From: Saccharicrinis fermentans DSM 9555 = JCM 21142
Lineage (GTDB): Bacteria; Bacteroidota; Bacteroidia; Bacteroidales; Marinilabiliaceae
Direction: 5' to 3'
DNA: 64,000 nucleotides
Assembly (NCBI RefSeq): GCF_000517085.1
Contig: NZ_KI912107.1
Coordinates: forward strand, 5,825,980 to 5,889,979
Below are positions 1 through 64,000 of this stretch, piece after piece. The first letter of the stretch is position 1. Each line of letters starts with the position of its first letter. The translations under genes were made by a program, and so were the position numbers. The notes beneath the pieces are model-generated. The model made no database searches, was not told the DNA's origin, and was given only the letters and a program-made list of their open reading frames with translations.

Positions 1-672
1 TATATTATCCTTCGGAAACCCGGGTACAATTCTGTCAACCAGTGAGCTACAGAAGGTACAGGAGTCGTTTATCCAAATCATAAAGCCTTTCTCTAGATGG
101 TTGCTAAGTGCGAGCTCAAGCACTATTTCTTTTAATTGAGTGGCGTTTTTATCTATTAGTTCGCAGCATATAAAATCAAGTCCCTTATCCTTGTCTCCTT
201 TGAAGTGCAAGTAGCGCTGATATAGTAACTGACATACTTTTCCTGGAAATGATTGAGGAGGTGTTGCAAATATATCTTCGTTTTCTATTCGGCTTATTCC
301 TGCTTCTGTGGTATTTGAAACCACCAGTTCTAATGCAGGGTGGAGAAAGTATTCCTGGTATCTTTTATAATGGGTATAGGGATTTACCGAATCGATGATG
401 CAGTCAACCAGTTCTTTTTCTTCTATAGGTGTTCCATCTTTAACGCCCTGAAGTATTACATGGTATAGATTGTCCTGCTTTTGTAAATATTCAACCATTC
501 CTTTATCGAGCGGTTGAACCACCACTACTCCGTATGGGGTTCCCAGTTCCTTATTCATTTTGTAAATCATCCAATCAACAAATGCACGAAGAAAATTACC
601 CTCGCCAAACTGAAGTACCTTAAACGGATAGTTTGTTTTGCTTTGGTAAGTTGTTCTGTTTAATAAATTCAT
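1..672 (-). CDS. uxaB: Tagaturonate reductase (altronate oxidoreductase), N-terminal part, cut by window edge
   Basis: This gene reads leftwards out of the window, and only its first 224 codons are present. The translation starts MNLLNRTTYQ and contains LQFGEGNFLRAFVDWMI near residues 20-36, the Rossmann start typical of tagaturonate reductases in the mannitol dehydrogenase family, then SNTTEAGI and FICCELI. The family interconverts tagaturonate and altronate with NAD(H) in the cytoplasm during galacturonate breakdown. The ATG at 672-670 is preceded on the minus strand by a good Bacteroidota promoter (TTG at 747-745, TATCTTTG at 721-714) with a palindrome between the boxes. It is divergent from the plus-strand enzyme block. 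Family assignment is strong; the C-terminal half and any operon partners lie outside the window. Confidence 0.88.
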   Translation of the reverse strand, partial: MNLLNRTTYQSKTNYPFKVLQFGEGNFLRAFVDWMIYKMNKELGTPYGVVVVQPLDKGMVEYLQKQDNLYHVILQGVKDGTPIEEKELVDCIIDSVNPYTHYKRYQEYFLHPALELVVSNTTEAGISRIENEDIFATPPQSFPGKVCQLLYQRYLHFKGDKDKGLDFICCELIDKNATQLKEIVLELALSNHLEKGFMIWINDSCTFCSSLVDRIVPGFPKDNI

Positions 673-713
673 GTTATGATCTTTTATTTTTTAGACATCC
701 AGTAATTTATTGA

Positions 714-747
714 CAAAGATATAAAAAAAAAGTGTGCGCACACGCAA
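714..747 (-). promoter_or_regulatory. uxaB promoter with palindromic operator candidate
   Basis: On the minus strand TATCTTTG (721-714) matches the Bacteroidota -7 box TAnnTTTG. A TTG lies 23 nt upstream at 747-745. The perfect 12-bp palindrome GTGTGCGCACAC (732-743) sits between the two boxes, the usual place for a repressor operator. The regulator itself is not in the window. Assignment to uxaB follows from position; function as an operator is inference. Confidence 0.6.
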
Positions 748-790
748 TTATTTTTTTAGGAAGAAACGAAGCTCGATTCAGTTTATCTTA

Positions 791-882
791 TATATGAAAC
801 GAGCCAAGGGAATTGTTTCACACACAGGAGGATGATCAATTCTTGTGTGGACCAAGAACCAAAGAAAGATAAGTTTGATCAT
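791..882 (+). repeat. Leader repeat copy A
   Basis: This is a member of the leader family described under findings. The mini-ORF runs 794-835 and reads MKRAKGIVSHTGG then TGA. The next ATG is at 883, 47 nt later. The inner hairpin is GAA-TTGT-TTC. The right arm of the outer stem is not recognisable here, so this copy looks partly decayed. It does not lead directly into a long gene. Confidence 0.6.
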
Positions 883-1102
883 ATGAAGTTGGCCTTTTTT
901 TGTGATTGTTGATTTTTTAAATGAAACGATCTTATAATTAGGTGATTGTGGGTAGTTGTGGGCTTGTTGTAATTTATAACTGTCAGTGGTGTTGTGGGCA
1001 TATGTAACCTACGTTGCAATGTTTGGGACTTTTTTAGCATTGTGTGTATAAGCAATTTTTTTTCTTTGTACAAGAGAGTATCGACTCCTACTTTACAATC
1101 GA

Positions 1103-3763
1103 ATGAATAAAAAAAATTACCTAATGTTGTATTTAAGAAGGATAATCCAGTACTGTTTCTTCGGACTGATAATTTTATTGTCATCCTGTGCGGAGAGGTT
1201 TATTTATAATGTTGAAAAGACGGCTAACACAGTCGTTGTTAAGAGTGATAGTTTGACTATTAGAATTGAGATAGTCGATGAATCTATCATTCACATAGAA
1301 AAAGAATTGGTAGGGATTGCTAAATATGAGATTCCTGATTATGTAACTATTTTAGATCCTCAAGATGTTGATTGGAGTATGGTTGAGCACAATGATCAGT
1401 TGGCTATCATCACAAACAAAGTTCGGGTGATTGTAAAAAGTGATGGAACAATAGAATACCAGGATTCTAAGGGAGAGACCTTGCTAGCAGAAACCAGGGC
1501 GCTTAGTTATATCAAACCGGATGCGCAAGTCGGTAACAGGGTTTCGCAGGCCTTTGAGGCAGGTGATGAAGCTTTATATGGACTGGGACAGTTTCAAAGT
1601 GGTATCATGAACTGGAAGAATGTGCCTGTACGTTTACAGCAATATAACCAGGAAATAGCCATTCCATTTTTGGTTTCCACCAAGGGGTATGGTATTTATT
1701 GGCATAATTATAGTCTTACGGATGTTAATGAGCCACAAAATGAGATTTCGTTTGGGGCTTTAGGTACAGTGAATGGAGCAGAGGACGATCATGTTGTGCC
1801 AGAGGATGGAGAGAAGGAGAATGTAGCAGCGTATGCGATCAAAAAGAATGTGGATAAAAATATACGAGAGACGATCTTTACGCCTACCCAAACAGGAGAA
1901 TATACCTTTGAGGTATTGAGTGATCACAACGGCCGTATGCGTGGAGAAGTCAATCTGAGCATTGATGGAGATGATATTGTCAATTATTCTACTATCTGGA
2001 TGCCTCGAAGATATGCAGGTAAAAAATATTTAGAAGCAGGTAAGTCTTATAAAGTTGTATTTCAAAATACCGGGGCTAAAATACCAGGGCGTGTTTTTTA
2101 TAATGAACCGGATTATAATAAAACAGTATTTAGTAGTAGTCAGGGAAATAGAGTTGATTATTATGTGGTACAAGGAGAGAATCCTGCAGAGGTGATAGCG
2201 CAATACCAAAAATTAACAGGTAAGGCGCCCTTATTTCCTAAAAGTGCTTATGGGTTTTGGCAATGTCGCGAAAGGTATCATAACCAAAAGGAGCTGTTGG
2301 AGAATGCGCATGAGATGAGAAAAAGAAAAATACCATTTGATAATATTGTACAGGATTGGTTTTACTGGCCTAAAGGAACCAAAGGGCCCGAGTGGGATAG
2401 AAAAAAGTATCCCAATCCAAAGGCGATGGTGGATGAGTTAAAAGATCTCAACCTTAAATTAATGGTGTCTGTTTGGCCGGAAGTGAAAAATACCAAACTG
2501 GAAGAAAAATACGAACTTGCTAAAATAGAGAGTAGTAACTATGTGGATATCTATGACCCGGAAATAAGAGAACGTTTTTATAGAATGTTAAGTGATTCGA
2601 TGTTTCATCTAGGTGTTAATTCTATATGGCTTGATGGAACAGAACCAGAAGGTGTGACTAATTCAAAAGTGAATACTGCCATAGGACCCTATGAGAGGGT
2701 TCAAAATCCATATTCGTTGGAGGTAACCCGGGCTATGTACGAGGGGAGAAGAAAGGAATTTCCTAATGAGCGTGTTTTTAACCTGACTCGTTCTGCGTAT
2801 GCAGGACAACAGCGTTATGGAGCTACCTCCTGGTCTGGCGATGTGGAGGCTTCATGGGAACAATTCTCAGAACAAATTGCAGCAGGTCTAAATTTTACCA
2901 TGGCAGGAATCCCTTATTGGACACATGATATTGGTGGATTCTTTAGAGATTCTAAATCTATTAATGCGACATATGATAGCCAATATACGAATTCGGAGTA
3001 TATTGAGCTGCTTACACGTTGGTTCCAATTCGGCACTTTTAGCCCTGTTTTTCGTATTCATGGATATGTTTCTGAAACGGAAATATGGCGTTATAGTCAA
3101 GAATTTGAAGAGATGGCACGTAAATTTATCGACCTGCGTTATCAGTTGATGCCATATATTTATTCAGAAGCATGGAAGGTAACCAACGAGAGCCATTTGT
3201 TGATGAGTCCTTTGGTATATTATTTTCCGGAGGATAAAAATACCTGGGGAATTAAAGATCAACTTTTCTTTGGTGAATCTATGATGGTCTCTTTTGTTAC
3301 AGAATATAAGCAGCGTACTAAAGATGTTTATTTACCGGAGGGAGATTGGTATAATTTCTGGACCAATGAAAAGGTCAAAGGTAATGTGACTATGACCGTG
3401 GAAGCTCCTTTTAATAGTACCCCTATTTTTATAAAAGCAGGATCGATTATACCTATGGGGCCTAAAATTCAATATGCAACGCAAGAGACCGATGAACCTA
3501 CTTGCATAAAAATTTACCCCGGTAAGGATGCTTCTTATACTTTGTATTTCGACGATAGCGAAAGTTATGATTATGAAAATGGAGTATTTGCAGAATTGCT
3601 GATTTCTTATTCTGAGTCGGATAAGAGTGTGAAAATCGAAAAAGGAAGAGGAAATTATGTGGATTTCCAAGGGAACCCTATGCCATTAATGATGGAACTG
3701 GTAGGGTCTGATAAAGAGCATCAAGTATTTTTTAAGGGAAAAGGAATAGAATTTAACTTTTAA
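1103..3763 (+). CDS. GH31 glycosidase with PA14 insert, lipoprotein (probable alpha-xylosidase/alpha-glucosidase)
   Basis: This is an 886-aa exported enzyme that removes alpha-linked sugars, probably xylose, from oligosaccharides. The signal peptide ends in a lipobox (LLSSC, Cys near residue 29), so it is lipid-anchored. An N-terminal GH31 beta-sandwich is interrupted near residues 245-345 by a PA14-like domain (FTPTQTGEYTFEVLSDHNG). The TIM barrel carries the nucleophile motif WLDGTEPE (Asp511) and the acid/base motif WSGD (Asp580). This insert is known from the Bacteroides xyloglucan alpha-xylosidase BoGH31A. The nucleophile motif differs from WWMDASEPD of the second GH31 at 25877, so the two may prefer different linkages. 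Its stop codon abuts the next gene, with 21 nt to that ATG. Confidence 0.85.
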   Translation: MNKKNYLMLYLRRIIQYCFFGLIILLSSCAERFIYNVEKTANTVVVKSDSLTIRIEIVDESIIHIEKELVGIAKYEIPDYVTILDPQDVDWSMVEHNDQLAIITNKVRVIVKSDGTIEYQDSKGETLLAETRALSYIKPDAQVGNRVSQAFEAGDEALYGLGQFQSGIMNWKNVPVRLQQYNQEIAIPFLVSTKGYGIYWHNYSLTDVNEPQNEISFGALGTVNGAEDDHVVPEDGEKENVAAYAIKKNVDKNIRETIFTPTQTGEYTFEVLSDHNGRMRGEVNLSIDGDDIVNYSTIWMPRRYAGKKYLEAGKSYKVVFQNTGAKIPGRVFYNEPDYNKTVFSSSQGNRVDYYVVQGENPAEVIAQYQKLTGKAPLFPKSAYGFWQCRERYHNQKELLENAHEMRKRKIPFDNIVQDWFYWPKGTKGPEWDRKKYPNPKAMVDELKDLNLKLMVSVWPEVKNTKLEEKYELAKIESSNYVDIYDPEIRERFYRMLSDSMFHLGVNSIWLDGTEPEGVTNSKVNTAIGPYERVQNPYSLEVTRAMYEGRRKEFPNERVFNLTRSAYAGQQRYGATSWSGDVEASWEQFSEQIAAGLNFTMAGIPYWTHDIGGFFRDSKSINATYDSQYTNSEYIELLTRWFQFGTFSPVFRIHGYVSETEIWRYSQEFEEMARKFIDLRYQLMPYIYSEAWKVTNESHLLMSPLVYYFPEDKNTWGIKDQLFFGESMMVSFVTEYKQRTKDVYLPEGDWYNFWTNEKVKGNVTMTVEAPFNSTPIFIKAGSIIPMGPKIQYATQETDEPTCIKIYPGKDASYTLYFDDSESYDYENGVFAELLISYSESDKSVKIEKGRGNYVDFQGNPMPLMMELVGSDKEHQVFFKGKGIEFNF

Positions 3764-3784
3764 TTGGCTAGAGATTTATATATC

Positions 3785-6700
3785 ATGAGGATCGTGTTGA
3801 TAATTATCGCAATTGTTCTTGTAAGCTTTACGCAGGCGCAGAGCAGAGTGGGTATTGGGAAGGTTGATTTTTCAGATTGGAATGGAATTGCAAAGGTGAA
3901 AAATAACTGCGCAAGCATGCCCAATGGGGATACCATATCCTATACTTATGCCAATCAAAATAGGACTTACTTTCCAAACATAGGTAGGAATTATTATGGG
4001 GATGCAGCTGACTGGACTCCCTATTCGGGAGTTTGTTTTGATATTTATTTAAAGTCAGACGCGCGTACAGATGTTTGTGCTATTTTTAAGGTGGATTCTC
4101 TTGATTACGATGAACAAAACCCCGTGAGCACTGCAAAAATTAGATTGAATGGAAACGGTTGGCATTCAGTGTATATACCATGGGAGATGTTTGAGGTAGA
4201 TGCTGGACAAAAATGGGGGACACTCTTTGCAGTCAAGCATTTTTTAATCACAGCTCAATCTAAGGGTAATTCGATTTATCAGATTAGAAACGTGTATTTG
4301 ACAAAGGGAAGAACGCTTGCTTTGGAGTCTCCCATTAAAGGAAAGTCGTCTCATGCAGGTTCGCTTGTGTATTATGAATTGAAGGTAAGCAATACCACTG
4401 CCGAACCGCAAGGGGTAAGCTTGAGAATTGAAACCGAGGGATGGGAGTCTATGGAGGCAATTATTCAGCCTAGTTTGATGGATTTGGAAGCCGGCGAGAC
4501 CAAAACATGCAGGCTAACTGTCAATATACCCGCAAAGTTACCTGCCGGTATTCGCGAAAAACAGCTTGTTAAGGCTATTTCCAATGGCAGTGGAGCTTCT
4601 CTTGCAAGTATGGAATTTATAACGGCAGTGCGTATTCCTTTTCCAAATATCATGTTTACGGTTGAAGGTTGGCAGCAGGTGAGAGATAAAGTAGATAAAT
4701 ATGATTGGGCCAAAGAAAGTTATATGGATTATGTAGGGAAAGCTGACCGTTGGAAACCTCGAAAACCTGCCTATTTAAACGAAAAGGAAGGCGTATCTAT
4801 TCTTGGGAAGCCCATATTGAGTGAAGCAGAAAGCAAAAATATATTGAATTGTGCGATAGCGTATCAACTCACCCAGAATAAAATATACGCAAAAAAATGT
4901 ATTGAATATTTGCGTCCTTTGGTGGATGAGAAGATGGGATATCCAGCCAGATTGGTTGGAGGAAGTAATTCTTTTGTGGGAGAAGGAAAGTTCTGGCAGG
5001 CTACAGCACGTGCCTACGATCTCATACGTACCAGTGAAGTGCTTACTGAAAGTGATCATGAACGCTTTGAGAAAACCTTTCGTTTATTTGTTACGCGTAC
5101 GATACAGGGTAACACGAGAGGAGCCATTAGTAATTGGAATGTGGCAGAAATTACAGCAGCACTTTATTGTGCTTTAAATTTACAGGATTGGTACCTGATA
5201 GATCACTTGTTAAATTCTTCCACAGGGGTATATAAACACCTGGAACATGGGATTATGAATGATGGCTGGTGGTACGAATGTGCAGTGGGATATAATACGT
5301 GGGTGGCTACAGAGTTTTCTGAAATAGCGATTGCGCTGCAACCTTGGGGAATTAATTTTAAGGATAGGCAGTTTCCGATGGGTACTTCAAAGCATTTCTC
5401 TTTGCTTGCAAGCCGTAGAAAAAGTGGTATTATGGGGATGGAGTTCGAAAAGTGGGGCAATATTGAGCGTAATAGTATTGGTATTAAGGATATGTGGGAT
5501 GCAGCTATTCCTTTTGTTGATTTTCGTGGGGTGTTGCTTGCGGTCAATGATGCTTTAGAAGGTAAACTCTCAGGTAAGGATTATGAGTTAGCTTATTATC
5601 TCTATCGTGATCCGGAATATGCAGCGATTGTAAACCGAAGTGAAAAACGTGATTTATTGTATGGTGTACCTGATTTACCCAAGGTTAATTCAGAGAAAAT
5701 GAAACAATCGGCCTATGCTGATAATATGGGAATTGTACAGTTACGCTCTCAAACAAAAAACCGAGAACAAAGAGACCAAATTCAAGCAGCCTTGCATTAT
5801 GGATCGCATGGGGGATATCATGGACATTTTGATCGTACAAATTTGGTAAGCATGATGCGTTATGGTCGTAGTTTTTATGGAACTCTTATGTATTGGTATG
5901 GGTATAGCAGCTATTTATATAAGTTTTTAAAACAAACTTCCATCAATAAAAATATGGTGGTTGTGGATGAGAAAATGCAACAGCCGGTTGAAAATTACAG
6001 GACTTTATTTCATGCAGGTGAAATGATGCAGGCTACAGTTGTAGAAACGAATTCGCGCTGGAGCTATCCCCCTTATGGAGGAGGTCATGATTTAGAAAAA
6101 GCGATGTGGCAGGAAGGACGTAGTATCTTTATTCCCGAGGATGTGCCTGATTATGGCCAATGTACAGGTTTTACAGAGCCTGTGATGCAGCGGCGTTTGA
6201 TGTTGGTCATGGATGATTATGTGGTGCTGGCTGATTATCTTGAAGGAGAACAAGAACATCAATTCGACTGGACTTTCAATGCCAAGGGTTTTAAAGGTAT
6301 AGAGGCCGATAAAAAAGTATATCTGCGCCATACAAACCAAAGAAGTACGGATCCATTGGGAAGTGCTCAGTTTATTACCGATTGCGACTGGTGGAACGTA
6401 GAAGGAACCTCACGGACTCAGTTTGAGATGTGTTGGGGAGAGGGGTGTGATAATGCGGGTGTTCGTTTGCCGTATAGTCTGGAGGGACCATTGAAAATAG
6501 ATGTGTTTAATGCCTGGCCTCTAAAAAAAGATATCATGATTGCGGCTTCCAATGAAAGCTTTTATGTAAATAAACAGCTTTGGTATACTGTAATAGCGGA
6601 TGGTAATACCTTGGTTAGTGATAGTACGGGAGCCTGGATTCTTGGGAGCCGACATGTTTCGCTTGATATTGAAGGAACTAATAGATTGGAACTGACAACC

Positions 6701-7279
6701 CGAACACCCGGGAAAATAAATAATCGTACCATTTTTTGGGGGAATGCCAAGGTGGTACTGAAAGATGGATCCGAAATTTATCTTTCTTCTTTACCGATAA
6801 AATATGAAAATATGGCTTTGCCAGCGCATGAAGGGAAGGACTATTATAATGGCCCTATTAAAATTCAGGGTGAATTAATGGAGTTTTCAATTCCCGGTAT
6901 GCCGATGAACGATAAAGTGACCGGTAAAATAGCAGTAGACCTTTCTGGTTTGGATGTGGTTCGGTTCGAAGCCAAGATCGGAAGTGACTATCCAATGGGA
7001 GATGAAACTTCTCGTTTAAAAAATATGGCGGTTAGAAGTGCAGGTTCGAAAGCTCGTTATCTATCGGTTATAGAGCCTTATGAAACGGAGTCGGTGATTC
7101 GGTCTGTGACAGCTGAATCTCCAGATGAATTGCGGGTAGTATTAACGGATGGCCGTATACAAAACATTTCAATTTCGAATATGGAAGGCAAAAATGGACA
7201 AGTAAAAGTAGCTGTAACCGAAATCAAAGATGGACAGGTGATTCGCAAAGAAGAAAGCAATGAATACAGACGTGATTGA
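3785..7279 (+). CDS. Large secreted heparinase II/III-type protein (putative polysaccharide lyase)
   Basis: This 1164-aa protein has a plain signal peptide (MRIVLIIIAIVLVSFTQAQ). I take ATG 3785 as the start; an upstream TTG at 3764 is in frame but lies before the signal peptide. In order I see a carbohydrate-binding-like beta-sandwich (about 20-190), an Ig-like domain (about 190-285), an alpha/alpha toroid (about 290-560) and a heparinase II/III-like beta-sandwich. The last contains HYGSHGGYHGHFDRTN with His679 and His681. Relatives are mostly uronic-acid polysaccharide lyases, but I cannot name the PL family or substrate. It follows GH31 in one transcript. It is the only lyase-like enzyme in a cluster of hydrolases, and together with uxaB it points to a uronate-containing substrate. 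Confidence 0.72.
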   Translation: MRIVLIIIAIVLVSFTQAQSRVGIGKVDFSDWNGIAKVKNNCASMPNGDTISYTYANQNRTYFPNIGRNYYGDAADWTPYSGVCFDIYLKSDARTDVCAIFKVDSLDYDEQNPVSTAKIRLNGNGWHSVYIPWEMFEVDAGQKWGTLFAVKHFLITAQSKGNSIYQIRNVYLTKGRTLALESPIKGKSSHAGSLVYYELKVSNTTAEPQGVSLRIETEGWESMEAIIQPSLMDLEAGETKTCRLTVNIPAKLPAGIREKQLVKAISNGSGASLASMEFITAVRIPFPNIMFTVEGWQQVRDKVDKYDWAKESYMDYVGKADRWKPRKPAYLNEKEGVSILGKPILSEAESKNILNCAIAYQLTQNKIYAKKCIEYLRPLVDEKMGYPARLVGGSNSFVGEGKFWQATARAYDLIRTSEVLTESDHERFEKTFRLFVTRTIQGNTRGAISNWNVAEITAALYCALNLQDWYLIDHLLNSSTGVYKHLEHGIMNDGWWYECAVGYNTWVATEFSEIAIALQPWGINFKDRQFPMGTSKHFSLLASRRKSGIMGMEFEKWGNIERNSIGIKDMWDAAIPFVDFRGVLLAVNDALEGKLSGKDYELAYYLYRDPEYAAIVNRSEKRDLLYGVPDLPKVNSEKMKQSAYADNMGIVQLRSQTKNREQRDQIQAALHYGSHGGYHGHFDRTNLVSMMRYGRSFYGTLMYWYGYSSYLYKFLKQTSINKNMVVVDEKMQQPVENYRTLFHAGEMMQATVVETNSRWSYPPYGGGHDLEKAMWQEGRSIFIPEDVPDYGQCTGFTEPVMQRRLMLVMDDYVVLADYLEGEQEHQFDWTFNAKGFKGIEADKKVYLRHTNQRSTDPLGSAQFITDCDWWNVEGTSRTQFEMCWGEGCDNAGVRLPYSLEGPLKIDVFNAWPLKKDIMIAASNESFYVNKQLWYTVIADGNTLVSDSTGAWILGSRHVSLDIEGTNRLELTTRTPGKINNRTIFWGNAKVVLKDGSEIYLSSLPIKYENMALPAHEGKDYYNGPIKIQGELMEFSIPGMPMNDKVTGKIAVDLSGLDVVRFEAKIGSDYPMGDETSRLKNMAVRSAGSKARYLSVIEPYETESVIRSVTAESPDELRVVLTDGRIQNISISNMEGKNGQVKVAVTEIKDGQVIRKEESNEYRRD

Positions 7280-7451
7280 TCAATCTGGGGTATTTAAGAA
7301 AGATGATTTAGTTGTATTTTGGATGGAGAATCGTAGGAAAAGGTAGTCATCATTAGTAGGCTTGTTGTGTTAGAACACGAATTGTACATGATGATTGCTG
7401 TGTTACGACTGTGGGCTTAGGGTTTGTTGTATGGAGTTTAAAGTAAGAGAT

Positions 7452-8546
7452 ATGAGATATATTATTTTGTTTTTGATGATGGCGTGTTGCTCAAAGGTGT
7501 CTGCCCAAAATATGATCTTTGATCAATGGGGAAAGGCGCCTGTCAATGGGGGGTTCGAGATGGCGGATTATTGGGTATGGGGTAGCTCAGTGATTAAAGG
7601 TGATGATGGTCAATATCATATGTATGCTTCGCGTTGGCCTAAATATCTAAAATTTCACCCGGGATGGATGATGGCTTCTGAAATTGTCCACGCAGTATCT
7701 GATACTCCTGAAGGTCCTTATGAATTCAAAGATGTGGCTTTGGGTGCTCGGGGTGCGCAGTTTTGGGATGGTCGTTCGTGTCATAATCCCAAAATAACAA
7801 AGTATAAAGATCAATATATACTTTATTACATGGGATCCACACATCCTTTTGAAAATATAAACCAGGAAAATGCCAGTGAACTTACTCTTACTAGTAAGTG
7901 GTGTATTGCCGCTAGATGGAGTAAGCGCGTGGGTATGGCTACTTCTAAAAGTCCGGATGGTCCTTGGCACAGACTTGATACTCCTGTTTTGGATGTGAAG
8001 CCTAACTCGTTTTATAGCTTTTTAACCTCGAATCCATCTCCTCTTATTAAAAAGGATGGATCGGTGGTTCTTCTGTTTAAAGGACGTAGTTATAAAACGG
8101 ATAGTATTTCGCATACTGGTCAGTTTATTGGAGTGGCTACGGCCCCTTCTTTTGAGGGACCTTATACGGTTGTTGGAAATGAGCCTTTGTTCTCGAAAGA
8201 CAAATTTGGTGAAGTTGAAGATCCTCATTTATGGAGCGATAAAAATGGATACCATATGATTGCTAAAGATATGACTGGTCAAATTATAGGAAGTCGTCAC
8301 GGTGGAGTGCTGGCTCATTCCTCAGACGGGATTCATTGGACTTTGGATGCTTGTCCGCAGGCTTATACCCGAACTGTTCAATGGGATGATGGACAAGTTA
8401 TTGAACAAGGACAATTAGAAAGGCCTTTTGTGTTGGTTGAAGAGGGTGAGCCTACTTATATTTTTTTCGCTACCATGGATGGTCCGGGTGGTTTTGGGAA
8501 TGGAACTAAAACCTGGAATATGGTGATACCATTGAAAAAAGAATAA
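7452..8546 (+). CDS. Secreted five-bladed beta-propeller glycosidase (GH43/GH117-like), family uncertain
   Basis: This is a 364-aa secreted protein with signal peptide MRYIILFLMMACCSKVSAQ. The ATG at 7452 fits the signal peptide; an in-frame TTG at 7395 adds 19 residues lacking signal-peptide character. The sequence has propeller hallmarks: GDDGQYHMYASRWP, SDTPEGPYEFKD, HNPKITKYKDQYILYYMGST, and later GEVEDPHLWSDKNGYHMIAKD. These place it in the GH43/GH62/GH117 fold group. The usual GH43 signature near the N-terminus is not obvious, so linkage and substrate are open. It lies 172 bp after the heparinase-like gene and 35 bp before GH30. It is probably an exo-acting debranching enzyme of the same pathway. 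Confidence 0.6.
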   Translation: MRYIILFLMMACCSKVSAQNMIFDQWGKAPVNGGFEMADYWVWGSSVIKGDDGQYHMYASRWPKYLKFHPGWMMASEIVHAVSDTPEGPYEFKDVALGARGAQFWDGRSCHNPKITKYKDQYILYYMGSTHPFENINQENASELTLTSKWCIAARWSKRVGMATSKSPDGPWHRLDTPVLDVKPNSFYSFLTSNPSPLIKKDGSVVLLFKGRSYKTDSISHTGQFIGVATAPSFEGPYTVVGNEPLFSKDKFGEVEDPHLWSDKNGYHMIAKDMTGQIIGSRHGGVLAHSSDGIHWTLDACPQAYTRTVQWDDGQVIEQGQLERPFVLVEEGEPTYIFFATMDGPGGFGNGTKTWNMVIPLKKE

Positions 8547-8581
8547 ATAAAAATATGTTAAATATCTTAAGGAGTTAAAAG

Positions 8582-9976
8582 ATGAAAATATTACTAGTCT
8601 GCGTGTTAATGGTTATAGCTTATTCAATATCCGCTCAGAAGAGTGTGAAAGTACACTATGTGGATTTAAATAAGGGAAATAATGTAGGTAATAACTTTAT
8701 TAAAGAGTATATGCCCCAGGTTTTGGAAGATAAGGGTCGGGTTCGTACTATCAGATTATATCCTGAAATTGAATTTCAAAAACTAGATGGTATTGGAGGC
8801 GCATTTAATGAGATTGGCGGAGAAGCATTGATGTCATTGCCTACCAAAATGCAGGATGAGGTGATGGAAAATATATTTAGTGTGCAGGATGGAGCTGGAT
8901 TCTCTTTCTGCAGAACCGCTGTAGGTGCCAGCGATTTCGGAATAGATGCATACAGTTATAACGAGGAGGAAGGAGATTATGAGATGAAACACTTTTCCAT
9001 CAAACGAGAAAAGAAAACAGTGATTCCATATATTCAAAAGGCATATAAGTATAATCCTGAAATGAAACTTTTTGCTTCACCTTGGAGTCCTCCAGCATGG
9101 ATGAAATATTCTGGTTATATGGATAGAGGCGTGGAATTTACAGACAAGAATAGTTTGAAGGATGAACCTGAAATATATAAGGCATATGCATTGTATTTCT
9201 CAAAATACATAACAGCATACCGTAAAGAGAATATCCAGGTAAATCGCTTGGTAGTACAGAATGAAAATGATGCCAATACTAAATATCCTTCGTGTGAGAT
9301 GCCTGTTGATCAAATGGGCAAATTTGTGAAGAATTATCTAAAACCACGCTTTGATGCCGATCGTATAAACACCGAAATATGGGCAGGAACCTTTAGGACA
9401 GCAGGACAGCTGGATGCTATTGAGTTTGCTGCTAAAAAAGAATATCATGATGTATTTGATGGTGTGGGTATTCAATATACTGCTTCGCAGCATATACAGG
9501 ATATCAGAAATTTGATGCCAGCAACCACTATTATGCATACCGAAGGAAGGTGTGAAAACGGAAATAATACGGTGGCACAAGCCAAGAAACGTCTAAGCGA
9601 AGTGGCCAGCTATATTAATTATGGAGTAACTAATTATTGTTACTGGAATATGATTTTAAATGAAACAACCGAGAGTGGTTGGGACTGGAAGCAAAATTCA
9701 TTGATCAATATCGATCGACAAAATAAAACAGTTAGCTATAACCCTGACTTTACAGTGTTTGCACTTATGAGTAAATTCTTACAACCTGGCGTGGTGCGAA
9801 TTGCACATTTTTCGCGAGCAACCATTATTTCAGTGAAAAATGAGGGTAGTATTTATGTGCTTATACAGAATGATGAGGATACTCCTAAAACCCATCAGTT
9901 GCAACTGGGTAATGAAGATTCATTTGAGGTTCAATTGCCTGCTAATTCATTATCAGCCATCGAGGTAAAACTTTAA
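8582..9976 (+). CDS. GH30 family glycosidase, secreted
   Basis: This 464-aa protein has a signal peptide ending SISAQ near residue 19. The GH30 fold is shown by KLDGIGGAFNEIGGEAL near residue 67, FASPWSPPAWMKY, the acid/base motif VVQNENDAN (Glu228) and the nucleophile motif IMHTEGRCENGNN (Glu321). The C-terminal beta-sandwich that accompanies the barrel is present. GH30 includes beta-glucosidases, beta-1,6-glucanases, beta-xylosidases and glucuronoxylanases, and I cannot fix the subfamily from sequence alone. A candidate ribosome-binding stretch (AAGGAG) precedes the ATG by about 7 nt, which is unusual for this genome. The gene ends a run that started at 1103; copy B of the leader repeat follows. 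Confidence 0.82.
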   Translation: MKILLVCVLMVIAYSISAQKSVKVHYVDLNKGNNVGNNFIKEYMPQVLEDKGRVRTIRLYPEIEFQKLDGIGGAFNEIGGEALMSLPTKMQDEVMENIFSVQDGAGFSFCRTAVGASDFGIDAYSYNEEEGDYEMKHFSIKREKKTVIPYIQKAYKYNPEMKLFASPWSPPAWMKYSGYMDRGVEFTDKNSLKDEPEIYKAYALYFSKYITAYRKENIQVNRLVVQNENDANTKYPSCEMPVDQMGKFVKNYLKPRFDADRINTEIWAGTFRTAGQLDAIEFAAKKEYHDVFDGVGIQYTASQHIQDIRNLMPATTIMHTEGRCENGNNTVAQAKKRLSEVASYINYGVTNYCYWNMILNETTESGWDWKQNSLINIDRQNKTVSYNPDFTVFALMSKFLQPGVVRIAHFSRATIISVKNEGSIYVLIQNDEDTPKTHQLQLGNEDSFEVQLPANSLSAIEVKL

Positions 9977-9989
9977 AAGGTAGTGGGTG

Positions 9990-9997
9990 TAGTTTTG
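9990..9997 (+). promoter_or_regulatory. Candidate -7 box upstream of GH95 leader
   Basis: TAGTTTTG matches TAnnTTTG. It would start transcription near 10003, about 35 nt before the mini-ORF of leader copy B. No clear -33 TTTG is seen, so this is a candidate only. Confidence 0.3.
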
Positions 9998-10034
9998 TTT
10001 TTGCGTTGAGTCATTAAAAATGAAATTTAATTAA

Positions 10035-10129
10035 AGTATATGAAACGAGCCATGAGAATAGCTTCACACACACAGTGATGATTATTTCTGGCGAATTCCA
10101 TATAACTTTTGAAAGAAAAATATAAACAT
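10035..10129 (+). repeat. Leader repeat copy B, directly upstream of GH95
   Basis: The mini-ORF runs 10040-10078 and encodes MKRAMRIASHTQ then TGA. The gene start at 10130 follows after 51 nt. The outer-stem arms are TATATG (left, at 10038) and CATATA (right, at about 10098). Relative to copy D both arms changed together, a C-G to T-A pair. The inner hairpin is GAA-TAGC-TTC. The spacer ends AAATATAAACAT before the start codon, identical to copy D. Confidence 0.75.
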
Positions 10130-12658
10130 ATGAAAAATCTATCTATCAGGAGATTGTTGTGCTTATTTTCTGTAAGCATGATGATGTTGTTTCTTGTGAG
10201 TGGGTGCAACCAACCTGTAAAAAAAAGTCATTTAAAACTCTGGTATGATGCACCTGCGGCAGACTGGAATGAAGCTTTACCTATTGGAAATGGACGATTG
10301 GGGGCTATGGTGTACGGTATTCCCGTGCAAGAAAATATCCAGTTAAACGAGGGTACGCTTTGGGCCGGAGGTCCACATCGAAATGATAACCCTGAAGCAA
10401 AAGATATTTTGCCAGAGATTCGTCAATTGTTGTTTGACGGTAAGTATAAAGAAGCCCATAACTTGGCCAATGCGAGAATTATTTCTAAAACTTCTCATGG
10501 AATGAACTATGAAACAGTGGGAAATTTGAGATTAAATTTTGATCATGATGACGCGTTTAGTAATTATTACCGTGAATTAGATATTGAGGATGCTGTCAAT
10601 AGAACCGCTTACATCGTTGATGGAGTGGAGTATCAACGAGAAATTTTTACTTCTTTTACTGATCAGGTAATTGTTATTAAATTAACGGCCAGTCAAAAAG
10701 GTAAGATCAGCTTTTCTGCCGCAATGGATCGTCCCGCACCTGCAGTAGTAGATATAGCTACTGAAGGGAATAATATTTTAAGTATGAGGGGTAAAGGAGC
10801 TGATTTAAAAAGTAAAAGAACACCTAAAGGAGCAGCTCCTATTGAGGGCCGTGTGAAGTTTGAATCGAGGTTGAAGATTGTACCGGAAGGGGGCGCTTTA
10901 AGCGCTACTGATAGTACTTTGGTTTTAAAAGGCGCCAATAGTGCAACGTTATACTTATCTGTTGCTACTAATTTTGTGAATTATCAAGATGTTAGTGCAG
11001 ATGAGCACGCGCGAGTTACGGCCTATTTGGCCGGAGCGGAAAAGAAAAGCTATGAACAGTTAATCGCAGATCATTCTGCATTTTATCAAGGTTATTTTAA
11101 TCGAGTAAGTCTTGATTTAGGAGAGACTGATTCCATTAAAAATGCTACAGATGTACGCATACAACAATTTGCTCAAGGAAATGATCCTGCTTTGGCTGAA
11201 CTGTATTATCAGTACGGCCGTTATTTGTTAATCTGTTCTTCACAGCCGGGAGGTCAAGCATCTAACTTACAGGGTATATGGTGTAAGGACTTGGCTCCAC
11301 CATGGAAAAGTGCTTATACGGTAAATATCAATACGGAAATGAATTATTGGCCTGCTGAGCCTACAAATTTGGGCGAGATGCATGAACCTCTTATAGATCT
11401 TGTTAAGGAACTATCTGAAGCAGGTCGTCAAACGGCACGTGATATGTATGGTGCTGATGGGTGGGTATGCCATCATAATACCGACCTTTGGCGGATTTGC
11501 GGTCCGGTGGATGGCGCTACTTGGGGTATGTGGCCCAGTGGTGGTTTGTGGTTGAGCCAGCACTTGTGGGAGAAATTCTTATACAATGGAGATATAAATT
11601 ACCTGAAAGAGGTATACCCTGCCATGAAGGGTTCTGCAGAATTTGTGCTGAGTTTTTTGACTCCAGAACCCGATCATGGATGGTTGATTTTTGCACCGTC
11701 TACTTCCCCAGAAAACAGACCGGCACATCATCCTAATATGGTTAATATTGCTTATGGAACCACAATGGATAATCAACTGATCTTTGATATGCTAAGCAAA
11801 ACAGCTGCGGCAGCCAGTTTTTTAGGTGTGGATGAGGACTTTGTTAAAAAAATTGAGTCTACTATACCGAAATTGGCCCCCAATCAAATTGGTCAGCATG
11901 GACAGATTCAGGAGTGGATTCATGATTGGGACGATCCCAAGGATAAGCACCGTCATATTTCTCAATTATATGGGATGCATCCTTCTAATCAATTCTCACC
12001 TTTCCGTACGCCTGTTTTAGCAGAAGCAGCCAGGAATGTATTGATTTACCGTGGAGATCCTTCCACAGGATGGTCCATGAACTGGAAGATTAATCAATGG
12101 GCTCGTTTGTTAGACGGTAACCATGCCTATAAAATGATGACAGATCAAATTAAGTTGGTTGGGAGGCCTGATTCTCCTAAAGGAGGTGGTACTTATACTA
12201 ATATGTTAGATGCGCACCCTCCTTTCCAAATTGATGGAAATTTCGGTTTTACTGCTGGCTTAACTGAAATGATGCTGCAAAGTCATGACGGTGCGATTCA
12301 TCTGATCCCTGCCTTGCCCGATGTTTGGAAGGCTGGATGTGTAAAGGGCTTGCGTGCGCGTGGTGGATTTGAAATAGAGGATCTGGAATGGAAGGATGGA
12401 GTAATTGAAAGGGTTATTATTAAATCATCATTGGGAGGAAATTGCCGAATTCGTTCTTATTCTCCGCTGACAATGAAGGGGGGAGAAGAACTGACTTTGG
12501 CCGAAGGTGTGAATGAAAACCCTTTCTTTCAAGTGCCAGATATTCAAAAACCAATTATCTCGGATGAAGCCGAACTTAAAGGGTTTTATGTGAAAGATAC
12601 TTATTTGTATGATGTGGCCACAGAGCCGGGAGAATCTTTTGTTTTAATAAAAAAATAA
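10130..12658 (+). CDS. GH95 alpha-L-fucosidase, lipoprotein
   Basis: This is an 842-aa lipoprotein (lipobox LVSGC) of family GH95, which hydrolyses terminal alpha-1,2-linked L-fucose, for example on fucosylated xyloglucan; some members act on alpha-L-galactose. The start [10 protein letters not shown] at 10130 gives a complete signal peptide; the in-frame TTG at 10109 lies in the leader. The N-terminal beta-domain begins [19 protein letters not shown]. The alpha/alpha barrel holds the base-orienting pair [11 protein letters not shown] (Asn399 and Asn401), the acid motif PSTSPEN (Glu528) and [12 protein letters not shown] (Asp702). These match the catalytic residues of Bifidobacterium AfcA. 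All key residues are present, so it should be active. It is controlled by leader copy B. The second GH95-like gene at 29004 is much more divergent. Confidence 0.9.
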
Positions 12659-12737
12659 TGAGAAAACGAACCATGCTTTTTTTTTAATGATGAAGATGGT
12701 GAGTTTCAAATGACTATGTGAAATTAAATCTAAGTAC
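12658..12737 (+). repeat. Degenerate leader repeat copy C
   Basis: The region between the GH95 stop and the next GH43 retains KRTM-like codons (ATG 12658, MRKRTMLFF then TAA), GGTGAGTTTCAAATGA in the right-arm position, and an AT-rich run into the ATG at 12738. Similarity to copies B and D is clear at both ends but the middle is replaced by a T-run. I treat it as a decayed copy. Confidence 0.4.
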
Positions 12738-14093
12738 ATGAAAATATTTATAAGTGTATTAATTATGAGTGTGATGGTTGTTTTGAGTGACGCTCAAAAT
12801 CCGGTTTTTACACATGTTTTTACCGCAGATCCCTCTCCTCATGTGTGGCCCAATGATGACCGACTTTGGGTATATACCAGTCATGATGAGCCGGGGTCTA
12901 ATAACCATTATGGTATGACGGGTTATCATGCATTTTCAACAACAGATATGGTTCATTGGACAGATCATGGTCGTATCTTACATTTGGAGAACGTGGAATG
13001 GGCAGAAAGCCATGCTTGGGCCATGGATGCCGCTTATTATCGTGGTAAGTACTATCTGATATACTGTATGAAAGAGGCCGGGATTGGTCTTTTTAGAACA
13101 GGAGTTGCTCGTAGTGATGTTCCGCAAGGCCCCTTTACTGACCTAGGTTATATTAAGGGCGTTGAATTTGGTCAGGATCCAGCTATTTTTATCGATGATG
13201 ATGAAACCCCATATTTGTTCTGGGGGCATGATAGAAAGTGTTTTGGTGCAGCATTGAATGATGATCTTATGTCTATTAAACCGGAAACATATGTTGATCT
13301 GACTTCTCAATTAAAATATGTATTTGAAGGGCCATGGGTTCATAAGTTCAAAGGAAAATATTATTTAAGCTATCCGGGACTGACGCCTCGTAAGTGGCCA
13401 GAGAAAATGTTTTATGGTGTTGCGGATCAACCCTTAGGACCCTATGAGTTTAAAGGATGTTTTATGGATGATTTTGAGGGGCAAAGTGGAACGAATCATG
13501 GCGGTACAGTTACTTACAAAGGAAAAGATATCATGTTTTACCATAGTGCCTGGCTATCGGGTGGATTAAGCGAAACACGCTGTGTAATGGCTGATTATCT
13601 GAATTATGATGAAAAAGGAAATATTATTTCAATTGTTCCTTCCAAAGAGGGTTTAGGATTGGCTGACCGGACAAAAACAACGATATTATTGGAAGCTGAA
13701 AATGGCTTTGCTGCCGGAGGTGATTTGTACAATGTAATTGTTGATACATGGATCAAGGACTACAGTGGGAAAGGCTACGTGACTAATTTTGATAATCCGT
13801 ATGATCATGTATCCATGTTAGCTCAAGTGGCAAGACCTTCAAAATTTCGCTTTAAAGTCAGGTACGCCTCACCCGATGGAGAATCTAATCATGATGTTTT
13901 GATAAATAGTCATTTGTATAGAGATTTTGTTTTTCCTGCATCCAAGACCTTTCGGGAAATAGATTTTGGTATTGTTGAACTGAAAGAAGGTGATAATTTA
14001 ATACGCATCTTCAAACGAAATTGGAAGCCTTCGAAAGGAGATTTGGCCATTGATTATGTCAAGCTGGAGCAGGTGTTTGAAGATGAAGACTAG
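12738..14093 (+). CDS. GH43 arabinofuranosidase/xylosidase with C-terminal CBM6/35-like domain
   Basis: This is a 451-aa secreted protein with a signal peptide ending near SDAQ. The five-bladed propeller (about 24-310) carries the three GH43 acidic residues: FTADPSPHVW (Asp31, base), GQDPAIF (Asp147) and FEGPWVHK (Glu197, acid). The C-terminal 130 residues (ILLEAENGFAAGG to DLAIDYVKLEQ) look like a CBM6/CBM35 beta-sandwich. The family removes alpha-L-arabinofuranose or beta-xylose from hemicellulose side chains, and the exact specificity is not readable here. It sits between GH95 and GH39 with 79-bp and 40-bp gaps, in keeping with co-transcription. Confidence 0.85.
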   Translation: MKIFISVLIMSVMVVLSDAQNPVFTHVFTADPSPHVWPNDDRLWVYTSHDEPGSNNHYGMTGYHAFSTTDMVHWTDHGRILHLENVEWAESHAWAMDAAYYRGKYYLIYCMKEAGIGLFRTGVARSDVPQGPFTDLGYIKGVEFGQDPAIFIDDDETPYLFWGHDRKCFGAALNDDLMSIKPETYVDLTSQLKYVFEGPWVHKFKGKYYLSYPGLTPRKWPEKMFYGVADQPLGPYEFKGCFMDDFEGQSGTNHGGTVTYKGKDIMFYHSAWLSGGLSETRCVMADYLNYDEKGNIISIVPSKEGLGLADRTKTTILLEAENGFAAGGDLYNVIVDTWIKDYSGKGYVTNFDNPYDHVSMLAQVARPSKFRFKVRYASPDGESNHDVLINSHLYRDFVFPASKTFREIDFGIVELKEGDNLIRIFKRNWKPSKGDLAIDYVKLEQVFEDED

Positions 14094-14133
14094 TGTGTTT
14101 GTCAATAAATAATAATTGAAAGAGATAAAAAAT

Positions 14134-15774
14134 ATGAAGTGTAAATTTTATGTATTGCTGAGCTTTCTTGTGCTTTCGCAATTTAACTATGGGCAAAAAA
14201 GCATCCGTGTGGATGCGGGAACCAAAGGTGAAAAATTTGAACATTTTTGGAGTAAATGTGTAGGAGCGGGTCGAGCGAATGAAGCTTTGCGCGCCGGTTG
14301 GCTGGAACAAATGGAGAAAGTGCAACAAAATTGCGGTTTTGAGTATGTTCGCTTTCATGGGCTTTTCCATGAAGATATGTTTCCCGTATTGAGGGAAAAA
14401 GGAAAACTGGTATATAATTGGCAATATATTGATGATGTTTTTGATCGTTTGTTGGATATGAATGTACGTCCTTTTGTTGAATTGGCCTTTTTTCCCAATG
14501 AGTTTGCCGCAGAAGATTCAAAAACGGTGTTTTGGTGGGAGGCAAAAGTAACTCCTGGACCTGATTTTGCCTCGCAATGGCACGACTTAATTGAGGCTTT
14601 TACCCAACATGTTGTAGATCGTTATGGGATTGATGAGGTGCTTACATGGTATTTTGAGGTATGGAATGAACCTAATTTATATCCTTTCTTTTTTCATGGA
14701 AAGAAATCGCAATATTTTGAGCTGTATAAGCAATCTGCTTTGGCTGTAAAATCGGTTGATGAACGATTGAAAATAGGAGGTCCTGCTACCAGTAATTTTG
14801 TCCCTGATACTCGTTTTGATGGCGAAATAATTAATAATGAGGTGTCGATGGAGGTTTTTAAGGTGGAGGATATCAATACCCTTCAGTGGCATGGTGTGTG
14901 GATAGAGGATTTCCTGAAGTTTTGTGAAAAGGAAAAACTACCAGTGGATTTTATTAGTACACATCCATATCCCACAGATTATGCTTTTAATCCGGAAACC
15001 GGCAAAGGAAGAGGCCTGACGCGTCATGTACATTCTATTATAGACGACTTGGAGTGGTTGCAGAAAATCGTTCAAAATAGTGCCTATTCAAATGCTGAAA
15101 TTCATCTAACAGAATGGAATACCAGCCCTAGTAGTCGTGACCGAATGCATGATTTATTACCGGCAGCCGCCTATATTGTAAAATCGAATCTCGATTGCAT
15201 TGGCCTTACTAATTCTTTGGCTTTTTGGACTTTTACTGATATTTTTGAGGAAAAGGGTGGTGCAGCAAGTATCTTTCATGGTGGATTTGGAATGATTAAT
15301 TTTCAAGGATTGGTAAAGCCTTCTTACCATGCTTATCGTATGTTGCATTTATTGGGCGATGAAAAGTTGTATAAAGATGATGCTGTGTTCGTAAGTCGTA
15401 ATTCTGGCGATGGAAAGATTGTGGCCTTGGCCTATAATTATCCCAAAGAAAATGAGGGATCGGTTCCTGCTGGTTATAAGAGTTATGAGTATTTAAGTGA
15501 GGGTTCATCCAAACAATTGAAGTTGGAACTAAAGCATCTAAAACCGGGTGCGATGTTTCAAATTGAAATACTGGATAAGGATCATGGTAATGTGTGTCAC
15601 TCATGGGAGAAAATGGGAAAACCGGAACCTCCGACGCGTGAACAGATCAAAGTATTGAAAAATGTAGCAGAAAATTTAAAAACAGAAACGGTGGTGGCAG
15701 ATAAGGATGGAAGGCTTACAATAAATAGAGAAATAGCCCCTTGGAATGTTATGTTGATTCAGCAGATTAACTAG
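14134..15774 (+). CDS. GH39 glycosidase, probable beta-xylosidase, secreted
   Basis: This 546-aa protein starts at ATG 14134, which gives the signal peptide MKCKFYVLLSFLVLSQFNYG; TTG 14116 is in frame but unlikely. The barrel contains YVRFHGLFHEDM, the acid/base motif WYFEVWNEPNL (Glu179) and the nucleophile motif IHLTEWNTSP (Glu327). These are the GH39 signatures of beta-xylosidases and related enzymes. A C-terminal beta-sandwich follows (about 400-546). The likely role is release of beta-linked xylose from oligosaccharides trimmed by the preceding GH43 and GH95. The gene converges on the minus-strand DUF4861-like gene, and a hairpin terminator lies between them. Confidence 0.85.
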   Translation: MKCKFYVLLSFLVLSQFNYGQKSIRVDAGTKGEKFEHFWSKCVGAGRANEALRAGWLEQMEKVQQNCGFEYVRFHGLFHEDMFPVLREKGKLVYNWQYIDDVFDRLLDMNVRPFVELAFFPNEFAAEDSKTVFWWEAKVTPGPDFASQWHDLIEAFTQHVVDRYGIDEVLTWYFEVWNEPNLYPFFFHGKKSQYFELYKQSALAVKSVDERLKIGGPATSNFVPDTRFDGEIINNEVSMEVFKVEDINTLQWHGVWIEDFLKFCEKEKLPVDFISTHPYPTDYAFNPETGKGRGLTRHVHSIIDDLEWLQKIVQNSAYSNAEIHLTEWNTSPSSRDRMHDLLPAAAYIVKSNLDCIGLTNSLAFWTFTDIFEEKGGAASIFHGGFGMINFQGLVKPSYHAYRMLHLLGDEKLYKDDAVFVSRNSGDGKIVALAYNYPKENEGSVPAGYKSYEYLSEGSSKQLKLELKHLKPGAMFQIEILDKDHGNVCHSWEKMGKPEPPTREQIKVLKNVAENLKTETVVADKDGRLTINREIAPWNVMLIQQIN

Positions 15775-15810
15775 TGGGTAGTCAATGAAAATGGTTATTG
15801 AAATAGAAAA

Positions 15811-15845
15811 AAAGAGCATCGGTCTGGACTGAGTGCTCTTTTTCT
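15811..15845. terminator. Bidirectional terminator between GH39 and DUF4861-like genes
   Basis: The stem AAAGAGCA (15811-15818) pairs with TGCTCTTT (15834-15841), with A-rich sequence before and T-rich sequence after. It can end transcripts from both convergent genes. Confidence 0.8.
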
Positions 15846-15871
15846 TAGAATCTGAGGTGTGCAGAAAGCTT

Positions 15872-16744
15872 TTATTTGTTTTGTGCGATTTGTTTTACAT
15901 AGGCTTCAAATGCCTTTAAATGCCCCATTGTTTTATCCTTTTCAATGGTCGAAGTCACCCAATGACTAAGGTATTTGGTGGGCTTTGAAATAAAAATGAA
16001 TTGAGTGCCGTCATCTATTTTTTCTGGATAAGTAGACGGGTCAATATGGATGGCAGCACCTACTTTAATTTTTTCGGCAGCTACGTCTTCAGGATGATAT
16101 CCCCACGAAATAATGTAGTGATCCGATTGTTTAATTTTCTGCCCTTTATGATAGTTAATGCCAGTAACAAACTGAATGGGTCCATTGCATAGAGCAAATG
16201 CCTCTACCTTCATTTCTCGGATGCCAGTATACGAAGTAACTCTTACCAAAATATCTACCTTATTTCCTTTATAGGGAATGTCTTCTGAGAGCATCTCCAT
16301 TTGAGAATAGCATTTTTCTTTTCGGACCTTGACGGTACGCATTGAAACAGGAGCAAGTGGAATTATTTTTTCCCCGTCCCATAATCGTATTCCTCCCAAA
16401 CCTACTGAAGATCCAGCTTTATAATAATCCGCTCCATAGCCATTTCTTTGTTCTTGTTCGCTGGGATACCATTTTGCCTCTTTTAATTCAAGACCAGGTT
16501 GTTGTTTGTTATACACGTCAATGGCACAGGCTTTATTATTAAAATATAATCGTAATGCCATCCATTCATTCTCAATGGCAGGACCATGATGTCCGATTTT
16601 TTTGTATAAATCGCCCGAAGCGTCTTGTATTTTATCAACATAAAGGGAGTCTATTCTCAAAAATAAACTCGCGTCGGTTTTGTTTTGTGCCTCCAAGGCT
16701 AGCGATAGCAAGCTGATGAAGAAAAAAAATAAGGTTGTTTTCAT
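15872..16744 (-). CDS. DUF4861-like secreted protein
   Basis: This 290-aa protein (signal peptide MKTTLFFFFISLLSLALEAQ) is the only complete minus-strand gene. I recognise the DUF4861 pattern: GHHGPAIENEWMALRLYF, GYGADYYKAGSSVGLGGIRLWDG, YKGNKVDILVRVTSYTG, FVTGINYHKGQK and WGYHPEDVAAEKIKVGAAI. The function is unknown; relatives commonly occur in uronate or pectin degradation clusters. The fold is probably an all-beta sandwich resembling sugar-active enzymes. The start is fixed by the signal peptide and by leader repeat E, which ends at the ATG. Two leader units in tandem precede it, and the promoter region shares a 12-mer with uxaB. A role in uronate-containing glycan use is inference. Confidence 0.65.
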   Translation of the reverse strand: MKTTLFFFFISLLSLALEAQNKTDASLFLRIDSLYVDKIQDASGDLYKKIGHHGPAIENEWMALRLYFNNKACAIDVYNKQQPGLELKEAKWYPSEQEQRNGYGADYYKAGSSVGLGGIRLWDGEKIIPLAPVSMRTVKVRKEKCYSQMEMLSEDIPYKGNKVDILVRVTSYTGIREMKVEAFALCNGPIQFVTGINYHKGQKIKQSDHYIISWGYHPEDVAAEKIKVGAAIHIDPSTYPEKIDDGTQFIFISKPTKYLSHWVTSTIEKDKTMGHLKAFEAYVKQIAQNK

Positions 16745-16834
16745 ATGATTATAATTTGTTTTTCAGTTGCCATATGGAACTCACCGTGATAATCATTCTC
16801 CTGTGTGAGAGATCACTCTCATGGCTCGTTTCAT
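16745..16834 (-). repeat. Leader repeat copy E (tandem unit nearest the DUF4861-like gene)
   Basis: Reading the minus strand, the mini-ORF 16834-16793 encodes MKRAMRVISHTGE then TGA, and exactly 48 nt follow to the ATG at 16744. The inner hairpin is GAGA-GTGA-TCTC, where copies B and D have GAA/TTC, a compensated A-T to G-C pair. The outer arms CATATG (left) and CCATATG (right) are kept. Confidence 0.75.
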
Positions 16835-16926
16835 ATGATTATATTTATTTTTCAGTGGTTATATGGAACTCGCCTAGCTTAATCATTCCCCTGTGTGTGA
16901 AACAATTTTCATGGTTTGTTTCATGC
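16835..16926 (-). repeat. Leader repeat copy F (outer tandem unit)
   Basis: The minus-strand mini-ORF 16924-16883 encodes MKQTMKIVSHTGE then TGA. The next ATG, 48 nt later at 16834, is the mini-ORF start of copy E. The repeat period is therefore exactly 90 nt (42 coding plus 48 spacer). The hairpin GAAA-ATTG-TTTC is formed in a register one base different from the other copies. The outer stem is weaker here. Confidence 0.7.
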
Positions 16927-16992
16927 GCTAAACTTGTTTTTTATGCCTAATAGGGCGTTAAAATTTATTAGGAGCGCCCAATGTTATTTGTA

Positions 16993-17031
16993 CAAATATA
17001 TAAAATATCTCGTTGAGTTTGCGCACACGCA
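16993..17031 (-). promoter_or_regulatory. Candidate promoter of the DUF4861-like gene with shared operator motif
   Basis: On the minus strand TATATTTG (17000-16993) matches TAnnTTTG. Just upstream, plus-strand positions 17020-17031 read TGCGCACACGCA, the same 12-mer found at 735-746 in the uxaB promoter. No clear -33 box is visible. Co-regulation with uxaB is inferred from this shared motif. Confidence 0.45.
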
Positions 17032-17339
17032 TATTCGATTTCCATACAAGTACCATCAGGTAGATCGGCACAATGGTTGACGTTATTAAGATAAAGTGGA
17101 TATTTAATTTCTCAGCTTGTCTGAAAATTTTTGTATGCAATCCCCAAAATACCACACCTGGATTTTGGAACCTGTTCCCCCAAAAGAGAATGAAGCAGGA
17201 TGTTGGCTATGACTTATACTGCGGAGTTCTGTTTGGATGTTAACATTTATTGCATATAAAGGAAACAAGCGTACCATATTTGTTAACATTCTTACCCATA
17301 TGCAAAACAATACGAAACGGGGCTTTTAGCTACTTTAGA

Positions 17340-17347
17340 TAGATTTG
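17340..17347 (+). promoter_or_regulatory. Candidate -7 box of the first SusC/SusD operon
   Basis: TAGATTTG matches TAnnTTTG 42 bp before the SusC start codon. The expected upstream TTTG is not clear, so the call is tentative. Confidence 0.35.
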
Positions 17348-17388
17348 TGAAGAATTAAATCAGTTATGTTTTTATAAATCATTTTTCT

Positions 17389-20300
17389 ATGAATGAAAGA
17401 AAAGTAAGAAAAGAAATTTCTACGTATAGTAAAGTACGACAGTATCTATTCTATAGTGGAATTATGCTAATATTAATATTAGCATCGCCCGTTTTTGGTC
17501 AGGCACAGAGGCTCTTGCGTGGAACTGTTGTTTCGGCAATGGATGGATTACCAGTTCCTGGTGTAAATGTTCTGATAAAAGGAACGATGAATGGAACAGT
17601 AACGAATATGGATGGAGTCTATTCTATCAATGTAGAGGAGAATGATGTGTTGTTATTTTCTTTTATTGGTTTCAGATCGCAGGAAGTTATTATAAGTGAT
17701 CAGGAGAGTTTGTACATTACCATGCATGAGGATGTATCAGAATTTGATGAAGTTGTGGTGGTGGGTTATGGAGTTCAGCAAAAGAAACTGGTGACAGGTG
17801 CCACTACCCAAGTTAAAGGAGATGCAATTCAAAAACAAAGTACTACGAGTCCATTACAAGCCATGCAGGGACAGACGCCGGGGGTTAGTATTTCATCCAC
17901 TTCAGGTCAGCCAGGAGCCGATATGAAGGTAACCATTCGTGGATTGGGTACCGTAGGCGATGCTTCTCCTTTGTATATGATTGACGGTGTACAGGGTGAT
18001 ATCACCCTATTAAACGCCTCGGATATTGAAAGTATTGATATATTAAAGGATGCTGCTTCAGCTGCTATTTATGGTTCACAAGCCGCCAATGGAGTCGTTT
18101 TGGTAACAACCAAACAAGGTAAGTCGGGTAAGGCTCAAATTACTTTCGATGCCTATTATGGTGTTCAAAATGTGGGACGCACTACCGATATGCTGAATAA
18201 AGATGAATATATTACGATAATGCAAGAACAGGCGCTTAATTCGGGGTCGGCCTTATATGATGCCAGCGTATTTGAAGATGCCGCCAACACCGACTGGGTG
18301 GACCAAATGTTCTATGATAATGCGGTGACTGAGAATTACTCACTGGGTATAAATGGCGGTTCCGATAAATCGGTGTATGCTATGTCACTTAATTATACGG
18401 GTCAGGAAGGAATAGTGGGAGGTCCAGATGTATCTAACTATGAACGTTATGGTTTTCGGATAAATACTGAACAGAACTTGTATGATGATGTATTGAAGAT
18501 TGGACAGCATATGAATTTCAATTATGTGAAAAATAATGGTGTTTCAGTGGGTAATCAATATAACAATACATTGAGGGGTGCTTTTACTACCTCACCGTTA
18601 GCTCCTGTATATAGCGACAATAATATTTACAATAGTCCCTATAATGATACCTCCAACTCGCAATGGTCTAAGGGGGACGGAAACCCTTATGGAGCTATGA
18701 TGACTAACACCAATAATGCAAATGATGCCCAAAAAATGTTGGCTGATATTTATGCAGAATTAGAACCTCTTAAGAATTTGAAAATAAAAACACTTTTTGG
18801 TTTTAATTATTATGCAACAGAGTATCGTAGCTACAGTCCTTTATATCAATTTTCGATTTACTCATACAATAATGATCATACTTCTGTTAATCAGAGTATG
18901 AGTAAGGGGCATACCATGACATGGACCAATACAGCGAGCTATCATTTTGAATTGGATGGGGGCCATAAGTTTGATATACTGGGGGGTATGGAGTCTATTC
19001 GTTATCAAGGAACCGATCTTTCTGCTTCTAATTGGAATTTATTAAGTCAGTTTGATGATTTTGCACATGCTTATATTGATAATACAACAGGTCAGGCTAC
19101 CTTACAAACAGATGATGATGGTGCAGCTACCGGTGTAGTGGAAACAAAGGGAGTAGGAGGAGCACCGGCTGTAAAAACGCGTCAGGTGTCTTATTTTGGG
19201 CGTTTAGGATATAGTTTTAACGAAAAATACATGTTTAATGCAACGATCAGAGCAGATGGTTCCTCCCGTTTTTCTAAAGGAAATAGATGGGGATACTTCC
19301 CTTCGGTATCAGCAGGTTGGTTGATATCAAGTGAAGATTTTATGCAAGATATGCACAGTTGGTTGGATTATTTGAAGCTAAGAGTAAGCTGGGGACAGGT
19401 AGGTAATCAAAATATTGATAATTTTCAGTATGCATCACCAGTGAATACATCTACCAGTTATTCGGGTGATGATCCTGCAGCAAATTACGTATTTGGAACT
19501 TCGTTAGTAAACACCCCTGGAGCCTATCCAAGTCGTTTATCCAATGAAAATATTAAGTGGGAAACATCGGAACAAACCAATATTGGTATTGATGCTTATT
19601 TTATGAATAGCCGTTTAAGTTTTAATGGCGATTTTTATATAAAAACAACCAAAGATTGGTTGGTTCAAGCACCTATTTTAGCAACTGCCGGAGCAGGTGC
19701 TCCATATATGAATGGGGGCGATGTTAAAAATACAGGTATTGAATTGGCCTTTAACTGGAATGATAATATAGGTGATTTTACTTATAGCGTTGGCATAAAT
19801 GGAGCTTATAATAAAAATGAAGTGGGAAGTATTCCTACAGAGGATGGAATTATCCATGGATTAACAAATATGTTATACGATAACTCAGAAGAATTTTATC
19901 GTGCAGAAAATGGCCACGAGATAGGATATTTCTGGGGGTACGAAACAGCTGGTATATTTCAGAGTGAAGCTGATATAGCCAATTGGATCAGTGCAGGAAA
20001 TGGAGTGCTACAGGCTGAAGTAAAGCCTGGTGACGTGAAGTATGTGGATCAGGATAAGAATGGGGAGATAAACGCCAATGATAAAAAGGATTTAGGTTCT
20101 GGTATTCCCGATATTACTTACGGATTGAATGTAAGTATGGCATATAAACACTTTGATTTTTCATTATCGGCCAATGGTGTTATTGGCAATAAAATAGTAC
20201 AGTCCTATCGCAATCATTCCAACAAACAGGCCAATTATTCATCAGCTATACTGGATCGTTGGACAGGAACTGGTACATCTAATGCGATGCCCCGGGTAAC

Positions 20301-20586
20301 GGAAACCAATATAAATTGGCAATTCTCTGATTTATATATTCAGGATGGAGATTTCTTGAGGATCAGTAATATCTCTCTGGGTTATGATTTTACTTCTTTG
20401 ATTAAGAGGTCTCCATTTAGTCAATGTAGACTATATGCCTCAGTTCAAAATGCATTTACTTTCACAAAGTATGACGGTATGGATCCTGAAATAGGATATG
20501 GAACGAGTGATTGGGTATCGGGTGTTGATTTGGGATATTATCCTCGTCCTAAAACCTTCCTGATAGGAGTAAACCTTAAATTTTAA
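17389..20586 (+). CDS. SusC-like TonB-dependent outer-membrane transporter 1
   Basis: This 1065-aa protein imports oligosaccharides across the outer membrane using TonB energy and pairs with the SusD-like protein that follows. After a signal segment (about residues 18-38) comes a carboxypeptidase-regulatory-like domain (LLRGTVVSAMDGLPVPGVNV to FSFIGFRSQEV). It is followed by the SusC junction DEVVVVGYG near residue 125 and the plug domain (GLGTVGDASPLYMIDG, SIDILKDAASAAIYGSQAANGVV). The rest is beta-barrel, ending in the aromatic outer-membrane signal LIGVNLKF. The length is normal for the family. The flanking GH5_4 and GH31 enzymes suggest xyloglucan oligosaccharides as cargo. Confidence 0.95.
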   Translation: MNERKVRKEISTYSKVRQYLFYSGIMLILILASPVFGQAQRLLRGTVVSAMDGLPVPGVNVLIKGTMNGTVTNMDGVYSINVEENDVLLFSFIGFRSQEVIISDQESLYITMHEDVSEFDEVVVVGYGVQQKKLVTGATTQVKGDAIQKQSTTSPLQAMQGQTPGVSISSTSGQPGADMKVTIRGLGTVGDASPLYMIDGVQGDITLLNASDIESIDILKDAASAAIYGSQAANGVVLVTTKQGKSGKAQITFDAYYGVQNVGRTTDMLNKDEYITIMQEQALNSGSALYDASVFEDAANTDWVDQMFYDNAVTENYSLGINGGSDKSVYAMSLNYTGQEGIVGGPDVSNYERYGFRINTEQNLYDDVLKIGQHMNFNYVKNNGVSVGNQYNNTLRGAFTTSPLAPVYSDNNIYNSPYNDTSNSQWSKGDGNPYGAMMTNTNNANDAQKMLADIYAELEPLKNLKIKTLFGFNYYATEYRSYSPLYQFSIYSYNNDHTSVNQSMSKGHTMTWTNTASYHFELDGGHKFDILGGMESIRYQGTDLSASNWNLLSQFDDFAHAYIDNTTGQATLQTDDDGAATGVVETKGVGGAPAVKTRQVSYFGRLGYSFNEKYMFNATIRADGSSRFSKGNRWGYFPSVSAGWLISSEDFMQDMHSWLDYLKLRVSWGQVGNQNIDNFQYASPVNTSTSYSGDDPAANYVFGTSLVNTPGAYPSRLSNENIKWETSEQTNIGIDAYFMNSRLSFNGDFYIKTTKDWLVQAPILATAGAGAPYMNGGDVKNTGIELAFNWNDNIGDFTYSVGINGAYNKNEVGSIPTEDGIIHGLTNMLYDNSEEFYRAENGHEIGYFWGYETAGIFQSEADIANWISAGNGVLQAEVKPGDVKYVDQDKNGEINANDKKDLGSGIPDITYGLNVSMAYKHFDFSLSANGVIGNKIVQSYRNHSNKQANYSSAILDRWTGTGTSNAMPRVTETNINWQFSDLYIQDGDFLRISNISLGYDFTSLIKRSPFSQCRLYASVQNAFTFTKYDGMDPEIGYGTSDWVSGVDLGYYPRPKTFLIGVNLKF

Positions 20587-20596
20587 TGAAAAAAGA

Positions 20597-22240
20597 ATGA
20601 CTGTTATGAATATGTTGAAACTAAATATTATAGCATTGGGTGTTGTTGGCTTAGGCCTGGCTTCCTGTGCAGATTCCTTTCTGGATGTAGAAGCTGAAAC
20701 GTCTATTTTTGATACGAATTTTTACCAGACCATCGATGATTTTGAGATGGCTTTGGTGGGATGTTATGATGGGTATCAAAGAACTTCATCCAATGGAAAT
20801 CTTGCATTTTATGTAACCTCAGAGGTGTTGTCAGATAATTGTTTTGGTGGTACCGGAAATACCGATAGCCGCTCTTATCAGTTGCTGGATCGTTTTGATC
20901 TTTCTCAGGCGCCTTCTGAAAATAACCTCTTTAATGGTACATGGAGTGATTATTATGCAGCCATCTTTCGATGTAATACTTTACTTCAGAAAATGAGTGG
21001 TATTAACTGGGAAGGAAATGAAGAAAAAAAGAAGACCATTGAGGGAGAAACACGATTTTTGAGAGCCAAGCTATATTTTGACTTGGTGCGTTTATTCAAT
21101 CGAGTACCCTTAATATTGGAACCAACAACCGCTAATGTTCCCCAGGCTGAAGCCTCAGAAACCTATAAAGTGATTGCTGAAGATCTGAAATTCGCGGCAG
21201 AGAATATTAGTGCGGAGGCTTATTCTTCTTCGTGGGCGGCAGCAAACGACGGAATGGTAACGCAATGGGCAGCAAAGAGCCTTTTGGCGCGGGTGTTTTT
21301 ATTTTATACAGGGTATTATGGAACAACAGATGTTGAAGGTGTGGTAGATCATAATTATGTACTTGCCGGATTAGAAGATGTAATTGCGAATGGTGGTTAT
21401 GGTCTGGTTGATGCGTATAAAAATTTGTGGGAAGCTGCTTCTTCTATTCCTAATGAGGAAGAGAATAGCCTTGAAACAACTTGGGCAGGTCGTGGAAATA
21501 AGGAATTTGTATTTACCCAGAAATTTAACTTTACCCAAGATTATAATGGTAATTTGGATGGAAATCGCTGGTTGGTGATGATGGGTATGAGAAATACCAA
21601 TTTCTCTCCTTATGGAAAAGGATGGGGCGCATGTACTGTTAATCCTAAGCTAGTCGCTGCTTTTGAAGTTGGTGATACCAGGAAAACGGCCTCGGTTATT
21701 GATGTAGCTGCTGAAGGTATTGACGATATCTTTGATAAGAAAGATCAAAGAGAGTATACTGGATATAGCAACAAAAAGTATACGCCCATGTGCCTACCCG
21801 ATGGAACAACAGCAGTAGAAGGACTTGGGGATGGTGATAATCAGATCTCGCAATATCAGGATTTTGTAGTTATACGATATGCAGATGTGTTGTTGATGGC
21901 TGCTGAGATGGGAAGTGTGAATGCCCAAACTTATTTTGATATGGTGCGAGCCAGAGCTGGCTTGGAATCAAAAGCTGTTAGTAAAGATAATATAATGGCG
22001 GAGCGACAAGCTGAGTTTGCTTTTGAAGGTTTACGTTACTGGGATCTGTTACGTCAGGGCTTAGCATTTGCTGCCACAGAAATAGCAGAGTCAAATGTTT
22101 CAGTGTTGAGTGGAAATGTGGAGGATTTTGTAAATATTTCATCGGCTAATATTACTGCTACAAAGGGATTTATGCAGATACCGAATACCCAAATAACTTT
22201 AAGTGATGGTGTGTTGGTGCAAAATGAAGGTTGGAAATAA
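20597..22240 (+). CDS. SusD-like substrate-binding lipoprotein 1
   Basis: This is a 547-aa cell-surface lipoprotein that caps the SusC channel and binds oligosaccharide. The lipobox is GLASC (Cys near residue 24), followed by DSFLDVEAETSIFDTNFYQT, the usual SusD start. Tetratricopeptide-like helices include GETRFLRAKLYFDLVRLFNRVPLI, and the family C-terminus is recognisable (RQAEFAFEGLRYWDLLRQG). It starts 10 nt after SusC. Two downstream Met codons (codons 4 and 6) are possible alternative starts; all retain the signal peptide. Confidence 0.94.
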   Translation: MTVMNMLKLNIIALGVVGLGLASCADSFLDVEAETSIFDTNFYQTIDDFEMALVGCYDGYQRTSSNGNLAFYVTSEVLSDNCFGGTGNTDSRSYQLLDRFDLSQAPSENNLFNGTWSDYYAAIFRCNTLLQKMSGINWEGNEEKKKTIEGETRFLRAKLYFDLVRLFNRVPLILEPTTANVPQAEASETYKVIAEDLKFAAENISAEAYSSSWAAANDGMVTQWAAKSLLARVFLFYTGYYGTTDVEGVVDHNYVLAGLEDVIANGGYGLVDAYKNLWEAASSIPNEEENSLETTWAGRGNKEFVFTQKFNFTQDYNGNLDGNRWLVMMGMRNTNFSPYGKGWGACTVNPKLVAAFEVGDTRKTASVIDVAAEGIDDIFDKKDQREYTGYSNKKYTPMCLPDGTTAVEGLGDGDNQISQYQDFVVIRYADVLLMAAEMGSVNAQTYFDMVRARAGLESKAVSKDNIMAERQAEFAFEGLRYWDLLRQGLAFAATEIAESNVSVLSGNVEDFVNISSANITATKGFMQIPNTQITLSDGVLVQNEGWK

Positions 22241-22258
22241 ATGTTAAAATGTAAGACA

Positions 22259-24100
22259 ATGAAGAATATAAATAAAATATTATTATTGCTTATCGCGGTG
22301 TTTCTGATGGCTTCATGTACGCCGGATGAGTTTGACTTAGGAACCAAAGATATAAGTAAGGAGGATTTGGTAGAGGGTATTGCATATACCATTGAACATG
22401 ATGTTGATAACCCAAATATCATATACCTGACTAGCCTAATGGATTCTAAGTATACTCCGCTGTGGAATCATCCCCAAGGACGAAGTCAGGAAAATAAAGT
22501 GACACTTAAAATTCCGTTTGCTGGAGAATATGATGTGCAGTTTGGAGTTCAAACGAGAGGTGGATATGTGTATGGTGATACAGTCAGGTTTTCAATTGAT
22601 CAAATGTATGCAGGTTTTATTGATAATGAGTTGTGGACATATCTAACGGGTGGTGTAGGTAATAAAAAGACGTGGCGATTGGATTATGGTGATTATGGTC
22701 TGGCTGCTGGACCTTTAACTTATTGTGAGCCTCATACAACATGGACAGAGTGGCAGGCAGGCACCGCAGCTATTGGATGGGCACCTTCGTGGAGTGATAA
22801 TCAATGGATAATAGAAGAAGCAGATAAGGATAGTAGGATGACTTTTAGTTTAATCGATGGGGCTGTCATGACTACCCATAAGGTTACCGAAGGGCTTGAT
22901 GAGGTAGGAACATTCTTAATAGACGTGGATAACCATACCATTACAACTACCGATGCAACCATCCTTCGGTCCAATAATTTTATTGCAAATGCAAGTAACT
23001 GGAATAGTGATTTGGTTATTCTTGAACTCACAGAAAATCAATTAATGATAGGGGTTAGAAGAACCAATGAAGAAGGAGATTATTTATATGCCTGGAATTT
23101 TGTATCAGATGATTATGCCGAGAATTATGTGCCGGAGGATTTGCCAGATCCTGAACCTACATTACCCGATGGCTGGTTAGATGATGTATCTAAAGTTGTG
23201 AGTTATGATATAAATTGGGTACTCTCTGCTGAAACGCCTTTTAATTGGGCTAACTTATCCGGTACATTGTTGAATGCAGACTGGGTTTCTCCGGAAACAT
23301 ATGCGGATTGGACAGGCTTTAATGGGGATGTACCAGCGACTTATGCCAATTTTTCATTGAAAATGAATGCCCAAAACAATACGGTAGAATACACAGCCCC
23401 CGACGGAACTGTAGAAACGGGAACTTATGAACTGGATGAAAAAGGAATTTATACATTCACCGGTGTTACGCCATCATTTAATATTTGTTCATGGGTTAAT
23501 CTTAATACCAGTTCTGACAATACATGGAGAATTACTTCCATCGAAAAGGATTTGGCGGGTCATGTTACGGGTATGTGGGTTGGTGTCCGAGATCCGGAAA
23601 AAGCTGAATATATGGTTTATAAATTGGTTCCACAAGTTGGTTCTGGAGATTCTGAAGTGCAAGGAACAGAACTGGCATTTGATAACTCAAAGTTAGTGTT
23701 TGGTGACTTGGAAGAAAAGGGAAACCTGCGGTTGGAATTATATAACGAATATGGAAGTACAGTAACAGATCCTCCATTAGATCCTGAAACGATAGTATAC
23801 AATAAACGAATTGAAATAACATTTACACTTGGTGGTATTGCACTTGATGAAGGTGCAGTTGGTAGTTATCAAACAGCTATTTCGTACTCAGATCCAACCT
23901 GGACGTATGATTATTGGGGTGATGGTACAGGTCCTGGCGAAGTAACTGTGAATGGCGATGGTACTTACACTGTTTATTGTGAACCCAGTGGTGCTGCAAC
24001 GGGTGCAGTTGTATTTGTGGTTGATGTTTTAGGGTTGGCCGCAGATGTATCTGATCTTTCATCTATTACTGCTACGGTTGACAAAATTGTAGTGTATTAG
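22259..24100 (+). CDS. Surface lipoprotein, probable glycan-binding protein of the SusCD locus
   Basis: This 613-aa lipoprotein has lipobox LMASC. I choose ATG 22259; the ORF is open from an ATG at 22241 that directly abuts the SusD stop. After the anchor comes a PKD-like segment (about 40-115, KVTLKIPFAGEYDVQFGVQTRGG). Then come two related beta-rich modules rich in Trp, beginning near NKKTWRLDYGDYG and near INWVLSAETPFNWANL, and a C-terminal beta-sandwich (about 470-613). I do not recognise a named family. Its position directly after SusD and its aromatic-rich repeats fit a surface glycan-binding protein. A terminator follows, so SusC, SusD and this gene form one unit. Confidence 0.7.
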   Translation: MKNINKILLLLIAVFLMASCTPDEFDLGTKDISKEDLVEGIAYTIEHDVDNPNIIYLTSLMDSKYTPLWNHPQGRSQENKVTLKIPFAGEYDVQFGVQTRGGYVYGDTVRFSIDQMYAGFIDNELWTYLTGGVGNKKTWRLDYGDYGLAAGPLTYCEPHTTWTEWQAGTAAIGWAPSWSDNQWIIEEADKDSRMTFSLIDGAVMTTHKVTEGLDEVGTFLIDVDNHTITTTDATILRSNNFIANASNWNSDLVILELTENQLMIGVRRTNEEGDYLYAWNFVSDDYAENYVPEDLPDPEPTLPDGWLDDVSKVVSYDINWVLSAETPFNWANLSGTLLNADWVSPETYADWTGFNGDVPATYANFSLKMNAQNNTVEYTAPDGTVETGTYELDEKGIYTFTGVTPSFNICSWVNLNTSSDNTWRITSIEKDLAGHVTGMWVGVRDPEKAEYMVYKLVPQVGSGDSEVQGTELAFDNSKLVFGDLEEKGNLRLELYNEYGSTVTDPPLDPETIVYNKRIEITFTLGGIALDEGAVGSYQTAISYSDPTWTYDYWGDGTGPGEVTVNGDGTYTVYCEPSGAATGAVVFVVDVLGLAADVSDLSSITATVDKIVVY

Positions 24101-24122
24101 TTTAATTTCTGTTTTTAATGAT

Positions 24123-24163
24123 AAGCCAGGCTCGTTGTATAGAGGCGAACTTGGCTTTTTTTC
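24123..24163 (+). terminator. Rho-independent terminator after the SusCD-binding protein operon
   Basis: AAGCCA at 24123 pairs with TGGCTT, and a second block (GGCTCG with CGAAC) extends the stem, followed by seven T. It lies between 24100 and the GH5 start at 24179, so GH5 may depend on read-through or its own promoter. Confidence 0.8.
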
Positions 24164-24178
24164 AAAAAAATATACCTT

Positions 24179-25864
24179 ATGAAGTTGTATCATATGTTAT
24201 TGTTTATTCTGATGAGCCTAATGTCGTTAGGAGGGTGTTCGAAGGATGAAGCCAGTGTTACTCCGGAATTAGTGCTTTCGGTTGCTCAACTTGAAGTATC
24301 ACAGACTGGAGAAACAAAAACGATTCACCTTAAGAGTAATGTGAATTGGACCATTGAAAGCTCAGAGGAATGGTGCTCTATTGTGCCTGCATCAGGATCC
24401 GCAGGAACAAATGCGATTATGCTTACTGTGTCAGAGAATAGTACTTATGAAGTAAGAACTTCAAGCATTAAAGTTACTGCAGGTGATATGAGTAAAACAC
24501 TTGAGCTAACGCAAAATGAGAATTATCTTTTGGCTCTTGAGCAAAGTGCGTTTGACGTTTCAGCTCAAGGGGGTACTGTGAATGTGGGTATGCAATTATC
24601 AAATGATTTTGAAATAACGATCGATGTAGATTGGATTGTAAGAAATGATCTAAAGTCTCTTGCTGATTCAACCATTTCTTTTGATGTGGATGCCAATAGC
24701 TCTTTCTTAAGTAGGGTAGGACATATCTCTTTTACATTAAATGATATAACAGCTAAAGCCGTGATCAATCAAGTGGGAGCAGAGTTGTTTATTCCGGCAG
24801 ATAAAAATGGAGTGGAAAGTGAAGCATTGACCTTGGCGTCAAAAATGGTCGCTGGATGGAATATAGGTAATTCAATGGAAGTGCCTGGCGGAGAAATAGG
24901 ATGGGGTAACCCTATTGTTTCTAAGGTGTTGATTGATGGTGTGAAAGCGGCAGGCTTCAATGCTGTACGGATTCCCTGTGCATGGGATAGCTATATCGTA
25001 GATCAAGAGACCTATAAAATTTCGGATTCATGGTTTGCTAGGGTAAAAGAAGTGGTGGACTATTGCTATACAAATGATATGTATGCGATTTTAAATATAC
25101 ATTGGGATGGCGGATGGCTTGAAAATAACCCAACATATGATAAGCAGGATCAGGTGAATGAGAAACAGTATGCTCTATGGCAGCAAATAGCTGTGTTTTT
25201 TAGAGATTATGATGAACGATTGTTGTTTGCAGGAACCAACGAAGTTCATGTTGAAGGCGTGTATTCTGATCCTACCAATGAGTATTTAAGCGTGCAACAA
25301 TCCTTTAACCAAACTTTTGTGGATGCCGTACGTGCCACAGGAGGTAAAAATGCTTATCGGAATTTGATTGTACAAACATTTAATACGAATATTTTGTATG
25401 GGGTTAAATATCATAAGATGCCAACAGATATGGTGGAAGATCGATTATGGGTTGAAGTTCACTATTATGATCCATGGGACTTTTGTGGACAAGAAAGTGA
25501 TTATACTCCTCAGTGGGGTGAAGCTTATACGGATGTATCTGATTGGGGACAGGAGGACTGGTTAGAGGAACAGTTTGGTGCCATGAAGACCCATTTTTAT
25601 GATAAAGGTGTTCCTGTTATTTTGGGAGAGTATGGAGCTATGTTGCGCGCCGAATTAAAGAGTGAAGCCTTGGAAAAACATTTGGCGTCGAGAAATTATT
25701 ACTTAAAAACGGTTACACGAACTGCCAAGATGAATGGTATGGTTCCTTTTATATGGGATAATGGGGGTACGGGTAACAATGGTTTTGGTTTGTTTAACCG
25801 CAGTACTGGTGAGGTTGTTCATACGGAGGCTGTTGCTGCCATTATTGAAGGTGCAAATAATTAG
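24179..25864 (+). CDS. BACON-BACON-GH5 (subfamily 4-like) endo-beta-glucanase, surface lipoprotein
   Basis: This 561-aa lipoprotein (lipobox LGGC) resembles the keystone surface xyloglucanase BoGH5A. Two BACON domains come first (about 30-115, ending SKTLELTQNE, and 120-205). The GH5 barrel follows with AGWNIGNSMEVPGGEIGWGNP, RIPCAWDSYI, the acid/base motif AGTNEVHVEG (Glu355) and the nucleophile motif ILGEYGAM (Glu484). It is expected to cut the beta-1,4-glucan backbone of xyloglucan or mixed-linkage glucan at the cell surface, making oligosaccharides for the SusCD pair upstream. Only 12 nt separate it from the alpha-xylosidase gene that follows. Backbone specificity is inferred from neighbours and overall similarity. 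Confidence 0.87.
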   Translation: MKLYHMLLFILMSLMSLGGCSKDEASVTPELVLSVAQLEVSQTGETKTIHLKSNVNWTIESSEEWCSIVPASGSAGTNAIMLTVSENSTYEVRTSSIKVTAGDMSKTLELTQNENYLLALEQSAFDVSAQGGTVNVGMQLSNDFEITIDVDWIVRNDLKSLADSTISFDVDANSSFLSRVGHISFTLNDITAKAVINQVGAELFIPADKNGVESEALTLASKMVAGWNIGNSMEVPGGEIGWGNPIVSKVLIDGVKAAGFNAVRIPCAWDSYIVDQETYKISDSWFARVKEVVDYCYTNDMYAILNIHWDGGWLENNPTYDKQDQVNEKQYALWQQIAVFFRDYDERLLFAGTNEVHVEGVYSDPTNEYLSVQQSFNQTFVDAVRATGGKNAYRNLIVQTFNTNILYGVKYHKMPTDMVEDRLWVEVHYYDPWDFCGQESDYTPQWGEAYTDVSDWGQEDWLEEQFGAMKTHFYDKGVPVILGEYGAMLRAELKSEALEKHLASRNYYLKTVTRTAKMNGMVPFIWDNGGTGNNGFGLFNRSTGEVVHTEAVAAIIEGANN

Positions 25865-25876
25865 AAAAAATAACTT

Positions 25877-28738
25877 ATGATGATATATAAAAAGCAATTT
25901 ATTTTATTTTGTGTTGCATTGGGTATATTGGGGGCGATGGCATCCTGCTCGCAACCACGATATAAAAAGTCAGCCAGTGGAGTGGTGGTATCTTTAGATC
26001 AGCAAACAAAATCTGATGCGGCCACGGTCAAACTAGAAGTTATTTCTGATGAAATTATTCGGGTGAGTGCTACTCCGGAAAATACTTTTCCAAACAGGGA
26101 GAGTTTGATTGTTATACCGCAAGAAAATAAGACGGCCTTTACTGTGGAGGAAAAGGGAGCGTTTATTACCTTAAAAACGGCCCGTATACAGGCGCAGGTC
26201 TCTTTGTCAGATGGTAAAGTGGAATTTTATGACTTACATGGCCATTCTATTTTAAAAGAAGCGGACGGTAGGTCCAAAAGTTTTACTCCCATAGAGGCCG
26301 ATGGTTATCATGGTTATTCCTTTCAGCAGATATTTGATTCACCGGAGGATGAAGCTTTTTACGGTTTAGGTCAGCACCAGAGTGATGAATGGAATTATAA
26401 AAGTAAAAACGAAGAACTTTACCAATATAACACCAAGGTTTCAGTGCCTTTTGTGGTGTCAAATAAAAATTATGGTTTGTTATGGGATAATTATTCATTG
26501 ACGCGTTTTGGTAATGCTGAGGAGTACGGTCAAATGTCGCAGTTCAAACTATATAATAGTAAGGGCGAAGAGGGAGGCTTATCGGCTAAATACATAACTG
26601 CTTTAGGTGAGGTATTTACCGAACAGGATGAGGCTGAGATAGATTATGAAAATTTGGAAACCATCCAGCGTTTTCCTGATAATTTTCCCTTTGCCAACGC
26701 AGAAATTGTTTGGGAAGGAGAGATAGAAGCCCCAGAAACCGGCTTGTATCATTTTAAATTGTATTATGCAGGTTATACCAAGGTGCAAATTGGTGGTAAA
26801 GAGGTGGTGAAGGAACGTTGGCGTACAGCTTGGAATCCAAATACCTATAAGTTTACAGTTGAGTTGAAAGCGGGGGAAAGGGTTCCTGTGAAACTGGATT
26901 GGAAACCTGATGGAGGAATATCTTATATTAGTCTGAAAGCACTGAGCCCACGTTCTGAAACAGAGCAGAGTAAATTAGCACTTTGGTCGGAGATGGGACA
27001 GCACATGGATTATTATTTTATTCATGGGGATAATATGGATAAGATAATAAGTGGTTATCGTCACCTAACGGGTAAAGCTACCATACTTCCCCGGTGGGCC
27101 TATGGTTTCTGGCAAAGTCGCGAACGTTACAAAACTCAAGATGAAATTGTAGAAACGTTGGCGGAGTTTCGTAAACGTCATATACCCATTGATAATATTG
27201 TGCAGGATTGGTCCTATTGGGAAGAAGACCAATGGGGAAGTCATGAGTTTGATGTCAGTCGCTTTCCCGACCCACAAAAGATGATGAATGATATCCATGG
27301 GATGAATGCCCATTGTATGATCTCTGTATGGCCCAAGTTTTATTGTAATACCCATCATTATAAAGCATTAGATGCCAAAGGATATATTTATCAACAGGCA
27401 GTGAAAGATAGTGTGAAAGATTGGATTGGGCCAGGATATGTGGGTTCGTTTTATGACCCTTATAGTCAGGAGGCACGTGATTTGTTCTGGGAACAGATGA
27501 AGAATAACATTTATAAATATGGGATGGATGCTTGGTGGATGGATGCCTCAGAACCCGATATTTTGTCCAATTCCAGTCTTGAATATCGCAAAAAATTGTC
27601 TACTCCAACAGCCATTGGTTCTTCTACTGAGTATTTAAATACCTACGCTTTAATGAATGCAGACGCTATTTATGAAGGACAAAGAAGTGTTGATCCTAAT
27701 AAACGTGTATTTTTATTGACACGTTCAGGTTTTGCTGGATTGCAGCGTTATGCGACCGCTACGTGGAGTGGTGATATTGGTACACGTTGGGAAGATATGA
27801 AAGCACAGATTACTGCTGGGATGAATTTTGCCCTATCGGGCATCCCTTATTGGACAATGGATATTGGTGGTTTTTGCGTGGAGAAACGTTATGAAATTGC
27901 AAAAGAAGGAAGTGAAGACCTAAAGGAATGGCGCGAATTAAACACACGTTGGTATCAGTTTGGTGCTTTTGTTCCCTTGTTTAGAGCACATGGCCAGTAT
28001 CCTTATCGCGAAGTGTTTAATGTTGCACCAGAATCACATAGCGCCTATCAAAGTATTTTGTATTACAATAAACTACGATATCGACTCATGCCCTATATTT
28101 ATTCGTTGGCGGGACAGGTTTATTTTGATGATTATACCATTATGCGTGCTCTGGTGATGGATTTTCCCGAGGATAAAAAAGTGGTAAATTTGGATGATCA
28201 GTATATGTTTGGCCCTTCATTGATGATATGTCCGGTGTATACCTATGGAGCCAGGGAACGTGCGGTTTATCTTCCTGAAGGTACTGATTGGTATGATGTC
28301 AACACCGGAGAACGCATAAAAGGTGGACAGCAAATTGAAGCCGATGCACCTTATGAAAGAATGCCAATGTATATTAAAGCGGGTTCAATATTACCTGTAG
28401 GACCAGAAATTGAATATACGGATCAGAAATTGAACGAGGCCATTACAATTGCTATTTATGAAGGCGCAGACGGCTCGTTTACCTTATATGAGGACGAAGG
28501 TCTTAATTATAACTACGAAAAGGGTGAATGTACTATGATTCCTTTTAAATGGGATGATAAAAATAAAACTTTGACAATAGATGCTCGTAAAGGTTCATAC
28601 AAAGAAATGCAAAAAGAGCGTATTTTTAAATTGGTTTTGGTTTCTGCACCTGATAAAATTAGTATAGATGACATTAAAGAAGTTGATCACAAGGCTGCAA
28701 CCTATCGTGGTGATCAACTAGTGATTCAATTCCAATAA
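25877..28738 (+). CDS. GH31 alpha-xylosidase with PA14 domain, lipoprotein
   Basis: This 953-aa enzyme (lipobox AMASC) removes alpha-1,6-xylose from the non-reducing end of xyloglucan oligosaccharides. The first beta-sandwich is interrupted near residues 265-360 by a PA14 domain (EGEIEAPETGLYHFKLYYAGYTKVQI). The barrel has the nucleophile motif WWMDASEPD (Asp556) and the acid/base motif TWSGDIGTRWED (Asp633), close to the BoGH31A arrangement. The start codons ATG 25877 and 25880 are equivalent. It is translationally close to GH5 and ends before a strong terminator. The other GH31 at 1103 shares the layout but has a different nucleophile motif. Confidence 0.9.
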   Translation: MMIYKKQFILFCVALGILGAMASCSQPRYKKSASGVVVSLDQQTKSDAATVKLEVISDEIIRVSATPENTFPNRESLIVIPQENKTAFTVEEKGAFITLKTARIQAQVSLSDGKVEFYDLHGHSILKEADGRSKSFTPIEADGYHGYSFQQIFDSPEDEAFYGLGQHQSDEWNYKSKNEELYQYNTKVSVPFVVSNKNYGLLWDNYSLTRFGNAEEYGQMSQFKLYNSKGEEGGLSAKYITALGEVFTEQDEAEIDYENLETIQRFPDNFPFANAEIVWEGEIEAPETGLYHFKLYYAGYTKVQIGGKEVVKERWRTAWNPNTYKFTVELKAGERVPVKLDWKPDGGISYISLKALSPRSETEQSKLALWSEMGQHMDYYFIHGDNMDKIISGYRHLTGKATILPRWAYGFWQSRERYKTQDEIVETLAEFRKRHIPIDNIVQDWSYWEEDQWGSHEFDVSRFPDPQKMMNDIHGMNAHCMISVWPKFYCNTHHYKALDAKGYIYQQAVKDSVKDWIGPGYVGSFYDPYSQEARDLFWEQMKNNIYKYGMDAWWMDASEPDILSNSSLEYRKKLSTPTAIGSSTEYLNTYALMNADAIYEGQRSVDPNKRVFLLTRSGFAGLQRYATATWSGDIGTRWEDMKAQITAGMNFALSGIPYWTMDIGGFCVEKRYEIAKEGSEDLKEWRELNTRWYQFGAFVPLFRAHGQYPYREVFNVAPESHSAYQSILYYNKLRYRLMPYIYSLAGQVYFDDYTIMRALVMDFPEDKKVVNLDDQYMFGPSLMICPVYTYGARERAVYLPEGTDWYDVNTGERIKGGQQIEADAPYERMPMYIKAGSILPVGPEIEYTDQKLNEAITIAIYEGADGSFTLYEDEGLNYNYEKGECTMIPFKWDDKNKTLTIDARKGSYKEMQKERIFKLVLVSAPDKISIDDIKEVDHKAATYRGDQLVIQFQ

Positions 28739-28760
28739 CTTATTTATTGGGAATCATTTT

Positions 28761-28792
28761 ATCCCGGCAAAGCATCATTTGCCGGGATATTT
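28761..28792 (+). terminator. Strong terminator after GH31
   Basis: ATCCCGGCAAA (28761-28771) pairs perfectly with TTTGCCGGGAT (28778-28788) around a 6-nt loop, followed by an AT-rich run. It closes the GH5-GH31 unit. Confidence 0.85.
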
Positions 28793-28816
28793 AATTTATC
28801 CCGAAAAATGCTTTGG

Positions 28817-28919
28817 AAAATCTATAAGTCAATAGAAATGCTTCCAATCCAATAGCAAGCTAACTTGTTTCATGGCACTTCTAACGCTCACGAGTAAGTT
28901 CTAATGCATCATCCGGGTT
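28817..28919. repeat. Intergenic repeat family 2, copy R1
   Basis: The 3' part TAAGTTCTAATGCATCATCC (28895-28914, continuing GGGTT) matches the reverse complement of 63219-63243 at 23 of 25 positions. The 5' part (28817-28847) resembles 38908-38938. It lies 85 bp upstream of the GH95-like gene. Function unknown. Confidence 0.5.
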
Positions 28920-29003
28920 TAAAATAGGAGCGATTTTATGCATGGGTACATGAGTGGTTACCTAGTATTCATGAACTCCTTTGAGTATAAAATTTGGTGA
29001 ATA

Positions 29004-31427
29004 ATGAATTTTTTAAAGATGAATAAAAAGCTTGGGTTTGTATTCTTCATTTCCTGGATCGCGCTGTCTTTGGTTTCTCAAAATAGGCTTGCGCCTAAAA
29101 AAGGATTTGTTAGCTGGTTACCTGCGGCTCAGTGGGATGATGCTTTATTGACGGGTAATGGTACCATGGGTGCCATGGTGATGGGTAAACCCTTTGAAGA
29201 ATCTATTATTCTGAATCACGCATTGTTATATCTACCTTCTGAAGCACCTGTGATACCTCCGGATATGGCATCTCATATGGAGCAAATAAAAAAGTTATCG
29301 TTGGATGGGAAATACGGTGAAGTGGCAAAGCTGGGTGCGCAGATATGGAGAGATGCAGGTTATGGAAATAAAAAATGGACTGATGCTTATGTACCAGCTG
29401 CCGAGTTAAGTATCCATATGCCAGCATCTAACATCAAAGCTTATGAGAGAAGTGTAGATTATGAAACAGCCGAAGCAATTGTGGCATGGACAGATCAAAA
29501 AGGATCCTATGTACGTAAAACATTTGCCTCAAGGCCGAATGGTGTTATTGTAACCCAAATTAAAGGCACTGCACCCGTTTCAGTGAAAATACAACTGGCA
29601 AAATATCCTCATTCATGGGAGCAAAATAAGCTTATTGATAAGTTGATAAGTGAATCAGACACTTATGTTAATCAGGATTTTATGCATTATCACGTGGCAT
29701 ACGGGCAGCCGCATTCTGCTTCACCGGATGGGTACGATGGATTACTGAAAGTGATGATAACAGGTGGGGAAAAAGTGGTTGAAGGAGATGCTTATACCAT
29801 AAAAAATGCGGATGAAGTATTGATACTCACGACTATGGAGCCCTATAAAGCAGATAATAGTTCTTCTATCGATCGTTTAAAGGAAAGGCTGAGGAGTGCA
29901 GGTGATAGTTATGCCTTCTTATTAAGTAAGCAAAAGCAAACACATGGTTTGCTTTATAACAGCGTATCTTTAGATTTGGCATGTACAGAACAGGAAGAAC
30001 AGATGACGTCCGAGGTTTTGGTCTCTACCATAAGAGATCATACGACTCCTGGATTTATGCAACGTCAGTTTGAAGCGGCACGTTACCATATATTGTGCGC
30101 TACAGGAACCAATCCTCCCAACTTGCAAGGAATATGGAGTGGATCATGGACGCCGCCCTGGAGTTCTGATTTTACGCATGATGGTAATGTACAGGTAGCT
30201 ATATCTCATTTATTGAATGGCAATATGCCGGAGCTGATGATGGCTTATTTTAATTATCATGAACGCATGATGGCTTATTACCGTACCAATGCAAAACAGC
30301 TGTATGGAGTACGGGGTATTCATATCCCTTCTCATACCAGTTCACATGGTTATAATAATCATTACGATGAAACTTGGTGTATGGAGTATTGGAATGGAGG
30401 TGCCGGTTGGACCGCTTCATATTTTTATGATTATTATTTGTTTACTGGAGATAGGGATTTTCTCAAGGAAAGAGCTTTTCCTTTTATGACAGAGGCTTTG
30501 CTTTTTTGGGAGGATTTTTTAACCATGGGTGATGATGGTAAATATATGATAGTGCCATCCTATTCGCCTGAAAATAACCCGCTGGAACATCGTTGGCAGA
30601 ATTGTATAAATGCCACCATGGATGTCATGATCATAAAGGAATTAACAAATAATTGGATTAATGCTGCTAAAATATTAGGTTTAAGTGCGAAAGAGATAAA
30701 AGAAAAGGAAGTTTTTTTTAGTTTGCTCCCAGATTATCAAGTTAGTGAGGATGGAGTACTAAGGGAGTGGTTGTGGGAAGGCTTAACGGACAATCAGGCG
30801 CATCGCCACGCGTCTCATCTGTATGGTTTGTATGAAGTCCCGGATAAAGAAATATTGGCATCCGAAAGCTTACAGCAGGCCGTCATAAAAACTATCCATG
30901 AACGGATGAAAATAAGAAAAGCGCATCAAGGTGGAGAAATGGCTTTTGGGATGTGTCATCTGGGTTTCGCAGCGGTAAACATGAAAGATAAAGAAACAGC
31001 AGTTGAAATTTTGCGATATTTGTCTCAGTTTTATTGGACCAATGCTATGGCTACCACACATAATCCGGGACAACTTTTTAATATGGATATTAGTGGAGGA
31101 ATTCCTTCTTTGATGACACGCATGATTGTAAATAGTCGTCCGGGTCATATAACGCTTTTTGCTGCTTTGCCCGATGAGTGGCATCGTGGAGCGCTAAATG
31201 GTGTATTGGCCAGAGGAGGTGTGAAATTTGACTATATTAGATGGGATGAACAGAAAGCGGATGTTTGTTTTGTTTCTAAAGAACAGCAAATAATAACCCT
31301 TGATTTTGGTAGTGATGTTCAATTATCCGGTATTGTTGTAGATGGCGCAAAATATAGGATTAGTGATAATCGTGTAATTTTATCATTGCAGGCAGACTTT
31401 CCTGTTAAATTAAGTATTAATAAATAG
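29004..31427 (+). CDS. Divergent GH95-like glycosidase, secreted
   Basis: This 807-aa protein has a signal peptide without a lipobox (ATG 29004; ATG 29019 is equally possible). The architecture follows GH95: an N-terminal beta-domain (WLPAAQWDDALLTGNGTMGAMVMG), an alpha/alpha barrel (GTNPPNLQGIWSGSWTPPW) and a C-terminal beta-domain (HITLFAALPDEW). The acid motif SYSPEN (Glu523) and an Asp in FNMDISGG (Asp695) are kept. The NIN pair of classical fucosidases is replaced by DGN (Asp393, Asn395), and the surrounding NTEMNYWP is lost. The substrate could therefore differ, for example alpha-L-galactose or a modified fucose. It starts a new unit after the terminator at 28761, with GH3 13-19 nt downstream. 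Confidence 0.7.
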   Translation: MNFLKMNKKLGFVFFISWIALSLVSQNRLAPKKGFVSWLPAAQWDDALLTGNGTMGAMVMGKPFEESIILNHALLYLPSEAPVIPPDMASHMEQIKKLSLDGKYGEVAKLGAQIWRDAGYGNKKWTDAYVPAAELSIHMPASNIKAYERSVDYETAEAIVAWTDQKGSYVRKTFASRPNGVIVTQIKGTAPVSVKIQLAKYPHSWEQNKLIDKLISESDTYVNQDFMHYHVAYGQPHSASPDGYDGLLKVMITGGEKVVEGDAYTIKNADEVLILTTMEPYKADNSSSIDRLKERLRSAGDSYAFLLSKQKQTHGLLYNSVSLDLACTEQEEQMTSEVLVSTIRDHTTPGFMQRQFEAARYHILCATGTNPPNLQGIWSGSWTPPWSSDFTHDGNVQVAISHLLNGNMPELMMAYFNYHERMMAYYRTNAKQLYGVRGIHIPSHTSSHGYNNHYDETWCMEYWNGGAGWTASYFYDYYLFTGDRDFLKERAFPFMTEALLFWEDFLTMGDDGKYMIVPSYSPENNPLEHRWQNCINATMDVMIIKELTNNWINAAKILGLSAKEIKEKEVFFSLLPDYQVSEDGVLREWLWEGLTDNQAHRHASHLYGLYEVPDKEILASESLQQAVIKTIHERMKIRKAHQGGEMAFGMCHLGFAAVNMKDKETAVEILRYLSQFYWTNAMATTHNPGQLFNMDISGGIPSLMTRMIVNSRPGHITLFAALPDEWHRGALNGVLARGGVKFDYIRWDEQKADVCFVSKEQQIITLDFGSDVQLSGIVVDGAKYRISDNRVILSLQADFPVKLSINK

Positions 31428-31446
31428 ATAGATAACAATAGTGTAC

Positions 31447-33624
31447 ATGAATCGTTTTAGTTTTAGTTTACTCATCATTATGATGATCACTTTGGGTTTG
31501 AAAGCTCAGAATAAGCAAGATATGGAAAAGCGTATTGATGAAATACTCAGTCAGTTAACATTAGAAGAGAAAGTGGCTATGTGCCATGCTCAATCTAAAT
31601 TTAGTTCTCCTGGTGTTCCAAGGTTAGGAATACCTGAAATATGGATGTCTGATGGGCCGCATGGGGTTCGGGGTGAAATAAACTGGGATAATTGGGGGTA
31701 TGCTGGGTGGACCAACGATTCTATTACCGCCTTCCCTGCTCTTACCTGTCTGGCAGCAACATTTAATCCAGCGTTATCTTATGCCTATGGTGTTGCCATA
31801 GGCGAGGAGGCTCGTTATCGTAAGAAAGATATATTATTAGGACCAGGAGTAAATATTTATCGTACACCACTCAATGGGCGTAACTTTGAATATATGGGTG
31901 AAGATCCTTTGCTGGCATCAGAAATGGTAGTTCCTTATATCAAAGGTGTTCAGCGTAATGGAGTGGCTGCCTGTGTTAAACATTATGCATTAAATAATCA
32001 GGAACATTGGCGTGGACATATTGACGTGCATGTTAGCGATCGCGCTTTGCATGAGATTTATTTGCCTGCTTTTAAAGCTGCAGTTAAAGAGGGAGGAGTC
32101 TGGGCTATTATGGGTGCCTATAACCAATTTAGAGGACAACATACTACTCACCATAAGATGTTGATCAAGGATGTTTTAAAAGGAGATTGGGGCTTCGATG
32201 GTGTGGTGGTGTCAGACTGGGGAAGTGCTCATGATACAAAAGAGGCTGCCTTATATGGTCTGGATATTGAAATGGGTTCCTGGACAAACGGATTGACATC
32301 GTCTATCGATTTGGCTTATGATAATTATTATCTGGCAAAGCCGTTTTTGAAAATGTTGAAAAATAATGAAATTAAAACGTCGATGCTGGATGATAAAGTA
32401 CGAAGAATATTGCGTTTGATGTTGAGAACCAATATGGCATCCTCACGCAGTTTTGGTTGTGCCAATAACCAGGAGCATGCCCAAGTGGCACGAAATGTAG
32501 CAAGAGATGGTATCGTACTGCTGAAAAATGAAAATGATTTTTTCCCGCTCGATAGTAATAAAAAAATGAGAATAGCTGTTATTGGCGAAAATGCAACACG
32601 GTCGTTAACTGTAGGGGGAGGTTCTTCGGAACTAAAAGCTAAATATGAAATTTCTCCATTGGAAGGAATTAAAAAACGTTTTGCCAATGCCACTATTCTT
32701 TATTCTATGGGCTATGCATCTGGACCGTCGGCTTATGGAAAAGAAATCCCTTCTAAATTAGATGCGGACTCACTGGTGCAAGCGGCGGTCGAAGTGGCTG
32801 AAAAAGCAGATCTGGTATTGTATGTTGGAGGATTAAATAAAAATCATCACCAAGATTGCGAAGGTGATGATAGGAAACATTTTGAATTGCCTTTTGGTCA
32901 AAATGAGTTGATTGCGAAACTTTTAAAGGTGAATGCCAATCTGGGTGTAGTATTGGTGAGCGGTAACGCTGTAGCTATGCCTTGGCTTGCTGATTGTAAG
33001 GCCCTGATTCAATCGTGGTATAATGGAAGTGAAGCAGGTAATGCTTTGGCTGATATTATTGCAGGTGATGTTAGTCCATCGGGTAAACTACCTTATTCCT
33101 ATCCGGTTCAGTTATCCGATAATGCAGCTCATCACTTTGGAATGCTATCTTATCCGGGAGATAGTATTAAACAGGTTTATAAGGAAGATATTTTAGTAGG
33201 TTACAGGTGGCATGATACAAAAAAAATAAAGCCTCTTTTTGCTTTTGGTTATGGATTGTCCTATACTAAATTTGATATTTTAGATATACGTGCTGATAAA
33301 AAGAACTATTCACCCGATGATGTGATAAGAGTTATGTGTCGTACAAAAAATAAGGGAGAAGTTGATGGCGCAGAAGTGATTCAGGTATATGTAGGTAAGC
33401 ATAAATCAAAAGTTGATAGGGCTGTTAAAGAACTGAAAGGATTTAAAAAGGTATATCTTAAAACTTCTCAAGAAAAGAATGTTCAGATAGATATTCCTGT
33501 GAGTAAGCTGGCCTATTATGATGAAAGTATATCGGATTGGAAGTTGGAAAAAGGCTCCTACCTGCTGTATGTGGGCAATTCATCGGATCATATTGTATAT
33601 AAACAAAAAATAACCATTGATTAG
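31447..33624 (+). CDS. GH3 beta-glucosidase, secreted
   Basis: This 725-aa protein starts at ATG 31447 (a GTG two codons upstream is in frame) and has a signal peptide ending LKAQ. Domains in order are the GH3 barrel (WMSDGPHGVRGEINW, GPGVNIYRTPLNGRNFEYMGEDP, ACVKHYALNNQE), with nucleophile motif VVVSDWGSAHD (Asp257), the alpha/beta sandwich (about 370-560), and a C-terminal fibronectin-III-like domain (about 620-725). GH3 enzymes of xyloglucan loci release glucose from the backbone once side chains are removed, which fits here; beta-xylosidase activity is the alternative. It is separated by 13 nt from the hybrid regulator gene that follows. Confidence 0.9.
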   Translation: MNRFSFSLLIIMMITLGLKAQNKQDMEKRIDEILSQLTLEEKVAMCHAQSKFSSPGVPRLGIPEIWMSDGPHGVRGEINWDNWGYAGWTNDSITAFPALTCLAATFNPALSYAYGVAIGEEARYRKKDILLGPGVNIYRTPLNGRNFEYMGEDPLLASEMVVPYIKGVQRNGVAACVKHYALNNQEHWRGHIDVHVSDRALHEIYLPAFKAAVKEGGVWAIMGAYNQFRGQHTTHHKMLIKDVLKGDWGFDGVVVSDWGSAHDTKEAALYGLDIEMGSWTNGLTSSIDLAYDNYYLAKPFLKMLKNNEIKTSMLDDKVRRILRLMLRTNMASSRSFGCANNQEHAQVARNVARDGIVLLKNENDFFPLDSNKKMRIAVIGENATRSLTVGGGSSELKAKYEISPLEGIKKRFANATILYSMGYASGPSAYGKEIPSKLDADSLVQAAVEVAEKADLVLYVGGLNKNHHQDCEGDDRKHFELPFGQNELIAKLLKVNANLGVVLVSGNAVAMPWLADCKALIQSWYNGSEAGNALADIIAGDVSPSGKLPYSYPVQLSDNAAHHFGMLSYPGDSIKQVYKEDILVGYRWHDTKKIKPLFAFGYGLSYTKFDILDIRADKKNYSPDDVIRVMCRTKNKGEVDGAEVIQVYVGKHKSKVDRAVKELKGFKKVYLKTSQEKNVQIDIPVSKLAYYDESISDWKLEKGSYLLYVGNSSDHIVYKQKITID

Positions 33625-33637
33625 TTATCCTTAATAA

Positions 33638-36600
33638 ATGAAGAAAGCGTTAGCAGTCCTTATATTTATCTTCTGTTTTCTGTTTGTTGTTGCCCAAAAG
33701 CAATATTCTTTTTTGCAGGTAGACAATGCGGATGGCCTGGTGAATAATCAGGTGACCTGTATCCATAAGGATACACGCGGTTTTATCTGGATTGGTACGA
33801 TGGCCGGAATCAGTCGGTATGATGGCACTTCATTTGTTAATTATAAGCATAGCACAACGGATACTGCCTCTATTGTGGATAATTATATTGTGAATATTCA
33901 GGAAGATTTTAAAGGTAATCTATGGATTGAAACAAGTCTTGGTTATACGGTCTATGATATTCATAAAGAAAAGTTTTATAAGGATGTAAGCCAGTATCTT
34001 AAGCTAGATACAAAAGGAAGTGATATTGAACGTGTGTATTGCGGTGATAAGAAAGGTTTGTGGATTAAGTTCTTTCAGGAAAAGTATTACGGACTATATG
34101 ATTCACTTCGTTTTTCTGTGAAAAATGTTTTTGTTGAAAAACGGGAAGGGAATGATTTTGTTGTTGACTTTGTACATACTCATCAAAATATTTATTATCT
34201 GTTTAATACAGGTAGGGTAGAATGCTATAATGATTCAAGCTATAAGCGGATATTTGAGACCGATTTTTTACAGGGGAAGTTAGGGACAGATAGCCTGAGT
34301 TCTTCTATTTTTATTGATGCGGAAAAAGATATCTGGTATTATGGAAACAATAAAGGTATTTATCATTATAATAGTTTGTCTGGTCAATGGAATCGTTATA
34401 CCATAGATAGTAAGCCTATCAGTTTAAGTAGTAATTTGATAAAGAAAATCATTCAGGATGATAAGGGATTGATTTGGATTGGAACGGATCATGGTGGTGT
34501 GGATGTTTTGAATAAGTATTCAGGACAAATAAATAAAATTTATCATCATTCAGATAATCATAAAAGTGTTGCGCAAAACTCCATTACGGATTTGTATATG
34601 GATAATAACAACATCATATGGATTGGGACATTCAAAAATGGCTTAAGCTATTATCATGAAAGCATACATAAATTTCCGCATTTTACGCATGTGCTTTCTG
34701 ATGAAACCAGTTTGCCTTATAGTGATGTGAATTGTTTTGCGGAAGATAAAAAAGGAAACCTATGGATTGGAACCAATGGAGGAGGTATCATCTATTTTGA
34801 TCGAAAAAATAACACTTACACTTCTTATCGGCATGATAAAAATGATCCGGTTTCTTTAAGTAGCGATGTGGTTGTATCGCTTTATATTGATGCCTACGGT
34901 GCACTTTGGGTTGGTACCTTTGCGGGGGGATTAAATCTATTTGATGGTAAGCAATTTAAACGTTATCAATATGGGAGTCCTTCTGCACAGGGCTTGGGAA
35001 ATAATAATATATGGTCTATTGTAGAAGATACTAATCAGCAATTGTGGGTAGGAACGTTGGGTGGAGGAATTTATTATTATCATAGAGAAGATGATACTTT
35101 CTTGCCGCTTCCGAATAAAGGGATCGTTAATCTGCCCACAGTCTTTGTCAATAAAATCACTAGATTAGCGAGTGGTAACATGTTTATAGCTACCGCAAAT
35201 GGAATAATATTTTATAATGTTGCGGAGCAGAGATATAAATATCATCCCGTTGATAACCGCACAAAGCCTTATCCGGTAGCTAATAAAACGGTTAATGATG
35301 TGTTGGAAGATTCCAGAGGATTGTTGTGGACAGCAACACGAGAGGGCTTGTATGTTTTTGATCCCAATAGTGATTTTATTAAGTGTTTTACCGAAGAGGA
35401 TGGACTACCGCAAGATATTATTAATTGTATTGAGGAAGACGAGTCCCGAAGAATTTGGGTTAGCAAGTCCACCGGACTTAGCCAGATTATAGTAAAAGAG
35501 CTGTCGCCTCAGAATAACTATTCATTCTATATTTACGATTATACCGAAGAGGATGGTCTGCAAGGTAAAGAGTTTAACCCAAATGCAAGTTATAAAACCA
35601 GTAATCAGGAGCTTATATTTGGAGGAGCCAACGGATTTAACTTGTTTAAGCCTCAGGAGATAAAATATAATAAGGTGTTGCCAAAGGTTGTATTTACCGA
35701 TTTTCAGGTATACAACCAGAGTATTTCGCCCGATTCAAAGGTGCGCAATATTAAAATATTAGAGAATTCTGTTACATCAACAAGAAAAATTGAGATTAAA
35801 CATTCCATGAATGTGTTTACCATTGACTTTACAGCTCTTGAGTTTTTTATTCCGGAAAAAAACCGGTTTAAATATATGCTTGAAGGCTTTAATGATGAAT
35901 GGTTGATGTTGGAGAATAGTGCGCATAAAGTTACCTATACCAATTTGAATGCAGGAGATTATTATTTTAAGGTGAAAGCATCGAATAATGATGGCGTATG
36001 GAATGATAACTATGCCCAATTACATATCAAAGTGTTGCCTCCGTTTTATGCAACATCCATTGCGTATATTTTATATTTGGTCTTGATTGTTTTGTCATTG
36101 GTTTATTCTCGCTATTTGATGTTGAAAAGAGAACGGATCAAGTTTGACATGGAGCAGGAACGCTTGCAAGCCAAACGTAATCACGAGATGGATGAAATGA
36201 AGCTGCGCTTCTTGACAAATATAAGTCATGAATTTAGAACTCCCCTTACGCTTATTTTAACTCCTTTGTATAAACTGCAGGAGTTGGTGAAGCCTAAGGA
36301 AGAACGTAAGTTGTTGGAAGTGATTGATAGAAATGCGCGTCAGTTGTTGGACCTTGTGAATCAGCTACTCGATTTTCGTAAGCTGGAGTTACACGGCTTA
36401 AAATATAACCCATCCTATGGCGATATTGTGGTGTTTTTACAAAAAATAAGTGATCATTTTGTAGATGCCTTTGCCAAAAAACAGATTGAATTATCTTTTA
36501 ATAGTGAGATGGAACAGTATATGCTTCATTTTGATAAGGATAAATTGCATAAGGTGATTATGAACCTCTTGTCAAATGCACTAAAGTTTACATCTGAAAA

Positions 36601-37729
36601 TGGGAAGGTAAGTATTTGGTTGCGTAAAGATAAACATGATCAAATGGTGCATATTTCAGTGAAGGATACTGGTATTGGCATCAAAAAAGAGGATCAGGAT
36701 AAGGTTTTTGTTCGTTTTTATCAATCAGAAAATAATAAAAAATTAGGGGTGTCCGGGAGTGGTATCGGTCTTAATTTGGTGCGTGAAATGGTACAGCTGC
36801 ATCATGGTACAATAAGTCTGGAAAGTGAAGAAGGGAAAGGATCTACCTTTATTGTGTCACTGCCGGTGGAAAGACAGGAGGGTACGCCTGTGATGACGGA
36901 AGAACCAGAGAAAGAGCGAAAGGATGAGGGAGGGAAGGAGATAGAAGGAAATAGCTCCACAGGTGATGCTAAGCCAATCATTCTGTTGGTTGAAGACAAT
37001 GTGGATTTTCGGGTTTTTATGAAAGAAACTTTACAAGATCACTTCCTGGTTCATGAGGCCTCGGATGGAAAAATGGCCTATGAGATGGTACATGAAATAT
37101 TGCCTGATTTAATTATTAGTGATGTGATGATGCCTAATATGGACGGCCTAGAATTGTGTGATATATTGAGAAAGGATATTAGAACTTCGCATATTCCAAT
37201 TATTCTACTGACTGCCCGCACGGCCGATGAGGATAAAATAAAGGGGCTGGAAATTGGGGCTGATGACTATATCACCAAACCTTTTAATATGGAATTGCTC
37301 TTGCTTAGAATCCATAAGCTGATAGAGAAAAGAAATAAGATACAGAAGCAGTTTCAGAAAACTGTAGATATATCTCCCGGCGAAGTAACGATCACATCAA
37401 TGGATGAAAAACTTATTAAAAAAGCAGTGCTTTTAGTGGAGAACAAAATGTCTCAGGCCGACTTCTCGGTGGAAGATATGAGTAAGGAATTGGGAATGAG
37501 TCGTGTTTATCTGTATAAGAAAATGATGGCCATCACTGGTAAGTCGCCCATTGAGTTTATACGTATTATACGACTAAAACGAGGCGCCCAATTATTGGAG
37601 AAAAGCCAAATGCAAATTGCTGAAGTGGCATATCAGGTAGGATTTAATAGTCCAAGACTATTTTCTAAATATTTTAAACAGGAATATGGTATGTTACCTA
37701 CCGCTTATGCAAAAGCCCAAAATAAATGA
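33638..37729 (+). CDS. Hybrid two-component system regulator 1
   Basis: This is a 1363-aa inner-membrane sensor, kinase and transcription factor in one chain. A signal peptide is followed by two seven-bladed beta-propellers of WIGT-type repeats (about 25-700), a Y_Y_Y domain (FKVKASNNDGVW, about 730-795) and a transmembrane segment (about 804-826). The histidine kinase has ISHEFRTPL (His864) and the ATP-binding motif DTGIGI. A receiver domain (LLVEDN, phospho-acceptor Asp1162 in ISDVMMP) and an AraC-type DNA-binding domain (about 1255-1360) follow. Such proteins sense oligosaccharides in the periplasm and induce nearby SusCD operons. It is very similar to the regulator at 44637, with identical length. 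Confidence 0.95.
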   Translation: MKKALAVLIFIFCFLFVVAQKQYSFLQVDNADGLVNNQVTCIHKDTRGFIWIGTMAGISRYDGTSFVNYKHSTTDTASIVDNYIVNIQEDFKGNLWIETSLGYTVYDIHKEKFYKDVSQYLKLDTKGSDIERVYCGDKKGLWIKFFQEKYYGLYDSLRFSVKNVFVEKREGNDFVVDFVHTHQNIYYLFNTGRVECYNDSSYKRIFETDFLQGKLGTDSLSSSIFIDAEKDIWYYGNNKGIYHYNSLSGQWNRYTIDSKPISLSSNLIKKIIQDDKGLIWIGTDHGGVDVLNKYSGQINKIYHHSDNHKSVAQNSITDLYMDNNNIIWIGTFKNGLSYYHESIHKFPHFTHVLSDETSLPYSDVNCFAEDKKGNLWIGTNGGGIIYFDRKNNTYTSYRHDKNDPVSLSSDVVVSLYIDAYGALWVGTFAGGLNLFDGKQFKRYQYGSPSAQGLGNNNIWSIVEDTNQQLWVGTLGGGIYYYHREDDTFLPLPNKGIVNLPTVFVNKITRLASGNMFIATANGIIFYNVAEQRYKYHPVDNRTKPYPVANKTVNDVLEDSRGLLWTATREGLYVFDPNSDFIKCFTEEDGLPQDIINCIEEDESRRIWVSKSTGLSQIIVKELSPQNNYSFYIYDYTEEDGLQGKEFNPNASYKTSNQELIFGGANGFNLFKPQEIKYNKVLPKVVFTDFQVYNQSISPDSKVRNIKILENSVTSTRKIEIKHSMNVFTIDFTALEFFIPEKNRFKYMLEGFNDEWLMLENSAHKVTYTNLNAGDYYFKVKASNNDGVWNDNYAQLHIKVLPPFYATSIAYILYLVLIVLSLVYSRYLMLKRERIKFDMEQERLQAKRNHEMDEMKLRFLTNISHEFRTPLTLILTPLYKLQELVKPKEERKLLEVIDRNARQLLDLVNQLLDFRKLELHGLKYNPSYGDIVVFLQKISDHFVDAFAKKQIELSFNSEMEQYMLHFDKDKLHKVIMNLLSNALKFTSENGKVSIWLRKDKHDQMVHISVKDTGIGIKKEDQDKVFVRFYQSENNKKLGVSGSGIGLNLVREMVQLHHGTISLESEEGKGSTFIVSLPVERQEGTPVMTEEPEKERKDEGGKEIEGNSSTGDAKPIILLVEDNVDFRVFMKETLQDHFLVHEASDGKMAYEMVHEILPDLIISDVMMPNMDGLELCDILRKDIRTSHIPIILLTARTADEDKIKGLEIGADDYITKPFNMELLLLRIHKLIEKRNKIQKQFQKTVDISPGEVTITSMDEKLIKKAVLLVENKMSQADFSVEDMSKELGMSRVYLYKKMMAITGKSPIEFIRIIRLKRGAQLLEKSQMQIAEVAYQVGFNSPRLFSKYFKQEYGMLPTAYAKAQNK

Positions 37730-37773
37730 GTAATAGGTCTTTATTTTGATACTTAATTAAAAACATATATATA

Positions 37774-38862
37774 ATGAAACATCGATTCAGTTTAGGTATT
37801 ACCATATATCTAATGTTTATTTTTTTAATTTCTTGTTCTGAGCAGGAACAAAATATTCAATTTGATAATCCGGATTTGAATTATGAAGGTAGGATTGAGT
37901 ATGGGGCGGATGCCGCTGTTTTTTCTTGGTCAGGAACATCTGTTACAATGCAATTTAAAGGAACAGGAGTGTCAGCCTTGTTGCAGGATATGGATACTGC
38001 CAATTATTATAATGTAATTCTGGATGGTGAAGTGGTATCTAAAATACATATTGACACCTTGAAACATGCCTATGTATTGGCCTCGGGTTTGCCCAAAGGC
38101 AAACATACAATTCAGCTTTTTAAACGAACAGAATGGGATAAAGGTCAAACTCTCTTTTATGGGTTTACAATAGAAAAAGGGGGACGACTATTGCCGTCAC
38201 CTGCGCCCAAAAAACGGAAAATGGCATTTTATGGTAATTCTATTACTTGTGGATATGGCAACGAAGATTTTACCGGGAAAGATCGTCCGTTTGGATACTT
38301 TCAGAATAACTATGAGGCCTATGGTGCTATCACCGCTCGTCATTACAATGCGCAATATCACTGCATTGCTAAAAGTGGAATTGGGATAACGGTTAGCTGG
38401 TTTCCAATGATTATGTCAGAGATGTTCGATAGAATAGATGCAACTGATTCAACCTCCGTTTGGGATTTTTCTCAATATACGCCAGATATTGTGGTTGTAA
38501 ATCTTTTTCAAAATGATTCGTGGATCGTTAATAGGCCTAATTATGAGCAGTTTATTAGTCGATTTGGTACGAAAAAACCCAATGAGGATTTTATCATTAA
38601 TGCCTATAAAAATTTTATTGCTTCTTTACGAACTAAACATCCTCAATCGTATATTATCTGTGCTTTGGGTAATATGGATGCGACCATAGAAGGTTCCTTG
38701 TGGCCTGGTTATATCCAGGCGGCTGTGAACCAATTAAACGATGATCGGATGTATACCTGTTTCTTCCCTTTTAAAAATACAGGAGGGCATCCTAAGGTGG
38801 ATGAACATCATGCCATGGCAAATCAATTGATTGGCTTTATTGATCAAAATATTGCATGGTAA
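37774..38862 (+). CDS. CE2-type carbohydrate acetylesterase, lipoprotein
   Basis: This 362-aa lipoprotein (lipobox LISC) removes acetyl groups from polysaccharides. An N-terminal jelly-roll (about 25-145, with VTMQFKGTGVSALL) precedes an SGNH hydrolase domain. The Ser motif is MAFYGNSITCGYGNED (Ser156), the oxyanion Asn is in LFQNDSW, and the C-terminal His is in TGGHPKVDEHHAMA. This two-domain order is characteristic of CE2. CE2 enzymes act on O-acetylated xylose, glucose or mannose. It lies 44 bp after the regulator gene and ends before a terminator. Confidence 0.82.
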   Translation: MKHRFSLGITIYLMFIFLISCSEQEQNIQFDNPDLNYEGRIEYGADAAVFSWSGTSVTMQFKGTGVSALLQDMDTANYYNVILDGEVVSKIHIDTLKHAYVLASGLPKGKHTIQLFKRTEWDKGQTLFYGFTIEKGGRLLPSPAPKKRKMAFYGNSITCGYGNEDFTGKDRPFGYFQNNYEAYGAITARHYNAQYHCIAKSGIGITVSWFPMIMSEMFDRIDATDSTSVWDFSQYTPDIVVVNLFQNDSWIVNRPNYEQFISRFGTKKPNEDFIINAYKNFIASLRTKHPQSYIICALGNMDATIEGSLWPGYIQAAVNQLNDDRMYTCFFPFKNTGGHPKVDEHHAMANQLIGFIDQNIAW

Positions 38863-38907
38863 CCGGCTTTGGGTAATGTATGTTTTCAAAAAAAGAAAAA
38901 TCATTTC

Positions 38908-39042
38908 AAAATCTATTACGTATTAGAATTGTTGCCAAGCAGCCTGTCGGCTAACTCGTTCCCATTCTTCATAGTGGTATTATCCTTCATAATAAATCGT
39001 TGATGAATGGTACTTTTCAATTCTCATAACGAAGTTCTAATT
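38908..39042. repeat. Intergenic repeat family 2, copy R2
   Basis: The left part (38908-38938) matches R1 at 23 of 31 positions. GCTAACTCGTT and CGAAGTTCTAAT further on match R1 in the same order. ATTAGAATT and AAGTTCTAAT form inverted arms. It is more diverged than R1 versus R3. Confidence 0.35.
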
Positions 39043-39078
39043 AAACAGCGGTGCATTGGCACCGCTGTTTACATTTTT
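39043..39078 (+). terminator. Strong terminator after CE2
   Basis: AAACAGCGGTGC (39043-39054) pairs perfectly with GCACCGCTGTTT (39059-39070) around a 4-nt loop, followed by ACATTTTT. Confidence 0.85.
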
Positions 39079-39125
39079 GTACAATTTGTAAACAAAACAT
39101 ACATTCTTAATTGCTGTGCAAGTGG

Positions 39126-39133
39126 TAGTTTTG
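39126..39133 (+). promoter_or_regulatory. Candidate -7 box of GH42
   Basis: TAGTTTTG matches TAnnTTTG 38 bp before the GH42 start and follows a terminator, so a promoter is expected here. The -33 element is unclear. Confidence 0.4.
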
Positions 39134-39171
39134 TGACAGTGGAGTTGTAGGGAACTGTAATGATTTAAGAT

Positions 39172-41262
39172 ATGATTATGATCAAAAAGAGGTTGATAGT
39201 AGCTATGTTTTTGGTGGGAGTATGTTCTTCCATATTAGCTCAGAATTTTTTTCCAAAAAAAGACTTAATGTCTGTTGGGGTTTATTACTATCCTGAACAT
39301 TGGTCGCCTGATCAGTGGGAGCGAGATGTGAAAAATATTGCTAAACACGGTTTTGAATTTATTCACATGGCAGAATTTGCCTGGGCGCAGATGGAACCAA
39401 CCGAAAGACAATTTGATTTTTCATGGCTCGATCGAATGGTAGAACTGGCTGAAGCAAATGGTCTTAAAATAATATTGGGAACGCCAACAGCTTGTCCTCC
39501 GGTTTGGTTAGGTGAGAAATATCCTGATATTTATATGATGGACGCCAACTATCAGCGAAAAGAGCATGGAACAAGAGCCAATTTATCCTTATCAAATCCT
39601 TGGGTAAAGGAATATACAAAGCGCATTGTAACGGCTATGGCCAGGCGCTATGGGAACTGTAAAACGGTAATGGGCTGGCAGATAGATAATGAGCCTGAGG
39701 CAAAGGAAGATTATAGTGAAGCAGCTCAACAAGCCTTTCGATTGTGGTTAAAGGATAAGTATGGTTCCGTGGAGATATTAAATGAAGCTTGGGGAACCGC
39801 ATTTTGGAGTCAGCGCTATGCTTCTATCGATGAGGTTAGGATTCATAATGCCTCCAATGTAGGTTGGTGGGGTGTGAATCCTATTGCTTTGTTGGATTAT
39901 AAAAGATTTACGGCTGATACACAGGCGGCTTATCTGGATCTGCAGGCGCATGAGTTGCGCAAACATATCGCGAAATATCAATTTGTCACAACAAACTATG
40001 TGGCAAAGGGAAGCCAGTCTGATCCTGGAAGAAGCCAGCAAATGGATTTCGCTTCTTTTACTGCTTATCCGAATTATGGAAGTGCTAACTTGGGGGAGTT
40101 GGGTTTTCGTTTGGGTGATTATTCTGTATTGATGTTTGCCAATGATTATTACCCATCGCTAAATGGTACGTCAGGCGTTATGGAGCTGCAACCGGGACAG
40201 GTAAATTGGGCACAGTATAATGCATTGCTTCAGCCAGGAACTGTGCGTATGTGGTTATGGCATTGTTTTGCCGCTTCCAATTCTTTTGCCTGTACTTATC
40301 GTTACCGACAAGTGTTATACGGAGCGGAACAGTATCATCATGGTATTACCTCCACCGATGGGCTTAGTTTGAGTCAGGGAGGCAAGGAATATGTCCAAGT
40401 CATACAGGAAATCAAACGTCTGCGTGAATTGTATCAACCTCATTTGACAATGCCGAAAAAATTACAGCAACGAAAAGCAGCTATTTTGTGGTCCTTTGAT
40501 AATCTGTGGAGTCTGGAACGGCAGAAACAAACTAATCAGTGGAATACATGGAAACATATGCAGCGCTATCAGCAAGTTTTGCATTCCCTGGGAGCTCCTG
40601 TTTCTTTTATCTCAGAGCAGGATGATTTTAATGAATATCCCTTTTTAATAGTTCCTGCCTATGAAATGGTTGATGAGGCTTTGGTGGAAAAATGGAAAGC
40701 GTATGTACGTCAGGGAGGAAAGCTGATTATTAGTGCACGGACAGGTGCCAAAAATAAAAATGCACATCTGTGGGAAGATAACTTGTCTGGCATTATGAAT
40801 AGCCTGATTGGAGGTGAGCTTACTTCTTTTGATATGCTGCCTAAAGGAAAAACGGGTAGTATCATGATGAATGGTAAAGCGTATTCCTGGAGTGCATGGG
40901 GCGAACATATGAGGCCTTATGAGCATGCCGGAGTCCTGGCTAGTTATGATGATCAGTTCTTTCAGGGGACCGCGTGCGTAATATCCAATGAAATAGGACG
41001 TGGAAAAGTGTGGTATTTGGGAGTGGTGTCTTGCGATGGCCTTCTGGAGAGGGATGTGATAAGGAATGCTTATGAACAAAGTAAAGTAGGTGTTGAAAGT
41101 TATCCTGAAGGGGTTCTTGTAGGTTATAGAGATGGTTTTATGGTGGCGGTTAACTATTCTTCAGAGGACTATATTTTACAGTATGCAGGTCATTATTTGG
41201 TGGGAGATCGCATCCTAAAACCAGCAGATGTGGCTGTGTGGATGGTTGATGAAGGCATATGA
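39172..41262 (+). CDS. GH42 beta-galactosidase, secreted
   Basis: This 696-aa protein with a signal peptide (cleavage near SILAQ) hydrolyses terminal beta-galactose. The catalytic barrel begins MSVGVYYYPEHWSPDQWERDV. It has the acid/base motif GWQIDNEPEAK (Glu174) and the nucleophile in GVMELQPGQVNW (Glu338). The trimerisation-like alpha/beta domain (about 390-600) and a short C-terminal beta-domain complete it. In this cluster it would remove beta-galactose, such as that capping xyloglucan side chains. ATG 39172 and 39178 are both possible. The stop codon overlaps the ATG of a doubtful 114-codon frame at 41259. Confidence 0.9.
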   Translation: MIMIKKRLIVAMFLVGVCSSILAQNFFPKKDLMSVGVYYYPEHWSPDQWERDVKNIAKHGFEFIHMAEFAWAQMEPTERQFDFSWLDRMVELAEANGLKIILGTPTACPPVWLGEKYPDIYMMDANYQRKEHGTRANLSLSNPWVKEYTKRIVTAMARRYGNCKTVMGWQIDNEPEAKEDYSEAAQQAFRLWLKDKYGSVEILNEAWGTAFWSQRYASIDEVRIHNASNVGWWGVNPIALLDYKRFTADTQAAYLDLQAHELRKHIAKYQFVTTNYVAKGSQSDPGRSQQMDFASFTAYPNYGSANLGELGFRLGDYSVLMFANDYYPSLNGTSGVMELQPGQVNWAQYNALLQPGTVRMWLWHCFAASNSFACTYRYRQVLYGAEQYHHGITSTDGLSLSQGGKEYVQVIQEIKRLRELYQPHLTMPKKLQQRKAAILWSFDNLWSLERQKQTNQWNTWKHMQRYQQVLHSLGAPVSFISEQDDFNEYPFLIVPAYEMVDEALVEKWKAYVRQGGKLIISARTGAKNKNAHLWEDNLSGIMNSLIGGELTSFDMLPKGKTGSIMMNGKAYSWSAWGEHMRPYEHAGVLASYDDQFFQGTACVISNEIGRGKVWYLGVVSCDGLLERDVIRNAYEQSKVGVESYPEGVLVGYRDGFMVAVNYSSEDYILQYAGHYLVGDRILKPADVAVWMVDEGI

Positions 41263-41603
41263 TCATCATTGGTATTCTGGAAGTGATGGTATTTATCATT
41301 TTGATCATATATCAAAAACATAATCGTAGGTACAACCGAATTGTTAAATCTATTTTTGGACTACAATATGATATGATAGTAGTATGGCCAGTGTCAATAA
41401 TTAGTCTTTGCAAGAAAACTCCAAATACTGCGTTATTCTCATTTTTGAAACAGTCATTTACAATCAGTAAACTCCTTGGTTTCAAAAATATCGAAAGCCT
41501 TGTCTTTGAAGCTTTCTTATCAAAGACAGAAAAATCAGTCGTTTTCTTGCAGCCACTAATTAGACAAACAGGAGTACGATTCGTTTGGGTGAGTTTTATA
41601 TGA
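41259..41603 (+). other. Doubtful 114-codon open frame overlapping the GH42 stop
   Basis: The frame starts with ATGA overlap and a hydrophobic stretch (IIIGILEVMVFIILIIY), which superficially resembles a coupled membrane peptide. The remainder runs straight through the nested inverted repeats at 41405-41556 and through a decayed leader repeat, and matches nothing I know. I think it is chance coding. Confidence 0.15.
41405..41556. repeat. Nested inverted-repeat element, MITE-like
   Basis: The outer arms TGCAAGAAAAC (41409-41419) and GTTTTCTTGCA (41541-41551) are perfect. Inside are TTTTTGAAAC (41442-41451) with GTTTCAAAAA (41479-41488), TTTAC (41457-41461) with GTAAA (41467-41471), and TGTCTTTG (41501-41508) with CAAAGACA (41521-41528). 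TAATTAG flanks it on both sides (41398-41404 and 41557-41563), a possible 7-bp target duplication. No transposase is encoded. Confidence 0.55.
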
Positions 41604-41627
41604 CAATGTATTAAAATATAAACATAT
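41562..41627 (+). repeat. Truncated leader repeat copy H
   Basis: ACAAACAGGAG, then GGTGAGTTTTATATGAC and AAAATATAAACATAT (41613-41627), line up with the 3' part of copies D and B. The 5' mini-ORF is missing, and the palindromic element lies where it should be. The conserved ATG at the end is ATT here, and the gene starts 15 nt later. Confidence 0.4.
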
Positions 41628-41641
41628 TAAATACAAGCATA

Positions 41642-43252
41642 ATGAAGAAGATATTAAAGAAATGGAGTGTGATCATCGTATGGTTGTGGTGTATGCTTGG
41701 GTGGCTTGCTGCGCAGGAGCTTCCTACGACCTTTAAGAATCCTATTCTGGCAGGTTTTCACCCTGATCCTTCTATTTGTAGGGTGGGGGATGATTATTAT
41801 TTGGTGAATTCAACCTTTGTGTGGTTTCCAGGTTTGCCAATATATCACAGTAAAGATTTGGTGAACTGGAAATTAATAGGGCATGCTATTGATAGGCCTG
41901 ATCAGGTGAATTTAGATGGTTTGCCTGATAAGTTGGGTCTGTTTGCGCCAACCATACGCTATCATGATGGTCTGTTTTATATTGTTAATACCTGTGTGGG
42001 GTGTAAAATGAATTTCTATATAACTGCCAGTAATCCTGCAGGACCGTGGTCTGACCCGATATGGCTAACTGATGCACCGGGTATTGATCCCTCGCTGTAT
42101 TGGGATGAGGATGGTACTTGTTACTATACGGGCATGACGGGAGTAGAAAAGGAAGAGTGGCCTACGCAAACGGTCGTTTTTAACCAAGAATTAGATTTAC
42201 AACAACAGAAGTTGGTAGGTGATCGTTATTACTTAACGAATGGACATGCCAATAATGCATCATATACCGAGGGGCCACATATATATAAAGTAAAGGACAA
42301 ATATCTATTGTTGGTTTCGGAGGGTGGAACAGGACTGTATCATGCATTAACAGCTCATCATAGCGATTCGATCAATGGACCTTATGTTTCTGATTATATC
42401 AATCCTGTGATGACCCATCGTCATTTGGGCGAAGATTATCCGTTGCATGCCATTGGGCATGGAGACCTGATACAGACTCAAAATGGCGAGTGGTGGTGTA
42501 TAATGTTGGGTAAACGTCGCATCCATAAAGAAACCACCTTGGGTAGAGAGACCTTCCTTTCGAAAGTAATCTTTGAAGGTCAAACTCCTATTTTTAACCC
42601 CGGTGAAGGAAAGGTGTTAATGGAACAACTACGACCGGATTTACCTTGGACACCTGTGGAAGAAGACGCGACGAGAGATGATTTCCAAGGAGAATCTCTT
42701 GGGATGAAATGGTGTACCATCCGTACTCCTCAAGAGACATTTTATAGGGTGGATGAGGGAAAATTACGATTAAGGCTTAGAAAACAGGTGATGGATAGCT
42801 TGGTTAACTCATCTGTTTTGTTGCAGCGTGTTCAGCATCATTGCTTTGAGATGACTACTAAAATGAGCTTTCGTACATCCAAACATCATGAGCAAGCAGG
42901 TATTACCTTGTATAGAACCAATGAAAACAATTATAAGTTGATGAAAGATGATGAGGGTTTGGTTCTCATAAAGTCTTTTGAAGGAAACAATGAAGTCGTA
43001 GAACGGTTGCCATACAAAAGCAAAGAGGTTTATTTGCATGTGGAGGGAAGCGGTTTGAAAGTTCAGTTTAGTATAGGGAAATCGTTGCATAATTTGAAAC
43101 CCATTGGAGGTATGCAGAGTTTAGTAGTGATTGCTGATGGTCATGGCAATACTCAATTCAATGGGCCTGGGATAGGTATGTATGCAAGTAGTAATGGTAA
43201 AGAATCTGATAATTGGGCCATCTTTGATTGGTTTGAGTATAAGGGTTTGTGA
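41642..43252 (+). CDS. GH43 arabinofuranosidase/xylosidase with C-terminal beta-sandwich, secreted
   Basis: This is a 536-aa secreted enzyme with a signal peptide ending LAAQ. The propeller begins NPILAGFHPDPSICRVGDDY and has the three GH43 acids: HPDPS (Asp42), GIDPSLYWDEDG (Asp149) and YTEGPHIYK (Glu210). A second beta-sandwich (about 340-536, with QAGITLYRTNENNYKL) is the accessory domain of large GH43 subfamilies that include xyloglucan arabinofuranosidases such as BoGH43A. It would remove alpha-L-arabinofuranose or beta-xylose. It is the third propeller enzyme in the window and belongs to a different subfamily from the one at 12738, which has a CBM instead. GH27 follows after leader copy D. 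Confidence 0.87.
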   Translation: MKKILKKWSVIIVWLWCMLGWLAAQELPTTFKNPILAGFHPDPSICRVGDDYYLVNSTFVWFPGLPIYHSKDLVNWKLIGHAIDRPDQVNLDGLPDKLGLFAPTIRYHDGLFYIVNTCVGCKMNFYITASNPAGPWSDPIWLTDAPGIDPSLYWDEDGTCYYTGMTGVEKEEWPTQTVVFNQELDLQQQKLVGDRYYLTNGHANNASYTEGPHIYKVKDKYLLLVSEGGTGLYHALTAHHSDSINGPYVSDYINPVMTHRHLGEDYPLHAIGHGDLIQTQNGEWWCIMLGKRRIHKETTLGRETFLSKVIFEGQTPIFNPGEGKVLMEQLRPDLPWTPVEEDATRDDFQGESLGMKWCTIRTPQETFYRVDEGKLRLRLRKQVMDSLVNSSVLLQRVQHHCFEMTTKMSFRTSKHHEQAGITLYRTNENNYKLMKDDEGLVLIKSFEGNNEVVERLPYKSKEVYLHVEGSGLKVQFSIGKSLHNLKPIGGMQSLVVIADGHGNTQFNGPGIGMYASSNGKESDNWAIFDWFEYKGL

Positions 43253-43284
43253 GTTCTATATGGCCATTGAAAATTTAATTAAAA

Positions 43285-43378
43285 TCATATGAAACGAGCC
43301 ATGAGAATAGCTTCACACACAGAGGGATGATTATTTCTGGCGAGTTCCATATGACTTTTGAAAGAAAAATATAAACAT
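43285..43378 (+). repeat. Leader repeat copy D, directly upstream of GH27
   Basis: The mini-ORF runs 43289-43330 and encodes MKRAMRIASHTEG then TGA, with 48 nt to the GH27 ATG at 43379. Outer stem: TCATATGAAACGAGCC (43285-43300) pairs at 13 of 16 positions with GGCGAGTTCCATATGA (43339-43354). This would occlude the mini-ORF start codon. The inner hairpin is GAA-TAGC-TTC. This is the best-preserved copy. Confidence 0.78.
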
Positions 43379-44590
43379 ATGAAAAAGATAGCTACTTTAT
43401 TGTTGGTGTTAAGTTCGTTAATAGGTTGGGGACAGAAAGTACAAAATATTGCTTTAACACCTCCTATGGGCTGGAATAGTTGGAATACGTTCGGCACAGA
43501 AATTAATGAGCAATTGGTAATGGACATGGCAGATGCATTTGTGGATTTAGGATTGCGTGATGCTGGTTATGAATATCTAGTGCTGGATGATGGTTGGATG
43601 GCCAAAGAAAGGGATGAGGATAATAACCTGGTGGCCGATCCGAATAAATTCCCCAATGGGATGAAGAAAGTGGTTGATTATGTACATGCTCGAAGACTGA
43701 AGTTTGGGATTTATAATTGTGCCGGAAACAAAACCTGTGCAGGATACCCCGGTAGTCGAAGCTTTGAATATCAAGATGCCAAAAGATATGCACAATGGGG
43801 TGTTGATTTTTTGAAATATGACTGGTGTAATACCGAAAACCTGAATGCCAAAGGTGCATACGAAACGATGCGTGATGCTTTGTATGCAACAGGACGACCT
43901 ATTTTATTCAGTATTTGTGAATGGGGCGATCATGAGCCCTGGAAATGGGGCGAAGAAATGGGGCATATGTGGCGTGTGACGGGCGATATTATTAATTGTT
44001 GGGATTGTACGGTTGGTCATGGAACATGGTCGTCTCTTGGCGTGTGGCCTATTGTTAAATTACGAAAAGATATCCGTCAATATGCCGGTCCTGGCCATTG
44101 GAATGATTTTGATATGATGGAAGTGGGCAATGGTATGTCGGCTGCAGAAGATCGTGTGCACTTTAGCCTGTGGGCAATGCTAGCCTCACCTTTAATCATG
44201 GGTAATGATCTGCGTTCTGCAGCACAGGAAACGATTGAGATATTAACGAATGAAGAAGTAATTGCTGTTAATCAGGACTCTTTAGGTATACAGGCCTATT
44301 GTCATTCAGATGAGGGAGATATGGAGATATGGGCTAAACCTCTAGCCAATGGTGAGTGGGCATTGGCTTTTGTGAATATGGCTAAGAAAGATATTCAAAT
44401 TAATTACGATTGGAATAAGCACCCTGTTAAAGATGATTTGTCGAGCAGGGCACTGGAACTAAATAAGAATATCTATAAAATACGTGATTTGTACCATCAT
44501 AAGGATTTGGGTAACACCCAGTCATTTTTAAAATCAAATATTAAAGGACATGATGTGTTAATGCTTCGTCTTGAGCCAAATAATAAGTAA
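43379..44590 (+). CDS. GH27 alpha-galactosidase, secreted
   Basis: This 403-aa protein has the signal peptide MKKIATLLLVLSSLIGWGQ, and ATG 43379 lies at the end of leader copy D (the in-frame TTG at 43358 is within the leader). GH27 signatures are TPPMGWNSWNTFGTEINE, YLVLDDGWMAKERD, GIYNCAGNKTCAGYPGS, the nucleophile motif FLKYDWCN (Asp148) and the acid/base motif WRVTGDIINCW (Asp203). The C-terminal beta-domain is present. It releases alpha-1,6-galactose from galactomannan or galactoglucomannan, linking this block to the mannan-type module downstream. A hybrid regulator gene begins 46 bp after it. Confidence 0.92.
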   Translation: MKKIATLLLVLSSLIGWGQKVQNIALTPPMGWNSWNTFGTEINEQLVMDMADAFVDLGLRDAGYEYLVLDDGWMAKERDEDNNLVADPNKFPNGMKKVVDYVHARRLKFGIYNCAGNKTCAGYPGSRSFEYQDAKRYAQWGVDFLKYDWCNTENLNAKGAYETMRDALYATGRPILFSICEWGDHEPWKWGEEMGHMWRVTGDIINCWDCTVGHGTWSSLGVWPIVKLRKDIRQYAGPGHWNDFDMMEVGNGMSAAEDRVHFSLWAMLASPLIMGNDLRSAAQETIEILTNEEVIAVNQDSLGIQAYCHSDEGDMEIWAKPLANGEWALAFVNMAKKDIQINYDWNKHPVKDDLSSRALELNKNIYKIRDLYHHKDLGNTQSFLKSNIKGHDVLMLRLEPNNK

Positions 44591-44636
44591 GTTTGTTAGA
44601 GGGCAAAGTGAATTGTATTGCTTAGTTGATGCTATT

Positions 44637-47600
44637 ATGAATAAATTTATTCTTACGCTCACCATATCATTGATGTTGCTTTTGGAGGTAGCTGGACAAC
44701 AGCAGTATTCATTTTTACAGGTGAATAGTGCTGATGGCTTGGTGAGTAACCGAATTACCTGTATACATAAAGGATCGAGAGGTTTTATATGGATAGGGAC
44801 AAAGGCAGGTTTAAGCAGATATGATGGTGTGCGGGTCGTTAATTATAAACACGATTCAAATGATTCTACTTCATTGCCCAATAATTATATCATAAAAATT
44901 CAGGAAGACGCCAGCGGTAACTTGTTGATTCAAACAGGAACTGCTTTTTTTGTTTATAATATTCACAAGGAAAAATTTTGCCTGGATATCAATAAATATT
45001 TGGGTATTAAGCCGGGAGCACTTTATATAGAAGGGATTTATTGTGATCGTAATAAGGAAATTTGGATAAAGACATACCATCAACGCTATTACCAGAAATG
45101 GAATAGAGATAAGCATGTACTGGAGGATAAGTTCCAATCAACAATAAAGGAAGAGACGCCATTGATAGATTTTAAACATGCCAACAATGCCTATTATTAT
45201 CTGTTTAGTGATGGCCGTATTGAGTGCTATGACGAGCTTACATTTGATCTTTTATTTACAAACGATTTTTTATTGGGTAAAGCGGAAGGAGGAAGCTTGA
45301 CACCAGGCATCTTTGTTGATAAAGAGAATGATATTTGGTTTTATGGTAATAACAATGGTGTTTTTCATTATAATTCATTGTCCGGAGAATGGACTAATTA
45401 CAGTAAGAATAAAGGAAATAGAGGCTTAAGCAGTGATATTATTTATGAGGTAATACAAGATGATAAGGGCTTAATGTGGGTAGCTACAGATCATGGAGGA
45501 ATCAATATCATCAATAAATACTCTGGTGAAATTGTGAAGCTGAAACATCAATCAGATAACGACAAAAGCATAGCAGGTAATTCTGTTACCGATTTGTATG
45601 TTGATGATAACCATATTATTTGGGCAGCAACCAATAAAAACGGTGTGAGTTATTATCACGAGAGTATCCATAAGTTTCAGCATTACAGAAACCTTTTGTC
45701 GGATAGTAATAGTTTGCCTTTTAATGATGTAAATTGTTTCCTGGAGGATAAAATTGGTAACTTATGGATTGGAACCAACGGAGGAGGGCTGGTTTATTAT
45801 AACAGAGCATTAAATACTTATAAGACTTACAAATACAATAAGTATGATACTTTATCTTTAAGTAGCAATGTGGTGATGAGCCTCTTTATTGATGGTCAGG
45901 AAAATCTCTGGATTGGAACATATGCCGGTGGTGTCAACCGCTTTGATGGGCATCATTTTAAAAGATATCAATTTAAAACGCATTGGAATAGCGGATTAAT
46001 GAATGATAATATTTGGTCTATTATTGAAGATAAGGATCATCAGATTTGGATAGGTACCAATGGTGGAGGAATAGAGATTTACGATAAAGATAAGGACCTT
46101 TTTTATCCATTGCATAATAATGGACAGTTCAATATACCTACTAAGTATATTGCCGATTTACATCAGCTAGCCAATGGAAATGTGTTAGTAGGAACTGCCT
46201 ATGGTGCTTTTTTGTATGATACCAAGGAACAGCGCTATAAAAGGATTCCTGGGCTTAACGAGGGCTTGAGCTTTGTCAATAAAGTGGTCAATGCAGTCTT
46301 TGAAGATTCAAGAGGATTATATTGGTTGGCTACGAATGAAGGGTTGATCGTTGTTGATCCGCATTCGTCTTATGTTAAGGCGTTTACACGAGAGGATGGA
46401 TTGCCGGAGCATATTATGAACTGTATTGTGGAAGATGAGTTTCAAACGATTTGGGTTAGTAAATCAACTGGTCTGAGTCAAATAATTGTCCATAAATCCT
46501 CCCGGGATAAGGAATATAATTTTCATATCTATCATTTTACAGAGGCAGATGGTCTTCAAGCCAATGAGTTTAATCCTAATGCGGGCTATAAAACAAAGAA
46601 TAACGAATTGCTTTTTGGAGGAGTAAATGGTTTCAACTTGTTTAAATCAAAGAATATCAAGAGTAATAAAGCCTTGTGTAAAGTCATGCTCACTGGTTTG
46701 CAGGTGTATAATCAAAATGTTTTGCCAGATCATATCATCAGGAATGTAAAACTACTGGATGAGTCTATTACCACGACAAAGCAAATTGTATTAAAGCATT
46801 CCATGAATGTGTTTTCTATTGATTTTGCAGCGTTGAACTACTTTATACCTGAAAAGATTAATTATAAATACAAGCTTGAAGGGTTTAATGAGGAATGGTT
46901 AACCTTGAATAATGTGCAGCCTAGGGTGAGCTATACGAATTTAAATGCAGGTGAATATGTATTTAAAGTAAAAGCATCCAACAATGATGGTGTATGGGGG
47001 GATGATTATACGTCGCTAAAGATTAGTGTATTGCCTCCTTTTTATGCAACGCCGATCGCTTATGTTATGTACGGCCTCTTCTTCTTTCTTATACTGATTT
47101 ATTATCGTTTTTCAGCATTAAGTAAAGAACGTCTGAAGTTCTCGATTGAACAGGAACGCTTATTGTCCAAAAAAAATCATGAAATGGATGAAATGAAATT
47201 GCGATTCTTAACCAATGTAAGTCATGAATTCAGAACCCCCTTGACGCTTATCTTAACTCCTCTTCATAAATTGTTGGCGCAAGATAATTCAATGGCCAAT
47301 CGAAAATTATTGGAGGTCATAGACCGGAATGCTCATCACTTGCTTAGACTTGTGAATCAGTTACTGGACTTTAGAAAACTGGAACTCCATGGAATGCGTT
47401 ATAACCCTTCGTATGGAGATATTGTTAGCTTCTTGCATGGTGTAATTGGTAATTTTCAAGAAGCTTTTGAGAAAAAGAATATTGATTTTCAGTTTCTTCA
47501 TGACAAGGATTCTTTTATGTTTAATTTTGATAGTGATAAACTGCAGAAGGTTATCATGAATTTATTGTCCAATGCATTAAAGTTTACGCCACCTAAAGGT

Positions 47601-48728
47601 ATGGTAAAGCTTAAGCTGAATGTGGATCAACAGTTAAATATGGTTTGTATTCTCATCAAAGACAATGGTATTGGAATTAGGAAAGAGGATATGGATAAGA
47701 TATTCGAACGTTTTTATCAATCGGCATATAATCAAAAACTGGGTTTGTCCGGAAGTGGAATTGGACTCAACCTTGCCAAAGAAATGGTGCTGCTCCATAA
47801 AGGAACCATTGCGGTTGAAAGTACGGAAGGCGAAGGGGCTGCATTTACCGTGCGTTTACCTGTTGAAATTAGCCAAGATAACGAAGAAAATGTAATGAGT
47901 AAAAGTGAGCAGCACGCACTGGACTCAGAAAAGAATGTAAGTATAAAGGGAAAGCCTTTGGTACTCCTGGTAGAGGATAATGATGATTTTAGAACATTTA
48001 TGAGAGATGCCCTCTATGATCAGTTTACGGTATTGGAAGCCGCTGATGGTGAGATTGGCTATGAAATGGTGCAACAAAAAATGCCTGATTTAATTATCAG
48101 CGATGTGATGATGCCCAATAAAGATGGTCTTGACCTATGCCGAATGCTTAGAGCGGATATCAAAACATCACATATTCCGATGATATTGTTGACTGCCCGA
48201 ACAGCCGATGAAGACAAAATTAGAGGATTGGAATATGGAGCAGATGACTATATTACCAAGCCGTTTAATATGGAATTGTTGATATTGAGAATTAATAGCT
48301 TGCTTCAAAAAAGAAGTGAGATGCAAAAAGAATTTCAAAAAACAATTGAAATAAATCCCAGCGAGGTTCATATTACTTCAATGGATGAGAAGTTAATGAA
48401 AAAAGCCATTGAACTGGTTGAAGAAAATATAGCAGAACCTGATTTTAGTGTGATAGAATTTAGTAAAAAGTTAGGGATGAGTCGGGTTCATTTGTATAAA
48501 AAGCTAACCGCAATTACCGGAAAGTCTCCCGTTGAATTTATCCGTATTATCCGTTTAAAACGCGGTGCGCAACTGTTGGAGAAGAGTCAAATGAGCATCG
48601 CAGAGGTGGCCTATGCCGTTGGTTTTAACAGCCCACGTTATTTTAGTAAATACTTCAAAGAAGAGTACGGAATGTTACCCACCGCTTATGTAAAAGCACA
48701 CGCTGTACCTTCACACAATAAGAAATAA
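44637..48728 (+). CDS. Hybrid two-component system regulator 2
   Basis: This is a 1363-aa paralogue of the regulator at 33638, with the same order: signal peptide, double beta-propeller sensor, Y_Y_Y domain, transmembrane segment (about 803-825), kinase (VSHEFRTPL, His863), ATPase, receiver (LLVEDN; Asp1156 in ISDVMMPN) and AraC-type DNA-binding domain. The start at ATG 44637 gives a proper signal peptide; an upstream in-frame TTG at 44571 overlaps GH27. Kinase, receiver and HTH are nearly superposable on regulator 1, while the first propeller (about residues 90-200) differs most, as expected if the two sense different oligosaccharides. Position before the mannan-type genes suggests it controls them. 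Confidence 0.95.
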   Translation: MNKFILTLTISLMLLLEVAGQQQYSFLQVNSADGLVSNRITCIHKGSRGFIWIGTKAGLSRYDGVRVVNYKHDSNDSTSLPNNYIIKIQEDASGNLLIQTGTAFFVYNIHKEKFCLDINKYLGIKPGALYIEGIYCDRNKEIWIKTYHQRYYQKWNRDKHVLEDKFQSTIKEETPLIDFKHANNAYYYLFSDGRIECYDELTFDLLFTNDFLLGKAEGGSLTPGIFVDKENDIWFYGNNNGVFHYNSLSGEWTNYSKNKGNRGLSSDIIYEVIQDDKGLMWVATDHGGINIINKYSGEIVKLKHQSDNDKSIAGNSVTDLYVDDNHIIWAATNKNGVSYYHESIHKFQHYRNLLSDSNSLPFNDVNCFLEDKIGNLWIGTNGGGLVYYNRALNTYKTYKYNKYDTLSLSSNVVMSLFIDGQENLWIGTYAGGVNRFDGHHFKRYQFKTHWNSGLMNDNIWSIIEDKDHQIWIGTNGGGIEIYDKDKDLFYPLHNNGQFNIPTKYIADLHQLANGNVLVGTAYGAFLYDTKEQRYKRIPGLNEGLSFVNKVVNAVFEDSRGLYWLATNEGLIVVDPHSSYVKAFTREDGLPEHIMNCIVEDEFQTIWVSKSTGLSQIIVHKSSRDKEYNFHIYHFTEADGLQANEFNPNAGYKTKNNELLFGGVNGFNLFKSKNIKSNKALCKVMLTGLQVYNQNVLPDHIIRNVKLLDESITTTKQIVLKHSMNVFSIDFAALNYFIPEKINYKYKLEGFNEEWLTLNNVQPRVSYTNLNAGEYVFKVKASNNDGVWGDDYTSLKISVLPPFYATPIAYVMYGLFFFLILIYYRFSALSKERLKFSIEQERLLSKKNHEMDEMKLRFLTNVSHEFRTPLTLILTPLHKLLAQDNSMANRKLLEVIDRNAHHLLRLVNQLLDFRKLELHGMRYNPSYGDIVSFLHGVIGNFQEAFEKKNIDFQFLHDKDSFMFNFDSDKLQKVIMNLLSNALKFTPPKGMVKLKLNVDQQLNMVCILIKDNGIGIRKEDMDKIFERFYQSAYNQKLGLSGSGIGLNLAKEMVLLHKGTIAVESTEGEGAAFTVRLPVEISQDNEENVMSKSEQHALDSEKNVSIKGKPLVLLVEDNDDFRTFMRDALYDQFTVLEAADGEIGYEMVQQKMPDLIISDVMMPNKDGLDLCRMLRADIKTSHIPMILLTARTADEDKIRGLEYGADDYITKPFNMELLILRINSLLQKRSEMQKEFQKTIEINPSEVHITSMDEKLMKKAIELVEENIAEPDFSVIEFSKKLGMSRVHLYKKLTAITGKSPVEFIRIIRLKRGAQLLEKSQMSIAEVAYAVGFNSPRYFSKYFKEEYGMLPTAYVKAHAVPSHNKK

Positions 48729-48753
48729 ACGCAAGTACTGAGCGTTTACTTTT
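48726..48753 (+). terminator. Candidate terminator after hybrid regulator 2
   Basis: TAAACGC (48726-48732) pairs with GCGTTTA (48742-48748), followed by CTTTTC. It overlaps the regulator stop codon. The T-run is weak. Confidence 0.45.
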
Positions 48754-48942
48754 CGGATTAAACTCGCCTTTTAACATATTAGCACCCTTCAGAAACATTA
48801 TAGACAGCTGAGATATACTGCCCATGCTTACTTTTGAATTGTTTATAAAACAAGAGGAATTCTACAAGGAGGTAGAATGATTGGATAGATGTTCATCAAC
48901 AGTGATGAGAATGTTGAAATTACTCATATAAATATATTTAAA

Positions 48943-49782
48943 ATGAAATTTAAAGTATTGGTTTTATTGTGTCTGTTTTTCTTTTACAAACAAGGTTTTT
49001 CGCAAGACCCTCATTTTTACATTTATCTATGTTTTGGGCAGTCCAATATGGAAGGTCAGGGTCGTATCGAAGAGCAAGATAGTGTGGCCAATAGTCGATT
49101 TAAAGTGATGCAAGCTATCGATTGTTCCAACTTAAATAGAGAAAAGGCAAAATGGTATCCTGCAGTAGCCCCCTTATGCCAATGCTATTCGGGATTGTCG
49201 CCAGTTGATTATTTTGGCCGAACCATGCTGGATAATTTGCCTCATGATATTACCATTGGTGTTATTAATGTGGCCATTGGAGGCTGTGATATCAGGTTGT
49301 TTGATAAGGATATTTACATGAATTATGACAGTACCTATACCGATCAGTGGTTTGTTGAAAAGGTGCAGGCTTATGGTGGGAATCCTTATCATCATCTGAT
49401 ATCGCTGGCGAGACAAGCGCAAGGTGATGGTGTTATTAAGGGAATTCTTCTTCATCAAGGTGAAACAAACACAGGCGATACTCAATGGCCTTGGTATGTA
49501 AAAAAGATATATAATGATATGTTGAAAGATTTACATTTAAAAGCCAAACAAGTGCCACTATTGGCAGGTGAAGTGGTTCACCAGGAACAACATGGTAGCT
49601 GTGCAAGTATGAACGAAATTATAGCCACCTTACCTGAGGTGGTTAAAACCGCCCATGTGGTTTCGTCGCGAGGATGTACAGCAAAAGCGGATAGTGTGCA
49701 TTTTAATGTCGAAGGTTATCGGGTTTTAGGTAATAGATATGCTGAAAAGATGTTGCAATTGAAGGGTGCTAAACATAAGTAA
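48943..49782 (+). CDS. SASA/CE6-type acetylesterase, secreted
   Basis: This 279-aa protein starts at ATG 48943 (signal peptide MKFKVLVLLCLFFFYKQGFS); the upstream ATG 48889 adds 18 residues that spoil the signal peptide. The SGNH fold is shown by the Ser motif CFGQSNMEGQG (Ser34), the block GVINVAIGGCDI, LLHQGETNTG, and the C-terminal DSVHFNVEGYRVLG with Asp and His. This is the sialate O-acetylesterase-like family, which includes CE6 acetylxylan esterases. With a mannanase remnant and beta-mannosidase downstream, deacetylation of mannan or glucomannan is plausible. It precedes the GH26 remnant by 9 nt. Confidence 0.8.
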   Translation: MKFKVLVLLCLFFFYKQGFSQDPHFYIYLCFGQSNMEGQGRIEEQDSVANSRFKVMQAIDCSNLNREKAKWYPAVAPLCQCYSGLSPVDYFGRTMLDNLPHDITIGVINVAIGGCDIRLFDKDIYMNYDSTYTDQWFVEKVQAYGGNPYHHLISLARQAQGDGVIKGILLHQGETNTGDTQWPWYVKKIYNDMLKDLHLKAKQVPLLAGEVVHQEQHGSCASMNEIIATLPEVVKTAHVVSSRGCTAKADSVHFNVEGYRVLGNRYAEKMLQLKGAKHK

Positions 49783-49791
49783 AATGATCGT

Positions 49792-50274
49792 ATGAGAGTA
49801 TTTTTAGCTTGTTACATTGTGCTATTCATCTTGGCTGGTTGTAAAACAAAGCAAGAAGAACATAGCGAAAACAAAAATTGTTCGATCTCCTGATAGCTAT
49901 GAAAGGTGAAGGCGTTTTGTTTGGTCACCAAGATACCTATGCTTATGGTATCAGTTGGAATGATGTTCCTGGTGAATCTGATGTGAAGCGCGTGGCAGGT
50001 GATTATCCGGCGCTGTTTGGATGGGAATTGGGAGGCATTGAAAAAGGAGCAAGCGCTAATCTGGATAATGTATTATTTGAGAATATTAGAAAATATGCAG
50101 TGAAGGCCTTCCGGCAGGGTGGAGTGAATACCTTTAGCTGGCATCCTTTCTCTGTTATAGATAGAGCCGATTCGTGGAGTACAGAAAAGCATGTGGTGGA
50201 AAAGATAATTCCGGGAGGAATTTATCATGAGGCTTTTAAAAGAGATCTGGATATGTTGGCTTATTTTTTCAGCC
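49792..50274 (+). pseudogene. GH26 beta-mannanase, frameshifted and truncated
   Basis: ATG 49792 opens a lipoprotein leader (lipobox LAGC) that stops at TGA 49891 after 33 codons. The GH26 body continues in another frame from about 49878: FDLLIAMKGEGVLFGHQDTYAYGISWN, DYPALFGWELGGIE and GGVNTFSWHPFS. Adding one A to the AAAAA run near 49872-49876 would join the two, so a single-base loss is likely. The body then ends at HEAFKRDLDMLAYFFSL, well before both catalytic glutamates of the family, where sequence of a sugar transporter takes over. The product cannot be an active mannanase. An assembly or read error could explain the one-base shift but not the truncation. Confidence 0.82.
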
Positions 50275-50517
50275 TCTAGTATGTCTCAAAAGCTTGGCTG
50301 GACCATCGGTGGTTCTGTTACTTTATGGCTGTTGGCTTTTTATGGTTTTGAGGCCAATGTGGAACAATCAGCGCATACCATTCAGGGTATTAAATACATG
50401 ATGAGTTTTGTGCCTGGTGCAGCCGCTCTTCTGTCTGGTTTGGCCATCATGTTTTATCCGTTGAGCGACCAAAAAGTAGAAGGCATTATAAATGATTTAG
50501 AGTTGAGAAGTAAATAG
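50263..50517 (+). pseudogene. C-terminal stub of a GPH-type sugar symporter
   Basis: From about 50263 the frame reads FSASSMSQKLGWTIGGSVTLWLLAFYGFEANVEQ and ends SGLAIMFYPLSDQKVEGIINDLELRSK. This is the last roughly 80 residues of a glycoside-pentoside-hexuronide (MelB-like) symporter, including the final two membrane helices and typical cytoplasmic tail. The N-terminal four-fifths are gone. The GH26 and transporter frames overlap across TTTTTCAGCCTCTAG (50266-50280), which marks the deletion joint. No other inner-membrane sugar transporter is seen in the window. Confidence 0.75.
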
Positions 50518-50539
50518 TGATAATCCCTAAAAATCTAAC

Positions 50540-53116
50540 ATGAAGAATATTACTGTATTTGTATTTTGTTTATGCCTATTTAATGGTTGTGTACAGCAAG
50601 GCGAAGGTTCTATGTCTGTATTGGAAATTAATAAGGGTTGGACTTACCAAGAAGTGGATGGAACACATACCGGTAATGCAACGGTTCCGGGAACCATTCA
50701 TACCGACTTACTTCATAATGGTCAGATTGAAGATCCATTTTATAGAACCAATGAAAAGGACTTGCAATGGATTGATAAGAAAGACTGGATTTATAAAACC
50801 ACTTTTGATGTGGATATAGAAACGCTTCGTAAGGATGTTTCTGTGCTGAATTTTAAAGGCTTGGATACTTATGCCGATGTGTATTTGAACGGAAAGCTAG
50901 TATTAAAGGCGAATAATATGCACCGAACATGGTCGGTGGAGGTGAAAGACTTTCTAAAGGAAGGGAAGAATCAGCTTAAGGTATACCTGCATTCGCCCAT
51001 TAAAAAAGGATTAGAGCTGTATGATCAGTCGGCTTATGCCTATCCTGCAAATAATGATCAGTCAGAAAATGGAGGCCTGGGAGAAAAGAAAATTTCCGTG
51101 TTTACCCGAAAAGCGGGTTATCACTATGGTTGGGATTGGGGGCCCCGCTTTGTTACCTCCGGTATTTGGCGAAAAGTGGAACTGAGAAGTTGGAGTAGGG
51201 TAAATATTGAGTCTGTTTTTATACGGCAACCGGTAGTTACTTCTGAATTGGCCAAATTGCTTGTGGAGACAAATATAAAAGTACTTAAAGAAACTGAGGC
51301 AGAAGTAAGTATAAGCTATGAAAACGGAGATGTTATTGCTGCCAATACAAAGGTGGTGTTAAAAAATGGCCTTAATAAGGTTGTTATTCCTTTTGAAATA
51401 TTGCATCCTAACCTGTGGTGGAGTAATGGATTGGGAGATCCTAATATGTATGATTTCCAGGTGCAGGTAAAAGTAAAGGAAGGTGCTGTTTCTACACAGA
51501 AAGTATCTGTTGGCCTGCGCTCTGTCAAATTAGTCAGAGAACCAGATAAGGACGGAGAATCTTTTTTGTTTGAGCTAAATGGAGTCCGGGTTTTTGCAAA
51601 AGGGGCCAATTATATTCCCAATGATTCTTTTTTACCCAGGGTGACACCAAAGGATTATGACAAGGTGGTGGATGATGCCGTTCAGGCCCACATGAATATG
51701 TTGCGCGTATGGGGAGGAGGAATATATGAAGATGACTATTTTTATGATTTATGTGACCGTAATGGAATCATGGTTTGGCAGGATTTTATGTTTGCTTGTT
51801 CCATGTATCCCGGAAACGATGCTATGTTGCAGAATATTAAACAGGAGGCTATCGATAATGTCACCAGACTTCGTAATCATCCGTCTATCGTTTTGTGGTG
51901 TGGTAATAATGAAATTAATACGGCTTGGCATTATTATAGTGCAGGAGGATGGGGCTGGAAAGAGCGTTATACAAAGGAGCAGCAACAAGAAATGAATCAC
52001 GCATATATCGATATTTTTCATGGTGTTTTACCTGAGGTTGTAGAAGATTTGACTGAACTTGATTACTGGCCTTCTTCTCCGCAAGCAGGGTATGAACCCC
52101 AGAATCATGCCAGCTATGAATCAACATCGGGTGATACCCATTATTGGGGTGTGTGGCATGCTTTACATCGTTTTGAGGATTTTGATAAATATAAATCGCG
52201 CTTTATGAGCGAATATGGTTTTCAGTCTTTTCCTGATTTTAAGTCGGTACAATCTTATGCAATTCCTGCAGATTACGATATTGAATCAGATGTGATGACT
52301 GCTCATCAACGCAGTGGTATCGGTAATCTTCGTATTAAAAGCTATTTGAGTTGGTATTATCAAGTGCCGGATGACTTTGAGGAATTTTTATATTTGAGTC
52401 AAGTACTTCAGGCAAAGGGAATTGGAATGGCTATTGAAGCGCATCGCAGAGCAATGCCCTACTGTATGGGATCCTTGTACTGGCAAATCAATGATTGCTG
52501 GCCCGTTGCCAGCTGGAGTAGTACAGATTACTATCATAAGTGGAAAGCAGCGCATTATGCAGTTAAAAAGGCCTTTGAGCCAGTACTTATTAGTGCTGTT
52601 AATAAATCGGATTCAGTGGCTGTTTATGTGGTTTCTGATTTACAAAGTGATGTTGAAGCAACACTCAATATACAATGTATGGATATGGATGGGCATGTGC
52701 TGTATGAGAAAAATAATAATATTGTTATTCAAGAGAATACAAGTGCATTGTTACTATCATTAGATACCAAAGAAATCAAGAATTTTAATAAGGAGTCGTG
52801 TTTCTTCGTTTTTAGGTTGGAGAGTCATGGAGAAATGATCACTTCCAGATTGCATTACTTGGTACATACTAAGGATTTAAGACTCAATGTGCCTCAAATA
52901 GAGCTTTCTATTGAAGAAGCACAGGGGGAAACCTACTTAAATGTGAAATCCAATACCCTAGTTCGTAATTTATATTTATATGATGATCAGTCGGCCTTTG
53001 TTTTGGACGATAATTATTTCGATCTCTTGCCGGGTGAAGTGCAGCGTATCAGGGTTTTAAGGCATAATAATCCACTGGATGTGGAAGGAGTTAACTTTAG
53101 GTACATAAGGCGTTAA
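50540..53116 (+). CDS. GH2 beta-mannosidase, lipoprotein
   Basis: This 858-aa lipoprotein (lipobox FNGC, Cys16) resembles Bacteroides BtMan2A. In order it has a sugar-binding jelly-roll (VPGTIHTDLLHNGQIEDPFY, GLDTYADVYLNG), an Ig-like domain (about 210-330) and the barrel. The barrel carries WGGGIYEDDYFYDLCDRNGIMVWQDFMFAC, the acid/base motif LWCGNNEINT (Glu458) and the nucleophile motif FMSEYGFQSFP (Glu558). C-terminal beta-domains follow. The spacing of the two glutamates agrees with family members. It removes mannose from the non-reducing end of manno-oligosaccharides in the periplasm. It lies 22 nt after the transporter stub and originally completed the same operon. Confidence 0.92.
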   Translation: MKNITVFVFCLCLFNGCVQQGEGSMSVLEINKGWTYQEVDGTHTGNATVPGTIHTDLLHNGQIEDPFYRTNEKDLQWIDKKDWIYKTTFDVDIETLRKDVSVLNFKGLDTYADVYLNGKLVLKANNMHRTWSVEVKDFLKEGKNQLKVYLHSPIKKGLELYDQSAYAYPANNDQSENGGLGEKKISVFTRKAGYHYGWDWGPRFVTSGIWRKVELRSWSRVNIESVFIRQPVVTSELAKLLVETNIKVLKETEAEVSISYENGDVIAANTKVVLKNGLNKVVIPFEILHPNLWWSNGLGDPNMYDFQVQVKVKEGAVSTQKVSVGLRSVKLVREPDKDGESFLFELNGVRVFAKGANYIPNDSFLPRVTPKDYDKVVDDAVQAHMNMLRVWGGGIYEDDYFYDLCDRNGIMVWQDFMFACSMYPGNDAMLQNIKQEAIDNVTRLRNHPSIVLWCGNNEINTAWHYYSAGGWGWKERYTKEQQQEMNHAYIDIFHGVLPEVVEDLTELDYWPSSPQAGYEPQNHASYESTSGDTHYWGVWHALHRFEDFDKYKSRFMSEYGFQSFPDFKSVQSYAIPADYDIESDVMTAHQRSGIGNLRIKSYLSWYYQVPDDFEEFLYLSQVLQAKGIGMAIEAHRRAMPYCMGSLYWQINDCWPVASWSSTDYYHKWKAAHYAVKKAFEPVLISAVNKSDSVAVYVVSDLQSDVEATLNIQCMDMDGHVLYEKNNNIVIQENTSALLLSLDTKEIKNFNKESCFFVFRLESHGEMITSRLHYLVHTKDLRLNVPQIELSIEEAQGETYLNVKSNTLVRNLYLYDDQSAFVLDDNYFDLLPGEVQRIRVLRHNNPLDVEGVNFRYIRR

Positions 53117-53148
53117 CAAATTAACACACTATTTCACATAGAGCAACA

Positions 53149-53156
53149 TATCTTTG
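53149..53156 (+). promoter_or_regulatory. Candidate -7 box of the second SusC/SusD operon
   Basis: TATCTTTG matches TAnnTTTG, leaving a 5' leader of about 175 nt before SusC 2. The -33 element is unclear. The 222-bp spacer holds nothing else I can name. Confidence 0.35.
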
Positions 53157-53338
53157 GAATACTTAATTGTATTGGTTATATTATTAAGGCAAGACAAGTA
53201 CATATTTTTAAGGACAAAAAAAGTATCTAAAAAACTATAGCAGATGATAAGCGTGTCTGTTGTAGTGTTTCTTGTTTAAATTTTACTTAGTGTATCATGT
53301 ACAATTAGAGTGTAAAATCATTAATTAAAACAGTTTTT

Positions 53339-56300
53339 ATGAAAACAAATCTGCGACTCTTTACTGTTATTGTGATGTTTTTTATTACCCAAGTAATAGT
53401 GGGTCAAAACAGAACAATAACTGGTACAGTAACGGATGATACAAATGAACCTTTGCCAGGTGTATCTATCCGTATGGAAGGAACTACTACCGGTACTATT
53501 ACTGATGTAGATGGTAACTTTAGTTTGGCTGTTCCTCAGGGAAATGTTACGCTGCAATTTTCTTTTATTGGTTTTACCGACCAAAGCGTTGATGTTACTA
53601 TGCTAACACAGGTAAATATTCAATTAAAACCTGAGGTGTCAGATATAGATGAAGTGGTAGTGGTGGGTTATGGAACGATGAAAAAGAGCGACCTTTCTGG
53701 TGCCTCCGTATCATTAAATGCGGATAAATTAAAATCAGCCGGTTTAGCTAATCTCGACCAGGCATTAACCGGACGGGCTGCAGGGGTGTCTGCTGTTTCT
53801 ACATCGGGTCAGCCGGGAGGGGCTGTGAGTATTCGTGTACGTGGGCAGAGTACAATAAATGCTGGTGCTGATCCGCTGTATGTGATAGATGGTGTACCTA
53901 TGCAAAATACAAAAACAGGGGGGCATGACCTGGGATTGGCCGATGCCTTAGGTAATTCTCCTACATCGGGCGTTTCACCTCTCTCCAAAATTAACCCAAG
54001 CGATATTGTGTCTATGGAGATTTTGAAGGATGCTTCTGCAACGGCTATTTACGGTTCGCAGGGGGCAAACGGTGTTATTATTATTACCACCAAAAGAGGA
54101 AAAAAAGGCGATGCCAAATTCGAATATAACGGTTCCTATGGCGTTCAGCATCAGGATACACGGGTTGATGTGATGAATCTGAAGGAATTTGCGGCTTATA
54201 GTCAGGCGGTTGCCGAGGAATCTTTTAGAAATGACGAACGTGCGGAATTTGAAGATGTTTCACTGCTAGGACATGGAACCGATTGGCAGGATGCGATTTT
54301 TCAATTGGCATCCATTCAACAGCATCAGATGAGTGCATCCGGCGGTGGTGATAAATTGAAATATTATGTGTCAGGGGGATATTTGAACCAGGAGGGAACA
54401 ATTGTTGGAACTGAGTTTGAGCGTTTTTCGATGAGAACCAATTTGGATGCTCAGTTAAAAGATTGGTTGAAAATAGGGGTGAATATCAATTTCTCGCAAA
54501 CAGATGAACATCTAGGTTTGGCCGATTCTGAATCGGGAATTATCAGAATTGCTTTGCAAACAACTCCGGATATGCCAATCTATAATATGGACGGGTCTTA
54601 TGCAACCATCTTTAGAGAAGGACAAACCAGTCAACCTAATGCAATAGGTATTGCCATGGATGATGAAAATTTGCTGAAACGAAATTCTTTTGGAAGTACC
54701 CTGTTCTTTGATGCTACCATAATGAAGGATCTAGTGTTACATACCGAAGGTACGCTGAATATGGATTTTTCAAATGCCAGTGTATTTAGACCTAAAGTCG
54801 TTTATGGAAACTGGGAAAGACCAATCAACTCCATGCGGGCACAGAAAAATAAAAATACGTATTGGCAAATAAAGAATTACCTTACGTATGCACGAAGTTT
54901 TGGAAAACATAGTGGTACATTAATGATAGGTCAGGATACTTGGGAAAATGAATATGATTACCAAAGTGTGTATAATACCAACTTGCCCAGTAATGATATA
55001 CACAACCCATCACTGGGTGACGGCATTCCACAAATCACGTATGGTTTTGGTAGTTCTTCTAATGTGTCCTTTTTTGGACGACTTAGTTATAACTACGACA
55101 ATCGTTATATGATGACCTATACACATCGTAGAGATGCTTCATCGAATTTTGGACCAGAGAACAGATGGGCCGGTTTTAATTCTTTTGCAGGGTCGTGGAG
55201 AATTAGCAATGAACCATTTATGGAGTGGGCTGAATCTGCTGTTGATAATGCAAAGCTTCGTGTAGGCTGGGGACAAGTAGGAAACCAGAATATAGATGGT
55301 TATTTATGGGGTGCTAGTATTACAAAAATGGAAACGGGCCTGGGAGCAGGATACCGCCAAAGCAATATTGCCAACCCTTATATTCAATGGGAAAAGCAGG
55401 AGCAACTTAATGTTGGTCTGGATTTGTCGCTGTATAAAACAGTTGATCTGGTTGTTGAATTATATGATAAAACATCCAAAGACATGCTTATGGAACTCCA
55501 ATTGCCATCTTATATGGGAACCCGGGGAAATGAATCCAGTAAGCTGAATGCCCCATGGGGAAATTATGGGGAAATCAATAACAAAGGTGTGGAGGTCTCA
55601 GTCACTACACACAATGTAAAAAATGCGTTTTCATGGGATACCGATTTTCAAATTTCCTTTAACAAAAATAAATTAGTTGCATTGGATGGAACTCCATCTG
55701 CGCATATTGAAGGGTATGGACAATGGAGTGATGTGGTTTCTTTATCCGAAGTGGGAGATCCCTTGTTTAATTTCTATGGGTATGTGACGGATGGTATATA
55801 TCAAAATATTGATGATATTCAGAATAGTCCAAGGACAAATGCATATCCGTCAGATGGAGTGTCATTTGATGCTGCTTCAACGGTTTATCCAGGAGATATG
55901 AAGTATAAAGATATTAGTGGGCCAGACGGTAAACCGGATGGTATCATTGATTCATATGACCGTACTAAAATAGGATCTCCAATGCCGGATTTTACTTTTG
56001 GCTTTAATAATGTCTTTTCATATAGAAATTTCGATTTAAGTATATTTATTAATGGTTCGTATGGTAATGATGTAATGAATTATACAGCCATAAACCTGTC
56101 TAATATGAAAAGTATATGGAATAACCAATTAGCACTGGTGAACAAAAGAGCCATATTAGAGGAAGTGGATGGTGTTGTTCGCGTTTCTAATCCAAGCACT
56201 CATATTCCTCGGGCAACAGGTACTGATCCCAATGACAATGATAGAATATCCGATAGGTATATCGAAGATGGGTCTTTTATACGAATCAAGAATATTACCC

Positions 56301-56515
56301 TAGGATATACCTTTTCAAAACAGCTGCTAAAACATATTTACCTCAGTAATGCTAGGGTGTATGCGAGTATAGAGAATCTGGTCACCTTTACCGATTATAG
56401 TGGCTTCGATCCAGAGGTGGGAGCTAGTACTCAAAGTCCTAATGTCTTTGGTTTAGATAATGGCCGTTATCCTTCGCCTCAGGTGTTTACTTTTGGTTTA
56501 AATGTTTCATTCTAA
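53339..56515 (+). CDS. SusC-like TonB-dependent outer-membrane transporter 2
   Basis: This 1058-aa transporter has a signal peptide ending VIVGQ. It has a carboxypeptidase-regulatory-like domain (RTITGTVTDDTNEPLPGVSIRM), the SusC junction DEVVVVGYGTMKKSD and a plug (RVRGQSTINAGADPLYVIDGVPM, EILKDASATAIYGSQGANGVI), then a barrel ending FTFGLNVSF. The plug and barrel differ clearly from SusC 1, so it is a separate transporter rather than a recent copy. Neighbouring GH2, GH27, epimerase and GH26 remains suggest manno-oligosaccharides as cargo, which is inference. Confidence 0.95.
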   Translation: MKTNLRLFTVIVMFFITQVIVGQNRTITGTVTDDTNEPLPGVSIRMEGTTTGTITDVDGNFSLAVPQGNVTLQFSFIGFTDQSVDVTMLTQVNIQLKPEVSDIDEVVVVGYGTMKKSDLSGASVSLNADKLKSAGLANLDQALTGRAAGVSAVSTSGQPGGAVSIRVRGQSTINAGADPLYVIDGVPMQNTKTGGHDLGLADALGNSPTSGVSPLSKINPSDIVSMEILKDASATAIYGSQGANGVIIITTKRGKKGDAKFEYNGSYGVQHQDTRVDVMNLKEFAAYSQAVAEESFRNDERAEFEDVSLLGHGTDWQDAIFQLASIQQHQMSASGGGDKLKYYVSGGYLNQEGTIVGTEFERFSMRTNLDAQLKDWLKIGVNINFSQTDEHLGLADSESGIIRIALQTTPDMPIYNMDGSYATIFREGQTSQPNAIGIAMDDENLLKRNSFGSTLFFDATIMKDLVLHTEGTLNMDFSNASVFRPKVVYGNWERPINSMRAQKNKNTYWQIKNYLTYARSFGKHSGTLMIGQDTWENEYDYQSVYNTNLPSNDIHNPSLGDGIPQITYGFGSSSNVSFFGRLSYNYDNRYMMTYTHRRDASSNFGPENRWAGFNSFAGSWRISNEPFMEWAESAVDNAKLRVGWGQVGNQNIDGYLWGASITKMETGLGAGYRQSNIANPYIQWEKQEQLNVGLDLSLYKTVDLVVELYDKTSKDMLMELQLPSYMGTRGNESSKLNAPWGNYGEINNKGVEVSVTTHNVKNAFSWDTDFQISFNKNKLVALDGTPSAHIEGYGQWSDVVSLSEVGDPLFNFYGYVTDGIYQNIDDIQNSPRTNAYPSDGVSFDAASTVYPGDMKYKDISGPDGKPDGIIDSYDRTKIGSPMPDFTFGFNNVFSYRNFDLSIFINGSYGNDVMNYTAINLSNMKSIWNNQLALVNKRAILEEVDGVVRVSNPSTHIPRATGTDPNDNDRISDRYIEDGSFIRIKNITLGYTFSKQLLKHIYLSNARVYASIENLVTFTDYSGFDPEVGASTQSPNVFGLDNGRYPSPQVFTFGLNVSF

Positions 56516-56526
56516 AATATATAGTG

Positions 56527-58224
56527 ATGAAAATATATAATATAAAGACTTTTATAATTGCCATTTTAATAATGGGCATAGGCGTGTCTTGTGACGATTT
56601 TTTAGATCGTGCCGCAGAAGATACTTATACAATTGATAGCTTCTATCAAGATGATGATCAGTTGTTTCAAGCGGTTAATACCATTTATAATTCCCCATGG
56701 TACGACTTTCAACGCGGTTTTATGAAAATAGGGGATGTGTTGGCTGGTAATATTGTGTTTGATGTAGGGGATGGGTATACAAATTTTACTTTGAATAATT
56801 CTGATGTGGATATTGCTAATGCTTCTGCTTCTTTATGGTCTGTGAACGCTTATTGTAATGGCGTTATACAAAACGTTGATACAAAATCAGGTTCGGAAGT
56901 AACTCAATATGCTAAAAATACAGTTAAAGGCGAAGCAATGGTTTGGAAAGCAATGAGCTACTTTTATTTGGTTCGCTGTTTTGGTGCTGTACCAATTATA
57001 CATGATAATGCCGAAATAATTTCCAGTAACTCTTCTACTACCCTAAAAAGAAATAAAATTCAGGATGTTTATAAGTATATTACTTTGATATTAAAGGATG
57101 CCATAGAGCTGTTGCCCGAAAGTAATGATGCGGGAAGGATAGATAGATATAGTGCTTGTGGCTTGTTGGCAAAAGTATACCTAACTAAAGCAGGATACGG
57201 ACAAAATAACACCCGCAATGAGGATGACCTGGCTGAAGCGGCTAAATATGCAAAGTTAGTTATTGACCAAAGTGGTAGATCTTTACACCCGGCATACGAG
57301 GAGCTGTTTCAATTAAAGGGTAATTTTAATACTGAGAGTCTGATCGCATGGCATTGGACCGTTGGAGCACAATGGACAAGCCAAAATTCCTTGCAGTCAG
57401 ATTTGTCAATGGCGAATTTTTCGGATGCTGTGCAGTCGTGGGGTGGATATGTGTATCCTACCATCGATTTACAAAATGAATTTGATGAAGATGCCACTAG
57501 CCTTACCCGAAAATACAGAGATACCCGTCGCAAAGCAACCATGATGATGGTGGGTGATACTTATGATTATTGGTGGACTGAGATGGGGGGATTTATCTAT
57601 AATTGGGATAGCTCAGAAGAAGGTATGTATAAAGGATCATTGAGCTTTGTTAGTGGCACTGGAGCTAATTGTGCCAAGCATATTGTGGGCCGATTGGCTG
57701 ATGCAAAGGCGCAGGGGTATAGTGACCTGGATCGTATGCATACCCCCTTAAGTACGCATCTGCTTCGCTTGGCTGACGTTTACCTGATATATGCTGAAGC
57801 TGTCCTGGGGAATGATGCGTCATCAACAGATGCGGCTGCTCTGAGTGCACTAAATGCTGTTAGAGCGAGAGCGCTTCAGGGTAATCATGTGGATGCAACC
57901 GAATTTACCTTTGATGATATAGATAAGGAAAGACGCCTGGAGTTAGCTTTCGAGGGTGACCGATGGTACGATCTGGTTCGTTTACATTATTATAAACCAG
58001 AAAAGGCTAAGCAAATGATTGCTGCTCAAAATAGGGGTTCCTGGGATGGGCTTGATGATTTGTATACAAATGATAACGATGCGAACCTGAATCTAAGAGA
58101 GTTGTTTGTAACACCTTCTGATGTTGATTTTGTAATTCCATTTCCTGAAGTCGACTTGTCGTTGAATCCGGGATTAATGGATGATCCAGTTGACTTTGAC
58201 TTTGGTTCTATTGGCTATAATTAG
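56527..58224 (+). CDS. SusD-like substrate-binding lipoprotein 2
   Basis: This 565-aa lipoprotein (lipobox IGVSC) is partner to SusC 2. ATG 56527 is preferred to the GTG one codon before. Family features are CDDFLDRAAEDTYTIDSFYQDDDQL at the mature N-terminus, the helical VKGEAMVWKAMSYFYLVRCFGAVPII, a helical RYSACGLLAKVYLTKAGYG block and the C-terminal ERRLELAFEGDRWYDLVRLHYYKPEKA. It starts 11 nt after SusC 2. It binds the oligosaccharide and closes the SusC channel at the cell surface. Confidence 0.94.
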   Translation: MKIYNIKTFIIAILIMGIGVSCDDFLDRAAEDTYTIDSFYQDDDQLFQAVNTIYNSPWYDFQRGFMKIGDVLAGNIVFDVGDGYTNFTLNNSDVDIANASASLWSVNAYCNGVIQNVDTKSGSEVTQYAKNTVKGEAMVWKAMSYFYLVRCFGAVPIIHDNAEIISSNSSTTLKRNKIQDVYKYITLILKDAIELLPESNDAGRIDRYSACGLLAKVYLTKAGYGQNNTRNEDDLAEAAKYAKLVIDQSGRSLHPAYEELFQLKGNFNTESLIAWHWTVGAQWTSQNSLQSDLSMANFSDAVQSWGGYVYPTIDLQNEFDEDATSLTRKYRDTRRKATMMMVGDTYDYWWTEMGGFIYNWDSSEEGMYKGSLSFVSGTGANCAKHIVGRLADAKAQGYSDLDRMHTPLSTHLLRLADVYLIYAEAVLGNDASSTDAAALSALNAVRARALQGNHVDATEFTFDDIDKERRLELAFEGDRWYDLVRLHYYKPEKAKQMIAAQNRGSWDGLDDLYTNDNDANLNLRELFVTPSDVDFVIPFPEVDLSLNPGLMDDPVDFDFGSIGYN

Positions 58225-58344
58225 CATTACACAAAGATGGATATGAGGTGGTCGTGGAAGAGTGTTTATGTTGTTGAAATGTAGGGTGGTGAGTGCATTT
58301 TTTTTGACCATTACAGATAACCTTAATAAGTAAATTATAAATTC
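58225..58344 (+). repeat. Possible very degenerate leader repeat copy I
   Basis: The spacer ends CTTAATAAGTAAATTATAAA before the start codon region, nearly as in copy G. A 13-codon frame at about 58243 (MRWSWKSVYVVEM, TAG) is followed by GGTGGTGAGTGCATTTT. The architecture resembles the leader family, but sequence identity is low. Confidence 0.25.
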
Positions 58345-59586
58345 ATGAAAACTATCAGAAACTTAAATATATGTGGAACACATATCTTGCTGTTGATCTT
58401 TGCGATGGCATTTATGTTCCAATCATGTGAGGAATATCCTCATGAGTATGAAGTGGCAGGCGGTGTACCTAAGATAGATTACATTAGGATAACCACGCCA
58501 GAAAAATCCGATTCTTTAATAATAAGTGCTTCTCTAAATAGTACGATAACTATTATTGGAGAGAACTTAAGAAGTATTACCGAGATGTGGTTTAATGATA
58601 AAAAAGCCTATTTGAATACGAGTTTTATCACTTCAAATGCACTGATTGTTAATATTCCTAACGAGATTCCGGGTGTTGTGTCAGATAAAATATACATGGT
58701 GGCTGGTAAAGATACGCTCACCTATGATTTTAATGTGGTTGTTCCCCCTCCAGCTCCCAAGTCGATGCTTTGCGAATTTGTGGAAGATGGGGATGAGGCG
58801 GTTATTTATGGAAATTATTTTATTGATGACATGAATGTGCCTTTGCAGGTAATCTTTCCTGGAGAAGTGGAAGGAGAAGTGATTAGTGTAAGTGATGATT
58901 TTGATGAAATAATTGTTAAAGTGCCTGTAGGGGCAGCTGTCGGTCAAATTACCGTAAAAAGTATTTACGGATCTACGCGTTCTTCTTTCTTTTTTCGTGA
59001 TGATAGAAACTACATCCTCGATTGGGACAATCTGGATGCAGCAGGAGGCTGGCGATCCGGTGTGATTGCAAGTACAGAACCGACTGGTATTAGTGGAAAT
59101 TATGTTCGTTTTCATGGTGATATGACGGGCGCTGTTGGTGAAACATGGAACGAAGATGCTCATAGCTTTAATCTTTGGAATGCTTCTAATGGGAGAAGTG
59201 ATGAACCTTTTTATGAGGGTGATCTGAGTGCAGCAGTACTTAAATTTGAATGTTATGTGGTGGAAGAATGGAAGGCGAGTGCATTGCAAATGATATTTAC
59301 ACCTTATAGCGTTAGTGCTACAAATAGCTATATCGCAGATGGAATGACCCCTCGTGGATTGTGGATACCTTGGGCTTCGTCAGGTAGCTACCGAACCGAA
59401 GGGTGGACTACTGTAACCATCCCCATGTCTGAATTCCATTATTATCATGACGGTACCGATGCTGGTTCAGCAATAACGAATGATATGTTAGGAGGTCTTA
59501 CTTTCTTTGTTTGGAATGGAGGAGTGGAAGGTGAAGATTGTAGCGTTCATATGTGTATCGATAATATACGTATTGTACCTATGTAA
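58345..59586 (+). CDS. Surface glycan-binding lipoprotein with IPT/TIG domains
   Basis: This 413-aa lipoprotein (lipobox FQSC) follows SusD 2. One clear IPT/TIG-type Ig domain (about 40-135, STITIIGENLRSITEMWFNDKKA) and probably a second (about 140-215) act as spacers. The C-terminal half (about 220-413, from YILDWDNLDAAGGW to CSVHMCIDNIRIVPM) resembles the C-terminal binding domain of SGBP-B-type proteins. It would hold polysaccharide at the cell surface for SusCD. No catalytic motif is seen. The ligand is unknown. Confidence 0.78.
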   Translation: MKTIRNLNICGTHILLLIFAMAFMFQSCEEYPHEYEVAGGVPKIDYIRITTPEKSDSLIISASLNSTITIIGENLRSITEMWFNDKKAYLNTSFITSNALIVNIPNEIPGVVSDKIYMVAGKDTLTYDFNVVVPPPAPKSMLCEFVEDGDEAVIYGNYFIDDMNVPLQVIFPGEVEGEVISVSDDFDEIIVKVPVGAAVGQITVKSIYGSTRSSFFFRDDRNYILDWDNLDAAGGWRSGVIASTEPTGISGNYVRFHGDMTGAVGETWNEDAHSFNLWNASNGRSDEPFYEGDLSAAVLKFECYVVEEWKASALQMIFTPYSVSATNSYIADGMTPRGLWIPWASSGSYRTEGWTTVTIPMSEFHYYHDGTDAGSAITNDMLGGLTFFVWNGGVEGEDCSVHMCIDNIRIVPM

Positions 59587-59622
59587 TTCTTAGATGCATG
59601 ATCATTTAAAATTAAATATAGA

Positions 59623-59714
59623 TACATGGAATGAGTCGTGGTAATTGTTTTACATACAGTAGGATAGTTGGTTTAGGTGAGTTTCATGTGATCTTAATAA
59701 TAAATTATAAACTC
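59623..59714 (+). repeat. Leader repeat copy G
   Basis: ATG 59626 begins a 14-codon register ending TAG at 59667, the same length as intact copies, but codon 3 (CGA elsewhere) is TGA. The start of the next gene lies 47 nt later. The outer stem changed on both arms (ACATG with CATGT, a T-A to C-G pair relative to copy D). The inner hairpin GTAA/TTAC is also intact. Confidence 0.6.
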
Positions 59715-61841
59715 ATGAAAAAGTTAAAGATATTATTGCTTCTGTCGTTGTTTGGTTTTTTAAGCTTATCAACGTTTTTTGCTTCATGTAGCGATGATGA
59801 AGATAAGGGTGCAGATGAAGTGACATTATATAGCTATGGACCTATGCCCATAGCAAGAGGTGCTGAACTTAGATTTATTGGTGACAATCTGGATAAGGTG
59901 AGTAGTATAGTACTTCCTCCTGATTTGCAGGTTATAAGTACTGAATTTACGGAACATACTGAAAAAAGTATAAAACTTACTGTGCCTCAGGATGCCGTAG
60001 AGGGGTATGTAAATTTGTTGGCTGGAGAAGTGACTGTTACTACAAAAACTAAAATTGGCTTTTCAGAACCCATAGATATAGATGGCTCTTTTACTCCTAA
60101 AATCATTAAACCCGGGGGGGTGTTGACCATTGAAGGTGATTATTTGAATTTAGTTGGAGAGGTGATTTTTACAGACCGTATAGCTGTTGATAGTGCTGAT
60201 TTTATGACGATATCGCGTAAGCAAATTACCTTAATGGTCCCTCCTCAAGCACAAACAGGAAAAATAGCGGTGTCAAATGGGGCCGATGATCCTATCGTAA
60301 TTTACTCAGAGGATGAGCTAACTGTTACGGTACCCACATTAACAGAACTGTCGCCAAATCCGATTGTCGCAGGTGCTGACTTGCGTATTAAGGGAACAGA
60401 CTTGGATTTAGTGACAAGTATAGGTTTGGGTGGAGATGTGCAGGTGACAGACTTTACCTTGGAAGAAGATGGTACAGCCATCGGGTTGACTGTACCGATG
60501 AATACCCAAGATGGCAACGTTTCGTTGAACCTGGCTTCGAGAATTATTGTGACATCAGCTGAAGAATTGGTGATGGTGGTGCCTACAGTTTCAGTGACAC
60601 CTACAACCATAAAAAATGGTGCTGTACTCACGGTGACGGGAGAAGATCTTGGTTTAATTAGTGAGGTTGTTTTTGCGGGGGGAGCCAATGGAACCATACA
60701 AGAGGGGAGAACCGCAACAGAAATGAAGGTTATAGTGCCTGATGCTGCAATCAGCGGTGAGGTGATTTTTAATACAACAGCTGCTAAAACGGTTTCTGGT
60801 GGCGATTTAGTACTGATGGAACCTAGTATTGTGAATATGGCTCCGATATCTGCTAAACCGAATGTGGATGTGGTAATTACCGGGATGGATTTGGATTTAG
60901 TTAGTAAAATTAGGTTTGCGGGTAATATGGAAGGGGCCATTGTTTCTCAATCGGAGACGGAAATTGTGGTAACAATACCTGTGGGTTCAGTGACAGGTGT
61001 CATCACTTTGATAACCGTGAATGGAACAGAAATCATTTCTTCTGCGAGTTTGGAGGTCCTACAAAATCTACCCACATTTACTTCTTATGGTGAGGCTAAA
61101 GGAGTTCCGGGAGAAATATTAACGATTAATGGAATGAACCTGAGTTTGGTGAAAAAAATAATCTTTCCGGGTGGTATAGCAGCTACTGCTTATGGCGAAA
61201 AATCAGATAGTCGCATAGAAGTATATGTTCCGGAAGAGGTACCTGTGGGTGTCGGTCGATTGACCATGCTGACCTATGAAGGAGAAGAGGGCTTTTTTCC
61301 GGAGATATTTTTGGGTTCTACTGAGCCAGTTGTCGATCCAGACTATGTTTTCTTTGATTTTAACGGATCAGAAAAAGGTAGCTGGTGGGGTAATGCAATG
61401 GGCAGTGATGTGTCAAGTGATGCACCAATGGCTGATGGTACACCTTATTGGTCTATAAACGGATACAGTACGCCGGATTATGGCTGGGATGGAGGCTTTT
61501 TCTGGAGAAATGGAGGTAATAATATTAAAACAGAAGGTTTGTTAGTGGATAGGGATGTTCTGAAGTTTGATATTAATATTCACGAGCCTGTGCTTGATGG
61601 TGAACTACGACTGAACATCAGAGGTGATGATTATGACGCAAATGCTATTTATAAGCCATGGGAAGAGGATCCTTCATTTGTGACGGTTGGATGGATCACT
61701 GCAACTATACCACTTACTGAGTTCGGAATTACAGATGCTCAATTACAGGGCCTAACAAAAGATTTTGGTGCTGTATTTATTTCAGGAAGCGCTGTGAAGG
61801 TTCATATGGACATCGATAATGTAAGATTTGAAAAAAGGTAG
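59715..61841 (+). CDS. Long surface glycan-binding lipoprotein with about six IPT/TIG domains
   Basis: This 708-aa lipoprotein has lipobox FFASC. I choose ATG 59715 because it gives a clean signal peptide and is the position fixed by leader copy G; an upstream in-frame ATG at 59631 lies in the leader. Six tandem IPT-like repeats share the pattern GxxLxIxGxxLxLVxxIxFxGG (segments beginning near VTLYSYGPMPI, FTPKIIKPGG, LTELSPNPIVAG, VSVTPTTIKNG, IVNMAPISAKPN and FTSYGEAKGVPG). The C-terminal domain (about 490-708, from YVFFDFNGSEKGSWWG to VHMDIDNVRFEKR) is probably the glycan-binding part. It would reach far from the outer membrane. It is the last gene of the SusCD 2 group. Confidence 0.8.
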   Translation: MKKLKILLLLSLFGFLSLSTFFASCSDDEDKGADEVTLYSYGPMPIARGAELRFIGDNLDKVSSIVLPPDLQVISTEFTEHTEKSIKLTVPQDAVEGYVNLLAGEVTVTTKTKIGFSEPIDIDGSFTPKIIKPGGVLTIEGDYLNLVGEVIFTDRIAVDSADFMTISRKQITLMVPPQAQTGKIAVSNGADDPIVIYSEDELTVTVPTLTELSPNPIVAGADLRIKGTDLDLVTSIGLGGDVQVTDFTLEEDGTAIGLTVPMNTQDGNVSLNLASRIIVTSAEELVMVVPTVSVTPTTIKNGAVLTVTGEDLGLISEVVFAGGANGTIQEGRTATEMKVIVPDAAISGEVIFNTTAAKTVSGGDLVLMEPSIVNMAPISAKPNVDVVITGMDLDLVSKIRFAGNMEGAIVSQSETEIVVTIPVGSVTGVITLITVNGTEIISSASLEVLQNLPTFTSYGEAKGVPGEILTINGMNLSLVKKIIFPGGIAATAYGEKSDSRIEVYVPEEVPVGVGRLTMLTYEGEEGFFPEIFLGSTEPVVDPDYVFFDFNGSEKGSWWGNAMGSDVSSDAPMADGTPYWSINGYSTPDYGWDGGFFWRNGGNNIKTEGLLVDRDVLKFDINIHEPVLDGELRLNIRGDDYDANAIYKPWEEDPSFVTVGWITATIPLTEFGITDAQLQGLTKDFGAVFISGSAVKVHMDIDNVRFEKR

Positions 61842-61935
61842 GTGTTGCGATGAGTTCGCTTGAGATCGTAGTAAAAGGGCATTGGTGTTTGTTATGTATG
61901 GCTTCATGAATGACCATCGTTTATGAAATTGGATT

Positions 61936-63132
61936 ATGATAGATCATTTTAAAAATAAAGTAGCTCCTGATATGAAGAAAGAGCTACGAAGTATATTGAA
62001 ATATTGGGCTGAAAATACCATTGATTTTGCGAACGAAGGTTTTGTAGGTGAGCTGGATGCATATGGACATAGAAATGTAAAGGCTGATAAAAGTGCAGTG
62101 TTGAATACTCGCTTGCTCTATACGTTTTCGGCTGCTTATATCTTTTTTAAAGAATCTGTTTATTTAAAAATAGCAGAAAAGGCTTATGGCTACTTGCTTC
62201 GGTACTTCTGGGATTATAAAAACGGAGGATTGTTTTGGTCGGTAGATGCCAAAGGAGTGGTGACCGATAACCATAAGCAGGCTTATGCACAGGGCTTTGG
62301 TATATATGGTTTTACAGAATATTATAAAGCAACAGGTTGTAAAGAAAGTCTTGAATGTGCCATTGGATTATTTCAATTGCTGGAATTTAAATTTAAGGAT
62401 AAAGAATTTGGGGGGTATATGGAAGCCTTGTCAAATGACTGGCTTCCGTTGGAGGATATGCGCTTAAGTAGTAAGGATGCCAATGAACCCAAATCTATGA
62501 ATACTCACTTGCATATTATAGAACCTTATACGGAGCTTTATAAGGTGTGGCCTCGTAAGCGTTTGAAAAATAGTATAGAAGACTTGTTGTTTATTTTTAA
62601 AGATAAGATCGTGGATGGTAATACATTTCATTTTAACTTGTTTTTTGAACGGGACTGGTCGGTAAAATCCAATATCGTGTCCTATGGTCACGATATTGAA
62701 GGCGCATGGTTGTTGAATGAAGCCGCTCAGGTAATTCAGGATCAAGAAATGATGGTTCAGGTGAGGGAGCTGTCCTTGAAAATAGCGAATGCTACAATGT
62801 TGGATGGTTTAGATGAGGACGGTAGTGTTTTTTATGAGATGCAGGGTAATTGTTTAGATAAGGATAAACATTGGTGGCCACAAGCCGAAGCATTGGTTGG
62901 ATTTTTGGACGCTTACCAAAATTTTAGTGATGAAAAGTATCTGAAAGCTGTCGAAAAAGTATGGGTGTTTATCCTTTATTATATGAGAGATAAGGAGTAT
63001 GGCGAATGGTTTTGGAAAGTGGATGAGGAGGGGGTGCCAGATAGATTACTGCCTAAAGTGGGATTTTGGAAGTGCCCGTATCATAACGCAAGAGCCCTTA
63101 TGGAAGCCATTAGACGCATTAGTATGATATGA
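61936..63132 (+). CDS. AGE-family cellobiose/mannobiose 2-epimerase
   Basis: This is a 398-aa protein with no signal peptide, so cytoplasmic. The alpha/alpha barrel carries family motifs: LNTRLLYTFSAAY, GGLFWSVDAKG, KQAYAQGFGIYGF, MNTHLHIIEPYTELYKVWP, SYGHDIEGAWLL, HWWPQAEALVGFLDAY and GFWKCPYHNARALME, with the histidines used in epimerisation. It converts the reducing-end mannose of beta-1,4-mannobiose to glucose (or the reverse with cellobiose). In mannan pathways the product normally goes to a GH130 phosphorylase, which is not in the window. It supports the mannan reading of this half of the locus. Confidence 0.9.
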   Translation: MIDHFKNKVAPDMKKELRSILKYWAENTIDFANEGFVGELDAYGHRNVKADKSAVLNTRLLYTFSAAYIFFKESVYLKIAEKAYGYLLRYFWDYKNGGLFWSVDAKGVVTDNHKQAYAQGFGIYGFTEYYKATGCKESLECAIGLFQLLEFKFKDKEFGGYMEALSNDWLPLEDMRLSSKDANEPKSMNTHLHIIEPYTELYKVWPRKRLKNSIEDLLFIFKDKIVDGNTFHFNLFFERDWSVKSNIVSYGHDIEGAWLLNEAAQVIQDQEMMVQVRELSLKIANATMLDGLDEDGSVFYEMQGNCLDKDKHWWPQAEALVGFLDAYQNFSDEKYLKAVEKVWVFILYYMRDKEYGEWFWKVDEEGVPDRLLPKVGFWKCPYHNARALMEAIRRISMI

Positions 63133-63218
63133 AGATGTATCGCGAACAACAGGTTATATATCTTAGGTATTTAATTGTTTCTGTATAATATAGAAAGATA
63201 AAAACGAAATTTTTATTA

Positions 63219-63274
63219 AACCCGGATGATGTATTAGAACTTTGTTATAGATCTTCTAATGCATTTGTCGGGTT
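63219..63274. repeat. Intergenic repeat family 2, copy R3 (hairpin)
   Basis: The left arm 63219-63241 (AACCCGGATGATGTATTAGA then ACT) and the right arm 63252-63274 form an imperfect hairpin. The left arm's reverse complement matches R1 at 23 of 25 positions. It sits 70 bp before the GH5 start. There is no T-run, so a standard terminator is unlikely. Confidence 0.5.
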
Positions 63275-63344
63275 AAAATGAGCTGCAATAGGTTTTAAGT
63301 AGTAATGTTATTTTTTGAAGGTTTAATGTGAAATTAGAATTTTT

Positions 63345-64000
63345 ATGAAATATATTTTTTGTATAACAATGGCCGTTATGCTGGCTTGTTGTTCGGCATG
63401 TGAAAAGTCCGATAAGACAGAAAAGGCGGCACCGGAATTTAAATCAAGCATGCCGGCGGATGGAGCTCAGGATGTTTATCTGGATACGGATGTTAAAGTG
63501 GTATTTGATGAGGTTGTGACATTGGCTCCAGATCATGGAATAACCATTAATAATTCAGCAGCCAATGTTGAAGTGTCATTTACTACATTGGTTTTTACAG
63601 TCGATTTACAAAGTAATACCACTTATCAAATTATCATTCCTCAAGGTAGTGTTGTGAATACTTTTGGAGTGCCATTATCCACTGATATAAAGATTTCGTT
63701 TGCAACCAAAGAAATAAATGTTTCTAATAGCGAAGATATGGAATTTGTGGCCGATATGGGAGTGGGTTGGAATTTAGGTAATACTTTGGATACGAAACAT
63801 AAGGATAAAACTAACTGGGGTAATCCAGCAGTAACCAAAGCGCTCATAGATGCTGTAAGAGCCAAGGGATTTAAAACATTAAGGCTGCCGGTTACCTGGC
63901 AGTATAATATGGGGAGTTCGCCTGATTACGTAATTGAGCCTGATTTTTTAAACAGAGTAGAAGAGGTAGTAAACTATGGTTTAGATAATGATATGTACGT
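63345..64000 (+). CDS. GH5 endoglycanase with N-terminal Ig-like domain, cut by window edge
   Basis: The first 218 codons of a secreted lipoprotein (signal peptide [19 protein letters not shown]) are present. After the anchor comes a Big_5-like Ig domain (about 28-125, [25 protein letters not shown]). The start of a GH5 barrel follows: [35 protein letters not shown] and [15 protein letters not shown]. Catalytic glutamates lie beyond the window. The subfamily cannot be fixed; an endo-glucanase or endo-mannanase would both fit. If a mannanase, it might substitute for the destroyed GH26. Confidence 0.82.

Follow-up and report, generated by a model that had tools for sequence, protein, structure and literature searches.

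Why does the same short structured sequence, opening with a 13-codon mini-ORF, stand in front of unrelated genes in Saccharicrinis fermentans? Six copies (A, B, D, E, F and G) had been recognized in the initial annotation of the 64,000-nucleotide stretch of DNA analysed here (the window), and nhmmer recovers all six in place (Table 1). A 21-base core pattern, drawn up with the copies already in view, has five matches in the window with three mismatches allowed, where 100 shuffles average 0.00. Pfam bears out the annotated downstream genes, giving a GH95 catalytic domain behind B, Melibiase_2 (first read as GH27) behind D, DUF4861 behind F, and TIG plus SGBP_B domains behind G. The view that the sequence is a portable, structured module facing downstream genes is likewise supported, and its structure shows covariation (below). 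It was also thought always to point towards an adjacent gene; this is the case for B, D, F and G, which end on a gene ATG, but not for copy A, which adjoins none, the next ORF (GH31) starting 217 bases further downstream. Copies E and F form a tandem pair in which the final ATG of E (16834-16832) is the left ATG of F. In line with the earlier impression that no described family matches, no Rfam family reaches its gathering score in the window, and a permissive Rfam search of five loci returned two matches only, both at chance level. The analysis below indicates that the repeat is most likely a mobile DNA element of about 90 bases found at the start codons of unrelated genes.

Table 1 Features of the repeat in the window (positions are those of the window)
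Feature	Position	Strand	nhmmer range	Remarks	Basis
Copy A	793..885	+	793-885	Guide region diverged; final ATG opens 9 codons only	
Copy B, left ATG	10040..10042	+		Putative former start codon of the GH95 gene	Inferred
Copy B, insert AAACGAG...CATATG	10043..10132	+	10039-10132	Ends on GH95 gene ATG (10130-10132)	nhmmer, Pfam
Copy E	16832..16921	-	16924-16832	Upstream unit of tandem pair	nhmmer
Copy F	16742..16831	-	16835-16742	Subfamily GAGAGTGATCTC; ends on DUF4861 gene ATG (16744-16742)	nhmmer, Pfam
Weak partial copy	41561..41627	+		Model 25-93; 13 bases before ORF start	nhmmer, E 5.8e-6
Decayed older unit	43247..43291	+		Probable 3' half, tandem, directly upstream of copy D	nhmmer, E 2.3e-4
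Copy D, 'mini-ORF'	43289..43330	+		Left ATG plus first 39 bases of insert	
Copy D, insert AAACGAG...CATATG	43292..43381	+	43288-43381	Ends on Melibiase_2 gene ATG (43379-43381)	nhmmer, Pfam
Copy D, hairpin P2	43302..43317	+		TGAGAA / TTCACA	P2 pairing across copies
Copy D, guide	43344..43353	+		GTTCCATATG	Covariation with terminus
Copy D, right end CATATG	43376..43381	+		Holds downstream start codon; complementary to guide	
Copy G	59629..59717	+	59626-59717	Diverged; ends on TIG/SGBP_B gene ATG (59715-59717)	nhmmer, Pfam

The window samples a large family. In 1.15 Mb of the S. fermentans genome nhmmer finds 197 copies (95 on the plus and 102 on the minus strand). Of 5195 candidates, 150 were scored, and all of these are matches. 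Matches are present in 43 of 71 genomes of the taxonomic family, with copy numbers inside one genus running from 2 to at least 57 and the element missing from all 15 genomes of another (g20). Nine copies share an identical 82-base core and a second variant is present as four identical copies, a sign of recent spread; identical copies of this kind at scattered genes suggest, as do tandem arrays, that the element is mobile and non-autonomous. The downstream genes are unrelated to each other and include housekeeping genes, and 191 downstream ORFs yield three cross-genome pairs above 70% identity, a figure that undercounts sharing because just 73 relatives' copies were compared. Outside these genomes, copy D has no match in phage and plasmid collections, an exact two-part pattern has one match among viral contigs, and the exact pattern hits one record in a genome contig collection from which S. 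fermentans itself is perhaps absent, that of Breznakibacter xylanolyticus. No name for the element appears in the literature searched, a body that takes in few subscription journals.

Copies sit at gene starts with single-base regularity. Among the 192 S. fermentans copies that reach the end of the model, 118 end on an ATG opening at least 60 codons, 106 of them at one offset, and the remaining 74 include 47 that continue into a further unit, which leaves 27; in relatives 73 of 117 copies end in this way, 72 at the same offset as in S. fermentans. The right flank is nearly fixed, with A at positions +1 to +3 in 97, 99 and 95% and AAA as codon 2 behind the element in 97 of 108 cases. In 122 copies that have an intact AAACGAGCC and lack an obvious preceding unit, the left triplet is ATG in 110 (GTG 3, ATA 3, CTG 2, AAG 2, TTG 1, TAG 1). 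The unit reads ATG^AAACGAGCC-hairpins-GGCGAGTTCCATNTG-AT-rich-CAN'ATG^AAA (^, junction with flanking DNA), a fixed short target being kept on one side as in an IS200/IS605-type element. The hexamer ATGAAA does not fully explain the position: start and other sites are used 118:27 but available intergenically 43:76, a count that takes in the elements' own left ATGAAA, and start codons are thus over-used relative to the supply of the hexamer. Fixed spacing to an upstream stop codon was considered and rejected, as the stops, present for 118 of 192 copies, are scattered between -200 and +53 relative to the start of the element.

At two gene borders, between genes that we take to encode MatE-like, histidine kinase and response regulator proteins, the left ATGA of the element is the stop of the upstream gene, and on sequence grounds the border minus the insert would be an ordinary ATGA overlap. 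Consistent with such a layout, in three of five comB relatives that lack the element (G003, G004 and G005) the downstream gene overlaps or lies a few bases from the upstream stop, whereas the other two (G001 and G006) have a longer spacer. No base-exact empty site is present in the relatives compared, which are about 64-72% identical, and orthologues of the kinase/regulator border searched in relatives gave no readable one.

The mini-ORF had been the centre of the initial annotation, which saw in it a conserved frame and a leader-peptide or translation-coupling switch. The frame is not kept outside the window: the left ATG is missing in 39 of 163 S. fermentans copies (3 of 112 in relatives), the frame stops at the expected TGA in 55 of 163 (53 of 112), and 13 codons can be read in 66 of 163 (51 of 112). 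The last figures are what speaks for a leader peptide or attenuator, in which translation of the 13 codons would control the gene behind, and this reading is very improbable given the pattern of change. In the 92 copies that have the 42-base frame, nonsynonymous, synonymous and stop substitutions number 45, 11 and 3 against an expected 45.4, 12.2 and 1.4, and rare substitutions are spread evenly over the codon positions (20, 21 and 18), as under neutrality; hairpin-length changes, moreover, shift the frame in a number of relatives, and the left ATG has another explanation. The most plausible identity of this ATG is the host gene's original start codon, left outside the insert, and the mini-ORF looks like a by-product. 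The base preceding the left ATG matches the guide (see below) in 33% of 76 first copies from relatives and so does not follow it, as host DNA should behave; in S. fermentans it follows the guide in 79% of 47 copies, where both bases are nearly always A and T.

We favour, as the probable reading, a mobile element that is non-autonomous, measures about 90 bases, targets ATG^AAA through a pairing guide and restores the start codon. By inserting between the ATG of a gene and the next AAA, it would turn x-ATG^AAA-gene into x-ATG^AAACGAGCC...CAN'ATG^AAA-gene. The former initiation codon would remain to the left of the insert, opening a meaningless mini-ORF, and the gene would keep its start site because a new ATG, preceded by an AT-rich leader, comes with the right end of the element. 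Base pairing would govern both the choice of site and the recognition of ends: the guide inside the element, GTTCCATNTG, is the complement of CAN'ATG at its right end and, if one mismatch is allowed, of the left-junction ATGAAAC and the target ATGAAA. The pairing would then serve mobility, with a cut exactly after the ATG.

The strongest covariation found ties this internal guide to the new start codon. Guide CATNTG pairs with the terminal CAN'ATG, and GTTCCAT of the guide is one mismatch from complementarity to ATGAAAC. N and N' form a Watson-Crick pair in 139 of 147 copies (2000 shuffles: mean 68.6, maximum 86), the 147 being the copies, out of 280, in which a simple pattern matches the guide, the terminus and the left end alike, with identical copies unmerged; without this filter, 89% of 246 non-redundant copies pair against 64% expected. 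The guide/terminus pair has the highest corrected mutual information of all columns at least 4 apart (0.56; next 0.22), its types in 42 sequences are GC 17, AU 15, CG 7, GU 2 and other 1, and guide and start-codon context vary together as CATATG, CACATG and CAGATG. The signal was weak in the first 25 S. fermentans copies (score reached by 3 of 500 shuffles, paired cells by 32 of 500), and two of five measures in the 42-sequence test are unremarkable (72 of 500 and 231 of 500). For some copies folding does predict the annotated helix of CCATAT with the mini-ORF ATG, but the covarying partner of CATNTG lies elsewhere, at the base immediately before the downstream start codon.

Other parts of the fold are less informative. 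P2 pairs across copies, with the variants TGAGAA/TTCTCA, TGTCGA/TCGACA, TGAGTA/TACTCA, TGAGCA/TGCTCA and TGAGAG/CTCTCA; P3, with 73% of cells paired, is tentative; and the outer pairs of P1 are uninformative because they are nearly invariant. Five RNAs were folded, each proving more stable than the mean of its own shuffles (z between -1.9 and -3.5); for L204 alone, the prediction has the guide paired with the start codon.

These data bear on the main rival, a cis-regulatory RNA common to many genes in which the guide CAUNUG masks the start codon CAN'AUG until pairing with an upstream AUGAAAC frees it. Such a switch is what the best-supported covariation, touching the start-codon region, and the fold stabilities and L204 fold would suggest; the sense orientation at gene starts agrees with it, as does the scarcity of rare variants in the CAN columns of S. 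fermentans (0.33 per site, the spacer having 2.3), which could reflect selection on the start region. This scarcity is not seen in relatives (2.33 per site), however, and rare changes in the guide columns are not depleted. Together with the unrelated and partly housekeeping genes, the few genes shared across genomes (an undercount), copy numbers that are uneven within one genus and nil in another, and tandem arrays and identical copies that resemble transposition, this makes a masking switch an unlikely explanation of the family. Translation of the gene behind may nevertheless be affected, because the hexamer inside the element can pair with the start-codon region.

If the repeat is a mobile element, its movement would probably be as single-stranded DNA, in the manner of IS200/IS605, with the terminus as a putative cleavage site. 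In IS608 (PMC5934647), insertion occurs just 3' of a short fixed target that is kept on the left, and guide base pairing recognizes both ends and target; on the bottom strand of the present element, the guide (CAN'ATGGAAC) likewise lies directly 5' of a hairpin foot, with TTTCAT as the target. The present element differs in having one hairpin complex and one 6-10-base guide serving both ends, in a start codon as target that the element restores, and in lacking a linked Y1 transposase among the loci examined or a lagging-strand bias (120 of 176 elements with E below 1e-8 are co-directional, against 508 of 750 genes).

No mobilizing enzyme was found among the loci and family genomes examined. 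A tally by eye puts Y1 transposase domains in 37 of the 43 family genomes with the element and in 16 of the 28 without it, no more than a loose association; these domains are missing from six genomes that carry the element, and the four Y1 matches in S. fermentans score 24-37 bits, two of them with internal stops. At the 16 Y1 loci examined among the many matches in the family (4 in S. fermentans, 12 from other family genomes) no units flank the Y1 gene as ends. Three nearby matches were considered and none resembles an end: a full unit on the opposite strand about 740 bases from a Y1 match and in front of another gene (L172), a partial copy (E 6e-4) near a RAYT-like locus (L267) and, on the downstream side of an IS200-type gene, a match of 10 bases (L264). 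Reverse transcriptase domains occur in 28 of 43 element-positive and 14 of 28 element-negative genomes, and these tallies support neither enzyme as an obligatory partner. An autonomous parent was also sought among 87 unpaired ends, left or right, examined by eye in fetched DNA; these are mostly diverged or other-type units, and most have a diverged other half alongside.

Insertion at the RNA level, in which the element, as a structured RNA, enters an mRNA at AUG^AAA and a reverse transcriptase copies the product back, would account for the sense orientation at genes, the preference for start codons over other intergenic ATGAAA sites and the lack of replication-strand bias, and the guide pairing is reminiscent of group II intron exon-binding sites. 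We consider it improbable, as several element-rich genomes (G012, G016, G024 and G049) have no RVT_1 match and neither the window nor the five loci match a group II intron family.

Among other known systems, HEARO/ATGA and the Rickettsia palindromic element are further comparisons, and the element core does not fit the GTTRRRY of integron attC sites. REP/RAYT repeats (PMC3733652, PMC8266576) are similarly short, structured, non-coding and of high copy number, but the present element is placed at gene starts and is apparently not a short tagged palindrome. The bacterial MITEs RUP, ERIC and YPAL (PMC2229807) are also non-autonomous, shorter than 200 bases and able to alter mRNA, but no TA-ended terminal inverted repeats are seen here and the target is ATGAAA. 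TAACTGA repeats (PMC4679880) are abundant and close to the start codons of unrelated genes, but are tandem heptamers, for which the part of that report consulted describes no guide or insert-supplied start codon.

If correct, the reading as a mobile element means that insertion takes place at the start codon, where a gene is most sensitive, and would be tolerated because the element hands that codon back; the initiation regions of more than 100 genes in one genome would be exchangeable by a single repeat. A fuller version, in which the family seeks start codons by guide, swaps the initiation region and re-wires the translation of well over 100 genes in one lineage through an unrecognized enzyme class, is possible but falls short of probable. 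Because guide and end covary, the targeting logic is open to direct test, and the covariation might bring to light a transposition enzyme of Marinilabiliales-type bacteria that is new to science. For annotation, the mini-ORFs and some N-terminal extensions would stem from insertion. Within some copies, CCCCGAA REP-like palindromes are present as separate insertions.

The element is widespread and small and targets start codons; a guide inside it corresponds to the end that bears its own start codon. Its type-1 unit is a repeat of about 90 bases that ends in CAN'ATG, the ATG being the start codon of the downstream gene, and contains an internal CATNTG motif (the guide). All six copies claimed by the initial annotation are found in the window, where a 21-base core pattern matches five times (mean of 0.00 in 100 shuffles), and the downstream identities given there were borne out (GH95, Melibiase_2, DUF4861 and TIG with an SGBP_B domain). 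Copy A is not seated on a gene: its final ATG opens just 9 codons and the next ORF lies 217 bases further. The annotation knew of no described family, and no Rfam family reaches its gathering score in the window; searching five loci permissively against Rfam brought up two matches, both at chance level, and a literature search did not find the element described.

The genome-wide search that the annotation had proposed, with a covariance model built from 25 Saccharicrinis fermentans copies, yields at least 150 matches in this genome (150 of the 150 candidates scored, from 5195). In 1.15 Mb of fetched DNA, comprising stretches around these matches and 13 arbitrarily chosen 20-kb stretches, nhmmer finds 197 copies (95 plus, 102 minus); the arbitrary stretches account for 6. 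Across the Marinilabiliaceae, matches at E 1e-5 occur in 43 of 71 genomes and 15 of 21 genera, at 1 to at least 57 per positive genome; in one genus, 15 of 15 genomes lack the element. An exact two-part pattern matches 5 of 198 genomes order-wide, two of them outside the family, which is a lower bound because exact matches were required. Breznakibacter xylanolyticus (Marinilabiliaceae) is the sole named record found with the element. A viral contig carries one copy close to its end.

In S. fermentans, 118 of the 192 copies reaching the model end coincide with an ATG that begins an open frame of 60 or more codons, and for 106 of these the offset is identical; the other 74 run into another unit (47) or are otherwise placed (27). 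Relatives give 73 of 117, with 72 sharing one offset. Tabulated as the annotation had proposed, the 118 S. fermentans genes are diverse: among nine example proteins, eight pass the curated NCBIfam cut-off (ksgA, aroA, leuB, N-acetylornithine carbamoyltransferase, methylglyoxal synthase, peptidase T, rimK-type and arsenite methyltransferase) and a 2-phosphosulfolactate phosphatase-like protein falls under it. The second codon is AAA for 97 of 108 downstream genes. Start codons and other ATGAAA sites are used 118:27 and available 43:76 (324 kb), more start-codon use than ATGAAA alone predicts, so that either something more draws insertion to start codons or copies elsewhere are lost fast.

From a conserved 13-codon frame at the left ATG the annotation inferred a leader-peptide or translation-coupling switch. 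Among 92 S. fermentans copies that have the 42-base frame, rare substitutions are even across codon positions (20/21/18), with 45 nonsynonymous, 11 synonymous and 3 stop changes against 45.4, 12.2 and 1.4 expected. The left ATG is missing from 39 of 163 S. fermentans and 3 of 112 relatives' copies, and the expected TGA is reached in 55 and 53, respectively. These results speak against a peptide function. In some copies the frame of the left ATG stays open into the downstream gene, whose protein thereby gains an N-terminal MKRAM... extension.

A covariation test, also proposed by the annotation, supports the structure in 42 sequences: 92.6% of cells are paired (89.7 in shuffles), 36 cells are changed on both sides (11.6) and the covariation score is 0.140 (0.090), each reached by 0/500 shuffles. 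Counts of doubly changed pairs (72/500) and of further pair types (231/500) are unremarkable, and the first set of 25 S. fermentans copies gave a weaker signal (score 3/500, cells paired 32/500). Helix P1 (AAAC/GTTC and GCC/GGC flanking tandem GA) is paired in all 42 sequences and, being nearly invariant, says little on covariation. Helix P2 is supported, its arms pairing in 41 of 75 S. fermentans copies (shuffles 23.8, maximum 31); in relatives, whose arms are too uniform for it, the test is not significant (54 of 78; shuffles 50.8, maximum 59). The order-wide matches include arm replacements such as TGTCGA/TCGACA for TGAGAA/TTCTCA. P3 is weak (73% of cells paired).

The strongest covariation signal is that between guide N and terminal N', which has the top corrected mutual information of all column pairs separated by 4 or more positions in 246 non-redundant copies, where 89% are paired and 64% would be expected. 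N and N' are Watson–Crick in 139 of 147 copies (shuffles 68.6, maximum 86), the 147 having been selected from 280 by a simple pattern for guide, terminus and left end, with duplicates left in; S. fermentans contributes 60 (56 A-T) and relatives 87 (GC 35, AT 32, CG 13). The base preceding the left ATG matches the guide in 33% of 76 first and 9% of 11 tandem copies in relatives, and in 79% of 47 in S. fermentans, where variation is wanting. Its independence in relatives indicates that the guide goes with the element's own right end, the site of the gene's start codon.

Insert ends were defined from the identity limits of the two largest groups sharing an identical 82-base core (nine and four copies), of which 10 of 13 copies are at genes. 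Among 122 presumed first copies with intact AAACGAGCC, the left triplet is ATG in 110 (GTG 3, ATA 3, CTG 2, AAG 2, TTG 1, TAG 1); the first-copy filter is imperfect, some left flanks being older-unit remnants. On the right, the gene goes on with AAA immediately past CAN'ATG. The simplest reading would be x-ATG|AAAC...CAN'ATG|AAA. Upstream of a phosphatase-like gene that we take to be comB (our own label), the upstream gene's stop is the element's left ATGA. At this border in five element-free relatives, the two genes overlap (G003, G004), are a few bases apart (G005) or have a longer spacer (G001, G006). A second S. fermentans border has the same ATGA arrangement, and no readable empty site was found among its relatives. 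The cut would lie between ATG and AAA, a position inferred rather than base-proven because relatives are just 64–72% identical at the comB border.

The element may be mobile and regulatory at once. Mobility is favoured by identical copies at scattered genes, tandem arrays, copy numbers that range in one genus from 2 up to 57 or more, and few shared insertions (191 downstream ORFs give 32 cross-genome pairs at E 1e-10, 3 above 70% identity, an undercount because just 73 relatives' copies were compared). Nor is the guide poor in rare variants (3.8 per site, 2.3 in the spacer; a rough test). The element has apparently been recently active. Regulation at the start codon may hold alongside mobility: the covarying base adjoins the start codon, the guide pairs with it in one of five predicted RNA folds, and rare variants are few in the S. 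fermentans CAN columns (0.33 per site; relatives 2.33).

On the bottom strand the target TTTCAT comes first, followed by an AT-rich linker, the guide, which abuts the hairpin foot on its 5' side, the hairpins and GTTTCAT. IS608, as described in PMC5934647, keeps its target on the left and has its guide sequences on the 5' side of the hairpin base, and the element resembles it in both respects. By this analogy the element may work in an IS608-like manner, yet we do not file it as IS608-type because Y1 transposase domains are no more than loosely associated with it (37/43 element-positive, 16/28 element-negative family genomes) and because, unlike IS608, it has no linked Y1 gene as parent element among 16 loci examined and no lagging-strand bias (120/176 elements and 508/750 genes co-directional, where GC skew in incomplete sequence gave the origin and the genes compared lie in the same DNA as the elements). 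Nor does reverse transcriptase constantly accompany the element (28/43 element-positive, 14/28 element-negative genomes); counted over all contigs, S. fermentans has 29 matches to its domain, the highest number among the 71 family genomes.

Positions of individual copies, other unit types and other sequences
Feature	S. fermentans position	Locus	Strand
Copies with MKRAM... extension	5808942	L222, L230, L202	
Copy on viral contig IMGVR_UViG_3300033562_001108		L321, 219-279	minus
Second unit type (examples)		L273-L302	
Third unit type	2725966, 2730332, 2219478	L202, L205, L207, L208, L210, L217, L245 (relatives)	
REP-type palindromes		L203, L204, L206, L208, L239	
Rare variant GTTACTTATG	870739, 871649		
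AAAGCTTCAAAGACAAGGCTTTCG sequence	711384, 2742931, 2873762		
Separate repeat AGTTGAAGAAAAGTAACGAAGTGACTTCTTTTGAAGCC and near copy	101762 and 4640000 stretches		minus

A second unit type (ATGAAACTGGCATGGCCAG...CACACAGGTGAATGATT...GTTTCGCTAATTTTTAAACATATG) has at least 41 S. fermentans matches from the scoring of 40 among 124 candidates. Of the 30 copies fetched, 20 end at a gene start, and many lie on the 3' side of a type-1-like end. The ACACAGGTGAATGATT core is common to this type and type-1, and no CATNTG guide was seen in it. In a third type, which has the type-1 guide, the first hairpin is longer (CGACCATGTAAATTTGATTATCCAAATTTT or CGAACATGAATTTTAGCATTCTAAAAT). GC-rich REP-type palindromes (for example CCCCGAA...TTCGGGG) are nested in some relatives' copies. 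The rare variant stands at two neighbouring genes, the first encoding arsenite methyltransferase, which suggests local copying. The AAAGCTTCAAAGACAAGGCTTTCG sequence lies 3' of the element, and the ATG there opens no long ORF.
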